From positions 31,061 through 95,060 of the IMG/VR virus record IMGVR_UViG_3300047319_001547: 64,000 nucleotides of DNA; one strand, given 5' to 3'. The stretch is from a virus. Positions 1-64,000 of the stretch are shown one piece after another. Made by a program: the position numbers and the translations under genes. The notes beneath the pieces were generated by a model. The model had not been told where the DNA came from. It did no database searches and saw nothing but the letters and a program-made list of their open reading frames with translations. Position 1 is the first letter of the stretch. Each line of letters starts with the position of its first letter.

Positions 1-154
1 CGATGCTGGCCAGCCCCAGACGCTGCAGACGCTTCTGGATCGCATTCGCGCTCCGCCCGACGTAGCTCACGACTTGCTCGATCGTCGCGTATTCGCTCAG
101 CGCTTCCTGGAGGTTCAGGTCGTCTTCGGGCGTCCAGCGATACGAGTCGGTCAT
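1..154 (-). CDS. HTH (Myb/SANT-like) DNA-binding protein, partial
   Basis: The start of this minus-strand gene is inside the window and its end lies beyond base 1. About 51 residues are visible. The run RWTPEDD followed by an acidic helix and then GRSANAIQKRLQRLGL matches the compact Myb/SANT or trihelix-like HTH seen in phage regulatory proteins and some endonuclease accessory domains. Its ATG (152-154) overlaps the TGA of the upstream minus-strand gene as ATGA, so the two are probably translated together. Function beyond DNA binding cannot be judged because the rest is missing. Confidence 0.6.
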   Translation of the reverse strand, partial: MTDSYRWTPEDDLNLQEALSEYATIEQVVSYVGRSANAIQKRLQRLGLASI

Positions 155-489
155 TCGAACCTCGGGGGCTTAGGGAACTTCAGCCAGCCGTTCCGCACCA
201 GGACGTCGAACAGCGGGCCTTCGATCAGGCAGATGATGTGCTCTTCGCGGTCGGACAGAACCGCCTCGTCTTTCGCGCCGAACACCTTCAGCCGCAGGTC
301 GACGCCGATCGTCTCGAGGCATCGGTGGAACGTCTCGTGAAACAGCCGCTGCTTCTGGATCGACTCCTCGGCGACGCCGATGTCGATCTCGTTCTTCTTG
401 CGGTCGAACGACGCGTCGCACTCGTTCCCGTCGTCGTCGGTGGGAGTGGGGTGGACGAAGACGGGCGTCACGCCGCCGTGCGTCTCCAT
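151..489 (-). CDS. small protein with HExxH motif (ImmA/SprT-like?)
   Basis: This 112-residue protein is counted from the ATG at 489. A GTG at 567 would add an Arg-rich stretch that does not look like protein. HETFH at about residues 51-55 matches the zinc-binding HExxH signature of small metallopeptidase-like phage proteins. A third ligand is not obvious, so catalysis is uncertain. The C-terminal half (EEHIICLIEGPLFDVLVRNG) looks like a helical fold. It is coupled by ATGA overlap to the downstream HTH gene and diverges from the structural operon that starts at 621, so the pair may form an early or regulatory transcript. Confidence 0.55.
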   Translation of the reverse strand: METHGGVTPVFVHPTPTDDDGNECDASFDRKKNEIDIGVAEESIQKQRLFHETFHRCLETIGVDLRLKVFGAKDEAVLSDREEHIICLIEGPLFDVLVRNGWLKFPKPPRFE

Positions 490-620
490 CTTGGTCCAGA
501 GCCGCCGCCTGCGTCGCCGGGGGTTTGCCACGCCCGGAGTATGCCGCCCGACGCGTGAATGCTGCACGTCTCGGGGGGTAATTGTGGGCGATCCCGGCGG
601 CGAGTAGCCTCAGCGGGGCG

Positions 621-1316
621 ATGAGTAAATCAGACGGCCTCGAGAACTCCTGGCTGCTGCTTTATTTCACCGCAACGGCGATCGCGAACATCGCCGACAA
701 CGCAGCGAGCGTGCCCGCGACGAACATCTTCATCTCGCTCCACACGGCAGATCCCGGCGAGGGCGGCAATCAGACGTCGAACGAGTGCGCCTACACGGGT
801 TATGCCCGCATCGCGGTCGTGCGAACGAGCGGAGGCTGGACGGTCTCCGGGACGAACCCGACGCAGGCCGTCAATGCGGCGCTCGTTCAATTCGCGAAGT
901 CGACCGGGGTCGCCGACAACACCAACGCCATCTACTTCGGCGTGGGCCGTTCGTCGTCGGGGGCGGGAACTCTCGACTATTCGGGCGTCCTCGGAACGGC
1001 GCTCGGCCCCGGAACAGCCGAGACGGACGACAACACCGTCACGATTCCCGGCCTGGCGGGCGTCGCGGTCGGCGACAAGATCATCTTCGTTCACTCGCCC
1101 AACGGTCTGACGCCGGGCGGGATCGTCGAAGGGACGACCTACTTCGCCAAGACGGTCGCGGGCGACGTGCTGACGCTCTCCGCCACGTCGGGAGGCGCGA
1201 CGCTGACCGTCACGTCGGACGGTTCGGGATTCTGGTATCGGAGCTCGCCGCTTCAGATCACGCTCAACGTTCAGCCGCAGTTCGCGGCCGGCACGCTCGT
1301 CGTCACCGAGGACTGA
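621..1316 (+). CDS. phage structural protein, tail-associated family
   Basis: A 231-residue protein opening with MSKSDGLENSWLL, then ATAIANIADNA, ISLHTADPGEGGNQ, ECAYTGYARIAV and RTSGGWTVSG. I recall this motif series from a conserved family of small virion proteins in tailed phages, usually near tail or head genes. The C-terminal part (about residues 140-231) is beta-rich and Thr/Gly-rich. A candidate -10 element TAGCCT (605-610) lies ten bases before the start, which may give a very short leader. Its TGA overlaps the next ATG (TGATG). Exact location in the virion is unknown. Confidence 0.6.
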   Translation: MSKSDGLENSWLLLYFTATAIANIADNAASVPATNIFISLHTADPGEGGNQTSNECAYTGYARIAVVRTSGGWTVSGTNPTQAVNAALVQFAKSTGVADNTNAIYFGVGRSSSGAGTLDYSGVLGTALGPGTAETDDNTVTIPGLAGVAVGDKIIFVHSPNGLTPGGIVEGTTYFAKTVAGDVLTLSATSGGATLTVTSDGSGFWYRSSPLQITLNVQPQFAAGTLVVTED

Positions 1317-1672
1317 TGGCCGCGACAGACGGCACGCAGCTCAACTTGGGTCTCGCCGGAGATCTAGTCAGCGACGAGGACATGACGGGACTGCCGCGAG
1401 GCGTCGCTGACGTTCCGCAGCTGGGATCGGGCAACGCAAACTACAAGGTCGAGCGGACGAAGGTCGCCGTGGGCCGCTACGGACACGACGACGGAGACGC
1501 CGAACCGGACAGCCCGCTGTGGGTTGGAATGCGCCGGGAGCGTCTGGTGCTCGAAACAGAAATGCTCGCACGATTGGACGCAAACGCGATGAGCATGCAG
1601 CGCAGATGCTACGAACGCGTCGGCCTGAGCGATCGGCGCGGACGAACAGCGGAGAGAGGAAACGTCAGATGA
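1316..1672 (+). CDS. hypothetical protein
   Basis: A 118-residue protein starting MAATDGTQLNLGLAGD, overlapped at both ends by neighbours (TGATG at the start, ATGA at the end), which supports it as a real member of the structural operon. The second half is Arg/Glu-rich and probably helical (MRRERLVLETEMLARLDANA), so it may be a connector or a chaperone-like part. Two Cys-free thirds and no recognised motif mean no function can be assigned. Confidence 0.6.
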   Translation: MAATDGTQLNLGLAGDLVSDEDMTGLPRGVADVPQLGSGNANYKVERTKVAVGRYGHDDGDAEPDSPLWVGMRRERLVLETEMLARLDANAMSMQRRCYERVGLSDRRGRTAERGNVR

Positions 1673-2325
1673 TTCTCGAAGGCATCTATCGTCGATTCCA
1701 GGCACTTCGTGCAGGGAAGGGCCCGATCGATCTGAGGCTCACGCACGCCGAGAGTCTGGCGATCTGTCAGGTGGAGCCGATCGGCTTCGAGATGGCGCGC
1801 GCAGGACGGCGATTCGCCCTCGGCTACTCGGCTGCCGTCACCGGGATCGCTCCCGTCCAGGCGCTTCCGACCACCGCCGCCCAGTGGGTGTGGTGGAACA
1901 ACGATGCGACGAAGTCGCACATCGTTCAGACGCTGGGAGCTCAGGTTTTGAGCGGGACCCCGGGAGTCGCCGGTCAGCTTTTCGCTGCTCTGATTCAGGC
2001 ACCCGCCACGGTTGGAACCGTCAGCAAGGCGGGACTGACCGTGGCGTCGAAGTCCAACGGAGGACTCACAAGCAAGGCAGTCTTCACGTCGGGCGTGACG
2101 GTGACGGCGCCAGCCGCACCGGCGTGGTTTTCTGTCGCGGAGAACCTGTCGCCCAACGTCGGGGCGTTCCCGGGATCGGGAATCATGGTCAACCGGATAC
2201 TCGATGGACGGATCGTGATTCCGCCCGGTCAGGGTCTCGCGCTCGCCGTCGTCGCACTCGCCGGCACGACGCCGCTGTTTGGTCCGATCGCTGAGTGGGT
2301 CGAGTTGGAAACCGATCTCGAATAA
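1669..2325 (+). CDS. putative structural protein
   Basis: A 218-residue protein whose ATG overlaps the previous stop (ATGA). The N-terminus is charged, and the middle and C-terminus are Ala/Thr/Val/Gly-rich and beta-like, with WVWWNND at about residue 70 and an acidic end (EWVELETDLE). The last 100 residues resemble jelly-roll or Ig-like virion proteins in composition only. Position between two other accessory structural genes suggests a virion component. I do not recognise the family. Confidence 0.5.
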   Translation: MILEGIYRRFQALRAGKGPIDLRLTHAESLAICQVEPIGFEMARAGRRFALGYSAAVTGIAPVQALPTTAAQWVWWNNDATKSHIVQTLGAQVLSGTPGVAGQLFAALIQAPATVGTVSKAGLTVASKSNGGLTSKAVFTSGVTVTAPAAPAWFSVAENLSPNVGAFPGSGIMVNRILDGRIVIPPGQGLALAVVALAGTTPLFGPIAEWVELETDLE

Positions 2326-2334
2326 AACGGGGTC

Positions 2335-3558
2335 ATGCGTCTCGCGAAGATCGCGAACAACCTCAACCCGCAGCTGGCTTTCATTGCGGGCGTGAGCGCG
2401 TCTCTCGCTGCGGGGAGTGGGGCGCCGTCAGCGCAGGGCGCCGTCGTCGGCAGTTCGGACGGCGCCGCGACGTGCCTCTCGTCCGTGACGGGAGTCGGAG
2501 TGGAGTCAGGAGTCTCGGCGGCGGATTCTACCGCTCAATCGAGCGTCGTCGGCGTGGGTGGCGCGCCCGCGATCGCCGTCGGGAGCTCCCTGGATTCGGC
2601 GTCACCGCCGACCGGGCAGGGATCGGTGGTCGGATCGTCGGCGGGTGCTGCGGCAGGATCTGGAGTTGCTGCGGGTCTGGGCGGCGTCGCGGGATCTAGC
2701 GCGGGGGGAGATGCGCCGCGGGGTGACGTCACCGGCGTGTTCGCCGCCGGCGGCACGACGTCGGGGGATTCTGCTGCAGCGGGCGTTGTGATCGGCGTGG
2801 GAGGAGTCGCGGGCAAACCCGTGGGTGGATCAACTGCGTCGGCTTCCCTGGCGGGCCCAGCTGGGATGGCGGCGCGCGCGGATGCGAGTTCTACGGCGTC
2901 TTCGGCGGCTGCGGGAATCGGAAGCGTCGGTGGATATTCGTCGGGAATCGCGGCCCCGACCTCTTCCGTCGTGGGGGCGGGCGTGGAGAGCGGTTCGAGC
3001 GCAGGCGATGCTGCAGCGTCGGGTTCGGTCGCCGGGTTCGGCGCAGCAGCGGGCGTCTCCAACACGGTCGCGGCCGCCCGCGGCGTGATTGGGGGTCCCG
3101 CGTCTGCTCTCGCTGCGTCGTCGGGAGGAGCCGCAGCGCGCGCCAGTGCATCGGCAATCGGGGCGGTGGCGGGACGATCAGACGCCTTCGGCGCGGCGAC
3201 TGCGCAGGTCATGTCTTCAGGGATTCTTTTCGGCGCCGGGGTGTCGGCCGGGATCTCCGTCGTGGCGGGGATCGTCGCCGGAACGGCATCCGGTTCCGGA
3301 ATCTCGGGAGGTTCGTCGTCCGTCTTCAGTGCGCTGGTCGCGGCGGGCGTCGTCTCCGGCGCGTCGCGCAGTTCGTCTTCGGTGGGCGGCACCTTCAGCG
3401 CTGCGGGATACCTGGGGGGTGTCGTCGTCGGAGTCGCGGGCGGTTGCGGCATCATCGACCCCCCTCCGCTCGCCACACTTCTCGGCGCGGCCGCCGTCAT
3501 CACGACGACGCGAACGGTCGTCGTCCGCTACGGAATTGCTCGACTGCGACGCCGATGA
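2335..3558 (+). CDS. Gly/Ala/Ser repeat protein (adhesin- or fibre-like)
   Basis: A 407-residue protein made almost wholly of Gly, Ala, Ser and Val. From about residue 40 to 340 a degenerate unit of roughly 18-22 residues recurs, for example VVIGVGGVAGKPVGGST and VAGFGAAAGVSNTVAAARG. Glycine-rich repeats of this kind occur in phage tail adhesins that form polyglycine-type sandwiches, so an adhesion or fibre role is possible. The N-terminus (MRLAKIANNLNPQLAF) looks like a small folded anchor, and the C-terminus turns Thr/Arg-rich. Because of its composition the opposite strand also stays open; I regard that frame as a shadow. Confidence 0.55.
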   Translation: MRLAKIANNLNPQLAFIAGVSASLAAGSGAPSAQGAVVGSSDGAATCLSSVTGVGVESGVSAADSTAQSSVVGVGGAPAIAVGSSLDSASPPTGQGSVVGSSAGAAAGSGVAAGLGGVAGSSAGGDAPRGDVTGVFAAGGTTSGDSAAAGVVIGVGGVAGKPVGGSTASASLAGPAGMAARADASSTASSAAAGIGSVGGYSSGIAAPTSSVVGAGVESGSSAGDAAASGSVAGFGAAAGVSNTVAAARGVIGGPASALAASSGGAAARASASAIGAVAGRSDAFGAATAQVMSSGILFGAGVSAGISVVAGIVAGTASGSGISGGSSSVFSALVAAGVVSGASRSSSSVGGTFSAAGYLGGVVVGVAGGCGIIDPPPLATLLGAAAVITTTRTVVVRYGIARLRRR

Positions 3559-3571
3559 GATCCTCGACGTC

Positions 3572-3727
3572 ATGTCGAACCCGCGCGACAACGTGTCGTT
3601 CTCGCTGACTCGAGCGACCGTCAACGCGGTCTCGACGAACCCGGATGCGGAAGTCGATCCCGCCGCGTCGACGAACCGCGACCGAGAAGTCGTGGTGAGG
3701 GTCTCGATCAAAAGTCTGAACCGATGA
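3572..3727 (+). CDS. small hypothetical protein
   Basis: A 51-residue reading frame (MSNPRDNVSFSLTRATVN...) that fills the gap between the repeat protein and the next gene and ends in an ATGA overlap with it. The sequence looks like an edge-strand beta protein (SFSLTRATVNAV, EVVVRVSIKSL). Without the small overlap there would be little support, so it is offered with modest confidence. Confidence 0.4.
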   Translation: MSNPRDNVSFSLTRATVNAVSTNPDAEVDPAASTNRDREVVVRVSIKSLNR

Positions 3728-4203
3728 GCTCCTCGTTTCCGCCCGGCCCGTCGTCCGATCGCCCGTCGGATCGTCCGCTCTACACGGACGAAGAGCTGGT
3801 GCTCCAGCCCCACTATCAGCGCCGGACGATGTACGGAGGCGACACCTTCATCTTCGACATCCAGATCCAACGGCCGCCCGCCGGCAGTCCCCCCGGCACG
3901 CCTCCGCAGCCCGTGAATCTGACTGGATATTTCATCTGGTTTTCGGCGAAATACCACGCGGTCGATCCGGACAATCAGGCGGTGTCGTTTCTGACGACCG
4001 CATTGTCGGGCGGGATCGTCGTGACGGACGCGCTGAACGGCAAGGTGGAGATCACGATGCCTGCGATCGCCACGCGCAGCTTCCCGAGCGGCGTCACGCC
4101 TCTCATCACGACCGTCAAGGTCAAAGACACGTCGGGCAACGTCTTCACCGCAGAAGTGGCAGTGCTCGAGGTCTGGCCGTCCGGGGTCGCCGCCATCTCC
4201 TGA
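3724..4203 (+). CDS. baseplate-type Ig-like structural protein (BppU N-domain-like)
   Basis: A 159-residue protein with a Pro/Ser-rich N-terminus and then an Ig-like beta domain. TFIFDIQIQRP, VNLTGYFIWFSAKY, GIVVTDALNGKVEITMP and ITTVKVKDTSGNVFTAEVAV follow the pattern of the N-terminal domain of BppU-like upper baseplate or receptor-binding proteins. It is the last gene before the first copy of the 16-bp palindrome (4208-4223), so it probably ends a transcription unit. Assignment is by pattern only. Confidence 0.5.
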   Translation: MSSSFPPGPSSDRPSDRPLYTDEELVLQPHYQRRTMYGGDTFIFDIQIQRPPAGSPPGTPPQPVNLTGYFIWFSAKYHAVDPDNQAVSFLTTALSGGIVVTDALNGKVEITMPAIATRSFPSGVTPLITTVKVKDTSGNVFTAEVAVLEVWPSGVAAIS

Positions 4204-4207
4204 AGGT

Positions 4208-4223
4208 TGGAACTCGAGTTCCA
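4208..4223. repeat. 16-bp palindrome copy 1 (intergenic)
   Basis: Perfect TGGAACTCGAGTTCCA between the baseplate-type gene (stop 4203) and the papain-like gene (ATG 4242). A -10-like TAGGGT follows six bases later, so the site would cover the -35/spacer region of that promoter, as an operator would. Confidence 0.95.
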
Positions 4224-4229
4224 GCCCGG

Positions 4230-4235
4230 TAGGGT
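4230..4235 (+). promoter_or_regulatory. candidate -10 element, leaderless start
   Basis: TAGGGT six bases before ATG 4242, with no Shine-Dalgarno between. The same TAnnnT, 6-7 nt, start-codon arrangement recurs at four other genes. No clear -35 is visible; palindrome copy 1 occupies that place. Confidence 0.35.
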
Positions 4236-4241
4236 TTCGGC

Positions 4242-5063
4242 ATGGCGAACCTCACGCCCCTCCTCCAGCGAGGGATGGGGCACATTCCTGGCCCGTTCCC
4301 CGAGGGGACGCTGTCGACCAAGCACCTGTTCGGCGCACGCCGCGTCGGGCTGTCGGGCAACGTCGACCTGTCAGATTACGTCGACATGATTCGCGACCAG
4401 GGGCAGACGAGCCGCTGCGTCGGCGCCGCGAACGCGCGCACGCTGCACGTCGCGGCGCAGCGCCAGAAGTTCGGCGGTCCGAACCCGACTCAGATGCCGT
4501 ATCCGAGCGAGCGCGGTCTCTACTCGCTGGCGCGCGCGGAGGAGAGCGTCACGGGCGACGAGGAGCTGATCGACGAGGGATCGGTGCCGGGTCTGCTGGT
4601 GACGGCGGTGCAGCGCGACATCGGGGTGCCGCTCGAGCGCGACTTCCCGGAGGACGACGCCAACATCAACGAGCGCGTGCCGGCCGAAGTGATCGCCGCC
4701 GCGCTGTCGATCAAGGTCAAGGCGATCCACCTGATCGACTCCGACGGGTTGAACCGCGTCGACGACGCCGTCCAGACGCTGCTCGAGGGGTTCGCCTTCA
4801 CGATGGCGATTCCGGTCGGCCCTGAGTACGAGGGCTGCAACTCCGAGACGCCCGTCGAGGCGTGCGGCGCCCAGGTGTTCGGCGGCCACGACGTCGCGAT
4901 CCTTGGCGTCAAGACCGTGAACGGACGGCGGTTCTTCAAGAACGCCGGATCGTGGGGCACCCGCTTCGGCTTCAACGGCTGGGTGTGGCTGGCCGAGTCG
5001 GTCCTGACGGACCCGCGCGCGCGAGACTTCATCGTCCCAACCGTCGTCACGGACTGGAGCTGA
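4242..5063 (+). CDS. papain-like (C1-fold) cysteine peptidase homologue
   Basis: A 273-residue protein with the C1-type order of motifs. DQGQTSRCVGAANA (about residues 52-65) holds the oxyanion Gln and nucleophile Cys, GGHDVAILGVK (about 216-226) holds the His, and NAGSWGTRFGFNGWVWL (about 235-251) holds the Asn and the Trp-Gly block. It lacks the disulfide cysteines of secreted papains and has no signal peptide. Roles reported for such phage proteins include virion-associated proteolysis and host-protein cleavage; which applies here is unknown. It stands at the head of a small unit with a lipoprotein and a Cys-rich protein, right after palindrome copy 1. Confidence 0.75.
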   Translation: MANLTPLLQRGMGHIPGPFPEGTLSTKHLFGARRVGLSGNVDLSDYVDMIRDQGQTSRCVGAANARTLHVAAQRQKFGGPNPTQMPYPSERGLYSLARAEESVTGDEELIDEGSVPGLLVTAVQRDIGVPLERDFPEDDANINERVPAEVIAAALSIKVKAIHLIDSDGLNRVDDAVQTLLEGFAFTMAIPVGPEYEGCNSETPVEACGAQVFGGHDVAILGVKTVNGRRFFKNAGSWGTRFGFNGWVWLAESVLTDPRARDFIVPTVVTDWS

Positions 5064-5067
5064 TCCG

Positions 5068-5385
5068 ATGCTGCGTCATTTCGTGTTCGCCGTCGTGCTG
5101 ACCGCCCTCTCGTGCTGCGTTCCGCAGCCGGGCCCGGCCCCCATGCCACCGGACGCCACGGACGCGTCTCCGCCCGTCCTGGACGCCGCACCGCCCGACG
5201 ACGACTCGTCCGATCCCGCCTCCCAGGCGTGCGCGCACCTGCGGGATCTCGGCTGCCCGCTCGGGTCAGCCGCGACGTGCGTCGCGGTCTTCTCGCTCGA
5301 CCCAAAGTGGGGCATCACTCCCGCGTGCGTCCTGAGGGCTCGCGGTCCGGCAGAACTCGAAACCTGCCACGTCATCTGCAGGTGA
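5068..5385 (+). CDS. small lipoprotein
   Basis: A 105-residue protein with a typical lipoprotein signal: basic start (MLRH), a hydrophobic segment (FVFAVVLTAL) and a lipobox around SCC (Cys16/17). A Pro/Asp/Ala-rich linker follows, then a compact domain with five or six cysteines (ACAHLRDLGCPLG, ATCVAVF, ACVLR, CHVICR) that may form disulfides outside the inner membrane. It lies 4 bp after the papain-like gene. Possible roles are superinfection exclusion or a spanin-like envelope function. No family is recognised with certainty. Confidence 0.7.
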   Translation: MLRHFVFAVVLTALSCCVPQPGPAPMPPDATDASPPVLDAAPPDDDSSDPASQACAHLRDLGCPLGSAATCVAVFSLDPKWGITPACVLRARGPAELETCHVICR

Positions 5386-5389
5386 TCGG

Positions 5390-5674
5390 GTGCCGGGCCT
5401 GACGGGACTCGGTTCCTGGGTGGCAGACTCCAAGAGGCGAAAGTTCAGCCTTCCGATCGCGCACAAGCCCTACATGGTGCTGCCGCGCGGTGGAACCGGG
5501 CCGTTTTCGTGCGCCAATTGTGCATTCATCTTCAAGAAGGGTGATGAGCATCACTGCTCGAACCGTGATTATCAATCGTTCGCCGGCACGACTCTGCTGG
5601 TGGCGGAAGACGGGAAGACTCCGTTGGACGATCCGTCGCGCGCCTGCAGCGACTTCTTCCGGCCCGCGCGTTGA
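5390..5674 (+). CDS. small Cys-rich (HiPIP- or zinc-ribbon-like) protein
   Basis: A 94-residue protein from GTG 5390. CANCAF, HHCSNRDYQ and ACSDFF give a C-x2-C ... C ... C pattern that resembles high-potential iron-sulfur or zinc-ribbon phage proteins. The central GTTLLVAEDGKTPL loop is reminiscent of such folds. It follows the lipoprotein by 4 bp and precedes a structural gene, so it belongs to the same transcript. Whether metal or Fe-S is bound cannot be told from sequence. Confidence 0.5.
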   Translation: MPGLTGLGSWVADSKRRKFSLPIAHKPYMVLPRGGTGPFSCANCAFIFKKGDEHHCSNRDYQSFAGTTLLVAEDGKTPLDDPSRACSDFFRPAR

Positions 5675-5718
5675 CGACCGCGCGCCCGCGGGGTCTTCTG
5701 GACCGCGGAGGCGCTGAC

Positions 5719-6300
5719 ATGATGGGAGAGAAGACGGACCACGTCATCGTGTGGGATCCGAGCGGTGACTTCTGGCCGGGCGGGATCGTCACGTCGGAGG
5801 TCGCCGACTCGCTGCTGTCGGCCGGGGTCGTGATGCTGCCGGTCGAGCGCAACCTCATCGAGCAGTGCGCGATCGGCGGCTACTTCTTCCGGTCGTGGGG
5901 GGCGGGGGTTCCGCTTCCGCTGGGGGTTCCGCGGATGATCTGCCCGCTGGCGCTGTACGTGTCGCGAATCAACAACTCCAAGCCGGACGCGCCGACGCGT
6001 CTCAGCTGGGTGGCGCGGCTCGTCCAGGTGAATCCCTACGGGCAGCTGGTGAAGCCGAAGGGAACGATCCGGCTGGCGCCCGACACCGGGCAGACCGGGA
6101 TGTTCGGCGGCGGCGTGTCGGCGAACGACAAGACGGCCGTCGATCTCGGGCTGCTTCAGGCCCCCGACGAGCACGGTGGCTGGACGGTGAGGGGCGAGGC
6201 GGGCGTGAACGTCGCGATCGACGCCATGCTGGGGCTCGGCCTTTATTGTTCGGGTGAGGGCGCGCGGATAGCCTGGGCGGCAGTCAGCCAGTCTCGCTGA
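5719..6300 (+). CDS. hypothetical structural protein
   Basis: A 193-residue protein. I chose ATG 5719 because GGAGG (5707-5711) sits seven bases upstream; a TTG at 5671 is less likely. The sequence mixes short hydrophobic strands (IVTSEVADSLLSAGVVML, GGYFFRSW) with Pro/Gly turns and ends in a hydrophobic helix (VAIDAMLGLGLYC). It lies between accessory genes and the portal operon. No family is recognised. Confidence 0.5.
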   Translation: MMGEKTDHVIVWDPSGDFWPGGIVTSEVADSLLSAGVVMLPVERNLIEQCAIGGYFFRSWGAGVPLPLGVPRMICPLALYVSRINNSKPDAPTRLSWVARLVQVNPYGQLVKPKGTIRLAPDTGQTGMFGGGVSANDKTAVDLGLLQAPDEHGGWTVRGEAGVNVAIDAMLGLGLYCSGEGARIAWAAVSQSR

Positions 6301-6316
6301 CGCGGAGGCTCTTCCG

Positions 6317-7063
6317 ATGCGGTTTCCCCTGACGTTTCAGCGCCGAAAGGGCGGATCCGGATCGGTGCCGGTGATCGGCGGATCTCAGGACGCAGCTCCG
6401 GTTTCGACGCCGCCGAGCGCCAAGGCGGACAACATCCTGTTCTGCGGGCTGCGGGACGTGAACGGCTGGCCGATCCAGCGCATCGCGATCTGCTGGACGC
6501 TCGAGACCAACTCCTACACGCTCGCGGCGGCCGGGACCGCACCTCCCGCCGTCACCCTCTCGGGCACGACTTCCGGCAGGCCGGCGGTCACGATCGAGAT
6601 CGACATCACGCTGACGGGCATCCGCGGAGTCGCGACGTTTCAGTGGCTGCTCAATGGCGTCGTCCAGCAGACCGGCCAGCTGACGGCCGCGACGTTCGCG
6701 CTCGGAACGACTGGCCTGACTGCCAACTTCCCGGCCGGCACCTACACGAACGACAACGTCTACACGTCGTCGCCGACGGTTCCGACTGCGTTCAACGTCG
6801 ACGCGTACTTCTGGGAGGCCGCGACCGGCCGCTGGTACAAGATCAACGACACGGCGCTGTCGGTGAAGCCGAATCAGCTCTTCTTCTTCGACACCGTGAC
6901 GATCGCCGCGCCGGCGCCGTCGAACTCCACCATCAATCAACCGGGGTCGCCCGCGCAGCCCGGTGGGATGGAGATCTTCATCGTCGTCACGGACCCGGGT
7001 GCCCAGGTGAACGGCACGTACTCGTTCGCGGTGGGCGGCGACCTGACGACTGTCGGGACGTGA
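6317..7063 (+). CDS. putative virion beta-sandwich protein
   Basis: A 248-residue protein with GGAGG 11 bases before the ATG. Thr/Ala/Gly-rich beta segments dominate (VTIEIDITLTGIRGVATFQWLLNGV, too long to quote whole, begins near residue 95), followed by FNVDAYFWEAATGRWYKI and FFFDTVTI. This looks like a head-decoration, fibre or neck-decoration protein. It is immediately upstream of the portal gene in the same transcript. Confidence 0.5.
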   Translation: MRFPLTFQRRKGGSGSVPVIGGSQDAAPVSTPPSAKADNILFCGLRDVNGWPIQRIAICWTLETNSYTLAAAGTAPPAVTLSGTTSGRPAVTIEIDITLTGIRGVATFQWLLNGVVQQTGQLTAATFALGTTGLTANFPAGTYTNDNVYTSSPTVPTAFNVDAYFWEAATGRWYKINDTALSVKPNQLFFFDTVTIAAPAPSNSTINQPGSPAQPGGMEIFIVVTDPGAQVNGTYSFAVGGDLTTVGT

Positions 7064-7070
7064 GCCCCGC

Positions 7071-8936
7071 ATGCCGTCCCCCAGCCAGTCTGGAGTGATC
7101 GACACGAACAGCATGGGCTCGGGTGGCTCGCTGATCGCGCCGTCGGCGTTCCGCGGCACCAGCTTCCTGTCGAGCCCGCGCTTCAAGGAGCTCGACCGCC
7201 GGCAGTCCTACTACGACTGCCAGCAGCACGACGGGAAGAAGTACGACTTCGACGGGCGCATCATCGACCTTCAGGGGCCGGGCGCCATGTCGACCCAGCG
7301 GCTGCTGAACTCCGACGTCGCCCCCTACTACGTGCCGCTCCGCGCGCGCCGCCCCAGCGCGCCCGCGCGGCTGGCGCGCGTCATCACGAACGCCTTCACC
7401 AACATGGTGTTCGGCGCCCAGCGGTTTCCCGAGCTGAAGGTCGAGGGGGATCCGGACACGCAGGACTTCGACGCCGCGATCGCGAAGGCCACCAGCCTGT
7501 CGACGAAGATGATCCGCGCCCGGACGATCGGCGGGTCGGTCGGCACGGTCGGGATGTCGTGGTGCTTCGATCGCAAGGGGCGGCCCCGCATCGAGACCCA
7601 CAACGGCAAATACCTGTTCGTCCACGACTGGGAGGACCGCGAGGAGCTGGTCCCGAAGTGGGTGACGGAAGTCTACCTGACGGCGCGCCCCGAGTGGGAC
7701 GGCAGCCGGAAGAAGTTCGTCATCAACTGGTACTGGCACCGGCGCGACTGGGACGCCCGCAACGACATCCTCTTCAAGGAGTGCCTCTACAAGGCAGGCG
7801 AGGAGCCGATCTGGATGCCGGATCCGCTCAACTCCGTCACGCACGACGACGGGTTCTGCCACATGACGTGGATCCAGAACCTGCCGACCGAAGACCTCGA
7901 CGGGCTGCCGGACTTCGACGGGCTGTTCGACCTGTTCGACTCCATCGACATCCTGAACAGCGTCGTCGTCAAGGGGGCGATCCTCAATCTCGACCCGACG
8001 CTGGTGCTGAAGATCGACCGCGACATCGCGGGCTCGATGGGGGTCAAGACCGGCAGCGACGACGCGCTCATAGTGGGCGAGGAGGGCGGGGCCGAATACC
8101 TGGAGCTGACCGGCACGTCGCTCGAGTCGGGCATCAAGCTGCTGAACGAGCAGCGCCGCAACGCGCTCGAGACCGCGCAGTGCATCGTGCCGGATCCGGC
8201 CGACATCGCCGCCCAGGGGATCTCGAGCGTCGCCCTGAAGGGCATCTTCGGCCCGATGATCGGCAAGTGCGAGACGCTGCGCGACCAGTACGGCAAGGGG
8301 ATGAAGCGCGTGCTGGACCAGATGACGGACGTCGCGCGAGCGAAGCTCGGCCAGAAGACGATCATCTACGTCAAGAACGACGCGGGCGAGCCGGAGGCTC
8401 AGGAGGTCGAGTTCTTCATCGACCTGCCGGCGAAGGTGGTGGAGACGCCGCAGCAGAGTCCCGACGGTCAGCCGGTCGTCGAGGAGGACACCGGCAAGCC
8501 GGTGGTCGACACCCAGAAGGTCGAGCTCAAGCCCGGCGACGGCGGCGAGCTGGAGCTCGTGTGGCCCGAGTACTTCCCGGCGACTCCCGCCGATCAGGCG
8601 GCAGTCGTGACGACGCTCGGCACTGCCGCGGGCGGCAAGCCGATCATCAGCCAGCAGACCGCGGTCGAGAAGACGGCGGCCGTCTACGGGGTCGAGCCCG
8701 CCGAGGAGTGGGCGCGCGTCCAGAAGGGCAACGCCGAAGACAAGGCGGCCGCTGCCGAGAACGCGAAGGCGATGGGGACAGACGGAGACTTCGCGGGCGG
8801 GAAACCTGGGGCGGACGGCATGCCGGAAGGCGCCAAGCCGAAGCCGCTCGCCGCGCCGAAGTTCGGCGGCTCCAAGGCACCGTTCGGCGGCAAGCAGGAC
8901 GACGACGCGGGCGGAGACGACGACGGGGGGAAGTGA
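7071..8936 (+). CDS. portal protein
   Basis: A 621-residue protein with features of SPP1 gp6-type portals: an N-terminal clip/wing part with DLQGPGAMSTQRLLN and AYYVPLR-like strands, a long central helix region (FDLFDSIDILNSVVVKGAILNL) and RNALETAQCIVPDPADIA, then an acidic, Gly/Lys-rich disordered C-terminus. Portals form the dodecameric DNA channel at one vertex and dock the terminase. The next gene, a gp7-type minor head protein that starts 4 bp downstream, supports the call. The disordered tail (from about residue 530) is longer than in typical portals. Confidence 0.85.
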   Translation: MPSPSQSGVIDTNSMGSGGSLIAPSAFRGTSFLSSPRFKELDRRQSYYDCQQHDGKKYDFDGRIIDLQGPGAMSTQRLLNSDVAPYYVPLRARRPSAPARLARVITNAFTNMVFGAQRFPELKVEGDPDTQDFDAAIAKATSLSTKMIRARTIGGSVGTVGMSWCFDRKGRPRIETHNGKYLFVHDWEDREELVPKWVTEVYLTARPEWDGSRKKFVINWYWHRRDWDARNDILFKECLYKAGEEPIWMPDPLNSVTHDDGFCHMTWIQNLPTEDLDGLPDFDGLFDLFDSIDILNSVVVKGAILNLDPTLVLKIDRDIAGSMGVKTGSDDALIVGEEGGAEYLELTGTSLESGIKLLNEQRRNALETAQCIVPDPADIAAQGISSVALKGIFGPMIGKCETLRDQYGKGMKRVLDQMTDVARAKLGQKTIIYVKNDAGEPEAQEVEFFIDLPAKVVETPQQSPDGQPVVEEDTGKPVVDTQKVELKPGDGGELELVWPEYFPATPADQAAVVTTLGTAAGGKPIISQQTAVEKTAAVYGVEPAEEWARVQKGNAEDKAAAAENAKAMGTDGDFAGGKPGADGMPEGAKPKPLAAPKFGGSKAPFGGKQDDDAGGDDDGGK

Positions 8937-8939
8937 CGC

Positions 8940-9962
8940 GTGGCCGCGACACCGCGCGACGTTCTGGCGTCTGACCACCGCGACTCGCTCGAGATGCTCA
9001 AGCAGCTCGGCGCCGTCAGGACGCGGAAGATCCTGGCGCGCGCGCAGCGCGACCTGGAGCGGCGACTCGACCAGGCGGTGAGGGCACCCGGCGCCCAGTC
9101 CTACACGGCGGCGAACCTCAGGACGGCCCTCACGCAAGTCAGGGAGGCGACGCGCATCGTCCAGAAGGGGATGAGGGGTGTGCTGCTGGACGGGGCCGGC
9201 TACGCGGCCGAGCGGTCGGTCGAGAACCTGTCGCGCTACCTGCACGCGGCGAATCAGCAGTTCAGCGGGGTGTCGCGTCCTCTCGCGCTCGACACCGCCG
9301 CGATGGTGGACGAGGCAAGCTCGGGCGCGCGCGCGACGGTGCTGCGTCGCCTGGCGTCATCCGGCACGCAGGTTCCGGGCGCGGAGCCGGATCCCCACCC
9401 CGCGCGCGCCGGCATCATGGAGCGCTACGGGCTGGCGACGATCGGACACTTCGAGCAGATACTTCAGCGCGGGCTGATCGCGCGCGCGCCGTGGGAGGAC
9501 GTAAAGGACGAGATGACGGGTGCGAGCTCCTTCCTCCAGGGAGCACCCCGCTTCTGGAGCGAGCGGATCGTCAGGACCGAGACGGCCGGCATCTACAACC
9601 GCGCCGGCTGGGAGGCGATCCGCACCGCCGACGACGAGCTGGGCGACATGCTGAAGATCCTGTCGGCGACGTTCGACGATCGGACCGCCAGCGACTCGTA
9701 TGCGGTCCACGGGCAGATCCGCAAGCCCGAGCAGGCGTTCGAGTCGTGGTACGGGCTGTACCAACATCCGCCCAACCGACCCAACGACCGCGAGGTGGTG
9801 GTGCCGCACAGGATGTCGTGGCCGATCCCTCCCTACCTGAAGTGGATGACCGCCGAGCAGATCGCCGCGCGGTGGCGCCACGAGGGACGCAAGGGGAAGG
9901 TGCCGCCCCGCCCGATGATGACGACCGTCCCGCTGGACCAGATCGGCAGGGGGAAGAAGTGA
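8940..9962 (+). CDS. minor head protein (SPP1 gp7 / Mu gpF-like)
   Basis: A 340-residue protein from GTG 8940, 4 bp after the portal. The family signature is RIVRTETAGIYNRAGWEAI (about residues 203-221) followed by a ...DDRTASDSYAVHGQI segment, the equivalent of the D-x-x-T...C...HG stretch of gp7/gpF proteins; the Cys is replaced by Ser here. These proteins sit in the head near the portal and help assembly or DNA ejection. The stop at 9962 is followed at once by palindrome copy 2. Confidence 0.8.
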   Translation: MAATPRDVLASDHRDSLEMLKQLGAVRTRKILARAQRDLERRLDQAVRAPGAQSYTAANLRTALTQVREATRIVQKGMRGVLLDGAGYAAERSVENLSRYLHAANQQFSGVSRPLALDTAAMVDEASSGARATVLRRLASSGTQVPGAEPDPHPARAGIMERYGLATIGHFEQILQRGLIARAPWEDVKDEMTGASSFLQGAPRFWSERIVRTETAGIYNRAGWEAIRTADDELGDMLKILSATFDDRTASDSYAVHGQIRKPEQAFESWYGLYQHPPNRPNDREVVVPHRMSWPIPPYLKWMTAEQIAARWRHEGRKGKVPPRPMMTTVPLDQIGRGKK

Positions 9963-9966
9963 GGGT

Positions 9967-9982
9967 TGGAACTCGAGTTCCA
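9967..9982. repeat. 16-bp palindrome copy 2 (intergenic)
   Basis: TGGAACTCGAGTTCCA between the minor head gene and a small gene at 10029. Here the symmetry extends to 20 bp (9965-9984, GT...AC). A TAGGGT -10-like hexamer lies 33 bases downstream. Confidence 0.95.
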
Positions 9983-10015
9983 ACTTGATTCTTTGCGGGC
10001 CCCGCCCACCGCCGC

Positions 10016-10021
10016 TAGGGT
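10016..10021 (+). promoter_or_regulatory. candidate -10 element, leaderless start
   Basis: TAGGGT seven bases before ATG 10029 with no Shine-Dalgarno. It is identical to the hexamer at 4230-4235, which also follows a palindrome copy. Confidence 0.35.
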
Positions 10022-10028
10022 TTTGCTC

Positions 10029-10292
10029 ATGGCAACGTTCATCCTCATGAACACGGTGCGGCTGAAGGGGGCGAGCGGACCGATCGTTCTGACTGCCGGA
10101 CGCACGATCGACGACGCGAAGACCCCCACCGCCCCCATCACGGCGGCCGGCGGAGTTCTCGCCGCGACGGCCGACACGTCGGTCGCTGCAGCCGCGGTTC
10201 TCGCCGTCAAGATGAAGAAGGGCGGCCGCGACTACTGGGAGATGAACGACGTCATGCTGGCGGCGGGGCTGAAGCAGCTCGGCCTGACCTGA
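10029..10292 (+). CDS. small hypothetical protein
   Basis: An 87-residue protein that begins MATFILMNTVRLKGASG. An Ala/Thr-rich middle (AAGGVLAATADTSVAAAAVLAVKM) is followed by a basic stretch and YWEMNDVMLAAGLKQLG. In size and position it could be a head-decoration or head-completion protein. It is the first gene after palindrome copy 2. No family recognised. Confidence 0.5.
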   Translation: MATFILMNTVRLKGASGPIVLTAGRTIDDAKTPTAPITAAGGVLAATADTSVAAAAVLAVKMKKGGRDYWEMNDVMLAAGLKQLGLT

Positions 10293-10302
10293 GAGGCTCC
10301 CC

Positions 10303-10605
10303 GTGAGCACTCCGTTCAAGAACATGAAGGGCGGCAGCGCCCCGGCGGGATTCGAAGGCGGCGCCAAGCAGGCACCGCGACCCCGCCACAACGCCGCCGA
10401 GACGGCGAAGCACGCGCAGGACGAGGGCGAGACCCTGGTCGAGGCGGCCGCCGAGGAGATGGTGCCGGACTACGAGGTGTCGAGTGCGACGCCGCACGAG
10501 GCCGGGCAGTCTCACGGCGAGGGTCACGCTCAGCGTCCGACGTACGAGCGATCAAACCCGTGGCCGGACGCGAAGCCGGTCGCGCACAAGCCCTTCAAGG
10601 TCTGA
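10303..10605 (+). CDS. small disordered protein with HKPFK motif
   Basis: A 100-residue protein from GTG 10303. It is rich in Ala, Glu, His, Pro and Lys and looks disordered apart from a central acidic helix (EGETLVEAAAEEMV). It ends in AHKPFKV. The next gene contains KHKPFKLGG, so the two share a short basic motif that might be a docking or DNA-contact peptide. Such proteins may be packaged in the head. Confidence 0.5.
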   Translation: MSTPFKNMKGGSAPAGFEGGAKQAPRPRHNAAETAKHAQDEGETLVEAAAEEMVPDYEVSSATPHEAGQSHGEGHAQRPTYERSNPWPDAKPVAHKPFKV

Positions 10606-10670
10606 GGCTCTGCTTCTTTGCCGGGCCGCGCGCGGCGCGCTACGGATTTCTGGAGAGCAAGGAGACGACC

Positions 10671-11039
10671 ATGGGTGACGGCAAGAGCAATCCCTTCGGC
10701 AGCGGCAAGAGCGGAGCCGACGGCAACAAGTCGGGCGGAAGCTCGGCCGGCATGTCGGGTCACCGCGGTCCCGAGCGCTCGCAGAAGATGGGCGAGAGCA
10801 CCACCGGGCAGTTCGACGGCGACCGTCCCCCGACGGGCGACAAGTACCTGAAGGTCGACCCCCCGACGGACCGCAAGGGTCTGGTGGGGCAGAAGGCGGA
10901 CGACAAGGGCGGGATGAAGCACAAGCCCTTCAAGCTCGGTGGAAAAGGTCCGTCGATGGGCGGCGAGAACTCCGACTCTGATCTCGAAGGCGGAGTCGGC
11001 GATCTCCGCGACGAGCCGACGCCCGACGAAGGGTTCTGA
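10671..11039 (+). CDS. small disordered Gly/Lys/Asp-rich protein with HKPFK motif
   Basis: A 122-residue protein from ATG 10671, with AAGGAG eight bases upstream. It is almost wholly low-complexity (Gly, Ser, Lys, Asp) and carries KHKPFKLGG at about residue 84, shared with the preceding gene, and an acidic C-terminus (DSDLEGGVGDLRDEPTPDE). No fold is expected. The close pairing with 10303-10605 suggests related roles, possibly in the capsid interior. Confidence 0.5.
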   Translation: MGDGKSNPFGSGKSGADGNKSGGSSAGMSGHRGPERSQKMGESTTGQFDGDRPPTGDKYLKVDPPTDRKGLVGQKADDKGGMKHKPFKLGGKGPSMGGENSDSDLEGGVGDLRDEPTPDEGF

Positions 11040-11044
11040 CCGCC

Positions 11045-11470
11045 GTGCCGGGGCTGACGCTCGAAGCGAACCTGACGGAGACGCCCCCGAGCAGCTCCGA
11101 CAGTCCCTTTCCGTCCGCCACGACGACGATCCCGTTCGGCCTCAGCACGGCGCCGCAGCCCAAGCAGGTTCAGGCATCGACGGGGCGGACGCTCCGCACC
11201 CTCAACTCGCCGTCTGCGTTCGTCACGCTCGACAACATCGGCACGGGACTCGACGTCACGCAGGCGTCGACGTTCTACATGCGGGTCCGCAGCGGCGGCT
11301 TTCAGGTGCGGCTCACGTACGCGAATCCGCTGGGCGGATCGATCATCGCCATCACGCCGCTGGCGGGCGTGATGCTGATCGAGCCCGACGCCGGCGGTGG
11401 GTTCTTCATCACGAAGGTCGAACTTCAGGGATCCGGCCAGTACGAGCTGTATGCGTCCGGGTCGCTGTGA
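11045..11470 (+). CDS. putative structural protein
   Basis: A 141-residue protein from GTG 11045. Beta-type sequence dominates (FYMRVRSGGFQVRLTYAN, GGFFITKVELQGSGQYELYA), suggestive of a beta-sandwich decoration or fibre-like protein. It comes between the disordered proteins and the 11540 gene in the head module. Confidence 0.5.
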   Translation: MPGLTLEANLTETPPSSSDSPFPSATTTIPFGLSTAPQPKQVQASTGRTLRTLNSPSAFVTLDNIGTGLDVTQASTFYMRVRSGGFQVRLTYANPLGGSIIAITPLAGVMLIEPDAGGGFFITKVELQGSGQYELYASGSL

Positions 11471-11539
11471 CGTCGCAGTAAATTGGCACCGCGCGGGCGC
11501 GACCCTAGCATCCGCTGAAGACACTCCAAGGAGATACCG

Positions 11540-12304
11540 ATGGCCCTGAATCCGCTCCCGACCGCAAACACGCTCAAGCAGCGACTCGACGCCGCTGACC
11601 TGAACACGCTCGCGGACGCGATGCGGGTTCTGGGATTCGGCACGGTTCTGCGTCAGATGGTCGGCGTCCTCAGGCGTCAGAACCCGTTCGCGCAGCCCGC
11701 GAGCCCGTACGATCTCGCGACCCTCAAGGTCATCCAGCTTCCGGACGACGCGAAGGCGATGAGCATCGACCCCGGTGCGGCCGCACCCGCGTACGTTCGC
11801 ACCCAGGACGCTTCGGCGTCGACCGGAGCAGCGGGCGTCTACACCTACAAGACGCCGGCCGGAACGACTGCGACGACCGGCACGGTCGGCATCACGCCCG
11901 CCGGCAACATCGCGTTCCTCGCGACCGACGCCCCGAACGACGTCGACCTCGAGTACAACGTCTTCGTCGGCGACATGGTGGAGCTCACCCTCAACGCGGT
12001 CGCCGGCACTGGCGTCTGCGCGCTTCCGGCCAGCGTGGTCGGGGCAGGCCCCGGCAAGGGCGCGGGACCCGGCGTGCTGTTCATGTCGGAAGCTGAGATT
12101 CTGGTCGGCACGGCGGTCGGCAAGAAGATCGTTCTCGTTCCCGCGGCGGGCGCACCCGCGGCAGGAAACGCACGGCTCGACGTCGCGAAGCTCAACGTCC
12201 AGTTCGCAGTGGCGGACGGCGCGACAAGCGTGCGGGTGAAGCTGATGACCTGCAGCAAGATCGACGTGAACGCGCTGCTCGAGGCTGCGTCGCCCGTCCT
12301 CTGA
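11540..12304 (+). CDS. putative head decoration / structural protein
   Basis: A 254-residue protein with AAGGAG upstream and a -10-like TAGCAT at about 11507. The N-terminal 60 residues are helical (TLKQRLDAADLNTLADAMRV). The remainder is Ala/Val/Gly-rich beta sequence of the kind found in decoration and minor capsid proteins (VDLEYNVFVGDMVELTLNAV). It is followed directly by an intrinsic terminator. Assignment is from position and composition. Confidence 0.5.
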   Translation: MALNPLPTANTLKQRLDAADLNTLADAMRVLGFGTVLRQMVGVLRRQNPFAQPASPYDLATLKVIQLPDDAKAMSIDPGAAAPAYVRTQDASASTGAAGVYTYKTPAGTTATTGTVGITPAGNIAFLATDAPNDVDLEYNVFVGDMVELTLNAVAGTGVCALPASVVGAGPGKGAGPGVLFMSEAEILVGTAVGKKIVLVPAAGAPAAGNARLDVAKLNVQFAVADGATSVRVKLMTCSKIDVNALLEAASPVL

Positions 12305-12323
12305 TTCTGTCGACTCTGACCCC

Positions 12324-12357
12324 GCGGCGCCTCGCAGAAATGCCAGGCGCCGCTTTT
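12324..12357 (+). terminator. rho-independent terminator
   Basis: Perfect 9-bp stem GCGGCGCCT / AGGCGCCGC (12324-12332 with 12345-12353), a 12-base loop, then TTTT. It lies 20 bp after the stop at 12304, ending that transcription unit before the scaffold gene. Confidence 0.85.
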
Positions 12358-12406
12358 CATTTGGGGTGCCTCCGTGAGACATTCGCGGTTCGAGGAGGCC
12401 ACCAAC

Positions 12407-13294
12407 ATGACGACTGCTGCTGCCGCGACTGAAGGCAAACCGGGCGAAGTCCCGGCCGCCGAACCCCCCAAGCCCGCCGCCGAACCCCCCAAGCCGCCCG
12501 CAGTGGTGGCCCCGGTGGTGCCGGCCGCCGAACCCCCCAAACCCGCCGCGCAGGAAGCGCCCGTGGAGCTCGCCGACGACGCCGAGCCGAAGCCCGGCCA
12601 GCGCATCTCGATGACGAGCGAGGCGATGCGCAAGCGCATCGAGCGCGGCACGAAGGCGAGCCTGAAGGAGGAGTTCGGGACCGACGATCCGAAGGTGCTG
12701 AAGGACAAGCTCGCGCGGCTCGACAAATTCGAAGCCGACGCCGAGGCGTCCCGTCAGGCGCAGCTCACCAAGGAGCAGAAGCTCGAAGAGAAGGCGACGG
12801 CCGCCGAGCAGCGCGCCACCGCGGCCGAGCAGCGCGCCCTCGAGGTCGAAGAGCAGCACGAGGTCAGCCAGGCCGACACGGCGCTGCGCGACAGCCTGAA
12901 GGACACCATCAAGCCGAAGTACTGGCGCCACGTGCGCGAGGACCTGGCGACCTGGCTGTCGGAGAATCACGACCCCGAGAAGCTCGACGCCATGAACGAC
13001 TCGGATCGCGAGAAGATCGTGACCGACTGGGCGGCTGCGTACGCGAAGGAGAACCCCGAGTTCGCCGTCACGGCCGCGATTCCCGTGCCAGAACCGAAGC
13101 CCGCGGTGGCTGCGAAGGTGCCGCTGACGAACGGCGTGACGAACCCCCAGGGGCGCGGCGCGAATGCCAAGCCGACGCCCGTCGCGATCGCCACCGGGAA
13201 GTTCGCCGGCAAGACGGCGGCTCCCGGGCATCCGAACTCGATGAGTCCTGCCGAATTCGCCGAGTGGAAGCGCGCCACCGGCAACAACTTCTGA
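12407..13294 (+). CDS. capsid scaffold-like protein
   Basis: A 295-residue protein; ATG 12407 has GAGGAGG eight bases upstream. The N-terminus carries AAEPPKPAAEPPKP-type repeats (direct DNA repeats at about 12460-12545). A long charged coiled coil follows (about residues 105-165, KLEEKATAAEQRATAAEQRA), then a C-terminal acidic and helical segment. This is the usual make-up of scaffolding proteins, and the capsid gene comes next. Flanking terminators on both sides imply it is a separate transcript, so its dose can be set independently. No protease domain is visible. Confidence 0.65.
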   Translation: MTTAAAATEGKPGEVPAAEPPKPAAEPPKPPAVVAPVVPAAEPPKPAAQEAPVELADDAEPKPGQRISMTSEAMRKRIERGTKASLKEEFGTDDPKVLKDKLARLDKFEADAEASRQAQLTKEQKLEEKATAAEQRATAAEQRALEVEEQHEVSQADTALRDSLKDTIKPKYWRHVREDLATWLSENHDPEKLDAMNDSDREKIVTDWAAAYAKENPEFAVTAAIPVPEPKPAVAAKVPLTNGVTNPQGRGANAKPTPVAIATGKFAGKTAAPGHPNSMSPAEFAEWKRATGNNF

Positions 13295-13317
13295 CGGCCA
13301 CACCTCGCCGTCAGCAG

Positions 13318-13350
13318 GGGCGCACCGGAGAGATCTGGTGCGCCCTTTTT
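13318..13350 (+). terminator. rho-independent terminator
   Basis: Perfect 9-bp stem GGGCGCACC / GGTGCGCCC (13318-13326 with 13337-13345), a 10-base loop, then TTTTT. It lies between the scaffold-like gene and the capsid gene. Confidence 0.9.
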
Positions 13351-13563
13351 ATTTTCGTCGATCAGGATCTTTGCGCGCCCTCTGACGCTCTCTGATTCTG
13401 GGCGGGACGAGACACCCACAAGGCCAGTGAGCCGAAAGCCCAGCACCTCGAACACGCGCACGCCGGCGGTCAACAGGCGGATCCTTCGGGGGGTCGGGCA
13501 GCAAGCACCAGCAGGCAGGCGTCTCCAAGCGAAGTTTTCGACGAAACCCCGGAGGATCGACCG

Positions 13564-14955
13564 ATGTCCGTTCTGCTGCTCGTGCCGCCCGCGATTCAGG
13601 AGCTGAATCAGCAAGGAGCGATCGAACGCGCCTTCCACGACGCGCTGTTCCCCAACCTGGCGTTCCGCGCCGAAGCGATGGCCGAAGAGTGGCCCGCCAA
13701 CACCGGCCAAGAGATCTTCCAGAGCCGCCCCGGGCTGATCCCCCCGAAGACGACCCCGCTCGTCCCCGGACAGGATCCGGTCCCGAGCGTCGTCCCCTAC
13801 GAGCAGTGGAAGGCCGTGCTGGCCCAGTTCGGCGACGCAGTCGACACCCACATGCCGACCGCCATCACGAGCAACGCGAACTTGTTCCTCAGGAACATCC
13901 AGCAGCTCGGACTCGGCGCCGGCCAGTCGATCAACCGCGTGGCCCGCAATCAGCTTTTCCAGAGCTATCTCTCGGGCAACACCCTGACGAACGCCGCCGT
14001 GTCGGCTGCCGCGACCGCGATCCACGTCGCGAGCGTGAACGGCTTCACGGACGTGATCGTCCCTGGTGTGAACGTCGCCCCGAAGCCCGTCAGCCCCTCG
14101 ACGCCGCTTGCTGCCGTCATCGGCATCTCGCCGACGTTCGAGACGGTTCAGATCGTCGGCTTCGTGCTCGACAACCCGGCCGACCCGGTCGGTCCCGGCA
14201 CGCTGCTTCTCGCCGCCGGTCTTGTGAACGGCTACGCGACCCGCAGCTCGGTCAAGAGCGTCAACGCCCCCCGCATCGTCCGCTCGGGCGGCGGCGCGAC
14301 GGTCGACGCCATCGGGCCGTCCGACACGCTCCTGCTCCAGGACTGCATCAACGCGGTCGCGCTCCTGCGGCGCGCCAACATCCTGCCGCACGAGGATGGC
14401 TACTACCACGCGCACATCAGCCCGCTCGCGAACGCTCAGGTGTTCGCCGACCCGGTCTTCCAGCGCCTCAACACCGCGCTGCCCGAGGGGGTCATGTACT
14501 CCCAGGGATTCATCGGCCACATCTCGGGCGTGATGTTCTTCATGAACACCGAGGCGCCGGACCCCACCAACACCGGGACGCGCGTCCTCACGGGCACCAA
14601 CGCGTTCTACAGCCCCGACATCGGGGCCGAGACGACCAACGACAGCGGCGTCGACATCGGGCGCGTGATCGTGACCGGCAAGGGAGCTCTCTACGAGCGC
14701 TACCTCGACGAGTCGCAGTACGTGACGGAGGCCGGCACTGTCGGAAAGATCGGCGAGTTCGACGTCGTGAACAACGGCATCACGATCCTGACGGAGCGCA
14801 TCCGCCTCGTCATCCGCGCGCCGCTTGACCGCCTGCAGCAAGTCGTGAGCTCCGCCTGGAGCATCTCGACGTCGTTCCCGGTTCCGTCCGACATCACGGC
14901 GACGACCGGGCCGGAGCGCTTCAAGCGCAGCATCGTTCTCGAGCACGCGCTCTGA
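13564..14955 (+). CDS. major capsid protein (N4 gp56-like HK97 fold)
   Basis: A 463-residue protein with GGAGG upstream of ATG 13564. It has the helix-rich start, the E-loop-like region and the motif YYHAHISPLANAQVFADPVF (about residues 280-299), typical of the N4 gp56-like capsid family, then an insertion with GINNNG-like A-domain strands and IRLVIRAPLDRLQQVVSSAW near the end. Placement after a scaffold-like gene, its own 213-bp leader and strong flanking terminators fit a highly expressed capsid gene. Its mature form may be cleaved, but no protease gene is visible here. Confidence 0.8.
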   Translation: MSVLLLVPPAIQELNQQGAIERAFHDALFPNLAFRAEAMAEEWPANTGQEIFQSRPGLIPPKTTPLVPGQDPVPSVVPYEQWKAVLAQFGDAVDTHMPTAITSNANLFLRNIQQLGLGAGQSINRVARNQLFQSYLSGNTLTNAAVSAAATAIHVASVNGFTDVIVPGVNVAPKPVSPSTPLAAVIGISPTFETVQIVGFVLDNPADPVGPGTLLLAAGLVNGYATRSSVKSVNAPRIVRSGGGATVDAIGPSDTLLLQDCINAVALLRRANILPHEDGYYHAHISPLANAQVFADPVFQRLNTALPEGVMYSQGFIGHISGVMFFMNTEAPDPTNTGTRVLTGTNAFYSPDIGAETTNDSGVDIGRVIVTGKGALYERYLDESQYVTEAGTVGKIGEFDVVNNGITILTERIRLVIRAPLDRLQQVVSSAWSISTSFPVPSDITATTGPERFKRSIVLEHAL

Positions 14956-14986
14956 GATACCCGCGCCTGACGGCGCGAATCAGGAG

Positions 14987-15017
14987 GGCCCGCCCGGCGA
15001 AAGCTCGGCGGGCCTTT
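14987..15017. terminator. rho-independent terminator between convergent genes
   Basis: 8-bp stem GGCCCGCC / GGCGGGCC (14987-14994 with 15007-15014), a 12-base loop, then TTT. It stands 31 bp after the capsid stop and just past the end of the converging minus-strand gene, so it could stop both transcripts. Confidence 0.8.
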
Positions 15018-15024
15018 CGTCATT

Positions 15025-15246
15025 TCAGCCGAGATGAACGCGAAGCGTGAAGAGCTCTTGCTCGAGTTCTGCGATTCGTTCATCGCGGGCGATGAGGGTG
15101 GCCAGCAGTTTCGGAACGATTCTCGGCGCCGCAAAGTGCCAGTCGACCGCCGCCGCATGGGACAACCCCAAGTTCTGGAGTTCCGAGGCGTTCAGTGGAC
15201 CGAATTCGCGCGCATCCAGCGCCATCGATTGAGATCGTCTGGGCAC
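15025..15246 (-). CDS. small coiled-coil protein (minus strand)
   Basis: A 73-residue frame (GTG 15246; an ATG at 15225 is the alternative) ending at the terminator after the capsid gene. IVPKLLATLIARDERIAELE is a likely coiled coil. It lies 19 bp downstream of a minus-strand lipoprotein gene, so the two probably form an operon read against the head genes. A frame on the plus strand over the same bases is Arg-rich and judged a shadow. Confidence 0.5.
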   Translation of the reverse strand: MPRRSQSMALDAREFGPLNASELQNLGLSHAAAVDWHFAAPRIVPKLLATLIARDERIAELEQELFTLRVHLG

Positions 15247-15265
15247 GTCTGCTGGATGCCGCCGT

Positions 15266-15433
15266 CTAGTCGGCGGAGTCGGCGCCCGCGTCGCAGTCGC
15301 GCACCATCGCGGTGCTGCCCGGCAGCTCGACGATCACGCATTTGATCTCGATCTTCGGCTCCGGCACGTCGACCTTCTCGACTCGGAGCGTGCAGGCGGA
15401 GAGGAGGATCATGAGCGCAGCGATTGACCGCAT
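15266..15433 (-). CDS. tiny lipoprotein (minus strand)
   Basis: A 55-residue protein read on the minus strand from ATG 15433 (AGAGG upstream) to TAG 15266-15268. It begins MRSIAALMILLSACTLRV, a clean lipoprotein signal with lipobox LSAC and lipidated Cys14, followed by VDVPEPKIEIKCVIVEL and an Asp/Ala tail. It is small enough to have been missed by length cut-offs. Size and type would suit an Rz1-like outer-membrane spanin part or an exclusion lipoprotein, but no Rz-like partner is seen beside it. Confidence 0.6.
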   Translation of the reverse strand: MRSIAALMILLSACTLRVEKVDVPEPKIEIKCVIVELPGSTAMVRDCDAGADSAD

Positions 15434-15508
15434 GCGTCCAATCCTCTCATTGCAGCTTTGGCGGGGCTCGTGACCCGTGAGACGCTCGGCTCACGAGGAG
15501 GCACGAAG

Positions 15509-16054
15509 ATGAGAAACGCGACTAAGGCAGGAGGGCCGCAGATGCCCGGGGGGGCGTCTGGCGCGCCGCAGGTGGCGGCAGCCGGGATGCAGCAGGCGGG
15601 GGTCGGGATGGTGAAGCCGCAGGCGTCTGCCGGTCACGGGCCGCCTCCGCGCGAGCCAGTGAGGTACCGGGTGATGAACGGCGGGACGATCGTCTGGCAC
15701 GGCTGCCGGACGCCCCTGAGGGCCGGCAAAGAGATCTCCGACGCTCAGTACGACATCACGCTGCTGAAGCGCCAGGGGATCCGGCTCGCCCGCATCGACC
15801 AGGACGGCGAAGAGGAGTACGTGGAGCGCGGGGGCGAGATCACGCGCGACACCCACGGGGTGAGGCGCTCCGAGGTGCTGGTGCCGGGATCTCCCGAGGC
15901 GATCTCCCAGGGGAATCAGTGGGAGAAAGAGCGCAAGTCCGCGGAGGCTTGGGAGGCCGAGAAGAAGAAGGCGAAGGCGGAGGGACGCGAGCCCGATCAG
16001 AAGCTCTCCGCCCCGACGCTGTCGGATCCGAAACCCCAGTTCGCGAAGGCTTGA
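15509..16054 (+). CDS. putative head-neck protein
   Basis: A 181-residue protein; ATG 15509 has GAGGAGG upstream. The leader region (CCGTGAGAC, then CGAGGAGGC) resembles that of the scaffold-like gene and contains a small hairpin (15476-15495, CGTGAG/CTCACG). A Gly/Pro/Ala-rich N-terminus is followed by a compact core (RYRVMNGGTIVWHGCRTPL, EISDAQYDITLLKRQGIRL) and a charged helical C-terminus. Family not recognised. Confidence 0.55.
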   Translation: MRNATKAGGPQMPGGASGAPQVAAAGMQQAGVGMVKPQASAGHGPPPREPVRYRVMNGGTIVWHGCRTPLRAGKEISDAQYDITLLKRQGIRLARIDQDGEEEYVERGGEITRDTHGVRRSEVLVPGSPEAISQGNQWEKERKSAEAWEAEKKKAKAEGREPDQKLSAPTLSDPKPQFAKA

Positions 16055-16059
16055 CCTAG

Positions 16060-16458
16060 ATGCCTGGACCGTCCGGCGAAGAGCGCGTGAAGATCAGGAT
16101 GCACCTGGGGTACCTCAACGTGCAGATGGCCTTCACGTTCGTCTTGGGGGTGCCGGCCGCGGTCCAGACGCAGTTCACCGTCGAAGGCGCGATGGACCGA
16201 CTGCTGCTCGACGCCGAGCCGGAGATGCGCCGCCACCTGAGGATCCTCGACAAGATCCAGGACCAGATGGTGGACGACCTCGAGCTGCTGGCGGTAGAGG
16301 GGATCGACGAGATCAAGATCCGCAAGGACGAGCAGGCGGCCCTCTGGGATCAGTACGAGCAGTGGCGCCGGGGACTTGCGAACCTGTTCGGAATCGCGCC
16401 CAATCCGTTCGACCAGCGGCTGAAGTCGAAGGGCGTCAACGTCGCGCGGACACACTGA
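16060..16458 (+). CDS. putative head-tail connector component
   Basis: A 132-residue protein starting 6 bp after the previous gene. It is mostly helical with IKIRKDEQAALWDQYEQWR and RGLANLFGIAPNPFDQRL near the C-terminus. Position between head and tail genes suggests a connector or completion role. The stop (16458) is just before palindrome copy 3. Confidence 0.5.
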   Translation: MPGPSGEERVKIRMHLGYLNVQMAFTFVLGVPAAVQTQFTVEGAMDRLLLDAEPEMRRHLRILDKIQDQMVDDLELLAVEGIDEIKIRKDEQAALWDQYEQWRRGLANLFGIAPNPFDQRLKSKGVNVARTH

Positions 16459-16461
16459 TGC

Positions 16462-16477
16462 TGGAACTCGAGTTCCA
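16462..16477. repeat. 16-bp palindrome copy 3 (intergenic)
   Basis: TGGAACTCGAGTTCCA between the connector-like gene and a lipoprotein gene; symmetry extends to CTGG...CCAG. A -10-like TAAGGT (16496-16501) follows 18 bases later. Confidence 0.95.
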
Positions 16478-16495
16478 GGCCCCCTCGAAAGGCGA

Positions 16496-16501
16496 TAAGG
16501 T
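16496..16501 (+). promoter_or_regulatory. candidate -10 element, leaderless start
   Basis: TAAGGT exactly seven bases before ATG 16509. The GG inside it could also act as a weak ribosome site, so the call is tentative. Confidence 0.3.
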
Positions 16502-16508
16502 GACCGAC

Positions 16509-16775
16509 ATGATGACCGGCGTGAAAATGCTGTTTCTGGGTTCTCTAGCGGCGCTCTGCGCCGGATGCCTCAACACGCCCGCCAAGGTGGTGGAGACGAC
16601 CGTCCTGACGGCCGAGATGACGACCTGCATCCTGGAGCACGTCACGGACCAGCTCCCCGCCATCCTGGTCGAGTGCAACATCCCGAAGGCGCTCGCCGAC
16701 GAGGTGAAGGTGCTCGACACGGCGAACAAGAAGATGGCGGCCAAGAAGGCTGCCGCCTGCGCGGGCGCGAAGTAA
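16509..16775 (+). CDS. small lipoprotein
   Basis: An 88-residue protein: short N-terminus, hydrophobic segment (VKMLFLGSLAAL) and lipobox LCAGC (Cys18). The mature part is helical with two or three Cys (TTCILEHVTDQLPAILVEC) and a Lys/Ala-rich end. It is followed by two tiny membrane-protein frames, which together resemble a lysis or envelope cassette. GTG 16500 is an alternative start. Confidence 0.65.
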   Translation: MMTGVKMLFLGSLAALCAGCLNTPAKVVETTVLTAEMTTCILEHVTDQLPAILVECNIPKALADEVKVLDTANKKMAAKKAAACAGAK

Positions 16776-16778
16776 CGT
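16773..16778 (+). promoter_or_regulatory. candidate -10 element, leaderless start
   Basis: TAACGT followed by CTGGGGC and then GTG 16786. The 11 bases TCTGGGGCGTG are shared exactly with the start of the baseplate J gene at 33113. Confidence 0.35.
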
Positions 16779-16785
16779 CTGGGGC

Positions 16786-16902
16786 GTGTGGTCGATCTCT
16801 GAACTCACCGCCGCGAAGCTGAAGTACTTCGCCGCCGGGCTGACGCTGGCGGGCGCCATCTGGTGCTTCGCGCACGCGTGGTCGGTCGGGTGGGCGCAGT
16901 GA
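16786..16902 (+). CDS. tiny membrane protein
   Basis: A 38-residue frame from GTG 16786. LKYFAAGLTLAGAIWCFAHA is one likely transmembrane helix, flanked by a polar N-terminus and VGWAQ. It sits in what would otherwise be a 220-bp gap and ends with a GTGA overlap to another tiny membrane frame, which supports both. Possible holin or spanin helper; function unknown. Confidence 0.45.
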   Translation: MWSISELTAAKLKYFAAGLTLAGAIWCFAHAWSVGWAQ

Positions 16903-16994
16903 TCCCGGTCGTGCGATTCGTCATCGGCGCGGTGCTGCTTGCCGGCGCCCTTCTGTTCGTCGTCCGGGCGAACTTTCAGAACCGGAGGCGCTGA
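16899..16994 (+). CDS. tiny membrane protein
   Basis: A 31-residue frame from GTG 16899. VRFVIGAVLLAGALLFVVRA is a transmembrane helix followed by a basic tail (NFQNRRR), implying N-out/C-in topology. It overlaps the stop of the previous frame by GTGA, and the next gene starts 1 bp after its TGA. Confidence 0.45.
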   Translation: MIPVVRFVIGAVLLAGALLFVVRANFQNRRR

Positions 16995-16995
16995 G

Positions 16996-17622
16996 GTGCC
17001 GCGCCCCAGACCGCTGAGCGACGGCGAGGCGCGCCGGACTCTCGCCCACCGACTGGGGGGAAGGGTCGACCGCCTCCGGCAGTTCGCCACCCGGCTCGGC
17101 ATCCGGCCGTATCGCTGCTGGCTTCACTGGACGAAGTGGACCGGGGCGGAGCGCGGCCAGGGGCGCGAGGTCGAGATCCCGGGCGGTCTGATGGAGATCC
17201 TGCCGACCCCGAAGATCAAGAACCTCGACCAGGGCAGCTACCAGTTCTTCTCGGGCGGCGTGCTGCCGGTCGGGAGCGTGAGGGTTCAGCAGATCAGCGT
17301 GAACTACACGGCCGACCAGCTGACCGGGCTGGCGGTGCCGACGGCCGACTTCACGGAGGACAACAACCCGCCGCGCCGGCGGAGCGCGCGCGAGCTGCCA
17401 GCCAAGCCGTCCAACATCGACCTGCCGCACCCGTTCGACTTCTGCTGGGAGATCGCCGAGGACGAGCGTGGGGACGACCCGGCGGCGCGCCACAAGTTCC
17501 GCCTGCTGTCGTGGCCGTGGCGCGACGCGGGGGGCGTCCAGTGGAGCGTGCTGCTCGAACGCGTCTCGAACGACGAGAACCGCGACGGAACGCTCGACAG
17601 CGGGTTCGATCAGGATCGCTGA
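16996..17622 (+). CDS. putative neck / head-tail joining protein
   Basis: A 208-residue protein from GTG 16996. IRPYRCWLHWTKWTGAERG, VEIPGGLMEILPTPKIKNLD and SVRVQQISVNYTADQL look like the beta-rich neck proteins that lie between head-completion and sheath genes in contractile phages. The end overlaps the ATG of the next gene (TGATG). The family is not recognised with certainty. Confidence 0.5.
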   Translation: MPRPRPLSDGEARRTLAHRLGGRVDRLRQFATRLGIRPYRCWLHWTKWTGAERGQGREVEIPGGLMEILPTPKIKNLDQGSYQFFSGGVLPVGSVRVQQISVNYTADQLTGLAVPTADFTEDNNPPRRRSARELPAKPSNIDLPHPFDFCWEIAEDERGDDPAARHKFRLLSWPWRDAGGVQWSVLLERVSNDENRDGTLDSGFDQDR

Positions 17623-18326
17623 TGGGACTCTTCAACACGCTGCGCCGGATGATCGTCGGCACCCTCTGGGGGGACGTCGTGCCGGAGAAGTCCGAGCCGC
17701 CCAAGCAGCCGCTCGACGCGCGCCAGTGGGCAATTTCGGCGCTGCTCGACTACATCGCGACGATCCGCTTTCAGATCGACAACTCGCCCGCGCCCCCGAA
17801 GGCGTTCCAGATCGCGCGCGAGAACCTGCTGGACGAGTGGCCGGACAACATGGACACGCTGGTGTTCCCGTCGATCGCGGTGCTGCCGGGCGAGCCGATC
17901 ATCACGCCGCGCGGGATGTCGAACTCGATCGACGAGTCGACGCTGGACGTGTTCGGGATCGGGACCGCCGTGCTGCCGATCCACGAGCACCAGGAGCGGA
18001 TCGTCCTGGAGGTCTGGGCGACAACGCGCTTCATGCGGGCCGCCATCGTGGCGGGACTGCAGTCGGCGTTCGACGCCTCCGAGGAGATGAGCGGGATCCG
18101 CATTCCGCTCCCCCACTACTTCGGCCAGGTGGCGCGCTTCACCCTCGAGGGGGACGCGCGGGTCGACGACGAGAACAGCGCGCGCCGCCGGCGGCGGCAG
18201 CGCATGACGGTCCGGATGGAGGTCGACGTCGTTCGACTGGTCAACACCGTGCCGATCCTGCCCGAGACCGAAGTGGTGGTGGTGGGGCCGCTCGACTCGC
18301 TCGACGGCTCGCCCCCCACCCCCTGA
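17622..18326 (+). CDS. putative tail terminator / neck protein
   Basis: A 234-residue protein directly upstream of the tail sheath, where tail-terminator genes usually sit. It has a helical N-terminus (ISALLDYIATIRFQI) and a beta core (DVFGIGTAVLPIHEHQERIV, FTLEGDARVDD), with MRMEVDVVRLV near the end, reminiscent of terminator folds that cap the tube. The basic run RRRRRQR at about residue 193 may touch DNA or a partner. Confidence 0.5.
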   Translation: MGLFNTLRRMIVGTLWGDVVPEKSEPPKQPLDARQWAISALLDYIATIRFQIDNSPAPPKAFQIARENLLDEWPDNMDTLVFPSIAVLPGEPIITPRGMSNSIDESTLDVFGIGTAVLPIHEHQERIVLEVWATTRFMRAAIVAGLQSAFDASEEMSGIRIPLPHYFGQVARFTLEGDARVDDENSARRRRRQRMTVRMEVDVVRLVNTVPILPETEVVVVGPLDSLDGSPPTP

Positions 18327-18362
18327 AACGTGCAAGCCAGAAATCCGAGCCCTAGCCTGGGC

Positions 18363-18378
18363 TGGAACTCGAGTTCCA
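18363..18378. repeat. 16-bp palindrome copy 4 (intergenic)
   Basis: TGGAACTCGAGTTCCA 24 bp before the tail sheath ATG (18402). A -10-like TAGCCT (18353-18358) lies upstream, so here the palindrome would overlap the transcription start rather than the -35 region. Confidence 0.95.
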
Positions 18379-18401
18379 GGCGGACAGGGGAAAGCTGAGC
18401 C

Positions 18402-20993
18402 ATGTCGATCTTCACGCGCAGATTCCTGAGCGATCCGGGCGAGCAGGTTCTGCTCAACATCGAGTCGGTCAACATCATCGACCTCCAGCCTCCGAGCGAC
18501 ATCACGGGGGTAGGCAGCGGCACGGTCTGCATCGTCGGCGAGTTCGAGAACGGGCCATTCAACACCCCCACCGAGGTCTTCAGCGGCAACGGGTTCGTCG
18601 CCTCGTTCGGGTCGCTCGGCTACACGTACGGCGGCATCCAGGCGCAGAATCCCTGCGCGCGCGCCCGCAAGTCGGACGGCGCGCTCGTGCCGGAGTACTG
18701 GAACGGCAACGGGTTCGTCCAGCTCAACGCCAAACGGTTCTCTCGCCTCGTCGTGGCGCGCGTCGACACGAGCGTGGGAGCGGTCAGCGTCCAGCGGCTC
18801 GCGTTCCTGACGGGCGCCGCGTCGTTCCGCTACCAGCTCGCGAACGCTCAGGTGCTGCAGCTCGACGTCGGGGCGGGCCCGCTGAGCGCGACCTTCAACG
18901 CCACGGCGGCGACCGTCACGGCGGCCGGCGGCGTCTACCCCACCACCTTCGCGGGCGGCAACACGCTGACGCTCGGCTACGACTCGACGCCGAACTTCGT
19001 CGTCACCTTCCTGGCGGCCGATCAGACGCTCGCCCAGGTGGTGGCGCGCATCAATCAGTACGCCGGGTTCGCGTTCGCGGACTCGACGGGCGGGCAGCTG
19101 CGCCTGACGGGACTCCAGCAGGGGTCGGGCGCCCAGGTGCGGGTCGTGTCGGGTTCGGCCGGCGTGCTGACGCAGCTCGGCCTGACGTCCGCCACCACGT
19201 TCGGGACCGGCAACGTCGCGAACGTCGCGGCCGTCACCGCCCAGGAGATCACACTTGTGGTCCAGGCGGCGGTCGCCAACACGAAGGTCGAAGTCGACCA
19301 GAACGGGGCGCTGCGGATCTCCAACACGGTCGCGCCGGGCTTCATCCTGGTGGGCGCCGCCACGACGGCGGTCAACCTCGGCTTCCTGGTGGGCGCTGAG
19401 GCGACCGACAACGGCCAGCCCGTTCTGGTCAGCGGAGCCGGCACCTACAATCTCGGGACGACCGGGACCATCACACTTCAACTCGACGCGGCGCTGCCGA
19501 GCGTCGTGACGACCGTGACGGCGGGCGACAGCCTGGCGACGACCGTCACGAACCTCAACGCAGCCTTCACGGCGGCCGGTCAGGGCGCGCCCGTGGTGGC
19601 TGACGGCGCGGTGCGGTTCGCCGTGACGGGCCCGAACCCGGGCGGAACCGTCTCGGTCGTAGCGGCAAGTTTGCCGGCCGTCCTGACGGAGCTCGGCCTG
19701 GTGGTGGGTGGCACGAAGGGACTTCTGCCGCCGTTCGGTCTGCTGCCGGCCGGCACGCAGGTGGGGGTGTCGGGCGGCGTCCAGTTCGTGACGATGCAGG
19801 ACATCGACTTCGAGCTGGCGGGCGTCAGCATCTCGGGCGTCCTTCAGGTGAAGGCCGCCAGCTACTCGGTGAAGATCCGGCACGCACTCGACGACGGGAC
19901 GGGGCTCGGAACGGGCGCCGGGACCGTGACGGTGATCGCGAGCTCGCCGGCGATCGGCGCCTTCTCGGTCATCAACCCCCAGATCGTCTCTGCTGCCCTC
20001 ACGGAGGCGGCGATCGACTCTCAGTACACGACCGCCCTTCAGTCGACGACCAACATCACGAACGTCGGGCAGCAGATCAACGTCCAGTGGTCGGCCCGGC
20101 AGTCGAACACGATCCGGAGCGCGCTGAAGAACACCGCTCTGAACGCCAGCGCGGCCGGATGTCTCGGCCGGATGGCGATCGTCCGGACGCCGATGAACAC
20201 GCTCGAGGCGACCGCGCTCTCCACGACTGCCCAGCCGGGCGTCGGCGCGACGCGCGATCAGCGGGTCGTCTTCTGCTACCCGCAGGCCAACACGTTCGTG
20301 CCCATCATCGCCCTCCTGGGGATCAGCGGCGGCACGGGCTTCACGGCGACCGGCAACGTCGACGTCGGGGCGGACGGCTTCCTGGCGTCGATCCTCAGCC
20401 TTCTGAACCCCGAGGAGGACCCCGGGCAGGCGACGAGCTTCACGGGCGGCGTCAACAGCCTGGAGAGCGGCGCGAACATCCAGCAGGCCAACGGCGGGCT
20501 GGGCTTCCAGATGAGCGACTACCAAGCCTTCAAGGCGGCGGGCATCTGCGCGCTCCGGATCGACACCGGCGTTGCGATCTTCCAGAGCGGCGTGACGAGC
20601 GTCGACCCGCTGGTGTTCCCGAATCTGGTGGACATCAATCGCCGGCGGATCGCCGACTTCATCCAGGACAGCATCGCGATCTCGATGAAGCAGTACGGAA
20701 AGAAGCTCTCGACCGTCAAGCGGCGCGCCGCGATCGTGACGCAGATCCGAAACTTCATGACGGGACTCGCCGGCGGCGGGCCGGGGGCGGCGGACGGCAA
20801 CCCGAACAACCCCGACGCTCAGAGGATCGCGGGCTTCTCGCTCGACCCGAAGACGGCCAACACGGTGACGTCCCTCGGCAAGGGTCTGTTCCGCCTGATC
20901 CTGCGCACCCGCACGCTCTCGAGCCTGAAGGCCATCGTGATTCAGACCGAGATCGGACCGACCGTCGTCACCGTCAGCGAGCTGACGGGCTGA
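18402..20993 (+). CDS. contractile tail sheath protein
   Basis: An 863-residue protein. The C-terminal part has the sheath signature: LVDINRRRIADFIQDSIA, then SMKQYGKKLSTVKRRAAIVTQ and a terminal arm (LILRTRTLSSLKAIVIQTE). The N-terminus (FTRRFLSDPG...) contains the beta arm. The middle carries two related insert domains of about 110 residues (roughly 165-270 and 345-445), each with a LAQVVARIN- or LATTVTNLN-type helix, a strand pair and a closing TQLGLT or TELGLV. These make it longer than common sheaths. With the tube next door it forms the contractile tail. Confidence 0.85.
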   Translation: MSIFTRRFLSDPGEQVLLNIESVNIIDLQPPSDITGVGSGTVCIVGEFENGPFNTPTEVFSGNGFVASFGSLGYTYGGIQAQNPCARARKSDGALVPEYWNGNGFVQLNAKRFSRLVVARVDTSVGAVSVQRLAFLTGAASFRYQLANAQVLQLDVGAGPLSATFNATAATVTAAGGVYPTTFAGGNTLTLGYDSTPNFVVTFLAADQTLAQVVARINQYAGFAFADSTGGQLRLTGLQQGSGAQVRVVSGSAGVLTQLGLTSATTFGTGNVANVAAVTAQEITLVVQAAVANTKVEVDQNGALRISNTVAPGFILVGAATTAVNLGFLVGAEATDNGQPVLVSGAGTYNLGTTGTITLQLDAALPSVVTTVTAGDSLATTVTNLNAAFTAAGQGAPVVADGAVRFAVTGPNPGGTVSVVAASLPAVLTELGLVVGGTKGLLPPFGLLPAGTQVGVSGGVQFVTMQDIDFELAGVSISGVLQVKAASYSVKIRHALDDGTGLGTGAGTVTVIASSPAIGAFSVINPQIVSAALTEAAIDSQYTTALQSTTNITNVGQQINVQWSARQSNTIRSALKNTALNASAAGCLGRMAIVRTPMNTLEATALSTTAQPGVGATRDQRVVFCYPQANTFVPIIALLGISGGTGFTATGNVDVGADGFLASILSLLNPEEDPGQATSFTGGVNSLESGANIQQANGGLGFQMSDYQAFKAAGICALRIDTGVAIFQSGVTSVDPLVFPNLVDINRRRIADFIQDSIAISMKQYGKKLSTVKRRAAIVTQIRNFMTGLAGGGPGAADGNPNNPDAQRIAGFSLDPKTANTVTSLGKGLFRLILRTRTLSSLKAIVIQTEIGPTVVTVSELTG

Positions 20994-21005
20994 CAGGAGA
21001 ACTCG

Positions 21006-21443
21006 ATGCCCTCACTGCGAATCAGGGGTCAGGAGACCCAAATCGTCCTCACGCGCGGCGGCGTCCTCGAGACGACGTTCGACAACATCCACTCGCTCAA
21101 CATCGAACTCGAGAGCGAGATCCTGGAGGCGTCCTACCTGGGGATGAAGACGAAGCTCCACGACGACATCTTCCACGGCGTGAAGGGCGACTTCGAGTGG
21201 CACTCGCACTCTCAGGACTGGCTGCGGTGGGCGCTCGCCCTGATGGACCGGCAGAAGCGCAACACGCCGGCGCTCGTGTTCAACATCACGACCGTGCTGT
21301 TCTACCCGAACTTCGACAACCCCCAGATCTTCATCCCGGACGTGAAGTTCGGGCCGCTCGGCGTCGGAATCCCGAACCGGGAAGCGTACGTGAACAAGAA
21401 GATCACCTACGCGGCTGACGACTTTGATGTGCAGTTGTCGTGA
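21006..21443 (+). CDS. tail tube protein
   Basis: A 145-residue protein, AGGAGAA upstream, directly after the sheath. ITLTRGG-type start, the LNIELESEILEASYLGMKT strand pair and KGDFEWHSHSQDWL are typical of the beta-barrel tube proteins that stack as hexamers inside the sheath. Size is right for a small tube protein. Its stop is followed by an AT-rich gap and the HNH gene. Confidence 0.75.
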   Translation: MPSLRIRGQETQIVLTRGGVLETTFDNIHSLNIELESEILEASYLGMKTKLHDDIFHGVKGDFEWHSHSQDWLRWALALMDRQKRNTPALVFNITTVLFYPNFDNPQIFIPDVKFGPLGVGIPNREAYVNKKITYAADDFDVQLS

Positions 21444-21460
21444 GGTTGTACATCATCTAA

Positions 21461-21478
21461 GTTAGCTACTAAGCTAAC
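21461..21478 (+). promoter_or_regulatory. hairpin over the start region of the HNH gene
   Basis: GTTAGCT-ACTA-AGCTAAC: a perfect 7-bp stem with a 4-base loop ending three bases before ATG 21482. It occupies the place of the ribosome binding site. Similar hairpins block translation of T4 homing endonucleases from early transcripts. It could instead be a weak terminator of the tube gene, but no T-run follows. Confidence 0.6.
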
Positions 21479-21481
21479 GGG

Positions 21482-22162
21482 ATGACAACAAGACGGCGGG
21501 TGTTTCGCGGGCCAGATCTGACGGGGCGGACGTTCGAACGACTTTTCGTAATCGAACGAACGACGTTCGACGGGCGCAAATGGAAATGGCGGTGCCGTTG
21601 CGCGTGCGGCTCTGAGGTCGACGTCATCGGCCAGAACCTCGTACGGGGGAATACGCGTTCGTGCGGGTGCTTTCACAGCCAGCGCGTCAAAGAGACCTTC
21701 ACGACGCACGGGTTTTGCGCCGAAGGTCCGCCAAAGACGGAGTACCGGATCTGGAACTGCATCCAGCAGCGATGCCAGAACCCGAAGAACCCCAACTGGC
21801 CGAACTACGGGGGGCGAGGGATTCGTCTGTGTGCCCAGTGGCAGACGTTCGAGGGGTTCTTCGCAGACGTCGGTCCGCGACCGTCTCCCGATCTCACGCT
21901 CGACCGGAAGGACAACAACGGCGACTACGAGCCCGGGAACGTTCGGTGGGCCACGCAGGCAGAGCAGATCCGCAATCGGCGCAGCAGCGTCATTGTGGAG
22001 CACGCTGGCGAAAAACTGTCAGTGACGGAGTGGGGGCGACGTTTTGGGATCGAACCGAAGACTCTCAAGAACCGACTCTTCCACCAGAAGTTGTCGTTCG
22101 AGGAGGCGACATCGCGACCAGGACGGAAAGCGTGCGTAGGGGGCTCGCCTCCCCCAGCCTGA
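21482..22162 (+). CDS. HNH endonuclease (freestanding homing-type)
   Basis: A 226-residue protein. An N-terminal zinc-ribbon-like part (CRCACGSEVD, SCGCFH) precedes the HNH-type core: TEYRIWNCIQQRCQNPKNPN, YGGRGIRLCAQW, LTLDRKDNNGDYEPGNVRW and ATQAEQIRNRR. A C-terminal segment (LSVTEWGRRFGIEPKTLKNRL) looks like a DNA-reading HTH. The gene sits between tail tube and RNA-ligase cluster with lower GC than its neighbours, the usual sign of an inserted homing gene. A hairpin covers its start. Confidence 0.85.
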   Translation: MTTRRRVFRGPDLTGRTFERLFVIERTTFDGRKWKWRCRCACGSEVDVIGQNLVRGNTRSCGCFHSQRVKETFTTHGFCAEGPPKTEYRIWNCIQQRCQNPKNPNWPNYGGRGIRLCAQWQTFEGFFADVGPRPSPDLTLDRKDNNGDYEPGNVRWATQAEQIRNRRSSVIVEHAGEKLSVTEWGRRFGIEPKTLKNRLFHQKLSFEEATSRPGRKACVGGSPPPA

Positions 22163-22163
22163 C

Positions 22164-22273
22164 GGTGGGCTGACCGGGAGGCATCTACCTCGCGGGGGCC
22201 CGCCGGTCTCATGCAGCCGCGCCGCGCCTCCTCGCTGCGTCCTGCGCCTCCCGGAGGCCGGCGGGCACCCACC
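22164..22273. other. structured intergenic region between convergent genes
   Basis: Between HNH (plus, ends 22162) and the minus-strand cluster (ends 22317). A 9-bp stem GCCCGCCGG / CCGGCGGGC (22198-22206 with 22258-22266) lies next to GGTGGG / CCCACC (22164-22169 with 22268-22273), and GAGG-CATCTA-CCTC can form a side hairpin. It may be a bidirectional terminator or a small structured RNA. No T-run is seen. Confidence 0.45.
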
Positions 22274-22316
22274 ATCCCGCGGACGCGTCTGCGGGGCGCC
22301 CAGGAGCGGGACGGGG

Positions 22317-22613
22317 CTATCCGGTGACCTTCCCGCAGTCCATCTCCGTTTCGTTCAGAGCGGCTTCGAGCGCCCTGATGGGGTTAGGATCGCCCGCCGG
22401 AAGCTCGACCGCAGCCAGCAGCTCCTTCTGAAGCTGGTCGATCGTCCCGGCGTGCCCCTTCACGAAGTCGCCCAGCAGGCAGCAGAGACCCTCGACGGCC
22501 TCCGCACGCGTCTCGCCGTGGGCCGCCGCCCCGACGCCTTCGATGCTGGCCTCCCAGTGGCCGCCCTCTTGACGCTCCGTCTTCAGCACGCTCTTGACCT
22601 CTAGATCGCTCAT
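22317..22613 (-). CDS. small HicB-like protein
   Basis: A 98-residue minus-strand protein, last of a four-gene overlapping cluster. GGHWEASIEGVGAAAHGETR followed by AEAVEGLCCLLGDFV resembles the small HicB/UPF0150 fold (partial RNase H-like). No HicA toxin is visible beside it, so a toxin-antitoxin role is not supported. ATG 22613 overlaps the stop of the RNA ligase (ATGA). Confidence 0.5.
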   Translation of the reverse strand: MSDLEVKSVLKTERQEGGHWEASIEGVGAAAHGETRAEAVEGLCCLLGDFVKGHAGTIDQLQKELLAAVELPAGDPNPIRALEAALNETEMDCGKVTG

Positions 22614-23191
22614 GGGGCGGGAGATGCCGCGCGCGACTTCGGCTCGTCGTCCTTCTCGATCGTCTGCTTGTAGAGGTTCCCCGACGGTGCGTGGAAGATG
22701 ACGATGCCCTCCGGGCGCATGAAGCCGGGGGCTGCAACGCTTCCTTTTTCTTTCAGATCGTTCATGCACATGCGGATCCCGTCGGTGTCGAACGTGTCGA
22801 ACAGTCCGAGAATTGGAACGACGTCGCAGCAGGGCGGCCGAATCTGGCGAGCTTCACCGTGAGGCTCTTCCGCGAGCCAGCGTCCGACGTTGAAGAGTGA
22901 GAAACGCTTCTCCTTCAAGTCGTAGCGGCGCTGGATCCCTTGACCCCACCACTCGCCGAAGTGCCGACCGGGCCCGAGTCCTCGCAGCTCTTCGCGGTGT
23001 TCCGACACCCAGAAGGCGAAGCCGAAGTTGTCCGCATCGGGAGAGATCCAGCGTGTGCGGGATCCCGCCGTCACGGTTCCGTCTTCGGCCACATGCACGC
23101 AGGCGTTCGTGCCGTCGATCTTCTCCGTCACGATGATGCGGCGCTGGAGGCGGAAGATCTTCGGGAACTCGACGAAGTCGTTGTCGCTCAT
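22610..23191 (-). CDS. RNA ligase, Rnl2-like
   Basis: A 193-residue protein with nucleotidyltransferase motif I EKIDGTN (Lys24 is the predicted adenylation site), a following motif around GSRTRW, motif III-like GIQRRYDLKEKRFSLFNV, motif IV RPEGIVI and motif V NLYKQTI (about residues 165-180). This fits small T4 Rnl2-type ligases that seal breaks in RNA duplexes, used by phages to repair tRNAs cut by host defence nucleases. No polynucleotide kinase is seen in the window, so ends would have to be healed by another enzyme. It is on the minus strand within the tail region, coupled to neighbours by ATGA overlaps. Confidence 0.8.
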   Translation of the reverse strand: MSDNDFVEFPKIFRLQRRIIVTEKIDGTNACVHVAEDGTVTAGSRTRWISPDADNFGFAFWVSEHREELRGLGPGRHFGEWWGQGIQRRYDLKEKRFSLFNVGRWLAEEPHGEARQIRPPCCDVVPILGLFDTFDTDGIRMCMNDLKEKGSVAAPGFMRPEGIVIFHAPSGNLYKQTIEKDDEPKSRAASPAP

Positions 23192-23424
23192 GCGTCAGGA
23201 GTTGCCGCGCGAATTATCGCGTCGACGGCATACGGGAGCCACGGAGGAGGAGAAGGATACCCAGCACGGATCATCCAACCCCACGCCCATTGAGCAGCTT
23301 CGTGAGACCCCATCCCCATCCGCGCCGACAGCGAAGCGTACGCCGCCACGTCGGGGGCAATTTCGCCGTTTACACCCCAGCGCGTATCACCAATCGCTAA
23401 TCGGATCGCATCCTCGTGCGTCAC
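23188..23424 (-). CDS. small hypothetical protein (minus strand)
   Basis: A 78-residue protein (MTHEDAIRLAIGDTRWGVNGE...) between the RNA ligase and the first gene of the cluster, overlapping both by ATGA/TCA-type junctions. It is helical with Trp-rich QWAWGWMIRAGYP. No function known. Confidence 0.5.
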   Translation of the reverse strand: MTHEDAIRLAIGDTRWGVNGEIAPDVAAYASLSARMGMGSHEAAQWAWGWMIRAGYPSPPPWLPYAVDAIIRAATPDA

Positions 23425-23729
23425 GGTTCCGCCGATTCATCGGGCGCCAGGACGGTCAGGCAGATGCGCGCGCCCGCATCGTCCCGGACGACGAACCGGA
23501 TCGGCGCGCCGTCGGTCGCGCACCAGATCTCGTCGCCCGTCCCGGTCCGCCCCTGGGTGCGCTCGGCGGTCCGGCTGATGATCATGCACTCGACGCGCGC
23601 CCTCCCGGGGGACAGCTGGGGGCAGATGCGCTCGCGGAACTGGTCGAACGCGTGCCCGGAGATGAAGAACGGGCCGTCGTGGCGGCGCTTCGGGCCCCCG
23701 TGAGCTGCTGACTTGTGAGACTTCCCCAC
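23421..23729 (-). CDS. hypothetical protein, first gene of minus cluster
   Basis: A 102-residue protein if started at GTG 23729; a longer frame would run through palindrome copy 5 and is less likely. FFISGHAFDQFRERICPQL and TGDEIWCATDGAPIRFVVRD give a small beta-alpha fold with a conserved-looking His. Similar small domains occur next to phage RNA-processing genes. The promoter should lie in the 52-bp divergent gap that carries the palindrome. Confidence 0.45.
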   Translation of the reverse strand: MGKSHKSAAHGGPKRRHDGPFFISGHAFDQFRERICPQLSPGRARVECMIISRTAERTQGRTGTGDEIWCATDGAPIRFVVRDDAGARICLTVLAPDESAEP

Positions 23730-23749
23730 GGCTTCTTCTTGCCGCTCGC

Positions 23750-23765
23750 TGGAACTCGAGTTCCA
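23750..23765. repeat. 16-bp palindrome copy 5 (between divergent genes)
   Basis: TGGAACTCGAGTTCCA centred in the 52-bp gap between the minus cluster (start 23729) and the plus tail gene (start 23782). A site here could control both directions at once. Confidence 0.95.
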
Positions 23766-23781
23766 AGCGACGATCCGGTGG

Positions 23782-24303
23782 GTGAGCAAGATCACGATCG
23801 ACCAGGCGCCCGGGTGGGTGAAGAACCTGGAGGGGGAGCTGCACCGCGCCGCCCTGAAGGGCGTCAGGTCTGCCGGCCAGCGGCTCGTCTCTCACATCCA
23901 GACGGAGGTCATCCCGGCGGAGTCGCGCGTGCCGGTCGACCGCGGGATCTACAAGGCGGCCTGGAGGTCGACGAACGAGCCGAACGGCTGCGACGTCCAC
24001 AACGACAGCCCGCACGCGGGCTTCATCGATGACGGGGTGAGGGGGGCGAACGTGAAGATCGGCCGCAAGCTGATCGAGGCGCTGGTCGACTGGGTGCAGC
24101 GCAAGGGGTTGGTGCGGGACGTTTCGCGCAACTCCAAGACGGCGGCCGCGCGTCAGATCGCCTGGGGGATCGCCAAGTCGATGCAGAAGAAAGGGATCTT
24201 CAACTCGGGTGCGGGCCTGAAGATCCTCGAGAAGGGGCGGCGCCAGGTGGCGCGCTTCATCGACGAGGAGGTCAGACGCGAGATTGAGAAGATCCGACGC
24301 TGA
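23782..24303 (+). CDS. tail completion protein (HK97 gp10-like)
   Basis: A 173-residue protein from GTG 23782. VIPAESRVPVDRGIYKAAW and GCDVHNDSPHAGFIDDGVRG match the common minor tail/neck family (HK97 gp10-like), in which a strand-turn-strand core caps or joins the tube. The C-terminus is a charged helix with NSGAGLKILEKGRRQVARF. The next gene starts 28 bp downstream. Confidence 0.65.
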   Translation: MSKITIDQAPGWVKNLEGELHRAALKGVRSAGQRLVSHIQTEVIPAESRVPVDRGIYKAAWRSTNEPNGCDVHNDSPHAGFIDDGVRGANVKIGRKLIEALVDWVQRKGLVRDVSRNSKTAAARQIAWGIAKSMQKKGIFNSGAGLKILEKGRRQVARFIDEEVRREIEKIRR

Positions 24304-24331
24304 GCGCACAATCGCCGCGGAGGCGCGTGAG

Positions 24332-24904
24332 ATGAGCGAGATCGGCGAGAATCCGGAGCGCGAAGAGCGCAAGAAGAGCCTGACGGACGCCCTGCGGTCG
24401 GCCGCCGCGGACGGCGGAGCGATCCCCGGAGTGGTCGACCTCGACGACGAGGAAGACGTCGCGGAGGTGGCGCCCGGCGGCTCCGCGCCCGCTTGGGCGA
24501 TCGTGCCGAGCGGCGGCGAAATCCCGTTCGTGATGCCGGAAGGCTGGGTGGTGTTCTTCATCCGGTTCCGCGCCAAGTGGACGAACCGGCCCGGCAGCGC
24601 GGACCGCCAGTGCATCCTCTGGAACCTCTCGGAGTCCGACGAGAAGCGCGCCAGCGCCCGCGCGCGCGGCGACGGGATGAGGCTCGTCGAGGAGATGAGC
24701 AAGCAGATGATCCGCGCGATCGACGGCGAGCGCGCCGACTGGAGCGGCGCCCCGGGCCCGCAGAACGTCGGGCAGTTCTGGAGCGAGATCGGCGGAAAGT
24801 GCCGCTACATGCTCAAGTCTCACTACCTCAAGACTCACACGATGAGCACGGAGGAGACCGTCGATTTTTTCGACAACTGCGTCGCGTCGAGGTCGGTCGG
24901 CTGA
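24332..24904 (+). CDS. tail assembly chaperone, short (G-like) product
   Basis: A 190-residue protein; ATG 24332 has GGAGG eight bases upstream. It lies between tail completion and tape measure, the fixed place of tail chaperones. It has an acidic N-terminus, a folded middle (WVVFFIRFRAKWTNRPGSAD) and a helical C-terminus. Near its end the slippery run at 24865-24871 allows a -1 shift into a second frame that continues to 25191, as in lambda G/GT. It is expected to be made in excess over the long form. Confidence 0.7.
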   Translation: MSEIGENPEREERKKSLTDALRSAAADGGAIPGVVDLDDEEDVAEVAPGGSAPAWAIVPSGGEIPFVMPEGWVVFFIRFRAKWTNRPGSADRQCILWNLSESDEKRASARARGDGMRLVEEMSKQMIRAIDGERADWSGAPGPQNVGQFWSEIGGKCRYMLKSHYLKTHTMSTEETVDFFDNCVASRSVG

Positions 24905-25191
24905 CCGACCGCGGGCGGCCGTTCCCGGCCGACCCGGACGCCGTCGAAGACATCCTCGACCGGCTGGTGGTGTGCCGCAGCCTGGACGTCTCGCTGCTGG
25001 CTCGGTTCGACGCCGCCGCGCAGGCGCGAACCCGCCTGAGAATGAAGCTCTCGCTGGCCCGCCACGGCCGGATCCCGCCCTCCTACTGGGATGGGAAGGA
25101 TGTCGCGGAGATCCGCGCCTACTACCATGAGCTGGTCGCGATGATCACCGCCGAGCACGGTGCGCCCGACGTGGAGGACGCTGGTGGCTGA
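24332..25191 (+). CDS. tail assembly chaperone, long (GT-like) frameshift product
   Basis: Predicted -1 frameshift product of about 286 residues: 180 from the first frame, then about 106 from the -1 frame (RQLRRVEVGRLTDRGRPF...). The second part has no good start of its own and is open through the junction. It is helical and ends 8 bp into the tape-measure gene. Tail chaperone extensions of this kind coat the tape measure during tube assembly. Support is from the heptamer, the frame relation and gene order. Confidence 0.7.
24865..24871 (+). promoter_or_regulatory. -1 programmed frameshift slippery site with downstream hairpin
   Basis: T TTT TTC in the zero frame (codons GAT TTT TTC), the X-XXY-YYZ pattern. 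A perfect 8-bp hairpin GGTCGGTC-GGCT-GACCGACC (24891-24910) starts 19 bases later and spans the zero-frame stop. The spacer is longer than usual, so the hairpin's role as stimulator is less certain than the heptamer. Confidence 0.75.
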
Positions 25192-27154
25192 GCACACGGA
25201 AGTAAAAACGAAGCTGACGCTCGACGACGCGGCCAGCACCGCCCTGCACCACATCCGCGAGGGATTCGCGGACGTCGGCGAGAAGGTCAAGGAGGTCGGG
25301 CACGAGCTGGTCTCGATGGCCAAGCAGGCGGCCGCGGTGGCGATCGGCTTTCAGCTGAGCGGAATGATCGACAGCTTCAAGGAGCTGGGCCACGAGCTCG
25401 TCGAGGGGGCGACCCACCTCGAGAATCAGAAGAAGGAGCTCGCCGGCGTCATCTCGCTCGCCGAGAAGGGTGACATGTCGATGGAGGAGCTCGGCGAGCG
25501 TGCCGGGCAGCTCAATGAGAGGTTCGAGATGCTCGGCATCACGGCGGGCGTCTCGAAGGACTCGCTGGTCGACATGTTCGAGATGATGGCGAGCCGCTCG
25601 ACGCGCGGCAGCGCGGCGGCTGCCGACATGGCGGAGCAGATGGCGATCGCCGCGCGCGTGCTCCCGGGCGGCGCTGACGCGATGGCGGCGGCGTGGCGCG
25701 ACCTCGAGTCGGGGATCGTCCGGCCCAAGAACGCGCTCGTGATGCTGATGCGTCAGACCGGCGTGGCGGCCGGCACCAGCAAGCAGATCGCCAAGGGGCT
25801 GAGCGCCCTCTTCACGGCCGGCAAGCAGGAGAAGGCGATGCAGATGGCAGAGCAGGCCATCAGCCGCATGGCGGAGAAGATGCGCCACGTTCCGCCGACG
25901 TTCGAGCAGGTTCTGACGAGCCTGAAGGGCTTCCGCGAGATGTTCATCGAGACGATGGGAACGCCGATCCTCCGGCAGATCGTCCCGCAGTTCGAGCGCC
26001 TCAAGCAGTACCTGATCGGCCACCGCGAGGAGATCGAGAAGCTTGCCCACACGATGGGGGAGAAGGTCGGCGAGTGGGTGTCGCGCGCGGCCGAGATGAT
26101 CCGCGACGCCTTCATGTACCTGCAGTCTCATTCGCAGGAGATCTTCGAAGCGCTCGAGGGCGGAGCGAAAGCCATCAAGGACGCAGTGTCTTTCATGGTG
26201 ACGCACCGGCAGCTTCTGCTGGGGCTGGCGGCGGCGAACTTCGTGGGCGGCGCGGTCGGGGGCGAGGGCGGGAAGGCCGCCAAGCTGGCGGGGTCGCTGC
26301 CGCAGATCGGCACCGCGCTCGGCGAAGGACTCAAGAAGGCGCTGAATCAGAAGACGTTCGGGGTCCAGATGGGACTCGGCGGGATGGCGCTCGGCGCGGG
26401 CGCCGGCATCGCGGCCGTGGCGGCCTGGCGGGGCGCGTTCGAGCAGGCGGCAGTGCTCGAGAAGGAGAGCGGCCTGACGACCCTCCAGACGATGAAGCAC
26501 CTGCTTCACATCGGGGGCGGACTGTCGACCGCCAGCAACCGCATCATGAACTTCGGCTCTGTGCTGGGGAGGTTCGCCGAGGACTCCGCCAACATCGACG
26601 CGTCGGGCGACGACCTCGAGCAGCTGGCGGACAAGATCGGGCGCCTGGGGCGCGCGGCCGTCGCGGCGGGCGACATGACCCAGGAGGCGCTCGACAAGAC
26701 GATGCGCGCCACCAACGAGCGGCTCGAGACCGAGACGAAGCTGCGGGGGGCTCTCGACCAGATGAGGGACTCGAACGTCGAGGCGGCCAGCGGGCCGCTC
26801 GGCAGCATCGATCCGATGCACCACTACATGGAGGCGTTCGCGGCCGCGAACGAGGGGCACGCCAAGGAGGCGGTCCTTCAGGCGCACCGCATGAGCGACG
26901 CGATGCGGATCGCCATCGCGGGCCCGATGGGGACGATCGACGACGCCATCAAGAAGCTTCAGGCATACGCGACGGGCAAAACTGATGGGGAATTCAAGCC
27001 GCCGCAGATCAACTTCGGCCCGACGACGATGAACATCAAGCAGGATTTCAGAGACCAGGATCCCGACAGGATCGCGATCGTCTTCCGGAAGGACATCGCG
27101 AAGAACGCAGCGAGCCGCGTGAGCGCCCGCACCGCGACTCCGTTCGGCTACTGA
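25184..27154 (+). CDS. tail tape measure protein
   Basis: A 656-residue protein from GTG 25184 (GGAGG six bases upstream), overlapping the chaperone frame. Long helical stretches, Gly/Ala-rich hydrophobic segments (LLLGLAAANFVGGAVGG, MGLGGMALGAGAGIAAVAAW), regular Met/Gln/Glu heptads and length fit a tape measure that sets tail length and is ejected ahead of DNA. By the usual 1.5 angstrom per residue a tail of about 100 nm would be expected, a rough inference. No peptidoglycan-hydrolase domain is evident. Confidence 0.8.
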   Translation: MAEHTEVKTKLTLDDAASTALHHIREGFADVGEKVKEVGHELVSMAKQAAAVAIGFQLSGMIDSFKELGHELVEGATHLENQKKELAGVISLAEKGDMSMEELGERAGQLNERFEMLGITAGVSKDSLVDMFEMMASRSTRGSAAAADMAEQMAIAARVLPGGADAMAAAWRDLESGIVRPKNALVMLMRQTGVAAGTSKQIAKGLSALFTAGKQEKAMQMAEQAISRMAEKMRHVPPTFEQVLTSLKGFREMFIETMGTPILRQIVPQFERLKQYLIGHREEIEKLAHTMGEKVGEWVSRAAEMIRDAFMYLQSHSQEIFEALEGGAKAIKDAVSFMVTHRQLLLGLAAANFVGGAVGGEGGKAAKLAGSLPQIGTALGEGLKKALNQKTFGVQMGLGGMALGAGAGIAAVAAWRGAFEQAAVLEKESGLTTLQTMKHLLHIGGGLSTASNRIMNFGSVLGRFAEDSANIDASGDDLEQLADKIGRLGRAAVAAGDMTQEALDKTMRATNERLETETKLRGALDQMRDSNVEAASGPLGSIDPMHHYMEAFAAANEGHAKEAVLQAHRMSDAMRIAIAGPMGTIDDAIKKLQAYATGKTDGEFKPPQINFGPTTMNIKQDFRDQDPDRIAIVFRKDIAKNAASRVSARTATPFGY

Positions 27155-27193
27155 GTGTTCGCGCCCGCCCGGCGGCGCTGCTAGACAGGCTGA

Positions 27194-27418
27194 ATGACGA
27201 CCGTCGACAACACGCAGCTGGCAGCCCTCGTTTCCGACTTCGAATCCAAGGAGCAGGCGCTCTCAGACGCGTCCGACTCCGACGGCGCTGCCCAGAAGGC
27301 GCTCGCCGACGCGACCGCGGCCGCAGCTGCGACGCTGGCGGCCAAGAGCGCGGCTCACGACGCCCTGGTGGCGTCCGGCAACGCTCTCGTCAGCTTCGTC
27401 CACACCGTCGCGTCCTGA
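27194..27418 (+). CDS. small coiled-coil protein
   Basis: A 74-residue Ala/Ser/Asp-rich helical protein (MTTVDNTQLAALVSDFESKE...). It looks like a single long amphipathic helix. It stands between the tape measure and palindrome copy 6. TAGACA at 27182 before the ATG is a weak -10-like match. Confidence 0.45.
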   Translation: MTTVDNTQLAALVSDFESKEQALSDASDSDGAAQKALADATAAAAATLAAKSAAHDALVASGNALVSFVHTVAS

Positions 27419-27421
27419 CGC

Positions 27422-27437
27422 TGGAACTCGAGTTCCA
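27422..27437. repeat. 16-bp palindrome copy 6 (intergenic)
   Basis: TGGAACTCGAGTTCCA, 4 bp after the coiled-coil gene stop and 60 bp before the next ATG (27498), which has its own AAGGAG ribosome site. Confidence 0.95.
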
Positions 27438-27497
27438 GGTCGTTTGCGGGGCTCGATCCCGCCTGTTACGACGGAAAGTGCGAAGGAGCTCCGGCAG

Positions 27498-27824
27498 ATG
27501 GCTTTTCCCAAGCTGAACAAGTTCGTCAAGGCGAAGAAGGGCGGAAAGCCGCCGCCCGCCAAGGCTCCTCCCTCCGGTTCCCCGTCGGGCTCGCCGTCGA
27601 TGAGCGCCTCCAGCGCTTCCGCGGCTCCCCCCAGCGCGGCCCCGCCGTCTGCCTCACCCGCGTCCGGATCGGCGTCGACCATGAGCGCGTCTCCGGGGTC
27701 GTCCGGATCCGGATCGGCGTCGACCATGAGCGGATCGTCCGCGTCGACTGTCGGCGGGACGTCGAAGTCCAAGGCTCCGAACCCCCTCTCGGTTTGGGTG
27801 AACAAGAACAAGAAGGCGCGCTGA
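27498..27824 (+). CDS. Ser/Pro/Ala-rich low-complexity protein
   Basis: A 108-residue protein with AAGGAG upstream. After a short basic start (MAFPKLNKFVKAKKGGK) it is a disordered Ser/Pro/Ala/Gly run and ends in WVNKNKKAR. A 22-bp direct DNA repeat occurs twice (about 27675 and 27714), so the linker has grown by slippage or recombination. Probably a flexible linker or tail-tip accessory protein. Confidence 0.5.
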   Translation: MAFPKLNKFVKAKKGGKPPPAKAPPSGSPSGSPSMSASSASAAPPSAAPPSASPASGSASTMSASPGSSGSGSASTMSGSSASTVGGTSKSKAPNPLSVWVNKNKKAR

Positions 27825-27852
27825 CGGGGCGTTCCCCCCGGGGGAGGCTCCG

Positions 27853-29106
27853 TTGAGTTACTCAAGCGCCATCGTCATCGAGGAGCTCGACTCCAATCAG
27901 AAGCCCCTGAGGGTTCTGGAGCTCCGCGGACCCGGGCTGCCCAAGCAGGGGGCCAACTGGGGCGGCGAGAGCGTCGTGCCGACGACGTGGCTGCCCGGCA
28001 ACCCGGACGACGCCACCCAGCAGGTGCTGGTCTCGAAGGAGATCCCGACCCGCTGGGAGGGGATGTGGCATCTCACGATGCTGAACCGGACCCCCTGCAG
28101 GCTCCGGGATCCGTCCGGCCTGGCGGGCATCAGCCCGCAGGAGGCGCAGGACGTCACGTCGCCGAAGCTCTTGGTCGACACCATCGAGGACATGCGCCGC
28201 AAGGGGCGGCTGATTCGCGTCACCTGGGCGGTGAACTCGAGCGACCTGGACGCGCAGTCGATCTCGCGGCTCGGCCGCATGACGCGCGCCGACTTCAAGT
28301 ACAAGCGCCACGTCGACATCGACTGGGAGATCGAGTGGACCTGGAAGTCGCGCGGCACGACGCAGACGCGCGTGACGTCGACCCGCGACGACAACGTGCC
28401 GAGCGCCGCGACGGCAGTTCAAGCAGCCATCGCTGCCGCCGTCACGGCAGCAAATTCTAAGATTCTGAGCGTGAATAGTGAAATCCGGGCGAGCGCATCC
28501 CAATTCACCCTGGGTCAGCTCGAAGTATTTGCCGATGCGCCGCGCGCTTTCGTGCAAATACTTCTCGGGAATCTGTCGCGGTTCGTGAATCGGTTCGACG
28601 AGGTCGGTCGTCTGCTTATTCAGGTGAAGTCGATTCCTCTGCAGATCGCAAACGAAGCGGTCCAATTTGCACGCAACACCGTCGATGTCGGGAATCAATT
28701 CGTCGACGACATCTCGGGAGTACCGGCCGAGCAGACGACGCTATCCAACAACACGACCGATCTTCTTCGTTCGTTCTGTTATTTCGCGCACATCGACGAC
28801 GCGACTCAAACGGTCAACCGACGTGCGGCCGAGATGCAGATGCAGCTGCGTCAGACGCTGTCGACCAACCCCGGACGCGGCGCGCCGTCGATTCGAGAGA
28901 CGTCCGCCACGCAGGCGCGTGACATCATCACGATCCGCGTCGTCAAGAAGGGTGACACCCCGCAGTCGCTCTCGATGCTGTTCTACGGCACGCCCGACCG
29001 CGACGTCGACATCCTGCGGGCCAACCGACTGCCGCTCTATCAGCCGTCGTTCGACGCCGGGTCGCTAGTCGTCATCCCGGTCGTCTCGACCTCTAAGAAG
29101 ATCTGA
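27853..29106 (+). CDS. LysM-containing baseplate protein
   Basis: A 417-residue protein from TTG 27853 behind a strong GGGGGAGG. The C-terminus has a LysM-like module (TIRVVKKGDTPQSLSMLFYG, then DILRANRLPLY and a final VVIPV), as in the small LysM proteins that link tube and hub in contractile tails. The middle (about residues 195-310, DNA 28440-28790) is clearly more AT-rich and uses other codons than both ends, as if a segment had been replaced. It overlaps the next ATG. Confidence 0.65.
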   Translation: MSYSSAIVIEELDSNQKPLRVLELRGPGLPKQGANWGGESVVPTTWLPGNPDDATQQVLVSKEIPTRWEGMWHLTMLNRTPCRLRDPSGLAGISPQEAQDVTSPKLLVDTIEDMRRKGRLIRVTWAVNSSDLDAQSISRLGRMTRADFKYKRHVDIDWEIEWTWKSRGTTQTRVTSTRDDNVPSAATAVQAAIAAAVTAANSKILSVNSEIRASASQFTLGQLEVFADAPRAFVQILLGNLSRFVNRFDEVGRLLIQVKSIPLQIANEAVQFARNTVDVGNQFVDDISGVPAEQTTLSNNTTDLLRSFCYFAHIDDATQTVNRRAAEMQMQLRQTLSTNPGRGAPSIRETSATQARDIITIRVVKKGDTPQSLSMLFYGTPDRDVDILRANRLPLYQPSFDAGSLVVIPVVSTSKKI

Positions 29107-30815
29107 TGCCCCAGCCGGAGCAGACCTATTGGCCCAGCGCGCTAGTGCGCCTGATCGTGCGGTTCGACGAGTTCGGATCAACCGCCGTCCAGCAGCAGTC
29201 CCCGAAGAAGCCGTCGACGGTGCTGAGGGGCATCAAGGACAGCCGTCAGCCGCTCGTCGCGCAGCTCGACCACACCAACCCGGGGGTGACGCGCATCCTG
29301 CTGGTGCCGGCGGGCGGGACGGCGCCGCCGGGCGGCCCCCAGGGGCAGACGGGGTCGAGCGATCTCCTGACCTGGACGGTTGCGGGCATCATCCCGAAGC
29401 GCGCCAGCTGGTCTCAGAACGGCATCCGGGTCGCCGACACCCTCTCGGCGACGCTGAAGTTCATCGACTGCCCGATCGATCCGCGGACCATCCGGTCGTG
29501 CGCGATCGAGTACTACAGCGGGACCGTGACGGGCGACCAGTACGCGCGCGGGGTCGCGGGCGAGACCCGGACCCCGAAGGGTCAGACGGCCGCCAAGCAG
29601 TCGCTGAACGTCATCCCGGAGACGTGGGTGGACGACTCCGGCCGGCAGCGCACGAATCAGCGCTTTCAGGGATTCGTCGACAAGTGGACGGTCGACTGGG
29701 ACGAGAACGAGGAGCCGATCATTCAGCTCGAGTGCCGCGACAACACGCAGCTGCTGATCGACACCGAGGCGCCGTCTGCGCTGACGATCTCGCCCAAGAA
29801 GACGATCGACCATGCGATCGCCGACTACCTGGCGAACTTCCCGACATTCAGCGGTCTGGCGGTCGAGTATCGTCCGACCGGCGCGACTCCTCCGACGCTC
29901 GGCGGCGCGCTGGCCGGCACCGCATTTCAGCCTCACCTGGGGCCCGCGCCCGCGAAGGGGGGCGGAGCGTCGGCGGGCGAGAAGCTGTCGGTGTGGGACT
30001 ACCTGACGGACGTCTGCGGAGCTCTCGGGCACAACATCCGGGTCGAGGGGACGACGATCGTCATCGAGCAGGTCTCGACGCTGCTCTCCAACAAGGCGGC
30101 GCGCCGCGCTGACGATCCCTTCCAGGGCCGGACGGTCGACGGCGTGCCGTTCACCTATCGGCGCTTCATCTGGGGCCGCAACCTCAAGAAGCTGCAGATC
30201 TCGCGCAATTACTCGAAGCACGCGCCGACCTGCATCGAGGTGAGGAGCTACAGCACGCGTCGCAAAAAGACGCTGGTGGTGCGGTTTCCCGACCCTCAGA
30301 CGCAGCGCGCGCTCCTTCAGGCGCACGCGCTCCCGGGCAACGGCGGGACCGACCAGAAGTGGCTGGTCCTGAAGGTCCGGGGCATCGAAGACAAGGCGAC
30401 CCTGACGGTGATCGCGCAGAACGCCTACCAGTCGATCGGCCGCAACGAGTTCGGCATCCAGCTCGAGACGCCGAACCTCGCGAGCTTCGGCGGCGACAGC
30501 TTGGATCCGGACGTGCTCGACATGCTGGTGGGCGACACGTTCGAGGTGCTGGTGGCGCGCGACCAGGAGACGGACGCGATGAGCGGCACCGAGGACGACC
30601 TGCTGGCGCGCGGCACCGAGCTGATGAGATCTCTGGGGTTCGACGAGGGGTTCTCGGCCGCCTACTCGAACGCCTACACGTCGGCCGGGTTCCTGACGAC
30701 GTTCCGGGTGCGCCAGATGACGCAGGAGTGGGACGCCGAGGAGGGACTCAACATCGCGATCCACGGCGTGAATTATCTGGAAGTCCGGGTCGATCAACCG
30801 TTCGCGGGGTCCTGA
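29106..30815 (+). CDS. baseplate hub protein (gp27/GpD-like)
   Basis: A 569-residue protein between the LysM and spike genes. RASWSQNGIRVADTLSATLK near residue 98 and FQGFVDKWTVDWDENEEPII near residue 187 follow the tube-like barrel of hub proteins; later WDYLTDVCGALGHNIRVEGTT is the common 'limited to host domain' helix-strand unit. The hub trimer joins the tube to the central spike encoded next. Length is above the T4 gp27 value, partly by a Gly-rich loop at about residues 275-290. Confidence 0.7.
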   Translation: MPQPEQTYWPSALVRLIVRFDEFGSTAVQQQSPKKPSTVLRGIKDSRQPLVAQLDHTNPGVTRILLVPAGGTAPPGGPQGQTGSSDLLTWTVAGIIPKRASWSQNGIRVADTLSATLKFIDCPIDPRTIRSCAIEYYSGTVTGDQYARGVAGETRTPKGQTAAKQSLNVIPETWVDDSGRQRTNQRFQGFVDKWTVDWDENEEPIIQLECRDNTQLLIDTEAPSALTISPKKTIDHAIADYLANFPTFSGLAVEYRPTGATPPTLGGALAGTAFQPHLGPAPAKGGGASAGEKLSVWDYLTDVCGALGHNIRVEGTTIVIEQVSTLLSNKAARRADDPFQGRTVDGVPFTYRRFIWGRNLKKLQISRNYSKHAPTCIEVRSYSTRRKKTLVVRFPDPQTQRALLQAHALPGNGGTDQKWLVLKVRGIEDKATLTVIAQNAYQSIGRNEFGIQLETPNLASFGGDSLDPDVLDMLVGDTFEVLVARDQETDAMSGTEDDLLARGTELMRSLGFDEGFSAAYSNAYTSAGFLTTFRVRQMTQEWDAEEGLNIAIHGVNYLEVRVDQPFAGS

Positions 30816-31765
30816 TGTTCAGCGCGTTCGATCACACGACGGCAGGCTCCGCGTACGCGCGCCCCGGGATGGACACCCGCCAGTGGTGCAGCCACGGGAC
30901 GGTCGCGCCCGAGACGGCCGACCAGAAGAGCGTGACCTTCACCAAGGAGTACGGGCCGCTGGTGAACGTGACGCTTCATCCGAGCGGCACGCCGTGCGTC
31001 TGCCGGGTCGCCCACGAGGTCGCCGGAAATGGCGAGGGGGAGTGGTTTCCCTTCATAGCGGGCGACGAGGTGATCGTTCTGATTCCGGAGGGGGACGAGT
31101 CGGCGGGCTGCGTGATCGTCGGCCGCCTCAATCAGGAGATCGACCAGTGGCCGCAGACGGTCGCCGGCCAGGACGCCACCAAGAACAACTTCGGGTTCCG
31201 GCGGCTGCGCGTCCCCTACATCATCGAGACCGCGTCCGGCTGGATGGTGCGGCACGCCACCACGGGGGCGTTCTTCGGCTTCTCGCCAGAAGGCGCGCTG
31301 ACGTTCTCGAATTCTGACAAGGCGTTCTTCGCGATCCGGCCCGACTTCATCGGAATGCAGAACGGCGACGCCGACGTGCTGCTGCAGATCGACGTCTCGG
31401 CCAAGCAGATCGTCGCGGAGGCGGCCGGCACCAAGATGGTGCTGGACGCGCTGAAGTCGAGCATCTACACGCTCGGCACCATCGAGCTCGGCACCGCCGG
31501 CAATCAGGCGAGCGAACACGCCACCAGCATCGAGAGCGTCATCCTGCTGATTCAGGCGCTGTTCGCCGCGATCGGTGTGGCGAGTCCGGGTCCGCTGACG
31601 GGAGCAGCGCTGGCGGCTCTCGTTCTGCCTCAGATGAACCTCGCGCTTCCCGCGTCCGCCATCCTCCCCATCGCGCCCTACACGGCGGCTCTCACGACCG
31701 CGCTGTCGATTCCCAAGGTGCCGGGCGTGACGCCGGGCGTCGCAGCACCGGGGTTGAAGATATGA
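30815..31765 (+). CDS. baseplate spike (gpV/gp5 OB-fold-like)
   Basis: A 316-residue protein. The N-terminal half is OB-like (PLVNVTLHPSGTPCVCRVAH, EVIVLIPEGDESAGCVIVGRL) and is followed by short beta repeats (FFAIRPDFIGMQNGDADVLLQ) typical of the triple-stranded spike helix. The C-terminus is a Pro/Ala/Leu-rich hydrophobic tail. TGATG overlap with the hub gene. This protein forms the membrane-piercing tip; no lysozyme domain is inserted. Confidence 0.7.
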   Translation: MFSAFDHTTAGSAYARPGMDTRQWCSHGTVAPETADQKSVTFTKEYGPLVNVTLHPSGTPCVCRVAHEVAGNGEGEWFPFIAGDEVIVLIPEGDESAGCVIVGRLNQEIDQWPQTVAGQDATKNNFGFRRLRVPYIIETASGWMVRHATTGAFFGFSPEGALTFSNSDKAFFAIRPDFIGMQNGDADVLLQIDVSAKQIVAEAAGTKMVLDALKSSIYTLGTIELGTAGNQASEHATSIESVILLIQALFAAIGVASPGPLTGAALAALVLPQMNLALPASAILPIAPYTAALTTALSIPKVPGVTPGVAAPGLKI

Positions 31766-32196
31766 GCCTCCCGATCCCCGACGGACCGCCGCTGGCGGTG
31801 CAGCAGGCGCAGGCGGCAGCCGCGACGTTTCCGCAGGCTCCCGTCGATCCGACCGCGGTGCTGCTTCTGGCCGACCAGACGATCGATCTGAACGCCATAC
31901 TCGATCAGGCGGGAGCGAGCGCGATTGCAGGCGGCGGGACGTTCAACGTTGGCACCATCAGCACGCCGCATTTTCCCCCGTTCTGCGGCTTCAAGCTTCC
32001 GTTCCTGCTGTTCGGTTTCTCGTTCAATGTCCCCGAGTTTGATTTTCCGCCGAAGCTTCCGGTCTTCCGGCTGTCGATCGGCATCAACTGCCTGCTGTCG
32101 AACCCGGTCAACATCTCGGCCGGGGTGGCGTACGGGGGCGGGCGGGTATCGACGTCGGATCCGGATCCCGATCTCGCGCTCGACCAGGCATCCTGA
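31762..32196 (+). CDS. hypothetical baseplate protein
   Basis: A 144-residue protein overlapping the spike stop by ATGA. The N-terminus is Ala/Pro-rich. The second half has Phe/Pro-rich strands (FKLPFLLFGFSFNVPEFDF) and an Asp-rich end. Such Pro-Phe segments are seen in small tip or sheath-initiator proteins, but I cannot name the family. Confidence 0.45.
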   Translation: MSLPIPDGPPLAVQQAQAAAATFPQAPVDPTAVLLLADQTIDLNAILDQAGASAIAGGGTFNVGTISTPHFPPFCGFKLPFLLFGFSFNVPEFDFPPKLPVFRLSIGINCLLSNPVNISAGVAYGGGRVSTSDPDPDLALDQAS

Positions 32197-32208
32197 GAGA
32201 CTTCCATC

Positions 32209-33102
32209 ATGCCGTGCGGATGGGGCGCAGGAGAATGGGGAGGGAGCGCCTGGGGTGGTATCTGTCTACCTACCGTGGCCGGCATGACGATCACGTCGGC
32301 GCTGGCGATCTCCGAGAACGTCATCCGGGTCACCTTCAGCGAGCAGCCGTTCTTCTCGACTCTCCTCGAGCCCGACGATGCGTCGTCGGGGCGCCACTAC
32401 ATCGTGACGCCGATCGCCGGCACGGTGGGGCTGGACGGCAACCCGGTCAGGAGCGTCACGGCCCTGTACGCCACGCAGGATCCGAGCGACCCGACGGGGT
32501 CGACGCTGGACGTAGTGCTGGACCGGCCGATGACGCCCGCTCCCGCGCAGTACCAGATCGAGATCGTCGGCACGACGGACTTCACGACCCGCTCGCCGTC
32601 CGTGCCGGATCCGACCTTTCTGACCTTCACGAGCGTCTTCAAGCAGGTGGCGCGCCCGCAGCTCGACGCGGCCGCGCCATCGCGCGACATCGGCAACCCG
32701 CAGACCGCGGGCGCGCTGCTGGACCCGCTGCCGGTGACCTCCAATCCGCTGGCGCTCGGAACCTTCAACGCAGACGACACGGGCGATTACTCGTTCGACC
32801 AGGGGCTGGTCAGCTACAAGAAGCGGGTGCTGCGGCGCGGCATCACGACCCCGAACGGGTTCGCCCACCTGCCCGGCTACGGGGTGGGGATCCCCGGCTA
32901 CGGGAAGAAGCTCGCCAGCCCGGCGACGCGCGAGAAGATCGCCGCGAACTACCAGGCGCAGATCCTCAAGGAGCCCGAGACGGCGAGCGTCGTCGTGACG
33001 GCCCGCACCGGGACGGATCCCCATCTGGTGTTCTTCGTCGTCAAAGCGAAGATGAAGGGCGGCCAGAGCACGTCTTTCGCCCTGCCGTTCGCCGTCGCCT
33101 AG
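32209..33102 (+). CDS. baseplate wedge protein (gp25-like) with Ig-like N-domain
   Basis: A 297-residue protein. A Gly/Trp-rich start (GWGAGEWGGSAWGG) and an Ig-like domain (ITSALAISENVIRVTFSEQP) precede a domain with DYSFDQGLVSYKKRVLRRG, FAHLPGYGVGIPGYGKKL and REKIAANYQAQILKEPE, close to the gp25/GPW wedge pattern (a helix, the LPxYG loop and a helix). Wedge proteins of this class close the baseplate around the hub. The fusion of an Ig-like part is unusual. Confidence 0.6.
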   Translation: MPCGWGAGEWGGSAWGGICLPTVAGMTITSALAISENVIRVTFSEQPFFSTLLEPDDASSGRHYIVTPIAGTVGLDGNPVRSVTALYATQDPSDPTGSTLDVVLDRPMTPAPAQYQIEIVGTTDFTTRSPSVPDPTFLTFTSVFKQVARPQLDAAAPSRDIGNPQTAGALLDPLPVTSNPLALGTFNADDTGDYSFDQGLVSYKKRVLRRGITTPNGFAHLPGYGVGIPGYGKKLASPATREKIAANYQAQILKEPETASVVVTARTGTDPHLVFFVVKAKMKGGQSTSFALPFAVA

Positions 33103-33105
33103 CAT
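33100..33105 (+). promoter_or_regulatory. candidate -10 element, leaderless start
   Basis: TAGCAT, then CTGGGGC, then GTG 33113. The spacing (seven bases) and the 11-base string TCTGGGGCGTG match the start region at 16773-16788. Confidence 0.35.
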
Positions 33106-33112
33106 CTGGGGC

Positions 33113-34228
33113 GTGCCGGACCTTCCCACGCGCGCAGATCTGTTCCTGCTCGGCAGCGACTACGTCACGCAGCGCGCCAAGCGGATCGATCCGTCCCAGG
33201 TCAACGTCGAGGGGTCGGACGTCAACCTGTTCGTCGGCTCCCAGGCGGTTGTGGCGTTCACGATCGTCAAGCAGCTCGCGTACCGCATCAACGCGCTGCT
33301 GCTGGACGGCGCGGAGGGGGACGATCTCGACCGCTACGCATACGACCGCTACAAGCTGACCCGCAAGGGCGCGAGCGCTGCGCTCGGCACCGTGCGGTTC
33401 TTCCGTCAGAGCGCGGCGCTGGGAGCCGGATCGATCCCCATCGGCACGACGGTCCGCAGCCTGACGGGCATCGAATACATCACCTACACGACCGCGACGT
33501 TCGGCGGGTCAGACCTCGACAACATCACGTGCTTCGTGCGGGCCACGCAGGCCGGCAAGGCGTCGCAGGTCGGGGCGAATCAGATCCGGCAGTTCGCGAA
33601 CGTCCAGGCGCTCTTCGACCCCACCATCCAGGTGACGAACGACGCCGCGACGGCGGGCGGTGAGGACGCCGAGGACGACGACACGTTCCGCAACCGAATC
33701 CGCGACTTCTGGCTGACGGCCCGCCGCGGAGTCTTGGCGGCGATCGAGTTCGGCGCCAAGACGGTGCCGGGCGTCGTGAGCGCGATGGCGGTCGAGGCGC
33801 TGAATCCGTTCGGCCAGCCGGCGCGCGTCGTGAATCTTTACATCGCCGACTCGAGCGGAGTGGCGTCAGCGGCGCTCGCCCAGCAGGTGTCGTTCGCGCT
33901 CGACGACTTCCGGGCAGGGGGGATCGCCGTCCTGGTCTTCCCGTCGCTGCCGCAGATCGTTCCCGTCCAGCTCCGGCTGGCCTTCATCTCGGGCGTCGAC
34001 ACGCTGTCGCTCAAGACGCAGATCCAGGCGGCGGTCGTCGAGTTCATCAACAGCCTGCCGGTCAACGGGCCGCTGTACCTGATCCAGCTCGGAAGCGTGC
34101 TGCAGCGGTTCGTTCAGGACGGGCTGATCGTCGCCAACACGACGATCGTCGTGCCGACCGGCGACGTCTTCCCGTCGAACGGCCAGACGTTGAGGACCAC
34201 CCCCGACCAAGTCACATTCCTGCCGTGA
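33113..34228 (+). CDS. baseplate J-like protein (Mu gp47-type)
   Basis: A 371-residue protein from GTG 33113. Motifs of the J family are present: a start with LFLLGSDYV, GDDLDRYAYDRYKLTRKGAS, GTVRFFRQSA, a helical GGEDAEDDDTFRNRIRDFW segment, FGAKTVPGVVSAMAVEALN and the C-terminal LPVNGPLYLIQLGSVLQRF. This is the wedge component that makes the outer iris of the baseplate. It overlaps the next GTG. Confidence 0.8.
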   Translation: MPDLPTRADLFLLGSDYVTQRAKRIDPSQVNVEGSDVNLFVGSQAVVAFTIVKQLAYRINALLLDGAEGDDLDRYAYDRYKLTRKGASAALGTVRFFRQSAALGAGSIPIGTTVRSLTGIEYITYTTATFGGSDLDNITCFVRATQAGKASQVGANQIRQFANVQALFDPTIQVTNDAATAGGEDAEDDDTFRNRIRDFWLTARRGVLAAIEFGAKTVPGVVSAMAVEALNPFGQPARVVNLYIADSSGVASAALAQQVSFALDDFRAGGIAVLVFPSLPQIVPVQLRLAFISGVDTLSLKTQIQAAVVEFINSLPVNGPLYLIQLGSVLQRFVQDGLIVANTTIVVPTGDVFPSNGQTLRTTPDQVTFLP

Positions 34229-36150
34229 GCACTCAGCCCAAGACCGGCCCCCTCACGCAGGCGGAGCTCCAGGGAATCTGGGAGTCCGCCGTCGATCCGT
34301 CGTTCTGGCGTCCTCTCGAGCAGGCGGGCAGCGGGAACGGCTTCGAGGCGTATCAGCAGGCGTGGGCGCAGTTCGAGCGCGTCTCTCAGGCGATCGACGC
34401 CACCACGCAGTCGATGTTCATCCAGGGGTGGAGCGGCCAATCGGGCGCGCCCGCGAGCGGCCCCGCGAACGCGACCGTCACGATCCAGCTGACGCGCACC
34501 AAGCTGCTGAATCAGCCGCTCATTCTGTCGAAGGGAACCCTGGTCGAGGAGCAGATCACCGACTGGGGGACGCCCGAAGGCGTCGTCGTCCTGACGGGAC
34601 GCCGCTACGCGCTCAACAACGACGTCGTGTTCGAGCCCGGCCAGCGGGGTCCGCTGACCGTCCAGGCGACCGCCGAGCGTCCCGGGTGGGGATACAACAA
34701 CCCGCGGATCGGGACCCTCACGTCCGTCAAGCAGGTCGGGACGAAGTTCAGCAACATCGACGGCACCGTCCGGATCGTCGGCCCGACCAGCGCATCGTCC
34801 CCAACCCCCATTCCGACCGCGACGGTCGAGATCGTCTACGTGGACGCGATCGATCAGCCAGACGCGTTTCTGCCCGATCACGTCGGCCAGTACATCTCAT
34901 TCACGGCCGGGGCGAACGCCGGATCGATCGCGCGGATCGTCGGCTGGCAGCCACCCGATCTGACCGTCACTCCGCCCACCGGAGGGACGATCCACATCGA
35001 GCGCACCGAGAGCACGGTGAGCTTCGGGGGTTCGTTCAACGCGCCCTTCTGGGCGTCTCCTCCCGCCCCCGGGACGCTCCTCCAGTTCAAGGAGTCGCTC
35101 GCGGGCCCGTACGTCGGGACGGGGATCCTTCAGGACTCGCAGGTCGTCGCAGGCAAGCTCTATCTGACGTTCGCCAAGCGGGTCGGAACGCTGACGTTCG
35201 GCGCCCCCGGGACGATCTTCGTCTTCGACGGGCTGGCGTGGGTCGCGGAAGCGTTCGCTGACCAGATCGCCGTCTCGTACGAGTTCACGCCCGAGACGTT
35301 CGCCGCCAGCTGGCAGATCCTCGACTGGGTGGACGACTGGGGGCTGACGGCGACCAACACGACGAGACCGTCGGGCGGACGCGCCGCGATGCTGGACGCT
35401 CTCGGGCGCGAGCGGAACATCTTCCGGTCGACCAACGAGGGCGACGAAGCATTCCGAGACCGGGTGGCGAACCTCGCCGACGTCGTGACGCCGAACGCCA
35501 TCAAGCGGCTTCTGAACAAGATCCTGGGGGCGCTCCCGTGGTGCTTTCGAGAAGCCGGCCAGATCGGCTATCCGGGGTTCTTCTTGGATCACGACGCTCT
35601 CGACTACGACCGCATCATCCCGACGTTCGACCTGGGGGATCCGCCGTACTTTCCGGACGAGCGCGTCACGCAGCTCGACCCGACGACCGGCAAGGTGGCG
35701 AGAGGACGGATCCTCATCCAGGTGCTGATCCCGGCCGGGCCGGTGCCGGGTCCGTCGAGCGGGAATCAGATCAAGGGGATCGCCGACGTCGAGGGAACGT
35801 TCGTGACCGGAACGGCGAAAATAATCGGCGAATCGAGCGGCGCATCAGGGACGGTAAACACGATCGTGGGTGGTCTGAGGGACGAGGACCGCTTCAGGGT
35901 TCTGTTCGACTATTTGAGGATGAGGGCGTGGTTTTATGTCGGGGTTCCTCCTCTCGACACGGGCGACTACGGGTTCGCGTACGACACGGGCCCGACGGGC
36001 GCGTACGACGGGATCGGCTTCCTCGACTTCTACGACGGCTACGCGGTCGGGGCGGCCAACACGTACCGGCAGGTGTTCGCTGCGGTGGACAAGATCCGCG
36101 CCGGCGGGACGGGTTTCGACCTGCTTCTCGCGACCGGGCCCTGCCCGTGA
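34225..36150 (+). CDS. baseplate / tail-tip protein (large)
   Basis: A 641-residue protein from GTG 34225 (GTGA overlap). After a helical N-terminus (ELQGIWESAVDPSFWRPLEQ) there are beta-rich domains with Thr/Gly turns, then a helix-rich part (FRDRVANLADVVTPNAIKRLL) like the tail protein I or wedge subunit partners of the J protein, and a Tyr/Asp/Gly-rich end (FYVGVPPLDTGDYGFAYD). It probably connects the wedge to the fibre encoded next. Confidence 0.55.
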   Translation: MSTQPKTGPLTQAELQGIWESAVDPSFWRPLEQAGSGNGFEAYQQAWAQFERVSQAIDATTQSMFIQGWSGQSGAPASGPANATVTIQLTRTKLLNQPLILSKGTLVEEQITDWGTPEGVVVLTGRRYALNNDVVFEPGQRGPLTVQATAERPGWGYNNPRIGTLTSVKQVGTKFSNIDGTVRIVGPTSASSPTPIPTATVEIVYVDAIDQPDAFLPDHVGQYISFTAGANAGSIARIVGWQPPDLTVTPPTGGTIHIERTESTVSFGGSFNAPFWASPPAPGTLLQFKESLAGPYVGTGILQDSQVVAGKLYLTFAKRVGTLTFGAPGTIFVFDGLAWVAEAFADQIAVSYEFTPETFAASWQILDWVDDWGLTATNTTRPSGGRAAMLDALGRERNIFRSTNEGDEAFRDRVANLADVVTPNAIKRLLNKILGALPWCFREAGQIGYPGFFLDHDALDYDRIIPTFDLGDPPYFPDERVTQLDPTTGKVARGRILIQVLIPAGPVPGPSSGNQIKGIADVEGTFVTGTAKIIGESSGASGTVNTIVGGLRDEDRFRVLFDYLRMRAWFYVGVPPLDTGDYGFAYDTGPTGAYDGIGFLDFYDGYAVGAANTYRQVFAAVDKIRAGGTGFDLLLATGPCP

Positions 36151-36155
36151 GAGGT

Positions 36156-36171
36156 TGGAACTCGAGTTCCA
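36156..36171. repeat. 16-bp palindrome copy 7 (intergenic)
   Basis: TGGAACTCGAGTTCCA 5 bp after the baseplate gene stop and 15 bp before ATG 36187. An AGGAAGGA ribosome site follows it directly. Confidence 0.95.
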
Positions 36172-36186
36172 GGAAGGATTGAGCGA

Positions 36187-37827
36187 ATGTCGTCTTCGGG
36201 CTGGAAGGAGGAGATCTACAATCCATCAGAGCGCGCTCTCTCGAGCGATCTGATGAGGATGCAGCGCTTCAAGGGGGCGGACGCGGCGGAGATCTGGCGC
36301 AAGCAGATCCAGGACACGCGCGGGACCGACGACTCTCTGGCGGGCGGCGGCGCACTGCCGCTCACCATCACGACGACCGCGCCCGTTTCGGCGGAGGTTC
36401 ACGGCGGCCTGCTGGTGCGGCCCCAGAACGGCAGCCTGAGCCTGTTCGTCGACGATGGGATCGTGACCCTCATCGACCCCGACTCGCCCGAGAACCCCGA
36501 CGAGAGCATCTACAAGTTCGTTCGAGATCCCGGCATCTCGGTGCTGGGCACGCTGCTCATGACCGCCAACCCGGCGGGCAGCATCCGGATCGACATCATC
36601 GAGTGCGCGCGCACCGGATCTCCCGACCTGATTCTCGAGACCGACAACCGCGACATCTTCAACCCCATCACCGGCCTGTTCGCGCCCGCCACCGTCTCGA
36701 AGGTCTCGGCCGGGCGGCTTCAGTACAGGGTTCGTGCCGGCGTGGCGGGAGCTGGATTCCCCGGGCTCGTCGCCGGATGGCTGCCGCTCGCCGTCGTCAG
36801 CAATCCGCCCGCTTCCACGACGAACGACGACATGACCTTCTGGGACGTCAGGCCGCTCATCTCCGACCGCGTCTGGGCGCCCTTCAAGAACGCCTACACG
36901 AACCCGCGGCTGCGCCGGAACTACATCTCGATCGACCGCACGGCCGTCGCCGGCAAGGCGTTTCTGATCGGCCAGGTGGACGCGTCGGTCCACTTCGCCA
37001 ACAACGGCGTGGACGTCGGCTGGTATCGGCTGGGCGGCACGATGAACCGCGGCACCCCCGGGACCGACGGGACGTGCGACCTGAACGACGCCGCCAATCA
37101 GTCGGGCGCGCTGGCGTCTCCCTGCTACGTCTACCTGCTGGAACCCTACGGGCTGCCCCGCTGGGCGCGCTACCTCGACTCGATCGCGGGCACGCGGGTC
37201 CCGCGCTCTCCGCGAGGGATCCCTGTCGTGACGACGATCGCGCCGGTGGCGCTCACCAACGCACCGTCCGCCCCCATCTCACCCCCCGCCTCCACGGGAC
37301 TCATCACCGGAACGCTGGGGGCCGTCTGCATCGGCTGCACGGGATTCGCTGCCGGCACCGTCTTGGGTCTTCAGACCAACGAGGAGGGTGACCAGTGGAC
37401 CGAGGGGGTCATCGGCCTGCTGGGACCGTTCGGGGCCGCCCAGACGGTGGCGGGAACGATCGCCGGGACGGTGTCTAAGTGGACCCTGACGCCCGGCACG
37501 AACTTCCCGGTGATCGCCAAGGCGCTGCGGATTTCGATGACCTTCACCGCAACGGTCGCAACCGGGGTCGATTCTGCTCTGGCTCCCCTTCTGACGCTGA
37601 AGAACACCGGGACCGGGATCGCCGCCTACTGCACGTTCGCGCTCGGCACGTCGACGCAGCGCAACGACAGCGGAATCAATCAGGCATTTGAGTGGACGTA
37701 CAGCGTGAAGATCCCTGTGTCGCCCGCCATGATGGCGAACGGGGCGTTCGACGTATCGGTCGACACGCTGTCGTTCGGCGCGACTTTGACTGCCGGGTCA
37801 CTAAACATCGCCGGATGGGACGTCTGA
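36187..37827 (+). CDS. tail fibre / receptor-binding-type protein
   Basis: A 546-residue protein, last of the baseplate run. An N-terminal part with MQRFKGADAAEIWRKQIQD and LVRPQNGSLSLFVDDG is followed by strands (IRIDIIECARTG) and a region with DNRDIFNPITGLF and YISIDRTAVAGKAFL, resembling carbohydrate-facing fibre or baseplate-tip proteins. The second half (from about residue 370) is Thr/Gly/Ala-rich beta sequence, as in fibre tips. A GTRVP sequence near residue 337 is coincidental; its DNA differs from the palindrome. Confidence 0.55.
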   Translation: MSSSGWKEEIYNPSERALSSDLMRMQRFKGADAAEIWRKQIQDTRGTDDSLAGGGALPLTITTTAPVSAEVHGGLLVRPQNGSLSLFVDDGIVTLIDPDSPENPDESIYKFVRDPGISVLGTLLMTANPAGSIRIDIIECARTGSPDLILETDNRDIFNPITGLFAPATVSKVSAGRLQYRVRAGVAGAGFPGLVAGWLPLAVVSNPPASTTNDDMTFWDVRPLISDRVWAPFKNAYTNPRLRRNYISIDRTAVAGKAFLIGQVDASVHFANNGVDVGWYRLGGTMNRGTPGTDGTCDLNDAANQSGALASPCYVYLLEPYGLPRWARYLDSIAGTRVPRSPRGIPVVTTIAPVALTNAPSAPISPPASTGLITGTLGAVCIGCTGFAAGTVLGLQTNEEGDQWTEGVIGLLGPFGAAQTVAGTIAGTVSKWTLTPGTNFPVIAKALRISMTFTATVATGVDSALAPLLTLKNTGTGIAAYCTFALGTSTQRNDSGINQAFEWTYSVKIPVSPAMMANGAFDVSVDTLSFGATLTAGSLNIAGWDV

Positions 37828-38039
37828 TGGTCGCGGGCGGACATCACGCGGCGATCGGGATCGGCATCACGACGGCGGTGGCGTCGTTCGCGGTCCCGGA
37901 CGGGATCGCGTCGTTCGCCATGAAGCTCCTGGCGGCGCTCGTCACCGGGCTGGTGAGCGGCATCGCCGTGAAGGCCGGCGGGGCGATCTGGAACGCGGTA
38001 ATGCGTTCTAGGGACGGAACTCACCGCCGTTCTGGATGA
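37827..38039 (+). CDS. small membrane protein, holin candidate
   Basis: A 70-residue protein whose ATG overlaps the previous stop (TGATG). Two hydrophobic, Gly/Ala-rich segments (AAIGIGITTAVASFAV and LLAALVTGLVSGIAV) and a basic tail (RSRDGTHRRSG) suit a class II holin. It converges with the minus-strand gene at 38008 and is close to a second holin-like gene at 38616. Confidence 0.5.
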   Translation: MVAGGHHAAIGIGITTAVASFAVPDGIASFAMKLLAALVTGLVSGIAVKAGGAIWNAVMRSRDGTHRRSG

Positions 38040-38544
38040 TGTTCCGCAGGATGGCGATCAGCCGGCCCTTGTAGTCGCTGGGGCGCCCACGCGTGGCCCA
38101 AAAAAAGAGCGCGCGATCTCGTTCGGCTTCGCTGAGGAGATCCGAGAAACAGGGATTCTCCTCGAACGCGACTTCGATCATCGCGATCTGAGTCCGGGAG
38201 AAGTGCTGGCTGAGCTTCTCGTAGACTCCCCGAGACCCGCTGCACCAATCTCTGACCGTCACGTCGTCGAACCGCACCGCTTTCGCGAGAAACAGAGCGC
38301 CCAAGCCGCACACCCGGCAGGGCCCCATCTCGACGTCCCGCAGTTGGTCGTCCATCCGGGCCTGTCCATTGTTGCGGGGATCGCGAAGGCGGTTGACGGG
38401 ATACCCGTACGTGGATCCCTGCGCGATGAGGGCGCCCGCCTTCAGCCACGCGATCGCGTCCAGCGCGATCGCGATGCGCTGCTCCGCCTTCGTCATCCCG
38501 CCGAACTTCGCGTTCTTCTTCCGCACCGTTTCTGTCTGAGTCAT
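38008..38544 (-). CDS. hypothetical protein with CxxC (minus strand)
   Basis: A 178-residue protein with AGGAGG upstream of ATG 38544. KKNAKFGGMTKAEQRIAIAL, then MGPCRVCGLGALFLAKAVR (a CxxC pair), and a helical second half (EKLSQHFSRTQIAMIEVAFE). I recall similar unassigned proteins in large phages. It is divergent from the holin-like gene at 38616 with palindrome copy 8 in the 71-bp gap. Confidence 0.55.
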   Translation of the reverse strand: MTQTETVRKKNAKFGGMTKAEQRIAIALDAIAWLKAGALIAQGSTYGYPVNRLRDPRNNGQARMDDQLRDVEMGPCRVCGLGALFLAKAVRFDDVTVRDWCSGSRGVYEKLSQHFSRTQIAMIEVAFEENPCFSDLLSEAERDRALFFWATRGRPSDYKGRLIAILRNIIQNGGEFRP

Positions 38545-38584
38545 GGTCGTCCTCCTGACCCATCCTTGCCGCCGCCTCTTTGCT

Positions 38585-38600
38585 TGGAACTCGAGTTCCA
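38585..38600. repeat. 16-bp palindrome copy 8 (between divergent genes)
   Basis: TGGAACTCGAGTTCCA in the gap between minus-strand 38544 and plus-strand 38616. It is the second divergent pair with a copy; CATCCT (38602-38607) lies nine bases before the plus start. Confidence 0.95.
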
Positions 38601-38615
38601 GGCATCCTGACCGGC

Positions 38616-39005
38616 ATGGATCCGACACAATTCGCTCAGCTCTGGGCCGCCCTCGCGACCCACCAGTACGTCGCGGTCGCGGCCGTCCTGATCGGCATGC
38701 TGGTCAGCCTCGCCAAGCAGGGCTGGCTCTCCGCCTGGGTGGCCGAGAAGGTTCCGGCGGCCGCGCGCCCCGTGCTGGCGGCCGTCATAGGCGTGGTCGG
38801 ATCCGTCGCGCTCGCGGTCGCGAGCGGGCAGGACTGGCACCCCGCGCTCTTCCAGGGACTCGCCGCCGCCATGACGGCCGTCTTCGGTCACCAGATGCTG
38901 GTGGAAGGAATGCTGGGCGGCCACGAGCTCGTCTCGAAGGCTCCCTGGATGAAGAAGCCGCCCGCCAACGACGTCGATGCCCAATCCCCTCCGAAGGCCG
39001 CCTGA
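38616..39005 (+). CDS. holin-like membrane protein
   Basis: A 129-residue protein with three hydrophobic segments: VAVAAVLIGMLVSLAKQGWL, VLAAVIGVVGSVALAVAS and ALFQGLAAAMTAVFGHQML. The end is Pro/Asp-rich and polar. This topology and the GHQM-type loop match a broad group of phage holins. It faces a divergent gene and precedes the long noncoding junction. Confidence 0.6.
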   Translation: MDPTQFAQLWAALATHQYVAVAAVLIGMLVSLAKQGWLSAWVAEKVPAAARPVLAAVIGVVGSVALAVASGQDWHPALFQGLAAAMTAVFGHQMLVEGMLGGHELVSKAPWMKKPPANDVDAQSPPKAA

Positions 39006-39321
39006 GCACTGATCCGCTTCGGGCGGACAGAACGAGGGCTGGACCAGCCGGACATTGTTGTCCATTCGAGATCTGCGTCGCGCGGTCAAAACCGGACTGT
39101 TTCGCGTCGTGAAAATAATGCTGGACAGGCGGTCCGACGCGGAAGTATTTCCTGATCCTCGCTGCGCTCGTCTCAGGAAATACGCGCTAACCTTGAATCG
39201 ATCCCGGGATCAGAGATCCGAGGAAAAGGTTGACCGCGAGTTCGCGCAAGCGAACGAGCTGTGTCGGATCTGAAATAGATCCCGCGCGCGCCCGCGCGAC
39301 CCCGGCGGCAACTGGATCCGC
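39006..39321. other. 316-bp noncoding junction with long hairpin
   Basis: No convincing gene is seen (a TTG-started 72-residue frame at 39055 is rejected). It holds a perfect 11-bp inverted repeat GTATTTCCTGA / TCAGGAAATAC (39145-39155 with 39173-39183, 17-base loop) and a 12-bp palindrome GATCCCGGGATC (39200-39211), in sequence more AT-rich than its neighbours. It separates the virion module from the replication module, a natural place for a terminator, promoter or replication origin. Confidence 0.5.
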
Positions 39322-39894
39322 ATGCAGCGCCAAGACGGAGTGAGACCGGGACGAGTTGTGCGGATCCGCGAGATCGATCTCGCGCGAGTGGGGAACTGCT
39401 GGATGAAGGGCCGACTGCTCGTCGACGATCTCGCGATGGCGATCAGCCACTCGGGCGACTGCTTCTTCAACTACGAGCTTCTCGACTCGTTCCTGCACTA
39501 CGGGGGCGGTCAGGAGATGAGGGTCGGGTATCGAAGGATCCCGGGGAGCAGGTTCGGCGCCTACACGCTGGGGGTGGCGCACGAGTTCCAGCCGAGCGAG
39601 CGGGAGTTCCACCTGCTGATGGCGGGTGAGAACGTCTCGTTCGAGAGCCAGCGGGTTGGAACTCGAGTTCCAAGGGCGCGCCTGGACCCCGACGGGACCG
39701 CCACCGGCAAGACGATCCTGACGGGCCACGTCGTGGCGGGGCGGGAGGGGACGATGCACCACGGGCCGGGCGACACCCACGTCGACCTCGAGACGGGCCG
39801 CCGCACGCCGCTGGGGGCCCGCCGCAGCCCTCCCGGCAAGGCGGAGGGGCGCCGGGTAGTCTCCCACGGCCGGACGCGTCTGAAGGGCGCGTAG
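39322..39894 (+). CDS. hypothetical protein with internal palindrome
   Basis: A 190-residue protein (ATG 39322; ATG 39403 is possible). The core (NCWMKGRLLVDDLAMAISHS, FFNYELLDSFLHY, GAYTLGVAHEFQPSEREFHL) is compact. Palindrome copy 9 is read as GTRVP at residues 113-117 after that core. The rest is a Pro/Gly/Arg-rich tail. Confidence 0.5.
   Translation: MQRQDGVRPGRVVRIREIDLARVGNCWMKGRLLVDDLAMAISHSGDCFFNYELLDSFLHYGGGQEMRVGYRRIPGSRFGAYTLGVAHEFQPSEREFHLLMAGENVSFESQRVGTRVPRARLDPDGTATGKTILTGHVVAGREGTMHHGPGDTHVDLETGRRTPLGARRSPPGKAEGRRVVSHGRTRLKGA
39657..39672. repeat. 16-bp palindrome copy 9 (inside gene)
   Basis: TGGAACTCGAGTTCCA read as GTRVP inside the 39322-39894 gene, between its folded core and disordered tail. 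Symmetry extends to TTGG...CCAA. Confidence 0.95.
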
Positions 39895-39917
39895 GCGCCG
39901 GGCGGCATCATCGCTGG

Positions 39918-41339
39918 ATGACGGCGGTGGTGCGGGACTCCCGGGTGCGGGTCTGCCTGGAGGGGCTGCCCGAGGAGGCGGGAGACCGAATCCGCGCAGC
40001 CTTCACGCACCCGAACCCCCGGCACGGCGATCTGAGGCGCCCCGACGAACCGCGTTTTCTGCGGACGTGGCGGAACGACCGCGGGATGCTGACGGTGCCG
40101 CGCGGCGGCTGGCGGCGCGTTCGGGACGCCCTGCCGGGCGCGTCGTTCGCGGACGCGTGGACGTGGCGCCATCCCGAGCGGGACTTCCCCGACCATCTTC
40201 TGGAGGCGCGCGACTACCAGCGGGAGATGATCGACGCGGCCGCGGTCGGGGAGACGGGGATCCTGCGCGCCCCCACCGGCAGCGGGAAGACGACGGCGGC
40301 GTTCGGGCTGCTGGCGCGCCTGAAGCGCCGGGCGCTGGTGCTGGTCTGGACCAAGAACCTGTTCGAGCAGTGGAGGGAGCGCGCCGGCGCGGAGCTGGGC
40401 CTTACGGGCGACGACGTCGGCATCATCCACGGATCGACGACCCGCATCCGGCCGCTGACGATCGCCATGCAGCAGACCGTCCACTCGCGCTTCAAGCGCG
40501 ACCTCTCGCTTGCGGGCGAGTTCGACGTCGTGGTGGCGGACGAGATCCAGCGGGCCGCCGCCGACACCATGTATGCGGCGATCGACCCCTTCAGCGCCCG
40601 CTATCGGATCGGCATCTCGGCCGACGAGACGCGGCGCGACCGGATGGAGCAGCTCACCTACGACCTGTTCGGCGACGTGCTTCACTCGGTCGACAACCGG
40701 AAGCTCATCGACTCCGGGGCGGTGGTGGACGTCGAGATGCTGGTGGTGCCGACCGACTTCCGGGCCGGCTGGTACCGCTTCCGGCAGGACTTCAACCGCC
40801 TGCTGGCCCAGATGACGACCGACCCGGACCGCAACGCGCTGCTGCTGGACGTGGCGCGCCGGATCGTCTCTCAGGGGCAGCAGTGCCTGATCTTCACCCA
40901 CCGGGTCGAGCACGCGCGCGACATCGACGCCCGACTGACCGAGATGGGGATCCGAAGCGGAACCCTCATAGGCGGCGTCGAGAACGAGATCGCGTTCGAG
41001 CGATCCAAGACGGGACTGAAGTCCGGCGCGGCGCGCGCGGGGGTCGGCACCTACGGGGCGATCGCCCAGGGGCTGGATCTTCCGACCGTCGCGCGCGGGA
41101 TCTGCGCGACCCCGATAGGGAACAACAGACAGCAGATGGGGCAGGTGCGCGGCCGCCTCTGCCGAGAGCCGGGCGGCAAGGGGATCGCGCGGCTGGTCTA
41201 CCTGCTGGACCGGCAGGTGTACGGCACCAAGCCGGTCAGGAACTTCCTCGACTGGTATGGGGTCGTGCGGGTTCTCGAGGGTCGGGAGTGGATCGACGGC
41301 GCCGCTTGGCTGAATGCCCAGAAGGGGAATCGACGATGA
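39918..41339 (+). CDS. SF2 helicase (UvsW-like)
   Basis: A 473-residue protein with SF2 motifs in order: Q-motif area DYQREMIDAAA, motif I APTGSGKTTAAFG (about residues 117-129), motif II VVADEIQRAA (DEIQ), motif III-like GISADE, motif IV LIFTHRVEHARDI, motif V AQGLDLP and motif VI QVRGRLCR. Such phage helicases act on branched DNA in recombination-dependent replication or on RNA. An N-terminal accessory domain of about 90 residues precedes the motor. Confidence 0.8.
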   Translation: MTAVVRDSRVRVCLEGLPEEAGDRIRAAFTHPNPRHGDLRRPDEPRFLRTWRNDRGMLTVPRGGWRRVRDALPGASFADAWTWRHPERDFPDHLLEARDYQREMIDAAAVGETGILRAPTGSGKTTAAFGLLARLKRRALVLVWTKNLFEQWRERAGAELGLTGDDVGIIHGSTTRIRPLTIAMQQTVHSRFKRDLSLAGEFDVVVADEIQRAAADTMYAAIDPFSARYRIGISADETRRDRMEQLTYDLFGDVLHSVDNRKLIDSGAVVDVEMLVVPTDFRAGWYRFRQDFNRLLAQMTTDPDRNALLLDVARRIVSQGQQCLIFTHRVEHARDIDARLTEMGIRSGTLIGGVENEIAFERSKTGLKSGAARAGVGTYGAIAQGLDLPTVARGICATPIGNNRQQMGQVRGRLCREPGGKGIARLVYLLDRQVYGTKPVRNFLDWYGVVRVLEGREWIDGAAWLNAQKGNRR

Positions 41340-41794
41340 GAAAGCGAAGTTCGGTTGCGGGAACCGTCACGGAAGTCAGCCGGGAGCTCGCGAAGAGTCT
41401 CGAATACGTCCGAATGGACGAACCTGAAATTCGAATCCCACCTGGAACTCGAGTTCCAGATCCGGGATTCCCTATGCAGGAAATGGAGGCGGCCAGCAAT
41501 GCCATTTTCGCCGAAGCGCGATCGGCGATGAATGAAGACGCAGTTGGCTCGATCGTGGAGGCGACCTGGGGTGAGGAACTCTTTCAGCCGCTGCAGTTCA
41601 ACACGTTTCGGGTCGGCCCCTTCAAAGCCAGCACGGTTGTGCGTGACGGCGAGACGATCGCAAATGCGATGATTCGTCTTCATCGAGAACTCGATTCGGC
41701 CGCCGCGCAGATTCGCACTCACAAGATCGACGGGTATCTCCGCGCTCTTGTAGATGTCGGTGAGGAAGTTCAGATCCGGCAAAGCAAACGATGA
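41336..41794 (+). CDS. hypothetical protein with internal palindrome
   Basis: A 152-residue helical protein overlapping the helicase stop by ATGA. Palindrome copy 10 is read as GTRVP at residues 37-41, just before the helical region (MQEMEAASNAIFAEARSAMN). The region uses more AT-rich codons than the helicase. No family is recognised. Confidence 0.5.
   Translation: MRKRSSVAGTVTEVSRELAKSLEYVRMDEPEIRIPPGTRVPDPGFPMQEMEAASNAIFAEARSAMNEDAVGSIVEATWGEELFQPLQFNTFRVGPFKASTVVRDGETIANAMIRLHRELDSAAAQIRTHKIDGYLRALVDVGEEVQIRQSKR
41443..41458. repeat. 16-bp palindrome copy 10 (inside gene)
   Basis: TGGAACTCGAGTTCCA read as GTRVP in the N-terminal linker of the 41336-41794 gene. Confidence 0.95.
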
Positions 41795-42309
41795 AGCCGC
41801 CCAACGACCTGTTCGACGATCTGCCGTTCGCGCCGCCGACCAAACGCGGCGTCGCCGCCGAGCAGTTCGCCCGCATGGCGGACGCCAAGCAGGAGCAGAT
41901 CGACCGGCGTCCGAAGGGCTTCAAGCTGTCGCCGACCTCGATCGCGAAGGCGAAGCGCGAGATGGACGAGATGGCGGACGCGGGGGAGTGGACGAGCGCG
42001 CGGGGCGTCCACCTCGTGGCGCTCTACAGCTGGCTTCACGTGGCGATCTACGGCGTCGAGCCCGCGGAGCTCGACGGGCGCGAGTGGGCGCTGGCAAGCG
42101 TGTTGGCGCAGCGCTTCTGCGCCACCAACTTCGAGGGAGACTTCGGGGACTGCGTGGAGTTCATGCGGTGGGTGTGGAAGCGCGAGGCGTCTCGCGAGGA
42201 GTACAGGCGCACCCAGAAGCAGTCGGGCGGCAGGATCGGTTGGCGGCTTCAGTTCGGGGCGGCTCTCGTCACCGACTGGCGGGTCGACCGCGCGAGGGTG
42301 AGCAGATGA
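41791..42309 (+). CDS. hypothetical phage protein
   Basis: A 172-residue protein with ATGA overlap at both ends. Helical with Trp-rich GEWTSARGVHLVALYSWLHV and REWALASVLAQRFCATNFEG. I recall similar proteins near phage replication genes, without a known function. It may be a recombination or replication accessory. Confidence 0.5.
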   Translation: MKPPNDLFDDLPFAPPTKRGVAAEQFARMADAKQEQIDRRPKGFKLSPTSIAKAKREMDEMADAGEWTSARGVHLVALYSWLHVAIYGVEPAELDGREWALASVLAQRFCATNFEGDFGDCVEFMRWVWKREASREEYRRTQKQSGGRIGWRLQFGAALVTDWRVDRARVSR

Positions 42310-42524
42310 GATGGAGACGAAGAAGGTTTGCGCGAATCCGAAGATCCAACAGGCGACTCGTCGAGAGTCTTCGGATTCAGATCCGCGATGACGTGAAGGC
42401 GGGCCGCATGGCGATCGTCGGCGGAGTCGCGATGCCGAGAACTCTCGCGACTGTCGTCCGCACCATGAAGGGGAAGATCCTGGAGAAGCTCCGGATCGAG
42501 GCAAACTTCGATGCGTCAGAGTGA
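42306..42524 (+). CDS. small basic protein
   Basis: A 72-residue protein that starts with an Arg-rich run (MRWRRRRFARIRRSNRR) and overlaps both neighbours. VKAGRMAIVGGVAMPRTL follows. The basic N-terminus suggests nucleic-acid contact. Not recognised. Confidence 0.45.
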   Translation: MRWRRRRFARIRRSNRRLVESLRIQIRDDVKAGRMAIVGGVAMPRTLATVVRTMKGKILEKLRIEANFDASE

Positions 42525-42846
42525 CGGCTGGCCGGACGGCGCGATCGTCGGGTGCGGGATCGGCATCTGCTGGCGCGTGTTCGCGCCGCGTTGGTGGGAG
42601 CTGGGGAGGTGGGTGAACTGGCTGTTCGATCATCGCCCGCACGGATCGCTGACCTTCACGATGACGAACGCAGGACTGCCGGATCGAAAGTTCGATATTC
42701 GCGTCGTGCTGGCCGACTACGCGCCGCCGAACGTGCCCACCACCGAGGCGACGATCGTCCTGTCTGGCACGACGCCTGAAGTCGAGCGTCGCGTGGGCAA
42801 ACGGGTCCGCGGCTGGTACGGCAAAGGCGCAAGGCGGCGGATGTAG
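42511..42846 (+). CDS. hypothetical protein
   Basis: A 111-residue protein overlapping the previous gene by 14 bp and ending one base before the helicase start. It has a Trp-rich N-terminus (GICWRVFAPRWWELGRW) and a beta-like end with a basic tail. Function unknown. Confidence 0.45.
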   Translation: MRQSDGWPDGAIVGCGIGICWRVFAPRWWELGRWVNWLFDHRPHGSLTFTMTNAGLPDRKFDIRVVLADYAPPNVPTTEATIVLSGTTPEVERRVGKRVRGWYGKGARRRM

Positions 42847-44298
42847 ATGCAGGGCGAGCGACGCGGCGCCGAACTAATTTTCCGGGCGGATCCCGTCACG
42901 GAGCAGACCGTGCTGGCGGCCGAGATGGCGGACGCCGAGGTGGCGCGCGCCACGACCGACCGCGTTCCGGCCGACTCCTTCCTGGCGCCCGAGCATCAGG
43001 CGATCCAGCGCGCCATCCGGGAGGCAGTCAGGCGCGGGCTGGGCCGGGACCCGTCGACGCTCGCAAAGCTTTCGAACGGCGAGGTGGAGGTCGGCTACCT
43101 GGCGGAGCTCTCAAGCTCGCGCCCGACCGCGCCGGACGCCGCGACGCTGAAGTTCCACGTCGACCAGCTGCTTTGGGACCACCAGCGCTACGTCGCCATG
43201 ACGGGCCCGGTCTCGAGCCTCATGGAGGCGATCGAGAAGAACGAGTCACCGGAGCGCGTGCGCGCGCTGGCGCGCTCGATCGGGACGTCGTTCGACGGGT
43301 GGTCGGACCGCCGCCACCTTCACGACCCCGATCAGCTGATACGCGAGCAGATCGCCGACGTGAAGCTCCGGATGTCGGGCCGCGCCGTCTACCCGTTCGG
43401 CCTGCCGGGGCTCGACCTGTTCGACAACCCCGACGGCACGCCGTCCGACCGCCGCCGCGTCATCCCGGGCGCCGCACCGGGACTCGTGACGGTCGTGACG
43501 GGTGTGCCGGGCAGCGGGAAGAGCACGCTGGTGGCTCGCAAGGCTCTCGGCCTGGCGCGCCAGAAGCGCCGCGTGCTGTTCGGCGCGTGGGAGATGCGGC
43601 CCGGCACGACGCTGGAGCTCATCGCATGCCTGTCGCTCAACTGGTCGCGCTCCGACCTGACGGAGGGAAAGATCGTCCCCGAGCAGCTGGCGCAGCTTCA
43701 GCTCCGGATGGAGCAGCTGTCGAAGTGGATCCGGTTCCTCGAGAACCCGTTCCGGCGCCGCGCCGGCGGGAAGGTGACGAACGAGGGAAACCTGGACGTC
43801 ATTCAAGGCTATCTGGCGGACGCCGCGTGCGACGTCTTCATAGCCGACCTCTGGAAGCGCTGCCTGAAGGAGACGCGCCCCGAGGACGAGGAGGAGGCTC
43901 TCTATCGCCAGCAGGCCATGGCGGAGGAGATGGGGGTTCACGTCATCCTGGTGCAGCAGCAGCGCCTGAAGGACATCGAGCTGCGGCCCGACAAGCGCCC
44001 GACCCGCGAGGGCATCAAGGGCAGCGGCGCCTGGACGGAGGTGCCGGACAACATCTTCGGCGTCCACCGCCCCGCCCTCTGGAAGCCCGTCCCGGACAAC
44101 GTCCTGGAGATCGACGTTCTGAAGCAGCGCTACGGGAAGTGGCCGCTGGCGGTCGAGTTCGACTGGGACCCGGACCGGGGACAGATCTCGGGCGGACGGT
44201 CGGTCGAGTACGACCAGGCGGCCGCGATGGGGGAGGGCGGATCGAATCCGATCGATCAGAAGCTGCACGCCGGAAGGGGCGGCAAGAAGAAGTCATGA
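42847..44298 (+). CDS. DnaB-like replicative helicase
   Basis: A 483-residue protein. The N-terminal domain (EQTVLAAEMADAEVARATTD...FLAPEHQAIQRAI) looks like the DnaB N-domain. The RecA-like core has Walker A TGVPGSGKSTLVA (about residues 217-229), the Walker B-like DVFIADLWKRC, an H4-type loop with VHVILVQQQRLKD, and an arginine-rich segment later. Together with the primase downstream (45461) it would form the replisome front end. Confidence 0.8.
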   Translation: MQGERRGAELIFRADPVTEQTVLAAEMADAEVARATTDRVPADSFLAPEHQAIQRAIREAVRRGLGRDPSTLAKLSNGEVEVGYLAELSSSRPTAPDAATLKFHVDQLLWDHQRYVAMTGPVSSLMEAIEKNESPERVRALARSIGTSFDGWSDRRHLHDPDQLIREQIADVKLRMSGRAVYPFGLPGLDLFDNPDGTPSDRRRVIPGAAPGLVTVVTGVPGSGKSTLVARKALGLARQKRRVLFGAWEMRPGTTLELIACLSLNWSRSDLTEGKIVPEQLAQLQLRMEQLSKWIRFLENPFRRRAGGKVTNEGNLDVIQGYLADAACDVFIADLWKRCLKETRPEDEEEALYRQQAMAEEMGVHVILVQQQRLKDIELRPDKRPTREGIKGSGAWTEVPDNIFGVHRPALWKPVPDNVLEIDVLKQRYGKWPLAVEFDWDPDRGQISGGRSVEYDQAAAMGEGGSNPIDQKLHAGRGGKKKS

Positions 44299-44783
44299 GA
44301 GTCGAGCGTGAAATAAGGCATCCGGAGACCGACTGCCCCCGGGGCGAGCACTGGAGGACCCGCATCGAGTTCGACGACGAGTTCGGCGTCACGTACCTGG
44401 CGGACGAGCAGCTGACGAGCGCCGCCAAGCGGGCGCAGTTCATCGAGGGCACGACGCTCGAGTTCACCGAAGAGACGGTGAGGTGGGTGCACGCGACGTT
44501 CGGTGAGCTGATTCGCTACTGGGATCGCCGCAACGGAGACCCCAAGAAGCCAGATCTTCCACTGGCGCGCCCGCAGAACGACGTCGACCACGTCGAGGCG
44601 CTGAAGTTCGTCGCCGACGACGCGAAGGCGGCTTTCAAGGAGTGGGAAAAGGGACCGCCCACCGATCAGATCGACGAAGAGTTGGCGGACGCGATGGGCG
44701 AGCTCCGAATCTCGCTCGACCGACTGAGGAAGATCGAGAGCAAGGTGGTGCCGATCCGCGCGCTGGAAGACGAGGACTCATGA
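44295..44783 (+). CDS. hypothetical protein
   Basis: A 162-residue acidic protein overlapping the helicase stop (ATGA). It starts with MRVEREIRHPETDCPRGEHW and is helical in the second half (ADAMGELRISLDRLRKIE). No family recognised; possibly a helicase-loading or replisome-linked protein by position. Confidence 0.45.
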   Translation: MRVEREIRHPETDCPRGEHWRTRIEFDDEFGVTYLADEQLTSAAKRAQFIEGTTLEFTEETVRWVHATFGELIRYWDRRNGDPKKPDLPLARPQNDVDHVEALKFVADDAKAAFKEWEKGPPTDQIDEELADAMGELRISLDRLRKIESKVVPIRALEDEDS

Positions 44784-45268
44784 TCACGATTCACGAACTG
44801 CAGCTCAATCTGCCTTGGACGATCCGCTATTCGCGAGACTTCCGGGCGTCGCCGCAGACCCACAAGGACTTCGCGCACGCGCTTCATCACGTCAGCAAGG
44901 CGGCCGGGAAGCTCCACGCGCTGGTGGACGACATGGATCACGATCGAGAGGTTGCGGACGACCCGACTCTGCGCGCGCGCAATGCGAAGTACGTTGCGGA
45001 TCTGGTCGTCTGCGCGCTGAGGCTCGCCAACACGTTCCCGGGTGGCGTCGTGGATCTCGAGCGCGCCGTCTTGGATCGCATCCAGGAGAAGAACACGCAG
45101 CCAAAGGCGCCCGAGATCCACGTGCCGGCGGAGGTTCTTCCCTGGGGGCCGCTTCCGAAGGGGATAGATCTCGAGCCTGCGTCCGACCCGCTGCCGGGCG
45201 TCGAGGACGCGCCGGTCGATCCCGTGATGGACGCGCGCCCCCGAGTGGGGCCGAAGAAGTTCGGATGA
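44780..45268 (+). CDS. MazG-like nucleotide pyrophosphohydrolase (probable)
   Basis: A 162-residue protein. The segment HHVSKAAGKLHALVDDMDHD, then NAKYVADLVVCALRLANTFP and LERAVLDRIQEKN follows the helix pattern of MazG/NTP-PPase small folds, with Glu/Asp residues placed for metal binding, although the classical EExxE is not clear. The C-terminus is a Pro/Asp-rich tail. Such enzymes clean nucleotide pools in phages. ATGA overlap with both neighbours. Confidence 0.45.
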   Translation: MITIHELQLNLPWTIRYSRDFRASPQTHKDFAHALHHVSKAAGKLHALVDDMDHDREVADDPTLRARNAKYVADLVVCALRLANTFPGGVVDLERAVLDRIQEKNTQPKAPEIHVPAEVLPWGPLPKGIDLEPASDPLPGVEDAPVDPVMDARPRVGPKKFG

Positions 45269-45459
45269 CGCGCGCCACCAAGCAGGCGCGCGAGGTTGTG
45301 CGGATGTTCCGCGTCATCCTGAAGCTCGAAGACGAACTGCAGAAGGCGCACGGCGAGGGCAGCTGGGAGAAGTCGTGGGAGATCGCCGTCCGGCTGCGCC
45401 GCGCCATCAAGGCGTCCCGCCATCAGGTTGATCGATTCGCCGACCTGATAGGGGACTAG
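45265..45459 (+). CDS. small helical protein
   Basis: A 64-residue protein (MTRATKQAREVVRMFRVILK...) between the MazG-like gene (ATGA overlap) and the primase (1-bp gap). Two amphipathic helices with many Arg/Lys/Glu. Not recognised. Confidence 0.45.
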   Translation: MTRATKQAREVVRMFRVILKLEDELQKAHGEGSWEKSWEIAVRLRRAIKASRHQVDRFADLIGD

Positions 45460-45460
45460 C

Positions 45461-46447
45461 GTGGTCGCGCCGGTCGACCGCGCGCTTGAGAAGCTCGGGA
45501 TCGTCGCTCAGCGCCGGGGCGGAAGATGGTGGGCGGAGAACTGCCCGCTGCCGACTCACGGCCAGCCGAATCCCGAGCATCGTTGGCAGAACTTCTTCGT
45601 AAGAGACAACCGTTCGCCGCGTCCCGGACAGTTCCACTGCTTCAGCTGCAAGTCGGGCGGGACGCTGGTCGAGCTCGTGATGGCGATGCGCGACGTCGAG
45701 TTCGCAGACGCGGCCGATTGGCTCAGGACGCTGGGCGAGCAGGCGCCGCCACCAGTCCTCAGCGTGAGGTTCGACCCGACGGGCCCGCGCGTCTTCCGGA
45801 TGCCTGTGGGGGTCGAGTTCACGCCGCTCGAGGAGTGGAACAGCGTGCCGCGCTCCTACCTGGAGGGGCGCGGAGTCGACTCTCAGCAGGTGAAGGGGTG
45901 GGGGATCGGCTACGCGCTGGAGGGCAGGCTGGCGGGCAGGATCGTGATCCCGATCCGGGACCAGCGGGGCCGACTGGCGAACTACGCGGCCCGCACGTTC
46001 GTCGGCGACGAGACGCGCTACCTGGCGGCTCAGTCGAGCGAGCGGCCCGACAAGTCCGCCCTCTGGGGGGAGGAGTTCTGGAAGGAGCCCGGCTACCTGC
46101 TGACCGGGCGGGACGTCGTGGTGGTGTTCGAGGGGGCGCTGAACGGCCTGGCGATCGAGCGCGCTCTGCGGAGTTGGAACTCGAGTTCCAGGCCGTCGCT
46201 GGCGGGCCTTCAGGGCAGCGAGCTCGATCACCGAAGGCTCGCGAAGCTCGGGACCTTCCGGACGATCGTCTGCGCGACCGACCCCGACCGGGCGGGCGAC
46301 CGGGCGGCGCGCGAGATCGCCGCCGCGCTGGGACGCCGCGCGGACGTCCGGAGGGCGCGCTATCCTGACGAGCGTGACGCAGCCGACCTGCAGCGATGGG
46401 AGCTCGAAAAGATGCTCGCCGAGACGACGTCCCATCAATGGGAGTGA
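45461..46447 (+). CDS. DnaG-type primase (CHC2 + TOPRIM)
   Basis: A 328-residue protein from GTG 45461. The N-terminal zinc site is CPLPTHG...FHCFSCKSGGTLVELVM (Cys28, His33, Cys60 and Cys63 as likely ligands). The TOPRIM part has VVVVFEGALNGLAIERAL (the Glu motif) and VCATDPDRAGDRAAREIA (the DxD-like motif DPDR). Palindrome copy 11 is read as WNSSS at residues 239-243, between those two TOPRIM motifs, an unusual place. It makes RNA primers for the DNA polymerase at 53187 with the DnaB-like helicase. Confidence 0.85.
   Translation: MVAPVDRALEKLGIVAQRRGGRWWAENCPLPTHGQPNPEHRWQNFFVRDNRSPRPGQFHCFSCKSGGTLVELVMAMRDVEFADAADWLRTLGEQAPPPVLSVRFDPTGPRVFRMPVGVEFTPLEEWNSVPRSYLEGRGVDSQQVKGWGIGYALEGRLAGRIVIPIRDQRGRLANYAARTFVGDETRYLAAQSSERPDKSALWGEEFWKEPGYLLTGRDVVVVFEGALNGLAIERALRSWNSSSRPSLAGLQGSELDHRRLAKLGTFRTIVCATDPDRAGDRAAREIAAALGRRADVRRARYPDERDAADLQRWELEKMLAETTSHQWE
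46175..46190. repeat. 16-bp palindrome copy 11 (inside primase)
   Basis: TGGAACTCGAGTTCCA in the TOPRIM part of the primase gene, read as WNSSS. It is the only copy used in this frame. Confidence 0.95.
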
Positions 46448-46475
46448 GACCCGCAGCAAGTCGATCTTCACCAAG

Positions 46476-46661
46476 ATGGGGGTCGACCGGGAGCTGACGA
46501 TCCGCCACGTGCTGGCCCTGGAGAGCGGCTGCGTGACGGCGGCCGCCCGGCGCCTCACCATCACGCGCGAGGCTCTCTGGCAGCACATGAGGAGCCTGGG
46601 GATCGGCTCCCTGCCGAAGCGGCTGCGCGACGAGGCTCGCCGAAGGTTCGTCGTGCCGTAG
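46476..46661 (+). CDS. small Fis-type HTH protein
   Basis: A 61-residue protein from ATG 46476. LESGCVTAAARRLTITREAL followed by WQHMRSLGI is a Fis-like helix-turn-helix (NxTxAARxL...). The start has no clear ribosome site. It and the next gene make a pair of tiny Fis-like proteins directly after the primase; both are candidates for binding the palindrome as dimers. Confidence 0.55.
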   Translation: MGVDRELTIRHVLALESGCVTAAARRLTITREALWQHMRSLGIGSLPKRLRDEARRRFVVP

Positions 46662-46680
46662 CGGCATCCAAGATGGCAAG

Positions 46681-46872
46681 ATGACGTTCCGCCTGACCGA
46701 CATGGCCTACCTGGTGAGATCCGACCCCGCGCGCGCCCGGCGCAAGCTGAAGGCCGCGCTGAAGAAGAGCGGGGGAGACGTCACGCAGGCGGCGTTCCAG
46801 TTCGGCGTGACGCGCCGCACGTTCGACCGCTGGACGGCGCTCGTGCAGGCCCACGCCCTCCCACCTATCTGA
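46681..46872 (+). CDS. small Fis-type HTH protein
   Basis: A 63-residue protein (MTFRLTDMAYLVRSDPARAR...). LKKSGGDVTQAAFQFGVTRR followed by TFDRWTAL is a helix-turn-helix like that of Fis/NtrC C-terminal domains. It follows a similar protein by 19 bp. A roughly 90-bp spacer to the next gene holds TAGACA and TAAGCCTAGG elements that could be a promoter. Confidence 0.55.
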   Translation: MTFRLTDMAYLVRSDPARARRKLKAALKKSGGDVTQAAFQFGVTRRTFDRWTALVQAHALPPI

Positions 46873-46962
46873 CGCCGCCGGTCGTTTCTATTAGACAAGC
46901 TTGCCGGCAATGCGCTAAGCCTAGGTTGAGGCCGCCAATGCGGCTGAGAAAGGCCGGCCGCA

Positions 46963-49041
46963 ATGACCAGTCCCGCGTGGGAGAAGTCGATGAACCCCGA
47001 GCAGCTCGAGGCGATTCGCCACGAGTCCGGGCCCCTGCAGCTCCTAGCGCAGGCGGGGAGCGGGAAGACGCGAGTCGCGGTCCACCGGGTGGCGCGCCTC
47101 ATCGAGGAGTGCGGAGTGCCGGCCGACCGGATCTTCCTGGTGACCTTTTCGAGGAAGGCCGCCGACGAGATGGACGCGCGAGTCCGATTCATGGGAATCA
47201 GCGGCGTGGCGTGCCAGACCTGGCATGCCTTCTGTCTGCGCGTTCTGCGCGAGGACGGGTGCGAGCAGTCGCGCTGGACGGTCGACGAGAAGGACCGCGC
47301 GAAGGTGTTCGTCAAGAAGGCGATGGGTCACGAGCACGAGAACTGGAAGGGCGGAGACCTGACGAAGGTCCGGCGCTTCATCGGCTGCTGCAAGGCGAAC
47401 ATCTGGGAGCCCGACTCCGACGGAGCGCGCGCTCTGGCGGCGAAGACGTTCGGCTCGAACGCCAACCGGGCGATCCGCGTCTTCTCGATCTCGCAGAACC
47501 TGATCGAGACCGCCGGGCTGCTGACGTTCGACGACATGCTGGTGTTCGCGCACCGCCACCTGAGTGAGGAGACGTTCCGCGAGACGTGGGCGGGCCGGTT
47601 CGACTACGTGATTCAGGACGAGGCGCAGGACGCGAACGCCATCCAGTGCGCGATCGCCGAGCAGCTCTCGCGCGACCACCGGAACTACATGATCGTCGGC
47701 GACCCGGCGCAGTCCATCTTTGGGTTCCGCGGAAGCTCGCCGAAGTTCATCGCGGAGTTCGCCGACACCTGGGGAGCGCGACGGATCGCGATGTGCCGGA
47801 ACTACAGGAGTGGCAGCTCGATTGTAGCTGCAGCTAACACGATCATCCGGCCCGCCGAGTTCCGGCTGCCGGAGGACATGATCGCGGAGCGTGACGGCGG
47901 GAAGCTGGAGGGGCGAGTCGAGATCGTCGCGGCCGACACGCTCGAGGACGAGGCTCGCGAATTCGTCGACTTCGCGAAGGCGCAGATCGAGGGCGGACGT
48001 CACCCGGCCGACATGTGCGTGATCTTCCGGTTGAACGCCCAGAGCCGAGCGCTCGAGGAGGCGCTGCTGAAGGCCAAGCTGCCGTACGTGCTGATCGGCG
48101 GGACGAACTTCTACGAGCGCAAGGAGGTCAAAGACCTGCTGGCGTATCTGCGCGTCGCGACCGGCAAGGATCGGGACGGCGACGCGGTCCGGCGCTGCAT
48201 CAACGCGCCGTTCCGGTTCCTCGGCGCGCGGTTCGTCGAGAAGGTCATGCAGGCCCGCCAGGAAGTGATCGACGAGGATTCGCAGAGCTACACGTGGACG
48301 AGCGTCGTGAGTCGCGCCGCGGAGCTGACCGGCATTCAGCGCCGGCAGTCCGACAGCGCGCACGTGTGGGTTCAGATCATCGACGACGTCGCGGCGATGA
48401 CGCAGGACCCGGAGAAGACCCCGTTCGACGTGCTGGACGCGGTCGTGCGTCGAACCGGCTACATCACGTGGCTCGAGCAGGAGGAGGGCGAGGAGTCGAT
48501 CGAGAGCTCGCACGCCGCGAACGTCCGGGAGCTCCTGAGGGTCGCGCAGAACTTCAAGACGGTCGAAGACCTGCTGGACTACGTGGACCAGAACGTCCGG
48601 GACTCCGCGAAGCAGAAGCGCCGGGGCAACGGCGACAAGTCCATCACGCTGATTAGCATCCACCGCTCGAAGGGACTCGAGTGGCCGATCGTCTGGGTGG
48701 TGGGGGTGAATGACTCGATCCTCCCGCACATCAAGGGCGACATCGAGGAGGAGCGCCGCCTGATGTACGTTGCGGCGACGCGCGCCCGCGATCATCTGGT
48801 GATCTCTCACGTGCGCGAGATGGCGACCCGCACCGGCCTGCGGACGGTCGAGCGATCGCAGTTTCTGGAGGGCATTGAGCCGCAAAATCCAAATACGGGT
48901 TTCCAACTTGATTTAGTGGAATCGGGGGAAATAACGATAGGTCGCCGCCCAGTCTTCATAGGCGTCGACATGGGATTTGGGGAGGATTCGAACACGACGG
49001 TCGTCATCGAAAACGGCGATGTTGTGGAGGTGATGTCGTGA
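46963..49041 (+). CDS. UvrD/PcrA-like SF1 helicase
   Basis: A 692-residue protein (ATG 46963; M at 46990 also possible). Motifs: Q/NPEQLEAIRH, I AQAGSGKTRVAVHR (about 31-44), Ia FSRKAADEM, II VIQDEAQDANAIQ, III GDPAQSIFGFRGS, IV CRNYRSGSSIV, V SIHRSKGLEWP, VI LMYVAATRARDHL. This is a complete 3'-5' helicase. The last 60 residues (DNA from about 48880) shift to AT-rich codons. It could act in replication restart or repair. Confidence 0.9.
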   Translation: MTSPAWEKSMNPEQLEAIRHESGPLQLLAQAGSGKTRVAVHRVARLIEECGVPADRIFLVTFSRKAADEMDARVRFMGISGVACQTWHAFCLRVLREDGCEQSRWTVDEKDRAKVFVKKAMGHEHENWKGGDLTKVRRFIGCCKANIWEPDSDGARALAAKTFGSNANRAIRVFSISQNLIETAGLLTFDDMLVFAHRHLSEETFRETWAGRFDYVIQDEAQDANAIQCAIAEQLSRDHRNYMIVGDPAQSIFGFRGSSPKFIAEFADTWGARRIAMCRNYRSGSSIVAAANTIIRPAEFRLPEDMIAERDGGKLEGRVEIVAADTLEDEAREFVDFAKAQIEGGRHPADMCVIFRLNAQSRALEEALLKAKLPYVLIGGTNFYERKEVKDLLAYLRVATGKDRDGDAVRRCINAPFRFLGARFVEKVMQARQEVIDEDSQSYTWTSVVSRAAELTGIQRRQSDSAHVWVQIIDDVAAMTQDPEKTPFDVLDAVVRRTGYITWLEQEEGEESIESSHAANVRELLRVAQNFKTVEDLLDYVDQNVRDSAKQKRRGNGDKSITLISIHRSKGLEWPIVWVVGVNDSILPHIKGDIEEERRLMYVAATRARDHLVISHVREMATRTGLRTVERSQFLEGIEPQNPNTGFQLDLVESGEITIGRRPVFIGVDMGFGEDSNTTVVIENGDVVEVMS

Positions 49042-49220
49042 CCTGTTGCCGGGACTATTGCGGGACAATTCGGTTGATCACTGGGAACTATTTTCTCGTC
49101 TGCCGGAGCTGCGGCGCGAAAGTTCCTGTGGCGCAACATATCGCGCCAGCAAGACTCGAGAAGGTCCGCGCAGCTGTCTCGGATTTGCTTGCGCGATTGT
49201 CGGAGAAAAATCTCAACTAA
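49038..49220 (+). CDS. small zinc-ribbon-like protein
   Basis: A 60-residue protein from GTG 49038 (GTGA overlap). CCRDYC and CRSCGAKV supply possible zinc ligands, followed by one helix (LEKVRAAVSDLLARL). AT-rich, as is the end of the helicase gene before it. Function unknown. Confidence 0.5.
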   Translation: MTCCRDYCGTIRLITGNYFLVCRSCGAKVPVAQHIAPARLEKVRAAVSDLLARLSEKNLN

Positions 49221-49235
49221 AAGGAACGAAGTGAG

Positions 49236-51137
49236 ATGAAATCCCACCACAACGCTAAGGCGATCGAAGCTCAGTACGAGGTGAGGATCGGCGGCGATTC
49301 TCGCTGGCAGCATCAGGCGCGAGATCTCCGAGATCTGCGTCGGGCTACTTCCGGGGATTCGTGGCGCGTTCTTTACGTGGCCTTCATGGGCAGCGGGAAG
49401 ACGGTCGTCGCCGCGAAGCTCGTGAACGAGTGGGTGGCCGCCGGCCAGCGCGCCCTGGTGCTGACCCACCGCCAGGAGATCCTCGAGCAGACGGACGCGA
49501 AGCTACGGAAGGCCGGGATCTCGGAGGAGAAGATCGGCATCATCTGGCGCGACAGCCCGCGCGCAAATCCGTCCGCTCCCGTCCAGCTGGCGAGCATCGA
49601 CACGCTTGTGCGACGAGATCGCCCGGAGGGCATCACCCGAATCGTCATCGACGAGGCGCATCACGCCGCCGCCGCGAAGTGGCGGAAGGTACTGGCGTGG
49701 TATCCGGGCGTCCCGATTCTCGGCATGACCGCCACCCCCGAGCGTCTCGACGGCAAGCCGTTAGGCGATCTGTTCGACACGATGGTGGAGAGCGATCCGC
49801 CCGAGACACTCATCAACGCCGGCACGATCTCCCGCCCGGAGGTCTACGGGCGAGACGACGACTGGATGCCCGACATGACGGGCAGCAAGAAGCGCGGTGG
49901 AGATTGGCGTCCCGAGGACGCAGCGGCCGCGATGTCCGGGACTGTCATCGTCGGGTCGATCCCGGGTCACTGGCGCAAGCACGCCGAGAACCTGCCGACC
50001 GTAGGGTTCGCCGCGACGGTCGCGCAGGCCGAGGGGCTGGTCGCTGCCTTCATGAAAGCGGGGATACGCGCCGAGCTGCTGGTCGGCACGATGAACTCGT
50101 TCCGGCGCCGGGGAGCACTTGCGAGGCTGAAGAGCGGCGAGACGAAGGTGCTGTGGACGTGCGACGTTCTGGGCGAGGGGTGGGATTACCCGGGGGCGCG
50201 CTGCGCCATCTTGGCCCGCCAGACGTGCTCGCTGGCTCGTTACCTTCAGTGGTGCGGGCGCGTCATGAGGGCGGGCGCCGTCACGCCGAAGATTCTCGAC
50301 CACTGCGGGAACTACAGCATCCACCAGGGGCCACCCTGGCAGGACCAAGAGTGGGATCTCCACAAGAAGAGAGGAGACCGGAAGATCGTCGCGCGGAAGG
50401 CAGAGGGAGGGCGCGTCGAGTGGCTGCCGCCTGTCCAGATCGAGGGGCAGTTGGTGCGGTTGGGAGAGAAGCCGAGACAGAGGGTTTGCGCAGGAATCCC
50501 CGGGAGAAATTGTGATAAAATCCCTCATAGGGCGGCGTTTTATTCGAAGCAAATTCAAAGCCGACGCGGCGAACCGTGGCGATGCAAATCGTGCGCCGCT
50601 CATCCGAATGTTCTGCTGCCCCAAGAATATTGTGCTGGGTCGGGTGACGGGCTGCTGTGTAAAAATAAAACGCCCGTACGGGCGTTTTCTCCTAAACAGA
50701 CTCGTTCTAGAAATGGCGAACCGTGGATTTGCCAATCGTGTTTTCTGAAGAAAAGAGATAGACACATAGTAAATAGGCAATTGGTATGTGATGGGTGTTT
50801 TGGCGAGCCTTGCCCGAAGGCGGCAATTCCTCCGCGCAAGGCATTGCATCCGAGCAGTTTTAGAAACCGAGGCGGTCCTTGGAAGTGCGTCAGCTGTGCT
50901 ATGCGTAAAACCGCTCCATCGACGCAGCTTATTTGTGCTGGATGGAAAGGAAAATGCCCAAGCGCAGCGGTTCCCGTCAAGCACGCGTTCAATCCGGCAA
51001 TTGTCAGAAGTCGAAATGGCGAACCGTGGCGATGCAAATCGTGTGGCGCTAGAAAAGCTACAGATACGATTGGTAAAAGTCGGCTGCGAGAGATCAGACA
51101 ACGCGCGTGGGACAGCCGGAAGGGGAAGAAGTCGTGA
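49236..51137 (+). CDS. SF2 helicase with four tandem C-terminal zinc-ribbon repeats
   Basis: A 633-residue protein with AAGGA upstream. Helicase part: motif I AFMGSGKTVVAAK (about 49-61), Ia LTHRQEILE, II VIDEAHHAA, III GMTATPER, IV AATVAQAEGLVAAF, V GEGWDYPGA, VI LQWCGRVMRAG. From about residue 415 four copies of a unit follow (C-x-G...C...P...AF-x-P/..., S/NRxGEPWxCxSC): VCAGIPGRNC, YCAGSGDGLLC, VCDGCFGEPC and ICAGWKGKC start them. This half is distinctly AT-rich. The unit could bind DNA or RNA. I know no helicase with exactly this tail. Confidence 0.75.
   Translation: MKSHHNAKAIEAQYEVRIGGDSRWQHQARDLRDLRRATSGDSWRVLYVAFMGSGKTVVAAKLVNEWVAAGQRALVLTHRQEILEQTDAKLRKAGISEEKIGIIWRDSPRANPSAPVQLASIDTLVRRDRPEGITRIVIDEAHHAAAAKWRKVLAWYPGVPILGMTATPERLDGKPLGDLFDTMVESDPPETLINAGTISRPEVYGRDDDWMPDMTGSKKRGGDWRPEDAAAAMSGTVIVGSIPGHWRKHAENLPTVGFAATVAQAEGLVAAFMKAGIRAELLVGTMNSFRRRGALARLKSGETKVLWTCDVLGEGWDYPGARCAILARQTCSLARYLQWCGRVMRAGAVTPKILDHCGNYSIHQGPPWQDQEWDLHKKRGDRKIVARKAEGGRVEWLPPVQIEGQLVRLGEKPRQRVCAGIPGRNCDKIPHRAAFYSKQIQSRRGEPWRCKSCAAHPNVLLPQEYCAGSGDGLLCKNKTPVRAFSPKQTRSRNGEPWICQSCFLKKRDRHIVNRQLVCDGCFGEPCPKAAIPPRKALHPSSFRNRGGPWKCVSCAMRKTAPSTQLICAGWKGKCPSAAVPVKHAFNPAIVRSRNGEPWRCKSCGARKATDTIGKSRLREIRQRAWDSRKGKKS
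50667..50688. other. 22-bp perfect palindrome inside helicase gene, terminator-like
   Basis: AAAACGCCCGT followed at once by its reverse complement, ending in TTTT. As RNA this is a stem closed by GTAC with a T-tract on either strand, so it looks like a bidirectional intrinsic terminator, yet it lies inside the second zinc-ribbon repeat coding for KTPVRAF. Confidence 0.8.
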
Positions 51138-51853
51138 GCTCCGAAGCGGCGAAGCTTCTCGATGACGCGGCGCACGCGCTCCGCGCCGGCACCATCACGG
51201 CGAACGAGTTCCTGAAGAGGACAGGTCCCCGCTGGCGCTCGACCGCGCGCCATCTCCACACGCGATGGCGCAGGAAGCTGCCGGCGTGGGTGGAGCGTGA
51301 CGACGTCGAGCAGGAGCTGAAGATCTTGGCGGTCGAGTTCGTCCGTACGTGGGACGCGGATCGATCCACCCGGGCGTCCCTCGGCAGCTACGTGATGTGG
51401 TGCGCGGTCCACCGCACGCAGCGCAAGATGGATCACTGGCGCGGCGCGTCCCTGACGGGCAACTCCGGGAAGAACCCAGGACGCCACGAGCTGGCGTTCT
51501 CGCGCGTCTACGACCCGGCGGACGGCGACCCTGGAACTCGAGTTCCAGCTCCCGAAGACGACCCGATCGATCGGCTGGAGTCGGGCGAGCAGTTCGAGAT
51601 CATCCTGGCGCGCTGCCAGACGGTCCGCCAGGCGCTCGTCCTGCTGGCCCTCAGGGCGACCGACGGGGCGGTCGACAAGGCGGCTGACGCCCTCTGGCGG
51701 AACTTCAGGGCCCGCCTGGAGTGCGACCTCAGGAGCGAGCAGCACGCCGCCGAGGTGGTGCGGCGCGTCATCGAGGAGTGCGAGTCCCTGGGGGAGGCGC
51801 CGGCCGACGTCCGGCCGCCCGCCGACCTGTTCGACGAAGTCGGCGCGGCATAG
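51134..51853 (+). CDS. sigma-70-like transcription factor
   Basis: A 239-residue protein from GTG 51134 (GTGA overlap). WVERDDVEQELKILAVEFV, TWDADRSTRASLGSYVMWCA and VHRTQRKMDHWRG correspond to sigma region 2 (2.1-2.4). A linker with palindrome copy 12 (GTRVP at residues 134-138) joins it to a C-terminal part (ALVLLALRATDGAVDKAADA) that could be a region 4 HTH. It may redirect host RNA polymerase to late promoters. Region 4 is not clear enough to be sure. Confidence 0.55.
   Translation: MSSEAAKLLDDAAHALRAGTITANEFLKRTGPRWRSTARHLHTRWRRKLPAWVERDDVEQELKILAVEFVRTWDADRSTRASLGSYVMWCAVHRTQRKMDHWRGASLTGNSGKNPGRHELAFSRVYDPADGDPGTRVPAPEDDPIDRLESGEQFEIILARCQTVRQALVLLALRATDGAVDKAADALWRNFRARLECDLRSEQHAAEVVRRVIEECESLGEAPADVRPPADLFDEVGAA
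51532..51547. repeat. 16-bp palindrome copy 12 (inside sigma-like gene)
   Basis: TGGAACTCGAGTTCCA read as GTRVP in the linker between region-2-like and region-4-like parts. Confidence 0.95.
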
Positions 51854-51864
51854 CGGAGATCAAG

Positions 51865-52857
51865 ATGGAGAAGCCCGACTTTTCGAAGCTCGACCCCGAG
51901 TCGATGTATCCCGTCCTGCTGCAGTTCGGACTGCAGACGAGCGGCGACCACGCGATCCACGCCGAGCGGCTGTTCGAGTACTTCGCCGACCGTAAGGATC
52001 TGTCGGGCCCGTGCGACAACTGCGGCGCCTGCTCGCCGAACCTGCTCGCCGTCTGCCCGTTCTGCGGCGTCGGCGAAGAAGCTCCCCCGGTGGCATCCGT
52101 GCTGGCCGGCGCCGTCCCACTGCCCCCACCCAAGACTCTCAAGGAGAAGCCGATGACGACCAGCATCACCAAGTCCGCGCCCGACACCGTCCAGACCGCA
52201 TCCGTGAAGCTGCTCGATCAGGCGGTCGCAGACATCAAGCGCATCCAGGCGACGCTCGGCGCCAACTCGTGGGCGCTGGCGGTCAAGCTCACGCAGGTGA
52301 ACGAGAGCGAGATCTGGAAGACGCGCCGCAACGAGGTCGGGACGGTCGCCTACAAGACGTTCGAGCAGTTCACCAAAGCGGAGGTGGGGTTCGGCCGCAA
52401 GCAGGCGCAGGACCTGATGCGCATCCAGGCCAACTTCACCGAGCAGGAGGTGTCTGACTACGGCTCGTCGAAGCTGCGTCTGGTCCTTCAGGCGGCGCCG
52501 GAGATGAAGTCGCGGCTGCTCGGCCGCATCAAGGCGGGCGCCTCCACGAAGGAGGTCGAACAAGAGGCGAGGAAGAACCCGGCGGACCCGAAGAAGAGTC
52601 ACGCCCAGAAGCGCAGCAAGAAGCCGGTCGCGACGAACGCCATCACGGTCGCGCAGATCGAGGGCAAGAAGATCGTCCGCGCGTACGCGAAGCCGTCGGG
52701 CAAGAAGGACGCCGAGCTGGTGCCGGCCACGAAGATCTCCGACGTGCCGTGGGGGCACATCGACCTGGCGAACGACGTGAGGCTGTTCATCAGCCTGATC
52801 GCGGCGCCGTCCGGTGAGCTCTCCTTCAGGCTCGACTTCAAGCGCAACGAGAAGTGA
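51865..52857 (+). CDS. DNA-binding-type protein with zinc ribbon and ParB/DUF3102-like HTH region
   Basis: A 330-residue protein. CDNCGACSPNLLAVCPFCG (about residues 49-67) is a CxxC...CxxC zinc ribbon. The middle (IKRIQATLGANSWALAVKLT, then FEQFTKAEVGFGRKQAQDLM and TEQEVSDYGSSKLRLVLQA) resembles the HTH part of ParB/DUF3102-like phage proteins. A basic region (KSHAQKRSKKP) and a small C-terminal beta domain follow. By content it is the best visible candidate for binding a palindromic site. This is inference. Confidence 0.5.
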   Translation: MEKPDFSKLDPESMYPVLLQFGLQTSGDHAIHAERLFEYFADRKDLSGPCDNCGACSPNLLAVCPFCGVGEEAPPVASVLAGAVPLPPPKTLKEKPMTTSITKSAPDTVQTASVKLLDQAVADIKRIQATLGANSWALAVKLTQVNESEIWKTRRNEVGTVAYKTFEQFTKAEVGFGRKQAQDLMRIQANFTEQEVSDYGSSKLRLVLQAAPEMKSRLLGRIKAGASTKEVEQEARKNPADPKKSHAQKRSKKPVATNAITVAQIEGKKIVRAYAKPSGKKDAELVPATKISDVPWGHIDLANDVRLFISLIAAPSGELSFRLDFKRNEK

Positions 52858-53042
52858 AGATCGACGCGCTGCGCGAGATGCGGCGCCTCCAGGGCGTGAG
52901 GGTCGCGAACGCGTCTAGGGGTGCCCGGGATCGCGAGATGCTGATCTACCGCCAGCTGGAGGCGAGGATCCGGCGAGAGGAGATCGAACGTGGTGAATCG
53001 GTGGAAGCATCAAGAGGGAACGTTCCTCACCCGGAGGGGTGA
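52854..53042 (+). CDS. small helical protein
   Basis: A 62-residue Arg/Glu-rich helix (GTG 52854, GTGA overlap with previous stop). Overlaps the next gene by 53 bp in another frame. Not recognised. Confidence 0.4.
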   Translation: MKIDALREMRRLQGVRVANASRGARDREMLIYRQLEARIRREEIERGESVEASRGNVPHPEG

Positions 53043-53190
53043 GGGACCGCGCCGGATGGTCCCGATCAAACTCGGTGAGGTCGTCGAGGGATTTGAAACC
53101 CCGGGGCCGCTGCCCGACGGAATGCGGCCTGAGACCGACGAGGAGTGGCGCGATCGCCTGAAGCTGGCACTGCGCCGCGTGCTTGCGTGA
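52990..53190 (+). CDS. small hypothetical protein
   Basis: A 66-residue protein from GTG 52990, overlapping the previous frame and the polymerase GTG (53187). VPIKLGEVVEGFETPGPLPDG looks like a small beta-hairpin. The coupling to the polymerase start suggests it is translated. Confidence 0.45.
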   Translation: MVNRWKHQEGTFLTRRGEGPRRMVPIKLGEVVEGFETPGPLPDGMRPETDEEWRDRLKLALRRVLA

Positions 53191-55733
53191 ACGAACCGGC
53201 GTACGTCAACGGGTTCGTCGACGGCGCCGATCTGGTGCTGCTCTACCGAGACGACGCCGGGCAGATGATGGCGCGCAGGAAGCGCGCCGAGTGGTCGAAC
53301 TTCTTCCGGCGCGCTGATGTCCCAGAACGCGTGTTGCGCGACCTGCGCAACAGCAGCCGCGTGGTGGGGATCTCCGAGGAGGGGGAGTGGACGCGGGTCC
53401 GCTGGCAGGCTCCCGAGTGGCGCCGGAAGATCTTCGGGCTGGAGCGCGGCCGCGATTCGGTCGACTTCTTCAAGTCGGAGCTCGGCATCGATCACTTCGA
53501 GGCGGACGTGGATCCGATCCGCCGCTTCTTCTCCGACACGGGCGCCGAGGTGGCGCTCCCGCGCCGCGCCTACCTGGACATCGAGACCGACTCGCGCGTC
53601 TCGCCCGTCCTGGCCCGCCAGGGAAAGGCGCGCGTCCTCTGCTGGACGCTCTGCCGGGAGGACGAGAGCATCATCGCCCAGGGGTGTCTGGCGGAGGAGA
53701 GCGACGAGGCGGAGGCCGCCATTCTGGAGCACCTCTGGCGGTCGCTGGAGCCGTACGACCAGGTGGTGGCGTGGTACGGCGACGGGTTCGACCATCCGAT
53801 CGTCCGCATGCGGGCAGACATCGTCGGGGCGCGCCACAAGGACTTCCGTCGCTGGCTGTTCGTCGACCACATGGTGGTGTTCGAGCGCAACAACAAGAAC
53901 AGCGCGGAGTCGGGCGACGAGAAGGTGAGCCTGAAGCTTCAGGACGTCGCGATGGCGAAGGTGGGCGAGGGCAAGTCCGATTTCGACGCGTCCAAGACGT
54001 ACGAGGAGTGGGCGGCCGGGGGAGAGCGGCGCCAGCGGATGGTCGACTACTGCGCGCAGGACACTCGACTGCTGCCGAAGATCGAGAAGAAGACGGGATA
54101 CCTGGCGCTGCACGACGCGGTCTGCGTCGTCACGCGCTGCTTCTCGGAGACGCGCTCCGCGCAGCCCACGATCTTCGTCGACGGCTTCATGCTGCGGCTC
54201 GGCGCCGAGCGGAACCTGCACTTCCCGACGCGGAAGTACCAGTTCGAAGAGGAGAAGAAGGACCACAAGAAGTTCCGCGGCGCCTGGGTGATGGAGCCGA
54301 CCAAGAAGGGAATCGTCAAGAACGTCCACGTGGCGGACTTCTCGGGCATGTATCCGAGCATCATCGAGACGTGGAACATGTCGCCGGAGACGAAGCGCGA
54401 CATCCCGGTGAACGGTCCGATCCCGCCCGGCCACTGCCGGGCACCGTCGACCCGCATCGGGTTCGTGACGAGCCCGCAGGGCATCCTGGCGTTCGCGGTC
54501 GAGGAAATAGGTCGCACGCGGAAGGTCTGGAGCAAGAAGCAGGCGGCGCTGCCGCCCGGCACGCCCGAGTGGCGCTACGCCGGGCAGCTCTCGATGGCGT
54601 TCAAGGTCGTTCGCAATTCGTTCTACGGAGTCGCCGGCAGCCCGGCCGCGCGGTTCTTCGATCCCCAGATCGCGGAGTCGATCACGCAGAACGGCGTCTG
54701 GCTGATTCAGATGACGATCAACGAGGGGGACAAGCGCGGGATCGAAGCCATCTACGGCGACACCGACGCGCTGAATGCCACCCAGACGACGCGCGAGCGG
54801 TTCGCGGAGTTCGTCGAGTGGTGCAACCGGGAGCTCTATCCGCCCGCCATCGCGGCGACGGGCTGCACGGAGAACCGCGTCGAGATCGCCTACGAGAAGG
54901 AATTCGAGCGAATCGTCTACGTCTCATCGAAGCGGTACTGCGCGACGTGGGCTCACTACAAGTGGACGGCGTCCTGCAGCTGCACGACCGACAAGGGCGA
55001 GCCGGGCGCGCTCGACATCCGGACGATGACGTGCCGGGACTGCGGACTCCATCACGCCGCGCTGCCGCCGCCCCGGGGCGAGCCGGAGGTGAAGGGACTC
55101 GAGTACAAGCGGGGAGACGCAGCCAAGCTGGCGCGCGCCCTTCAGTGGAGCTGCATCCAGAAGCTGATGGTCGACCTCTCAGAGGAGCCGACCGACTTCG
55201 TGCCGATCGTCGAGAAGATGCGCGACTACGTGCTGACGGGGGATCTGCCGGTGAAGGAGGTGCAGATCTCGAAGTCGATCTCGAAGTCGCTGAAGGAGTA
55301 CGCGACCAAGGAGAAGAAGGACGGAACGCCGACCGAGGATCTGGCGCACGTGAAGATCGGGAAGATCCTGCGCGAGCGAGGCCAGCAGATCGTCGAGGGA
55401 ACGCGGATCTTCTACTACGTGGTGGACGCGTCGGTGTCGCCCCAGATCGTCGCGCCGGCCGACGACTACGCGGGCGAGTGCGACCGCCACTACCTCTGGG
55501 ACTCTCTCATATGGCCCGCGACCGGCCGGCTGCTGGCGGCCGCCTTCCCGGATCACGACTGGAGCCCGTACGAGAAGACGCGCCCGCGGAAGGTGCGGGG
55601 ATCGTCGAAGGAGCAGACCGCGTTCGACCTGCCTGGAACTCGAGTTCCAACTCAGCGTCGCGGCGGCCGCGGTGCACCGCTCGGCCAGGGGGCGCTGTTC
55701 GACCTGCCGTCGCCGGCGGCATCAAGCAAGTAG
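53187..55733 (+). CDS. family B DNA polymerase
   Basis: An 848-residue protein from GTG 53187. Exonuclease motifs: Exo I AYLDIETD (about 129-136), Exo II VVAWYGDGFDHP, Exo III DYCAQDTRL. Polymerase motifs: A ADFSGMYPSII (about 383), B KVVRNSFYGVAG (about 473), C YGDTDAL (about 523, Ala where Ser is usual), then SKRYC and KGLEYKRGD. Between the last two lies an insert with CSC...CRDC (about 596-616), likely a zinc ribbon. The C-terminus has QGALFDLP, a match to bacterial clamp-binding QxxLF. Palindrome copy 13 sits in the linker before that motif. Confidence 0.9.
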   Translation: MNEPAYVNGFVDGADLVLLYRDDAGQMMARRKRAEWSNFFRRADVPERVLRDLRNSSRVVGISEEGEWTRVRWQAPEWRRKIFGLERGRDSVDFFKSELGIDHFEADVDPIRRFFSDTGAEVALPRRAYLDIETDSRVSPVLARQGKARVLCWTLCREDESIIAQGCLAEESDEAEAAILEHLWRSLEPYDQVVAWYGDGFDHPIVRMRADIVGARHKDFRRWLFVDHMVVFERNNKNSAESGDEKVSLKLQDVAMAKVGEGKSDFDASKTYEEWAAGGERRQRMVDYCAQDTRLLPKIEKKTGYLALHDAVCVVTRCFSETRSAQPTIFVDGFMLRLGAERNLHFPTRKYQFEEEKKDHKKFRGAWVMEPTKKGIVKNVHVADFSGMYPSIIETWNMSPETKRDIPVNGPIPPGHCRAPSTRIGFVTSPQGILAFAVEEIGRTRKVWSKKQAALPPGTPEWRYAGQLSMAFKVVRNSFYGVAGSPAARFFDPQIAESITQNGVWLIQMTINEGDKRGIEAIYGDTDALNATQTTRERFAEFVEWCNRELYPPAIAATGCTENRVEIAYEKEFERIVYVSSKRYCATWAHYKWTASCSCTTDKGEPGALDIRTMTCRDCGLHHAALPPPRGEPEVKGLEYKRGDAAKLARALQWSCIQKLMVDLSEEPTDFVPIVEKMRDYVLTGDLPVKEVQISKSISKSLKEYATKEKKDGTPTEDLAHVKIGKILRERGQQIVEGTRIFYYVVDASVSPQIVAPADDYAGECDRHYLWDSLIWPATGRLLAAAFPDHDWSPYEKTRPRKVRGSSKEQTAFDLPGTRVPTQRRGGRGAPLGQGALFDLPSPAASSK
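55634..55649. repeat. 16-bp palindrome copy 13 (inside DNA polymerase)
   Basis: TGGAACTCGAGTTCCA read as GTRVP in the disordered C-terminal tail of the polymerase, between AFDLP and QGALFDLP. Confidence 0.95.
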
Positions 55734-55744
55734 GGAGAAGATGG

Positions 55745-55954
55745 ATGCCTAAAAATGTTTATTCGATTGCGGCGATCACCACCTTGAGTAATTTGTGCAC
55801 AAGCCGGGGAGGTTCTCCTGAAGAGTCGCGTCAAATGCTCGCGGGGTTCATTGCTGCGACGATTTCTATTGCGATCGCGCTGGATCGAGAGCGCGACGAG
55901 GTGATCGGTTGGGTGAACGAGGGTTGGGATCAGGTAGAAAGAAGTCGTTCATGA
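55745..55954 (+). CDS. small hypothetical protein
   Basis: A 69-residue protein (MPKNVYSIAAITTLSNLCTS...), AT-rich by comparison with the polymerase. A hydrophobic helix (MLAGFIAATISIAIALDRER) may be membrane-near or a core helix. GGGAGAAG lies upstream. ATGA overlap with the next gene. Confidence 0.45.
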   Translation: MPKNVYSIAAITTLSNLCTSRGGSPEESRQMLAGFIAATISIAIALDRERDEVIGWVNEGWDQVERSRS

Positions 55955-56577
55955 GGAAGCGAAGCGAAGCTCAGAGCCTGGCTGACGGGTTGATGAAGCC
56001 GGTCATCTCGACCACCGGCAGTCTTCTTCCCGGTGAAGCGGTTGATCTGAAGACCGAGCCGGTCCGAGCTCCGCTGTTTGCGTCCGCCAACCGCGGGCCC
56101 GGCATCACGCCCGACATGCAGCGGATCGTCGAAGCCGTCTACGCGGTCGACGCGTGGCGCGACTACCAGGATCTGGAGCAGAACCTGGAGATCGGCGACC
56201 AGCGGGGCGACTACAAGACCGTCGCGGCCCACGTGGACGGTGCCGAGAAGCGCGCGCGACGCGCCCACGCCCTCTACCTGTCTGCCAAGCTGGAGCTCCT
56301 GAGGTTCGAGAAGGAGAGCGACAAGGTGCTGTCCGGGATGCGCCAGAAGGCGTCCGAGACGCTCGAGGACGAGAAGTCGGCGGGCGAGCGCCGGAAGGCA
56401 ATCACGAACGAGGACGTGCGGTCGCAGATGGCGGCGATGTTCCCTGACGAGGTGGGGGCCCAGGAGGAGAAGCTCGCGCAGCTGAAGGGCGCGGTCTCTC
56501 ACATGGAGCGGCTGGCCGACCTCTGGAAGAATCGGTGCTTCAGCGCGGGAAACCTTCTGACGACTCTGAGGAAGTGA
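55951..56577 (+). CDS. hypothetical replication-module protein
   Basis: A 208-residue protein, mostly charged helices (VDGAEKRARRAHALYLSAKL, HMERLADLWKNRC). It is coupled to its neighbours by ATGA and TGATG overlaps. The coiled-coil look would fit a recombination or single-strand-annealing accessory protein, but no signature is visible. Confidence 0.45.
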   Translation: MRKRSEAQSLADGLMKPVISTTGSLLPGEAVDLKTEPVRAPLFASANRGPGITPDMQRIVEAVYAVDAWRDYQDLEQNLEIGDQRGDYKTVAAHVDGAEKRARRAHALYLSAKLELLRFEKESDKVLSGMRQKASETLEDEKSAGERRKAITNEDVRSQMAAMFPDEVGAQEEKLAQLKGAVSHMERLADLWKNRCFSAGNLLTTLRK

Positions 56578-56903
56578 TGAGCCAACTGCACCCGACCGCC
56601 GAAGACGACGCGTTTGCGAGCGGGCACGCCGACGCGGGACTCCGCAAGGCGCTGCGGCGGATCGAACGCCTGGAGGGACTTCTGAAGAGGGTGTGGGCGT
56701 GCCGCCACGTGGGACTGTCCCCCGAGTTGTCCCGCGACATCCCGCAAGCGCTGTCGACCACCCACTACGATGAGGTCGACGATGGTGCGTGGCGATTCCC
56801 AAAGACGCCTATCCGCGCCGCCGTCCAAGCGCGTCAGGATGGATTGCATGATTTGACTGCATTGGAATCGAATGCGGCAATCATAAATAAGAAGCGGGGC
56901 TAG
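56577..56903 (+). CDS. hypothetical protein
   Basis: A 108-residue protein (MSQLHPTAEDDAFASGHADA...). LRKALRRIERLEGLLKRVW is a basic amphipathic helix. The last 20 codons are AT-rich. TGATG overlap with the previous gene. Function unknown. Confidence 0.45.
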   Translation: MSQLHPTAEDDAFASGHADAGLRKALRRIERLEGLLKRVWACRHVGLSPELSRDIPQALSTTHYDEVDDGAWRFPKTPIRAAVQARQDGLHDLTALESNAAIINKKRG

Positions 56904-56922
56904 GGCCCCAGGAGAAGAGCAG

Positions 56923-58257
56923 ATGAACACCGGAGCGCCCCGCGGGGGCATGAACATCGACCAGTTCCTCGGTCACTCGAGCAGAGGTCGCAAGCAGAAG
57001 ATGCTGGGTGACTGGAAGGACACGCCCGAGCACTCCATCATCGTGTGGCTTCACACCAACGCGTCCATTCTGGCGCTCTGGCGCCACAACTGGAAGCGCA
57101 TCAACGTCTGGGAGGATCGTCAGACGCGCGCCGTCACGCGGTCCGTCTGGGTCGACCGCATCGTCTGCTACGAGCACGAGGAGAATCTGAAGGTTCAGAA
57201 CTTCCGCGACAAGACGACGGGCGCGCGCGAGTATCCGCCGGTCCTCTGCCCTCACTGCAAGATGATCGAGCACTTCCGCGGGATGGTGGGACGCAGCGAG
57301 CTCAATTGGTGCGCGCCGGTGTTCGGCTTCCAAGGAGACGACCCGGCGAAGCACGAGACGATCCACGCGGGCGGTCTCTGGAACGCATTCGGAGACAAGA
57401 ACCTGACGGCCGTCCAGAAGGCCGAGATGGCGGCGGTGCTCCCGAAGGACGGCGGCCCCATCTACTCGAAGAACGCCTGGAAGGAGAATCAGAAGGCCAA
57501 GCTGGAATACGCCTTCACGGTCGTGGTGGACGCGAAGCCGGAGGACGGAATCCAGATCACCGTCGGGCCGAACGATCTGGGCCAGAAGGTCCAGGAGGTG
57601 ATCGCCAAGAGCATGAAGGAGCTCGGGCGCGAGGACGGCAACCCTGCAATCCATCCATTCGCGATCCAGTGGGAATACAACCCCGCAGACGGCGTCGAGT
57701 TCGGCAAGCGATACGACGCGACTCGCATGGGGAAGATCCGTCTCCGTCCGGCGATCGAGAAGCTGATACGCGTCGACGAGCCGCCGAGCCTCGTGCAGCT
57801 CGCCGAGCCGTTCAATCTCCAGACACACCGCGCCAACCTGGAGCGCCACTGCCTCGTGAAGGGGATCCCCTGGGATTCATTCTTCGAGGCGGCCCGCGGC
57901 GCTGCTGTGCAGGTTCCGATCAACATTGATTCGGGAAGACTGACGGCCGAAACCCCGCGCAGAGATCCAGAGCAAGTTGCTCTAGTCGGAGCGCTGTCGG
58001 ACGCGGCTGAACCCGAAGTCGTCGACGCCGATGGCAATCCGTTGTTCGGTTGCGACACCAAGGACTGCAAGGGCGTGATGCGCGCGACCGACACGGAGTG
58101 CCCGGCGTGCCATCGCTCCTACAAGGTTGCGGCCGCCGCACCGCCGCCCGCCCCAGCGCTTCCGAAGCGCTCCGAAGTCATGGCACGCGCAGTTGAACCT
58201 CAGCCTGCAGCGCCCACGACATCTCCCCCCGTCGAAGACGACGACATCCCATTCTGA
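56923..58257 (+). CDS. ssDNA-binding-type protein with SSB tail
   Basis: A 444-residue protein. It ends in EDDDIPF, the conserved acidic tip by which bacterial SSB recruits partner proteins. Before the tail is a Pro/Ala linker and a zinc site CDTKDCKGVMRATDTECPAC; another CPHC lies near residue 109. The core (about 30-320) is large and not a simple OB fold by eye. It lies just upstream of the RecA-like gene. I infer a gp32/SSB-like role: coating ssDNA and recruiting host or phage partners by the tail. Confidence 0.65.
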   Translation: MNTGAPRGGMNIDQFLGHSSRGRKQKMLGDWKDTPEHSIIVWLHTNASILALWRHNWKRINVWEDRQTRAVTRSVWVDRIVCYEHEENLKVQNFRDKTTGAREYPPVLCPHCKMIEHFRGMVGRSELNWCAPVFGFQGDDPAKHETIHAGGLWNAFGDKNLTAVQKAEMAAVLPKDGGPIYSKNAWKENQKAKLEYAFTVVVDAKPEDGIQITVGPNDLGQKVQEVIAKSMKELGREDGNPAIHPFAIQWEYNPADGVEFGKRYDATRMGKIRLRPAIEKLIRVDEPPSLVQLAEPFNLQTHRANLERHCLVKGIPWDSFFEAARGAAVQVPINIDSGRLTAETPRRDPEQVALVGALSDAAEPEVVDADGNPLFGCDTKDCKGVMRATDTECPACHRSYKVAAAAPPPAPALPKRSEVMARAVEPQPAAPTTSPPVEDDDIPF

Positions 58258-59420
58258 TGGCGCGCCGCAAGCCTGCAGCAGATGAGAGCGCGGCCGACTT
58301 CGCGCCCGAGCTTCCCCCGAAGCATCCGGGCGCGAAGATCTTCGCCGACATCGCGGCGTCGACCGAGAGCTTCCGGCCGGCGCGCGAGACGCTGAAGAGG
58401 GTCCGGGCCGTCCCGACGATCTTCCCGGACGTCGACCGCAAGACGCGGGTGGGCGGCTGGCCGATCGAGCGCGTGTCTCTCGTCCACGGCCCGAGTGCGG
58501 CCGGCAAGACGCTGCTGTGCCACGGTGTCGGGCTGTCGTTCCTTCAGCGCGGCCACATGTACAACTTCGTCGACGCCGAGCTGACCACCCCCATCACGTG
58601 GCTAGAGCAGCTGTTCGGCCCGCACGCCGACTCGAGCGCCTTCCTGGCGAGCCGCCCCACCACATACGAGCAGGCGGTCGACGACATCCGGAAGGTCGCG
58701 GAGGGGCTGGCGGAGGCGCGCGAGAAGGAGCGGGTGCCGCCCCACACGAGCGCGCTGTTCGTCGTCGACTCGATCCGCAAGCTGGTCCCGAAGGACCTGA
58801 TGAAGCGCATTGAGAAGATGGGTGCGACGGGCGACAAGGGGAGCGTCGACGGCTACGGGGGCGGGGCGGCGCGCCTGAAGGCCAACCTGAACGCGTCGTG
58901 GCTCGACGAGCTCGGGCCGCTCATGTACCGGACCGGCTGCGCCATCATACTGGTGGGGCGCGAGTCGGACGACGCGACCGCGAGCGCGCGCGACCGACAG
59001 TTCGGCAGCGACTGGAAGCTGACGGGCGGCAAGGCGCTGTTCTTCGACAGCTCGCTGGTGGTGCGGGTCTCGCTCGCCGGCAAGGTGAAGGACGGCGCGG
59101 GTGAGGACGCGAAGATCGTCGGAGAGCGCCACCTGGTGGAGATCCACAAGACGAAGGTCAGCGAGAAGCAGGACCGCGTCGAGAAGGCGTATTTCCACAC
59201 GACCGCGCGAGGGTTCGACCGCGCGCGCGACATCCTGCGGATCGCCGACGAGCTGGGGGTCATCAAGAAGTCCGGCACGTGGCTGACGTTCGACGGCCAC
59301 CGCTGGCAGGGCGAGGCGCGGTTCGCCGAGAAGGCAGATGAAGAAGTGCTGGACGCGATCGAGGCGTCGTGCCGGGCCAAGTTCGACGACGAGGCGAAGC
59401 AGCTAGCGGACCATGTCTGA
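58257..59420 (+). CDS. RecA/UvsX-like recombinase
   Basis: A 387-residue protein overlapping the previous stop (TGATG). Walker A HGPSAAGKTLLCHG (about 81-94), a Walker B-like ALFVVDSIRKLVP, then GRESDD and a loop-2-like region FGSDWKLTGGKALFF match RecA-type strand-exchange proteins, with KKSGTWLTFDGHRWQGE near the end as in phage UvsX/RecA. It should pair with SbcCD-like end-processing genes downstream and the SSB-type protein upstream for recombination-dependent replication. Confidence 0.85.
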   Translation: MARRKPAADESAADFAPELPPKHPGAKIFADIAASTESFRPARETLKRVRAVPTIFPDVDRKTRVGGWPIERVSLVHGPSAAGKTLLCHGVGLSFLQRGHMYNFVDAELTTPITWLEQLFGPHADSSAFLASRPTTYEQAVDDIRKVAEGLAEAREKERVPPHTSALFVVDSIRKLVPKDLMKRIEKMGATGDKGSVDGYGGGAARLKANLNASWLDELGPLMYRTGCAIILVGRESDDATASARDRQFGSDWKLTGGKALFFDSSLVVRVSLAGKVKDGAGEDAKIVGERHLVEIHKTKVSEKQDRVEKAYFHTTARGFDRARDILRIADELGVIKKSGTWLTFDGHRWQGEARFAEKADEEVLDAIEASCRAKFDDEAKQLADHV

Positions 59421-59428
59421 GACGCGCG

Positions 59429-59821
59429 ATGTTCACGATAGAACGCTGCCTGCCGCACCCTCTCTGCGAGGCTGAATTCCTCGTCGTCGATGAAGTTCGG
59501 CGTCTCCTCCCGGGGGCCACCGTCGAATTCCAAACAATGATTTCGCCGACCATGCTGTTCGACGTCGGCGTGATGCGCGTTCGCAAGGGAACGAAGATTC
59601 TGGAGATCTCTCTGGCGCTCGACGGGTTGGCTCACGCGGACGACTTCGGCGCCGGCATGATCGATCTCATTCTGAAGACGTTCCGAGACGCGGTTGTGCA
59701 CCTGCTGTTTCCGACATTCCGGATCGGCCGCGCTGCTCCGCGCCATCTGAAGCCCGCCATCCTGGATCGTCCGGAGGCGAAACCCTGGAGGAAGTTTCGA
59801 TGCTCCCGATTCTTCTGCTGA
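59429..59821 (+). CDS. hypothetical protein
   Basis: A 130-residue protein from ATG 59429. ILEISLALDGLAHADDFGAG and a preceding strand set suggest a small alpha/beta fold. It overlaps the next gene by 22 bp. Not recognised. Confidence 0.45.
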   Translation: MFTIERCLPHPLCEAEFLVVDEVRRLLPGATVEFQTMISPTMLFDVGVMRVRKGTKILEISLALDGLAHADDFGAGMIDLILKTFRDAVVHLLFPTFRIGRAAPRHLKPAILDRPEAKPWRKFRCSRFFC

Positions 59822-60228
59822 TCGCGTCGTGGCTTCACCCAGGAGCTGAGACGCGCCACCGCGCCTTTCTGGAGACGGTCGCAAAGTCATCACCCAGTGA
59901 GGAGATCGCCGCCGAGGAGCTCGTGTTCGCCGAGCACGAGAGCCGGTTCGGCGACGCGCTGAACGGCGTCCACTGGGACCCGGAGGCTCACGGGATCCTG
60001 CAGATACGCGGCTGGGGGAGTCGGTTGGATCGCGACGAGGTGGCGAGCGCACGCGCGTGGCTTCAGATCCGCGCCAAGGCAGCGAAGGCGTGCGGTGAAG
60101 AGAGCGCGCTCGCGGGGCTGTCGTCCGGCCACTGCGACCGTGCGATCCAGCTTGCGGGAGAACGCGCCGCGGAGGCGCGCTGGCTTCTGGGAATTGCTCG
60201 ACTGGTGCAAAGATGCCGAGGCCGTTGA
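59800..60228 (+). CDS. lytic transglycosylase/lysozyme-like exported protein
   Basis: A 142-residue protein with a signal-type start (MLPILLLIASWLHPGAE). The core FAEHESRFGDALNGVHWDPE, then GILQIRGW follows the SLT lysozyme-like pattern (catalytic Glu in the ESRF segment, then GxLQI). Two Cys in the second half (KACGEES, HCDRAIQ) may form a disulfide. It could be the endolysin or a secreted muralytic enzyme; no holin is adjacent (the holin-like genes are at 37827-39005). Confidence 0.65.
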   Translation: MLPILLLIASWLHPGAETRHRAFLETVAKSSPSEEIAAEELVFAEHESRFGDALNGVHWDPEAHGILQIRGWGSRLDRDEVASARAWLQIRAKAAKACGEESALAGLSSGHCDRAIQLAGERAAEARWLLGIARLVQRCRGR

Positions 60229-60890
60229 CCGGTACCGTTCGCTACGACGTCAAAAAAGGGGCGTATCAGTATAAGCTGACGCTTCCAGACGGAAGCAGAA
60301 CGCCCTGGATCGCCGTAACTCCAACGGCGAGGAGCGCGATTGCCGAGGCACGAGTTCGCGAGGTGGCTCTAGAGGCATCACAATTGGCGCATCAGACGTG
60401 TGCGTGTAGAGCGGAATTTCTCGTCGAGAAATCTGTAGCGCCCGACGATTTGATTGACGTTGGTCCGCCGATCCAAAACTTTCGTTGTCCATTTATTCGG
60501 GATCCGGCTGTCCAAAAGAAAGAACGCATCAAGCAACTCAAAGAAAAGTTCGCGGTTAGAGTTTGGGCAAAAGAAGCGATTCGGTCTGCGAGACGACGAG
60601 CGGTCAAAAGAGGCTTAGATTTCGATCTCGATGAGTGTTGGCTCATCGGTAAGTTGGCGATGATTTCAACAAGGTGCCCCGCGCTAGGCACGCTCTTGAA
60701 ATTTTCTGCCAAAGGGTATGATCCGTCGTCGGCTAGCCTCGATCGAATTTTGCCAAATCTGGGATACGTAAAGGGAAACGTCGAGATTATTTCGCGAAGA
60801 GCGAATACAATAAAAAACGACGCAACCCCAGAGGAACTAGTGCGAATTGCTCGTTGGGTATCTCGCGCGCGCGGCAACGGAAGTCCGTGA
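60213..60890 (+). CDS. HNH endonuclease (homing-type)
   Basis: A 225-residue protein, markedly AT-rich from about 60240 to the end, unlike both neighbours. The C-terminus STRCPALGTLLKFSAKGYDP, SASLDRILPNLGYVKGNVEI and RRANTIKNDATPEEL is the HNH pattern of phage endonucleases (Cys pair, Asp-Arg, GNVxxISxRANxIK). The N-terminal part has an AP2-like beta segment. It separates the lysozyme-like gene from the SbcD-like gene and is probably inserted. Confidence 0.8.
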   Translation: MPRPLTGTVRYDVKKGAYQYKLTLPDGSRTPWIAVTPTARSAIAEARVREVALEASQLAHQTCACRAEFLVEKSVAPDDLIDVGPPIQNFRCPFIRDPAVQKKERIKQLKEKFAVRVWAKEAIRSARRRAVKRGLDFDLDECWLIGKLAMISTRCPALGTLLKFSAKGYDPSSASLDRILPNLGYVKGNVEIISRRANTIKNDATPEELVRIARWVSRARGNGSP

Positions 60891-61621
60891 GCCGAATCGT
60901 CAATTCGTCCGACTGGCATACAGACGCCGCAACGTACGGCGTCCAGCGATTCCAGGACGTCGGCGACGCGGTACGGCAGACGGTGCGCGCTGCGATTGCC
61001 GAGAAGGCGGATCTGTATCTGTTCACCGGCGATCTCTGCGATCCGGACGACGGGCCGTGGGCTCTGCAGAGCATCGGGTTCATCATCTCGGTGGCGGTCG
61101 AACTGTCGCGCCACGGGATCCCCTTCTGGGCGATCGCCGGCAATCACGACGTCATCGACGACGGGACGGGACGGACGACGCTGACGCCGCTGCGCGACAT
61201 CGGGCTTCCGGAGGTGAGGGTGTTCGAGCAGCCGGAGATCGCCACCATCCCCGGCAAGTCGAAGTTCGACCCCGACCATCGGCCGGTTCAGATGCTGGCG
61301 CTGCCCTTCACCGCGACGTCGCACTCGTACGACCCCACGATGGCAGTCGAGATGGCGGCCGACCGGCTGGGGATGCGGGCAGTCGTGGCGGGCCACATGA
61401 CGAGCCTCGAGAGCGTGCGGGAGGGCGAGGAGACGACCGAGATGCCGAGGGGCCGCTCGATGAGGTTCCCGATCGAGAGCTGCCGGCCCGGATGGCTGAA
61501 GATAAACGGCCACTGGCACGAGCGTCAGGTCTGCAACGGCGTCCACATCCCGGGGTCGGTCGCGCGCCTGTCGTTCGGCGAGGAGCGCAACACGCCCGGC
61601 TACCTCGTCTTGGAGATCTGA
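60887..61621 (+). CDS. SbcD/Mre11-like nuclease
   Basis: A 244-residue protein from GTG 60887 (GTGA overlap). Metallophosphoesterase motifs in order: SSDWHTD (the DxH), GDLCDPDD (GDxxD-like), AIAGNHDV (GNHD), VVAGHMTS and NGHWHERQ (GHxH). These bind two metal ions for nuclease action. It is partner to the SbcC/Rad50-like ATPase that begins at 62337; together they would correspond to T4 gp47/gp46 that process DNA ends. Confidence 0.85.
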   Translation: MSRIVNSSDWHTDAATYGVQRFQDVGDAVRQTVRAAIAEKADLYLFTGDLCDPDDGPWALQSIGFIISVAVELSRHGIPFWAIAGNHDVIDDGTGRTTLTPLRDIGLPEVRVFEQPEIATIPGKSKFDPDHRPVQMLALPFTATSHSYDPTMAVEMAADRLGMRAVVAGHMTSLESVREGEETTEMPRGRSMRFPIESCRPGWLKINGHWHERQVCNGVHIPGSVARLSFGEERNTPGYLVLEI

Positions 61622-62085
61622 TGGCGCGCCGCAAGCAGCCTGAAACGAAACGTCGACAGTTGGCCGCAAGTGCCGACGGTTTGGAACTCGAGTTCCAGGT
61701 CGACGTGAGGGAGCTGGAGGGCGACCGGCCGCTGGTCAGGATCGCCGCCGACGATCAGATCTGGCAGACCGTTCTGCTGCACGACGCGTGGGACTCGACG
61801 CTCGACCCCGCACTGAAGGGCGCGATCGTGCGCATCGATCCGCCGATCGACTGCGACGAAGCGGTGATCGACACCGTCCAGTCCTGCTGCGAGCGAGCAG
61901 GAGCACTGGCGGTCCGAGCGTCGCCCCGCCGGCGCAGCAGGACGCTGACCGATCAGCCGGCGCGCCAGAAGGCGCACCACCGCGCGCGGGAGGTCGTCTG
62001 CGAGCTGGTGGCGGCCGCGAACGTCGAGGACCAAGCCGCGCTGGCGGCATTCTGCGAAACCGTGATGGCCCGTGTCGGGCTCTGA
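61621..62085 (+). CDS. hypothetical protein with internal palindrome
   Basis: A 154-residue protein (TGATG overlap). Palindrome copy 14 is read as LELEFQ at about residues 20-26, forming an N-terminal strand. The rest (IAADDQIWQTVLLHDAWDST, DEAVIDTVQSCCERAGALAV) is alpha/beta. It lies between the two end-processing genes; function unknown. Confidence 0.5.
   Translation: MARRKQPETKRRQLAASADGLELEFQVDVRELEGDRPLVRIAADDQIWQTVLLHDAWDSTLDPALKGAIVRIDPPIDCDEAVIDTVQSCCERAGALAVRASPRRRSRTLTDQPARQKAHHRAREVVCELVAAANVEDQAALAAFCETVMARVGL
61682..61697. repeat. 16-bp palindrome copy 14 (inside gene)
   Basis: TGGAACTCGAGTTCCA read as ELEFQ in the 61621-62085 gene, the only intragenic copy in this frame. Confidence 0.95.
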
Positions 62086-62095
62086 GGAGGACGAG

Positions 62096-62332
62096 ATGGA
62101 AGAACCGAAGGCAGTGCTGCCCAAGAAGGCGCGAGGGTTCGCGGCGCTGACGCCGCAGCACCTGGCGGAGATCTCTCAGATGGGGGGCCGGACCGCGCAC
62201 GCGATCGGGCGCGCCCACCAGTTCACGCCCGAGGAGGCGCGCGAGGCGGGCCGCAAGGGCGGGAAGACGACTCACGAGCGCCGCCGTCAGAGCAGCGAAG
62301 ACAAGCGCCCGACTCTTCGTCCCGTCGGCTAG
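62096..62332 (+). CDS. KGG-motif small protein
   Basis: A 78-residue protein with GAGGACGAG upstream. GFAALTPQHLAEISQMGGRT and HQFTPEEAREAGRKGGKTTH carry the KGG stress-protein repeat seen in bacterial general-stress proteins (GsiB-like) and some phages. It may bind nucleic acid or be disordered and protective. The stop is five bases before the SbcC-like ATG. Confidence 0.65.
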   Translation: MEEPKAVLPKKARGFAALTPQHLAEISQMGGRTAHAIGRAHQFTPEEAREAGRKGGKTTHERRRQSSEDKRPTLRPVG

Positions 62333-62336
62333 TCTA

Positions 62337-64000
62337 ATGCTGCTCACGATCGCCAAGCTGAGGACGCGGGCCTGGAAGCCCTACCGAGATGAGCAGGAGC
62401 TCGTGCTGCGTCCGACCGTCTACGCGATCGCCGCGCGTCACGAGCATGACCGGGACCGAAGCAACTGGCTCGGCAAGAGCTCTCTCCCAGAGGCGATCGA
62501 CTACGCGCTCTGGGGAAGGCTCACCAAGTCGGTGCGTCGCAAGGTCGACTGGATCACCGAGGGTGAGAAGTCGGGCGAGGTCGAGACGACGCTGTCAGAC
62601 GGCAGCCGGATCGTCAGGCAGCTGGGGCGTCACGGGTCGGAGAAGCTCTGGCTGTTCCCGCCCAATGCCGGGGCGGACGGCGTTCTGCACCAAGAGAAGG
62701 CGCAGGAGGCGATCGAGCGGCTGGTCGGGATGACGAAGGAAGACTTCCTGACGGTCGCGTACTTTCAGCAGCGCCAGATGGCGCGCCTGATCCTCTGCGA
62801 CCCCGGGCCCCGGATGGATCTGGTGGCGGGCTGGATACGGCTCGGGCCCCTTCAGGAGTGCGAGGAGCAGTCGAGCGCCGCGCTGTCGGAGCTGACGCGC
62901 CGCCGCGACGAGGAGACGACGCGCGCCGCGATGGCGCGAAGGACGATCGCGGACGCGCTGGCGCGCGAGAACATGCCGGACGTCGAGACGCTCAGGACCG
63001 CCGTCACGTTCTCGATGGGGTTCGTCGGCAAAGAACGAGAGTCGATTACTCGCATGCGCGCTGAGTGCGCGGCGACGACGCGGCGTCGGGCGCACGAACC
63101 CCACGCGCGCCGGTTCGAGGCGGTCGTCGAGGAGGGCAAGCGTCTGGCGGTTGAGAGAATCAGTCCGCCCAACCCGGCGGAAGTCGCGGCCGCCAAGAGT
63201 CAGCTTCAGGGAACGAGTTCTGCGAAGGGGGTGGCGGATCGGGATCTGGGCGCGCGCGTTCGGCTCGCCACCGGCAGGTTCGACGGCGCGTGCCCGCTCG
63301 TCGGCGAACCCTGCCCGTCCCGGGAGTTCGTGACGGGCGGGAAGGCGCGCAACGAAGCTCTGAGACTCGCGGCGGAGGACGGCGCCCAGCAGGCAACCGA
63401 GAAGTTCGAGATTTCCCGCAATTGGAACACAGAGCTCCAGAATCGAGTCGTGCGGGCCGCCCAGGACGAGAGGCGGCTCCAGGAGCTCCGCGACGAGGCG
63501 AGGCGTCTCAAGCCCGCCTGGGAGCTCTGGAGGGCCACCAAGGACGACCCGGAGGCGGCCGACCGTCTGGCGATCGCCGAGAAGGCGCTGCGGGACGCCG
63601 AGCAGCTGCACTTTCAGCGTCAGGCCGCCCTGCAGACTATCGAGCAGCAGGAGGATTGGATCAGGGATGCCGAAGAGAAGATCGCCCAGCTGGACGCCGG
63701 CGCTAAGGTGGCGAGCGCGGCCGCGACCGTGTTCGGCAAGATGGGGGCCCAGAGGGTCATCGCCGAGGGGGTGCTGGGCGACATCGAGGGGCGCGCGTCT
63801 GAGACGTTCGGGCGCTGCGGGATCGAGCTCGGCGTCAAGATGGTGTGGAGCCGCGAGGGAGACGGGATGGCGTCCGCCTGCGGGGCGTGCGGCCAGGGAC
63901 TGCCGGCCAGTCAGAAGGTCCGTGAGTGCCCGCGATGCGGCGCCGCGCGGGGCCCGAAGCTGGTCAACAAGCTCGACTTCGAAGTGTCGGACCGGAGCGG
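62337..64000 (+). CDS. SbcC/Rad50-like ATPase, 3' truncated by window
   Basis: Open from ATG 62337 to the end of the window (about 554 residues). N-terminus LLTIAKLRTRAWKPY..., a Walker A-type NWLGKSSL (about residue 50), a Q-loop YFQQRQMARLI, then coiled-coil arms with a Cys pair CPLVGEPCPS that could serve as a zinc hook, and near the end a CGACGQG...CPRCGAA zinc ribbon. This is the SMC-like partner of the SbcD/Mre11-like nuclease two genes upstream. The second nucleotide-binding half lies beyond the window. Confidence 0.8.
   Translation, partial: MLLTIAKLRTRAWKPYRDEQELVLRPTVYAIAARHEHDRDRSNWLGKSSLPEAIDYALWGRLTKSVRRKVDWITEGEKSGEVETTLSDGSRIVRQLGRHGSEKLWLFPPNAGADGVLHQEKAQEAIERLVGMTKEDFLTVAYFQQRQMARLILCDPGPRMDLVAGWIRLGPLQECEEQSSAALSELTRRRDEETTRAAMARRTIADALARENMPDVETLRTAVTFSMGFVGKERESITRMRAECAATTRRRAHEPHARRFEAVVEEGKRLAVERISPPNPAEVAAAKSQLQGTSSAKGVADRDLGARVRLATGRFDGACPLVGEPCPSREFVTGGKARNEALRLAAEDGAQQATEKFEISRNWNTELQNRVVRAAQDERRLQELRDEARRLKPAWELWRATKDDPEAADRLAIAEKALRDAEQLHFQRQAALQTIEQQEDWIRDAEEKIAQLDAGAKVASAAATVFGKMGAQRVIAEGVLGDIEGRASETFGRCGIELGVKMVWSREGDGMASACGACGQGLPASQKVRECPRCGAARGPKLVNKLDFEVSDRS

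Follow-up and report, generated by a model that had tools for sequence, protein, structure and literature searches.

Dispersed palindromes in a lineage of uncultured phages, and the small HTH proteins that may read them

Why would a phage carry one palindrome, letter for letter, inside six of its genes, where it is read in all three frames? The locus that raises this question belongs to a 95,060-base uncultured viral record. We analysed its positions 31061-95060, a stretch of 64,000 nucleotides referred to here as the window, in whose coordinates the features below are given. The phage encodes a DnaB-like helicase, a DnaG-type primase, a family-B polymerase, a UvrD-like helicase, a UvsX-like recombinase and an SbcCD-like nuclease, together with tail-sheath-like and tape-measure-like proteins. 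No phage in INPHARED was found to match its DnaB-like protein. The gene at window positions 56923-58257, common to the lineage, encodes a zinc-motif protein that ends in DDDIPF and resembles a phage single-strand DNA-binding protein.

An exact palindrome throughout one phage genome

The palindrome TGGAACTCGAGTTCCA is present in 14 exact copies in the window, where shuffled sequences would be expected to hold 0.22 even with three mismatches allowed. Over the whole 95-kb record there are 24 exact copies, none with one or two mismatches and one with three. All 24 are preceded by Y at position -1 and followed by R at position +1, and therefore the full site is YTGGAACTCGAGTTCCAR, 18 bp long. We give the length of the palindrome in this phage as 16-18 bp; its exactness and its perfect dyad symmetry are direct observations. 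Copies recur about once per 4 kb across the genome. When viral contigs were searched with TGGAACTCGAGTTCCA, one other contig matched, with a single copy.

The initial annotation, made without database searches, had located six copies inside genes and had read them as GTRVP four times (39657, 41443, 51532, 55634), as WNSSS once (46175) and as ELEFQ once (61682). All six are present and exact, and the readings held, in three frames. They are listed here (no strand is assigned to any copy of the palindrome):

39657..39672, copy within the 39322/39358 gene, reads GTRVP
41443..41458, copy close to the N-terminal end of a small ORF (~41420-41791, MDEPEIRIPPGTRVP), reads GTRVP
46175..46190, palindrome copy in the primase gene, reads WNSSS, in a 6-7 residue insertion beside the TOPRIM motif
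51532..51547, copy in the sigma-like protein, within its linker, reads GTRVP
55634..55649, copy in the family-B DNA polymerase, within its C-terminal linker and ahead of a QGALF clamp-like motif, reads GTRVP
61682..61697, copy in the 61621-62085 protein, within its N-terminal tail, where the residues are LELEFQ (the site itself being ELEFQ)

The ORF around 41443 (MDEPEIRIPPGTRVPDP...) was missed by the gene caller and is supported by its open frame. In the protein that starts at 51107/51134, the first part is sigma-like, with weak support (FliA, E 0.002).

The site is found more often between genes than chance would place it there, with 13 of the 24 copies of the record being intergenic (enrichment p 2e-7). 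Those in the window are the following, with the relatives that carry a site in the same place:

4208..4223, intergenic copy
9967..9982, intergenic copy 4 bp past the stop of a Mu-F-like gene; G012 and G021 have a site here too
16462..16477, intergenic copy 3 bp past a stop; G001 has a site here too
18363..18378, copy between genes, upstream of the one for the tail-sheath-like protein; G021 and G009 have a site here too
23750..23765, copy in the gap between two divergent genes
27422..27437, copy between genes, downstream of the one for the tape-measure-like protein; G001 and G002 have a site at a similar place
36156..36171, intergenic copy; G012 and G019 have a site here too
38585..38600, copy in the gap between two divergent genes

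Next to the site at 23750 is a short cluster of minus-strand genes, which includes a small RNA-ligase-like gene (22610-23191).

Relatives and their own palindromes

Searches with the helicase, the capsid and the primase gathered about 40 further records; a polymerase-based search of IMG/VR found no relatives. Most of these phages carry a dispersed palindrome of their own, and none carries TGGAACTCGAGTTCCA. There are about 26 distinct palindromes among 32 phages with such arrays, with 14-30 copies per genome and a central CpG in 31 of the 32; this turnover of the word is shown directly. Examples are YTCGGAAGATCGATCTTCCGAR (14 copies), AGTCGAGGCCCGGGCCTCGACT (17), CCGCAACACGTGTTGCGG (29), TTGGAAACCCGGGTTTCCAA (18), CCCAAACCCGGGTTTGGG (26) and GAGATAACACCGGTGTTATCTC (16), and the closest relative by helicase (63%) has 20 copies of GGGAACCCGGGTTCCC, which is two steps per half-site from TGGAACTCGAGTTCCA. 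The arrays are usually exact, with the exception of G020 and G021, where everything beyond a core of 10-12 bp is degenerate. Three phages (G026, G035 and G041, the whole records behind L100, L111 and L117) carry gapped inverted repeats (ACCAAAA-N6-TTTTGGT, 16 copies; GTGTCT-N7-AGACAC, 16 copies; AGATCT-N9-AGATCT, 20 copies), which probably represent the same system with a spacer added. In a few relatives, no array could be detected.

One of the relatives, G016, has structural genes (capsid, tail) in common with our phage but a different replication module. It has no palindrome, and it is without DnaB, PolB, UvsX and associated genes. Since G016 retains the structural genes only and is without the palindrome, it follows that the palindrome trait travels with the replication module, a linkage we regard as shown. 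Two genes mark this module in the window:

42847..44298, plus strand, DnaB-like helicase, marks the replication module with which the palindrome trait travels
45461..46447, plus strand, DnaG-type primase

The same pair of genomes also provides an example of a replication module exchanged wholesale between phages with common capsid and tail genes.

The placement of the sites follows similar lines across the lineage. Intergenic enrichment was found in 9/9 genomes tested (p 1e-5 to 1e-22), and intergenic sites lie a median of 7 bp past a stop codon, with 59/100 within 12 bp. Divergent gaps are used about twice as often (12/30) as co-directional ones (100/473), and about a third of the sites (60/174) are inside coding sequence. 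Spacing is more even than random in 13/16 genomes. No fixed distance to starts was observed, nor was any promoter-like, conserved or AT-rich flank at a fixed distance, and on the latter grounds a promoter operator was rejected. There is likewise no origin-like cluster, the even spread continuing through the structural genes. Mapped through orthologous genes, 96 sites lie no more than 60 bp from a site of a relative. Circular shifts gave 32±5 such coincidences, and a matched null that keeps the intergenic or in-gene character of each site gave 55±8 (maximum 80 in 300 runs). Even spacing and place conservation are thus both shown: the places of the palindrome are partly kept across phages although the words differ.

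Sites inside genes

With relatives at hand, the question of the in-gene copies can be approached through their orthologues. It had been claimed that the DNA and not the peptide is under selection, and this is supported in four ways. All three frames are used, in this phage as well as in its relatives, and in-gene sites taken together are distributed 10/37/10 over the frames, with one preferred. At the same linker or tail, relatives carry their different palindrome and usually a different peptide. In-gene sites also lie where their proteins show least conservation and most gaps: over 21 sites, conservation of the segments is poor (mean percentile 0.21, p ~2e-5) and gaps are abundant (p ~9e-8). 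Lastly, the primase copy is an insertion of 6-7 residues that is missing in 7/9 orthologues. This copy had been placed within TOPRIM, where an insertion would be least expected; we locate the insertion next to the TOPRIM motif. It is only for the primase that "insertion" is clear, and the other in-gene sites are in variable segments that vary in length anyway.

The copies in the linkers of the sigma-like protein and the polymerase were confirmed as such, and relatives have their own sites at aligned positions. For the sigma-like linker this is seen in G019. For the polymerase linker it is seen in G018, with the site of G002 being ~27 bp off by mapping. The N-terminal tail of the 61621 protein holds the phage's own word in 4/5 orthologues (G000, which is this phage, G002, G018 and G019), and the four tail peptides read LELEFQ, ESRPGPRL, TEPGFR and TDDRSSV. 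Homologues that lack the palindrome and still keep the same five residues with other codons would have refuted selection on the DNA; the orthologues were examined for this, and no such case was met. The sole orthologue that keeps GTRVP with other codons is the G018 polymerase, and it does so because its own dispersed palindrome encodes GTRVP. This polymerase gene (L060:7813-10698) contains two of that phage's palindromes, the first at residues 2-8 and the second within the C-terminal linker.

A further claim, that none of the three frames contains a stop, is true for TGGAACTCGAGTTCCA but fails as a rule of the system. A stop codon is present within the palindrome in 9/32 phages, and the 23 that are open are only modestly above the 19 expected by shuffling. 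The idea that a stop-free design lets the element sit in any gene was therefore rejected, and the open frames of TGGAACTCGAGTTCCA are considered incidental.

A candidate reader and the possible functions of the array

One to three tiny HTH genes are found directly behind the primase, and in this phage there are two, named here F and W:

46476..46661, plus strand, protein F, 61 aa, Fis-type HTH, AlphaFold pLDDT 89.5, candidate reader
46681..46872, plus strand, protein W, 63 aa, HTH_8/NtrC-type HTH, AlphaFold pLDDT 84, candidate reader

The top Foldseek match of F is E. coli Fis (0.5 A over 42 columns), and those of the W model are ZraR, NtrC and Fis. With Pfam HTH_8, W scores 24.9 bits, above the cut-off of 22, and F 17.0, below it. 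At only 61-63 aa in this phage, F and W have neither the N-terminal arm of Fis nor an AAA+ domain. The sites to which Fis itself binds are degenerate.

In a profile search, 24/28 palindromic phages have at least one F/W-type HTH beside the primase; the two profiles cross-match, so that the count means no more than "at least one such HTH". This search gave no match in G036, G037, G038 and G045, four palindromic phages that belong to a distant branch. Conversely, an obvious array is lacking in G044, which has both F and W, and in G030 and G034, which show a W- or F-like match. The similarity of the HTH region of W correlates weakly with that of the palindrome (r 0.225, p 0.011); two other regions tried gave p 0.06-0.08, and the result depends on the region compared. 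No correlation with palindrome similarity was seen for F. Co-variation of W with the word, from recognition-helix comparison, is thus a weak signal and can be called suggestive at most. In G009, the phage with most sites (29-30), two Fis-type HTH domains are fused in one 175-aa protein (L043:10987-11514). Autoregulation was considered and rejected, as the sites are not specially close to the HTH genes (mean quantile 0.44).

Where these genes lie, how their products are modelled to fold and how often they occur together with an array lead us to infer that F, W or both are likely to be the reader of the palindrome; there are no binding data, and binding as a dimer is itself an inference. Since a half-site of 11 bp is longer than what a single recognition helix can read, such reading would require both F and W, or additional contacts. 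The mechanism we propose is that the palindrome would be a double-stranded DNA recognition site for a phage-encoded dimeric protein, repeated genome-wide and read by one or both of the tiny Fis/NtrC-type proteins behind the primase. The in-gene copies would belong to the array like any others, and would be tolerated because the protein segments around them are disordered or variable. The word would have been rewritten across the lineage, presumably together with its reader, with many places kept. The most likely job would be a nucleoid-like one, that is, spacing, bridging, anchoring or marking phage DNA throughout the genome. Even coverage of every module suits such a genome-wide role, but even spacing would also suit a silencing array. 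That F/W bind a phage-specific site genome-wide, for genome organisation or for transcription control, is a reading we consider as likely to fail as to stand, with both binding and function inferred. As to function, none of which is shown, we would place organisation, anchoring or marking first, transcription roadblocking a close second and replication third.

Two known phage systems are closest to this one. Corndog, of the Cluster O mycobacteriophages, has 34 nearly invariant copies of a 17-bp dyad of unknown function, partly intergenic and about one third within genes, in a phage that is not obviously temperate (PMC4351075). Its motif, TGTTCGG-N3-CCGAACA with a 3-bp spacer, is common to five closely related Cluster O phages (PMC4351075). 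Many invariant, dyad-symmetric copies between and within genes are also what we find here. However, the Corndog motif is not the motif of this phage, and our lineage is deep, with an ungapped palindrome of its own in almost every phage, partly kept places and a linked candidate reader gene. The other system is that of the Cluster A stoperators (L5, Bxb1), with 20-30 sites per genome in short intergenic gaps and a motif that differs between relatives, each repressor preferring its own sites (PMC6550527, PMC9283540). The 24 copies of our phage, 13 of them intergenic, meet this description. In contrast, stoperators are asymmetric 13-bp sites that are oriented with transcription and belong to temperate phages, whose immunity repressor, a monomer with two domains, binds them (PMC6550527, PMC9283540), while the site described here is a perfect palindrome with tiny Fis-like HTH candidates beside it, in a phage where no integrase or ParA was found and ParB_N is absent. 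Among chromosome organisers (Noc, RacA, SlmA, parS/ParB, KorB operators), the sites are likewise exact palindromes dispersed over a replicon, with copies inside genes being tolerated, and several of them also have a central CG; their readers are larger proteins of other families than F and W. A ParB/parS or KorB system, suggested by a 16-bp CG-centred palindrome, was rejected, with ParA absent and ParB_N not common to the phages (over the cut-off in 8/14 genomes, and absent from this phage, G010, G020, G023 and G042).

Of the alternatives to genome organisation, stoperator-like control remains possible. A regulator at each site would block or pause RNA polymerase and thereby time or silence expression genome-wide, and the 14-30 copies in all modules, just past stops and before the next start, resemble Cluster A; the more frequent use of divergent gaps also speaks for it. 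Against it are the dyad symmetry of the sites, their lack of a fixed distance to starts or a promoter-like flank, and the lack of any sign of lysogeny, which we infer from the absence of integrase (PF00589), serine recombinase (PF00239) and ParA (PF13614) in 14 genomes (this phage and 13 relatives). It is less probable that the sites serve replication, priming or recombination, with F/W recruiting primase, helicase or SbcCD/UvsX to many start points. The trait and the HTH genes, which lie behind the primase, do travel with the replication module, and SbcCD-like and UvsX-like genes are present in this phage. However, the array has no origin-like cluster and is spread as evenly through the structural genes, and SbcCD and UvsX are common in phages without such sites.

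The remaining explanations we consider very unlikely. A selfish, REP-like palindromic element copied around the genome would account for exact copies and for the insertion in the primase, but not for places conserved between phages with different words or for the in-place rewriting of all copies, and the tested families gave no transposase or recombinase signal. A hairpin acting in transcripts as a terminator, processing or translational element would suit the many copies between stop and start codons. Yet every ungapped array is self-complementary in its four central bases, which leaves no loop and is not something a hairpin would need; the flanking bases vary independently, with C-A combinations in 7/24 copies, as suits DNA half-sites; about a third of all sites lie in coding sequence; and there is no Rfam match. 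Just as doubtful is an operator for a host factor, spread by host-driven selection. TGGAACTCGAGTTCCA does contain the LexA box GAAC-N4-GTTC, but the palindromes of most relatives do not fit it and the word changes phage by phage.

A bolder reading, which we hold to be no more than possible, is that of a lytic-phage lineage with a self-identity code, in which a genome-wide palindrome array is read by a minimal Fis-like protein pair encoded beside the primase. If true, the word would differ per phage, all copies being rewritten in step with the reader, and each phage would organise, silence or mark only its own DNA during co-infection. Dispersed identical phage sites such as those of Corndog and the stoperators were previously seen one cluster at a time. 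The present case is a deep lineage with ~26 natural variants of one system, in which places are kept, words rewritten and a small candidate reader is available. The role of such arrays in phages that are not obviously temperate can now be tested, as can the question of how a protein is able to switch to another DNA word if dozens of sites have to switch along with it.

Two observations on individual relatives may be added. A 103-kb contig titled Methylocystis sp. MAG (L096, JAMBEQ010000266.1) belongs to a related phage or prophage. Its own palindrome is GTCAAGACGTCTTGAC, in 3 exact copies and 2 that differ by one mismatch, and its primase is followed by two HTH genes. The contig offers a possible lead to a host, although the binning may be wrong. 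In G044, G026 and G001, CGAGCTCG (104 and 68 copies) or TCGAGCTCGA (12) is strongly over-represented, separately from the dispersed palindromes.
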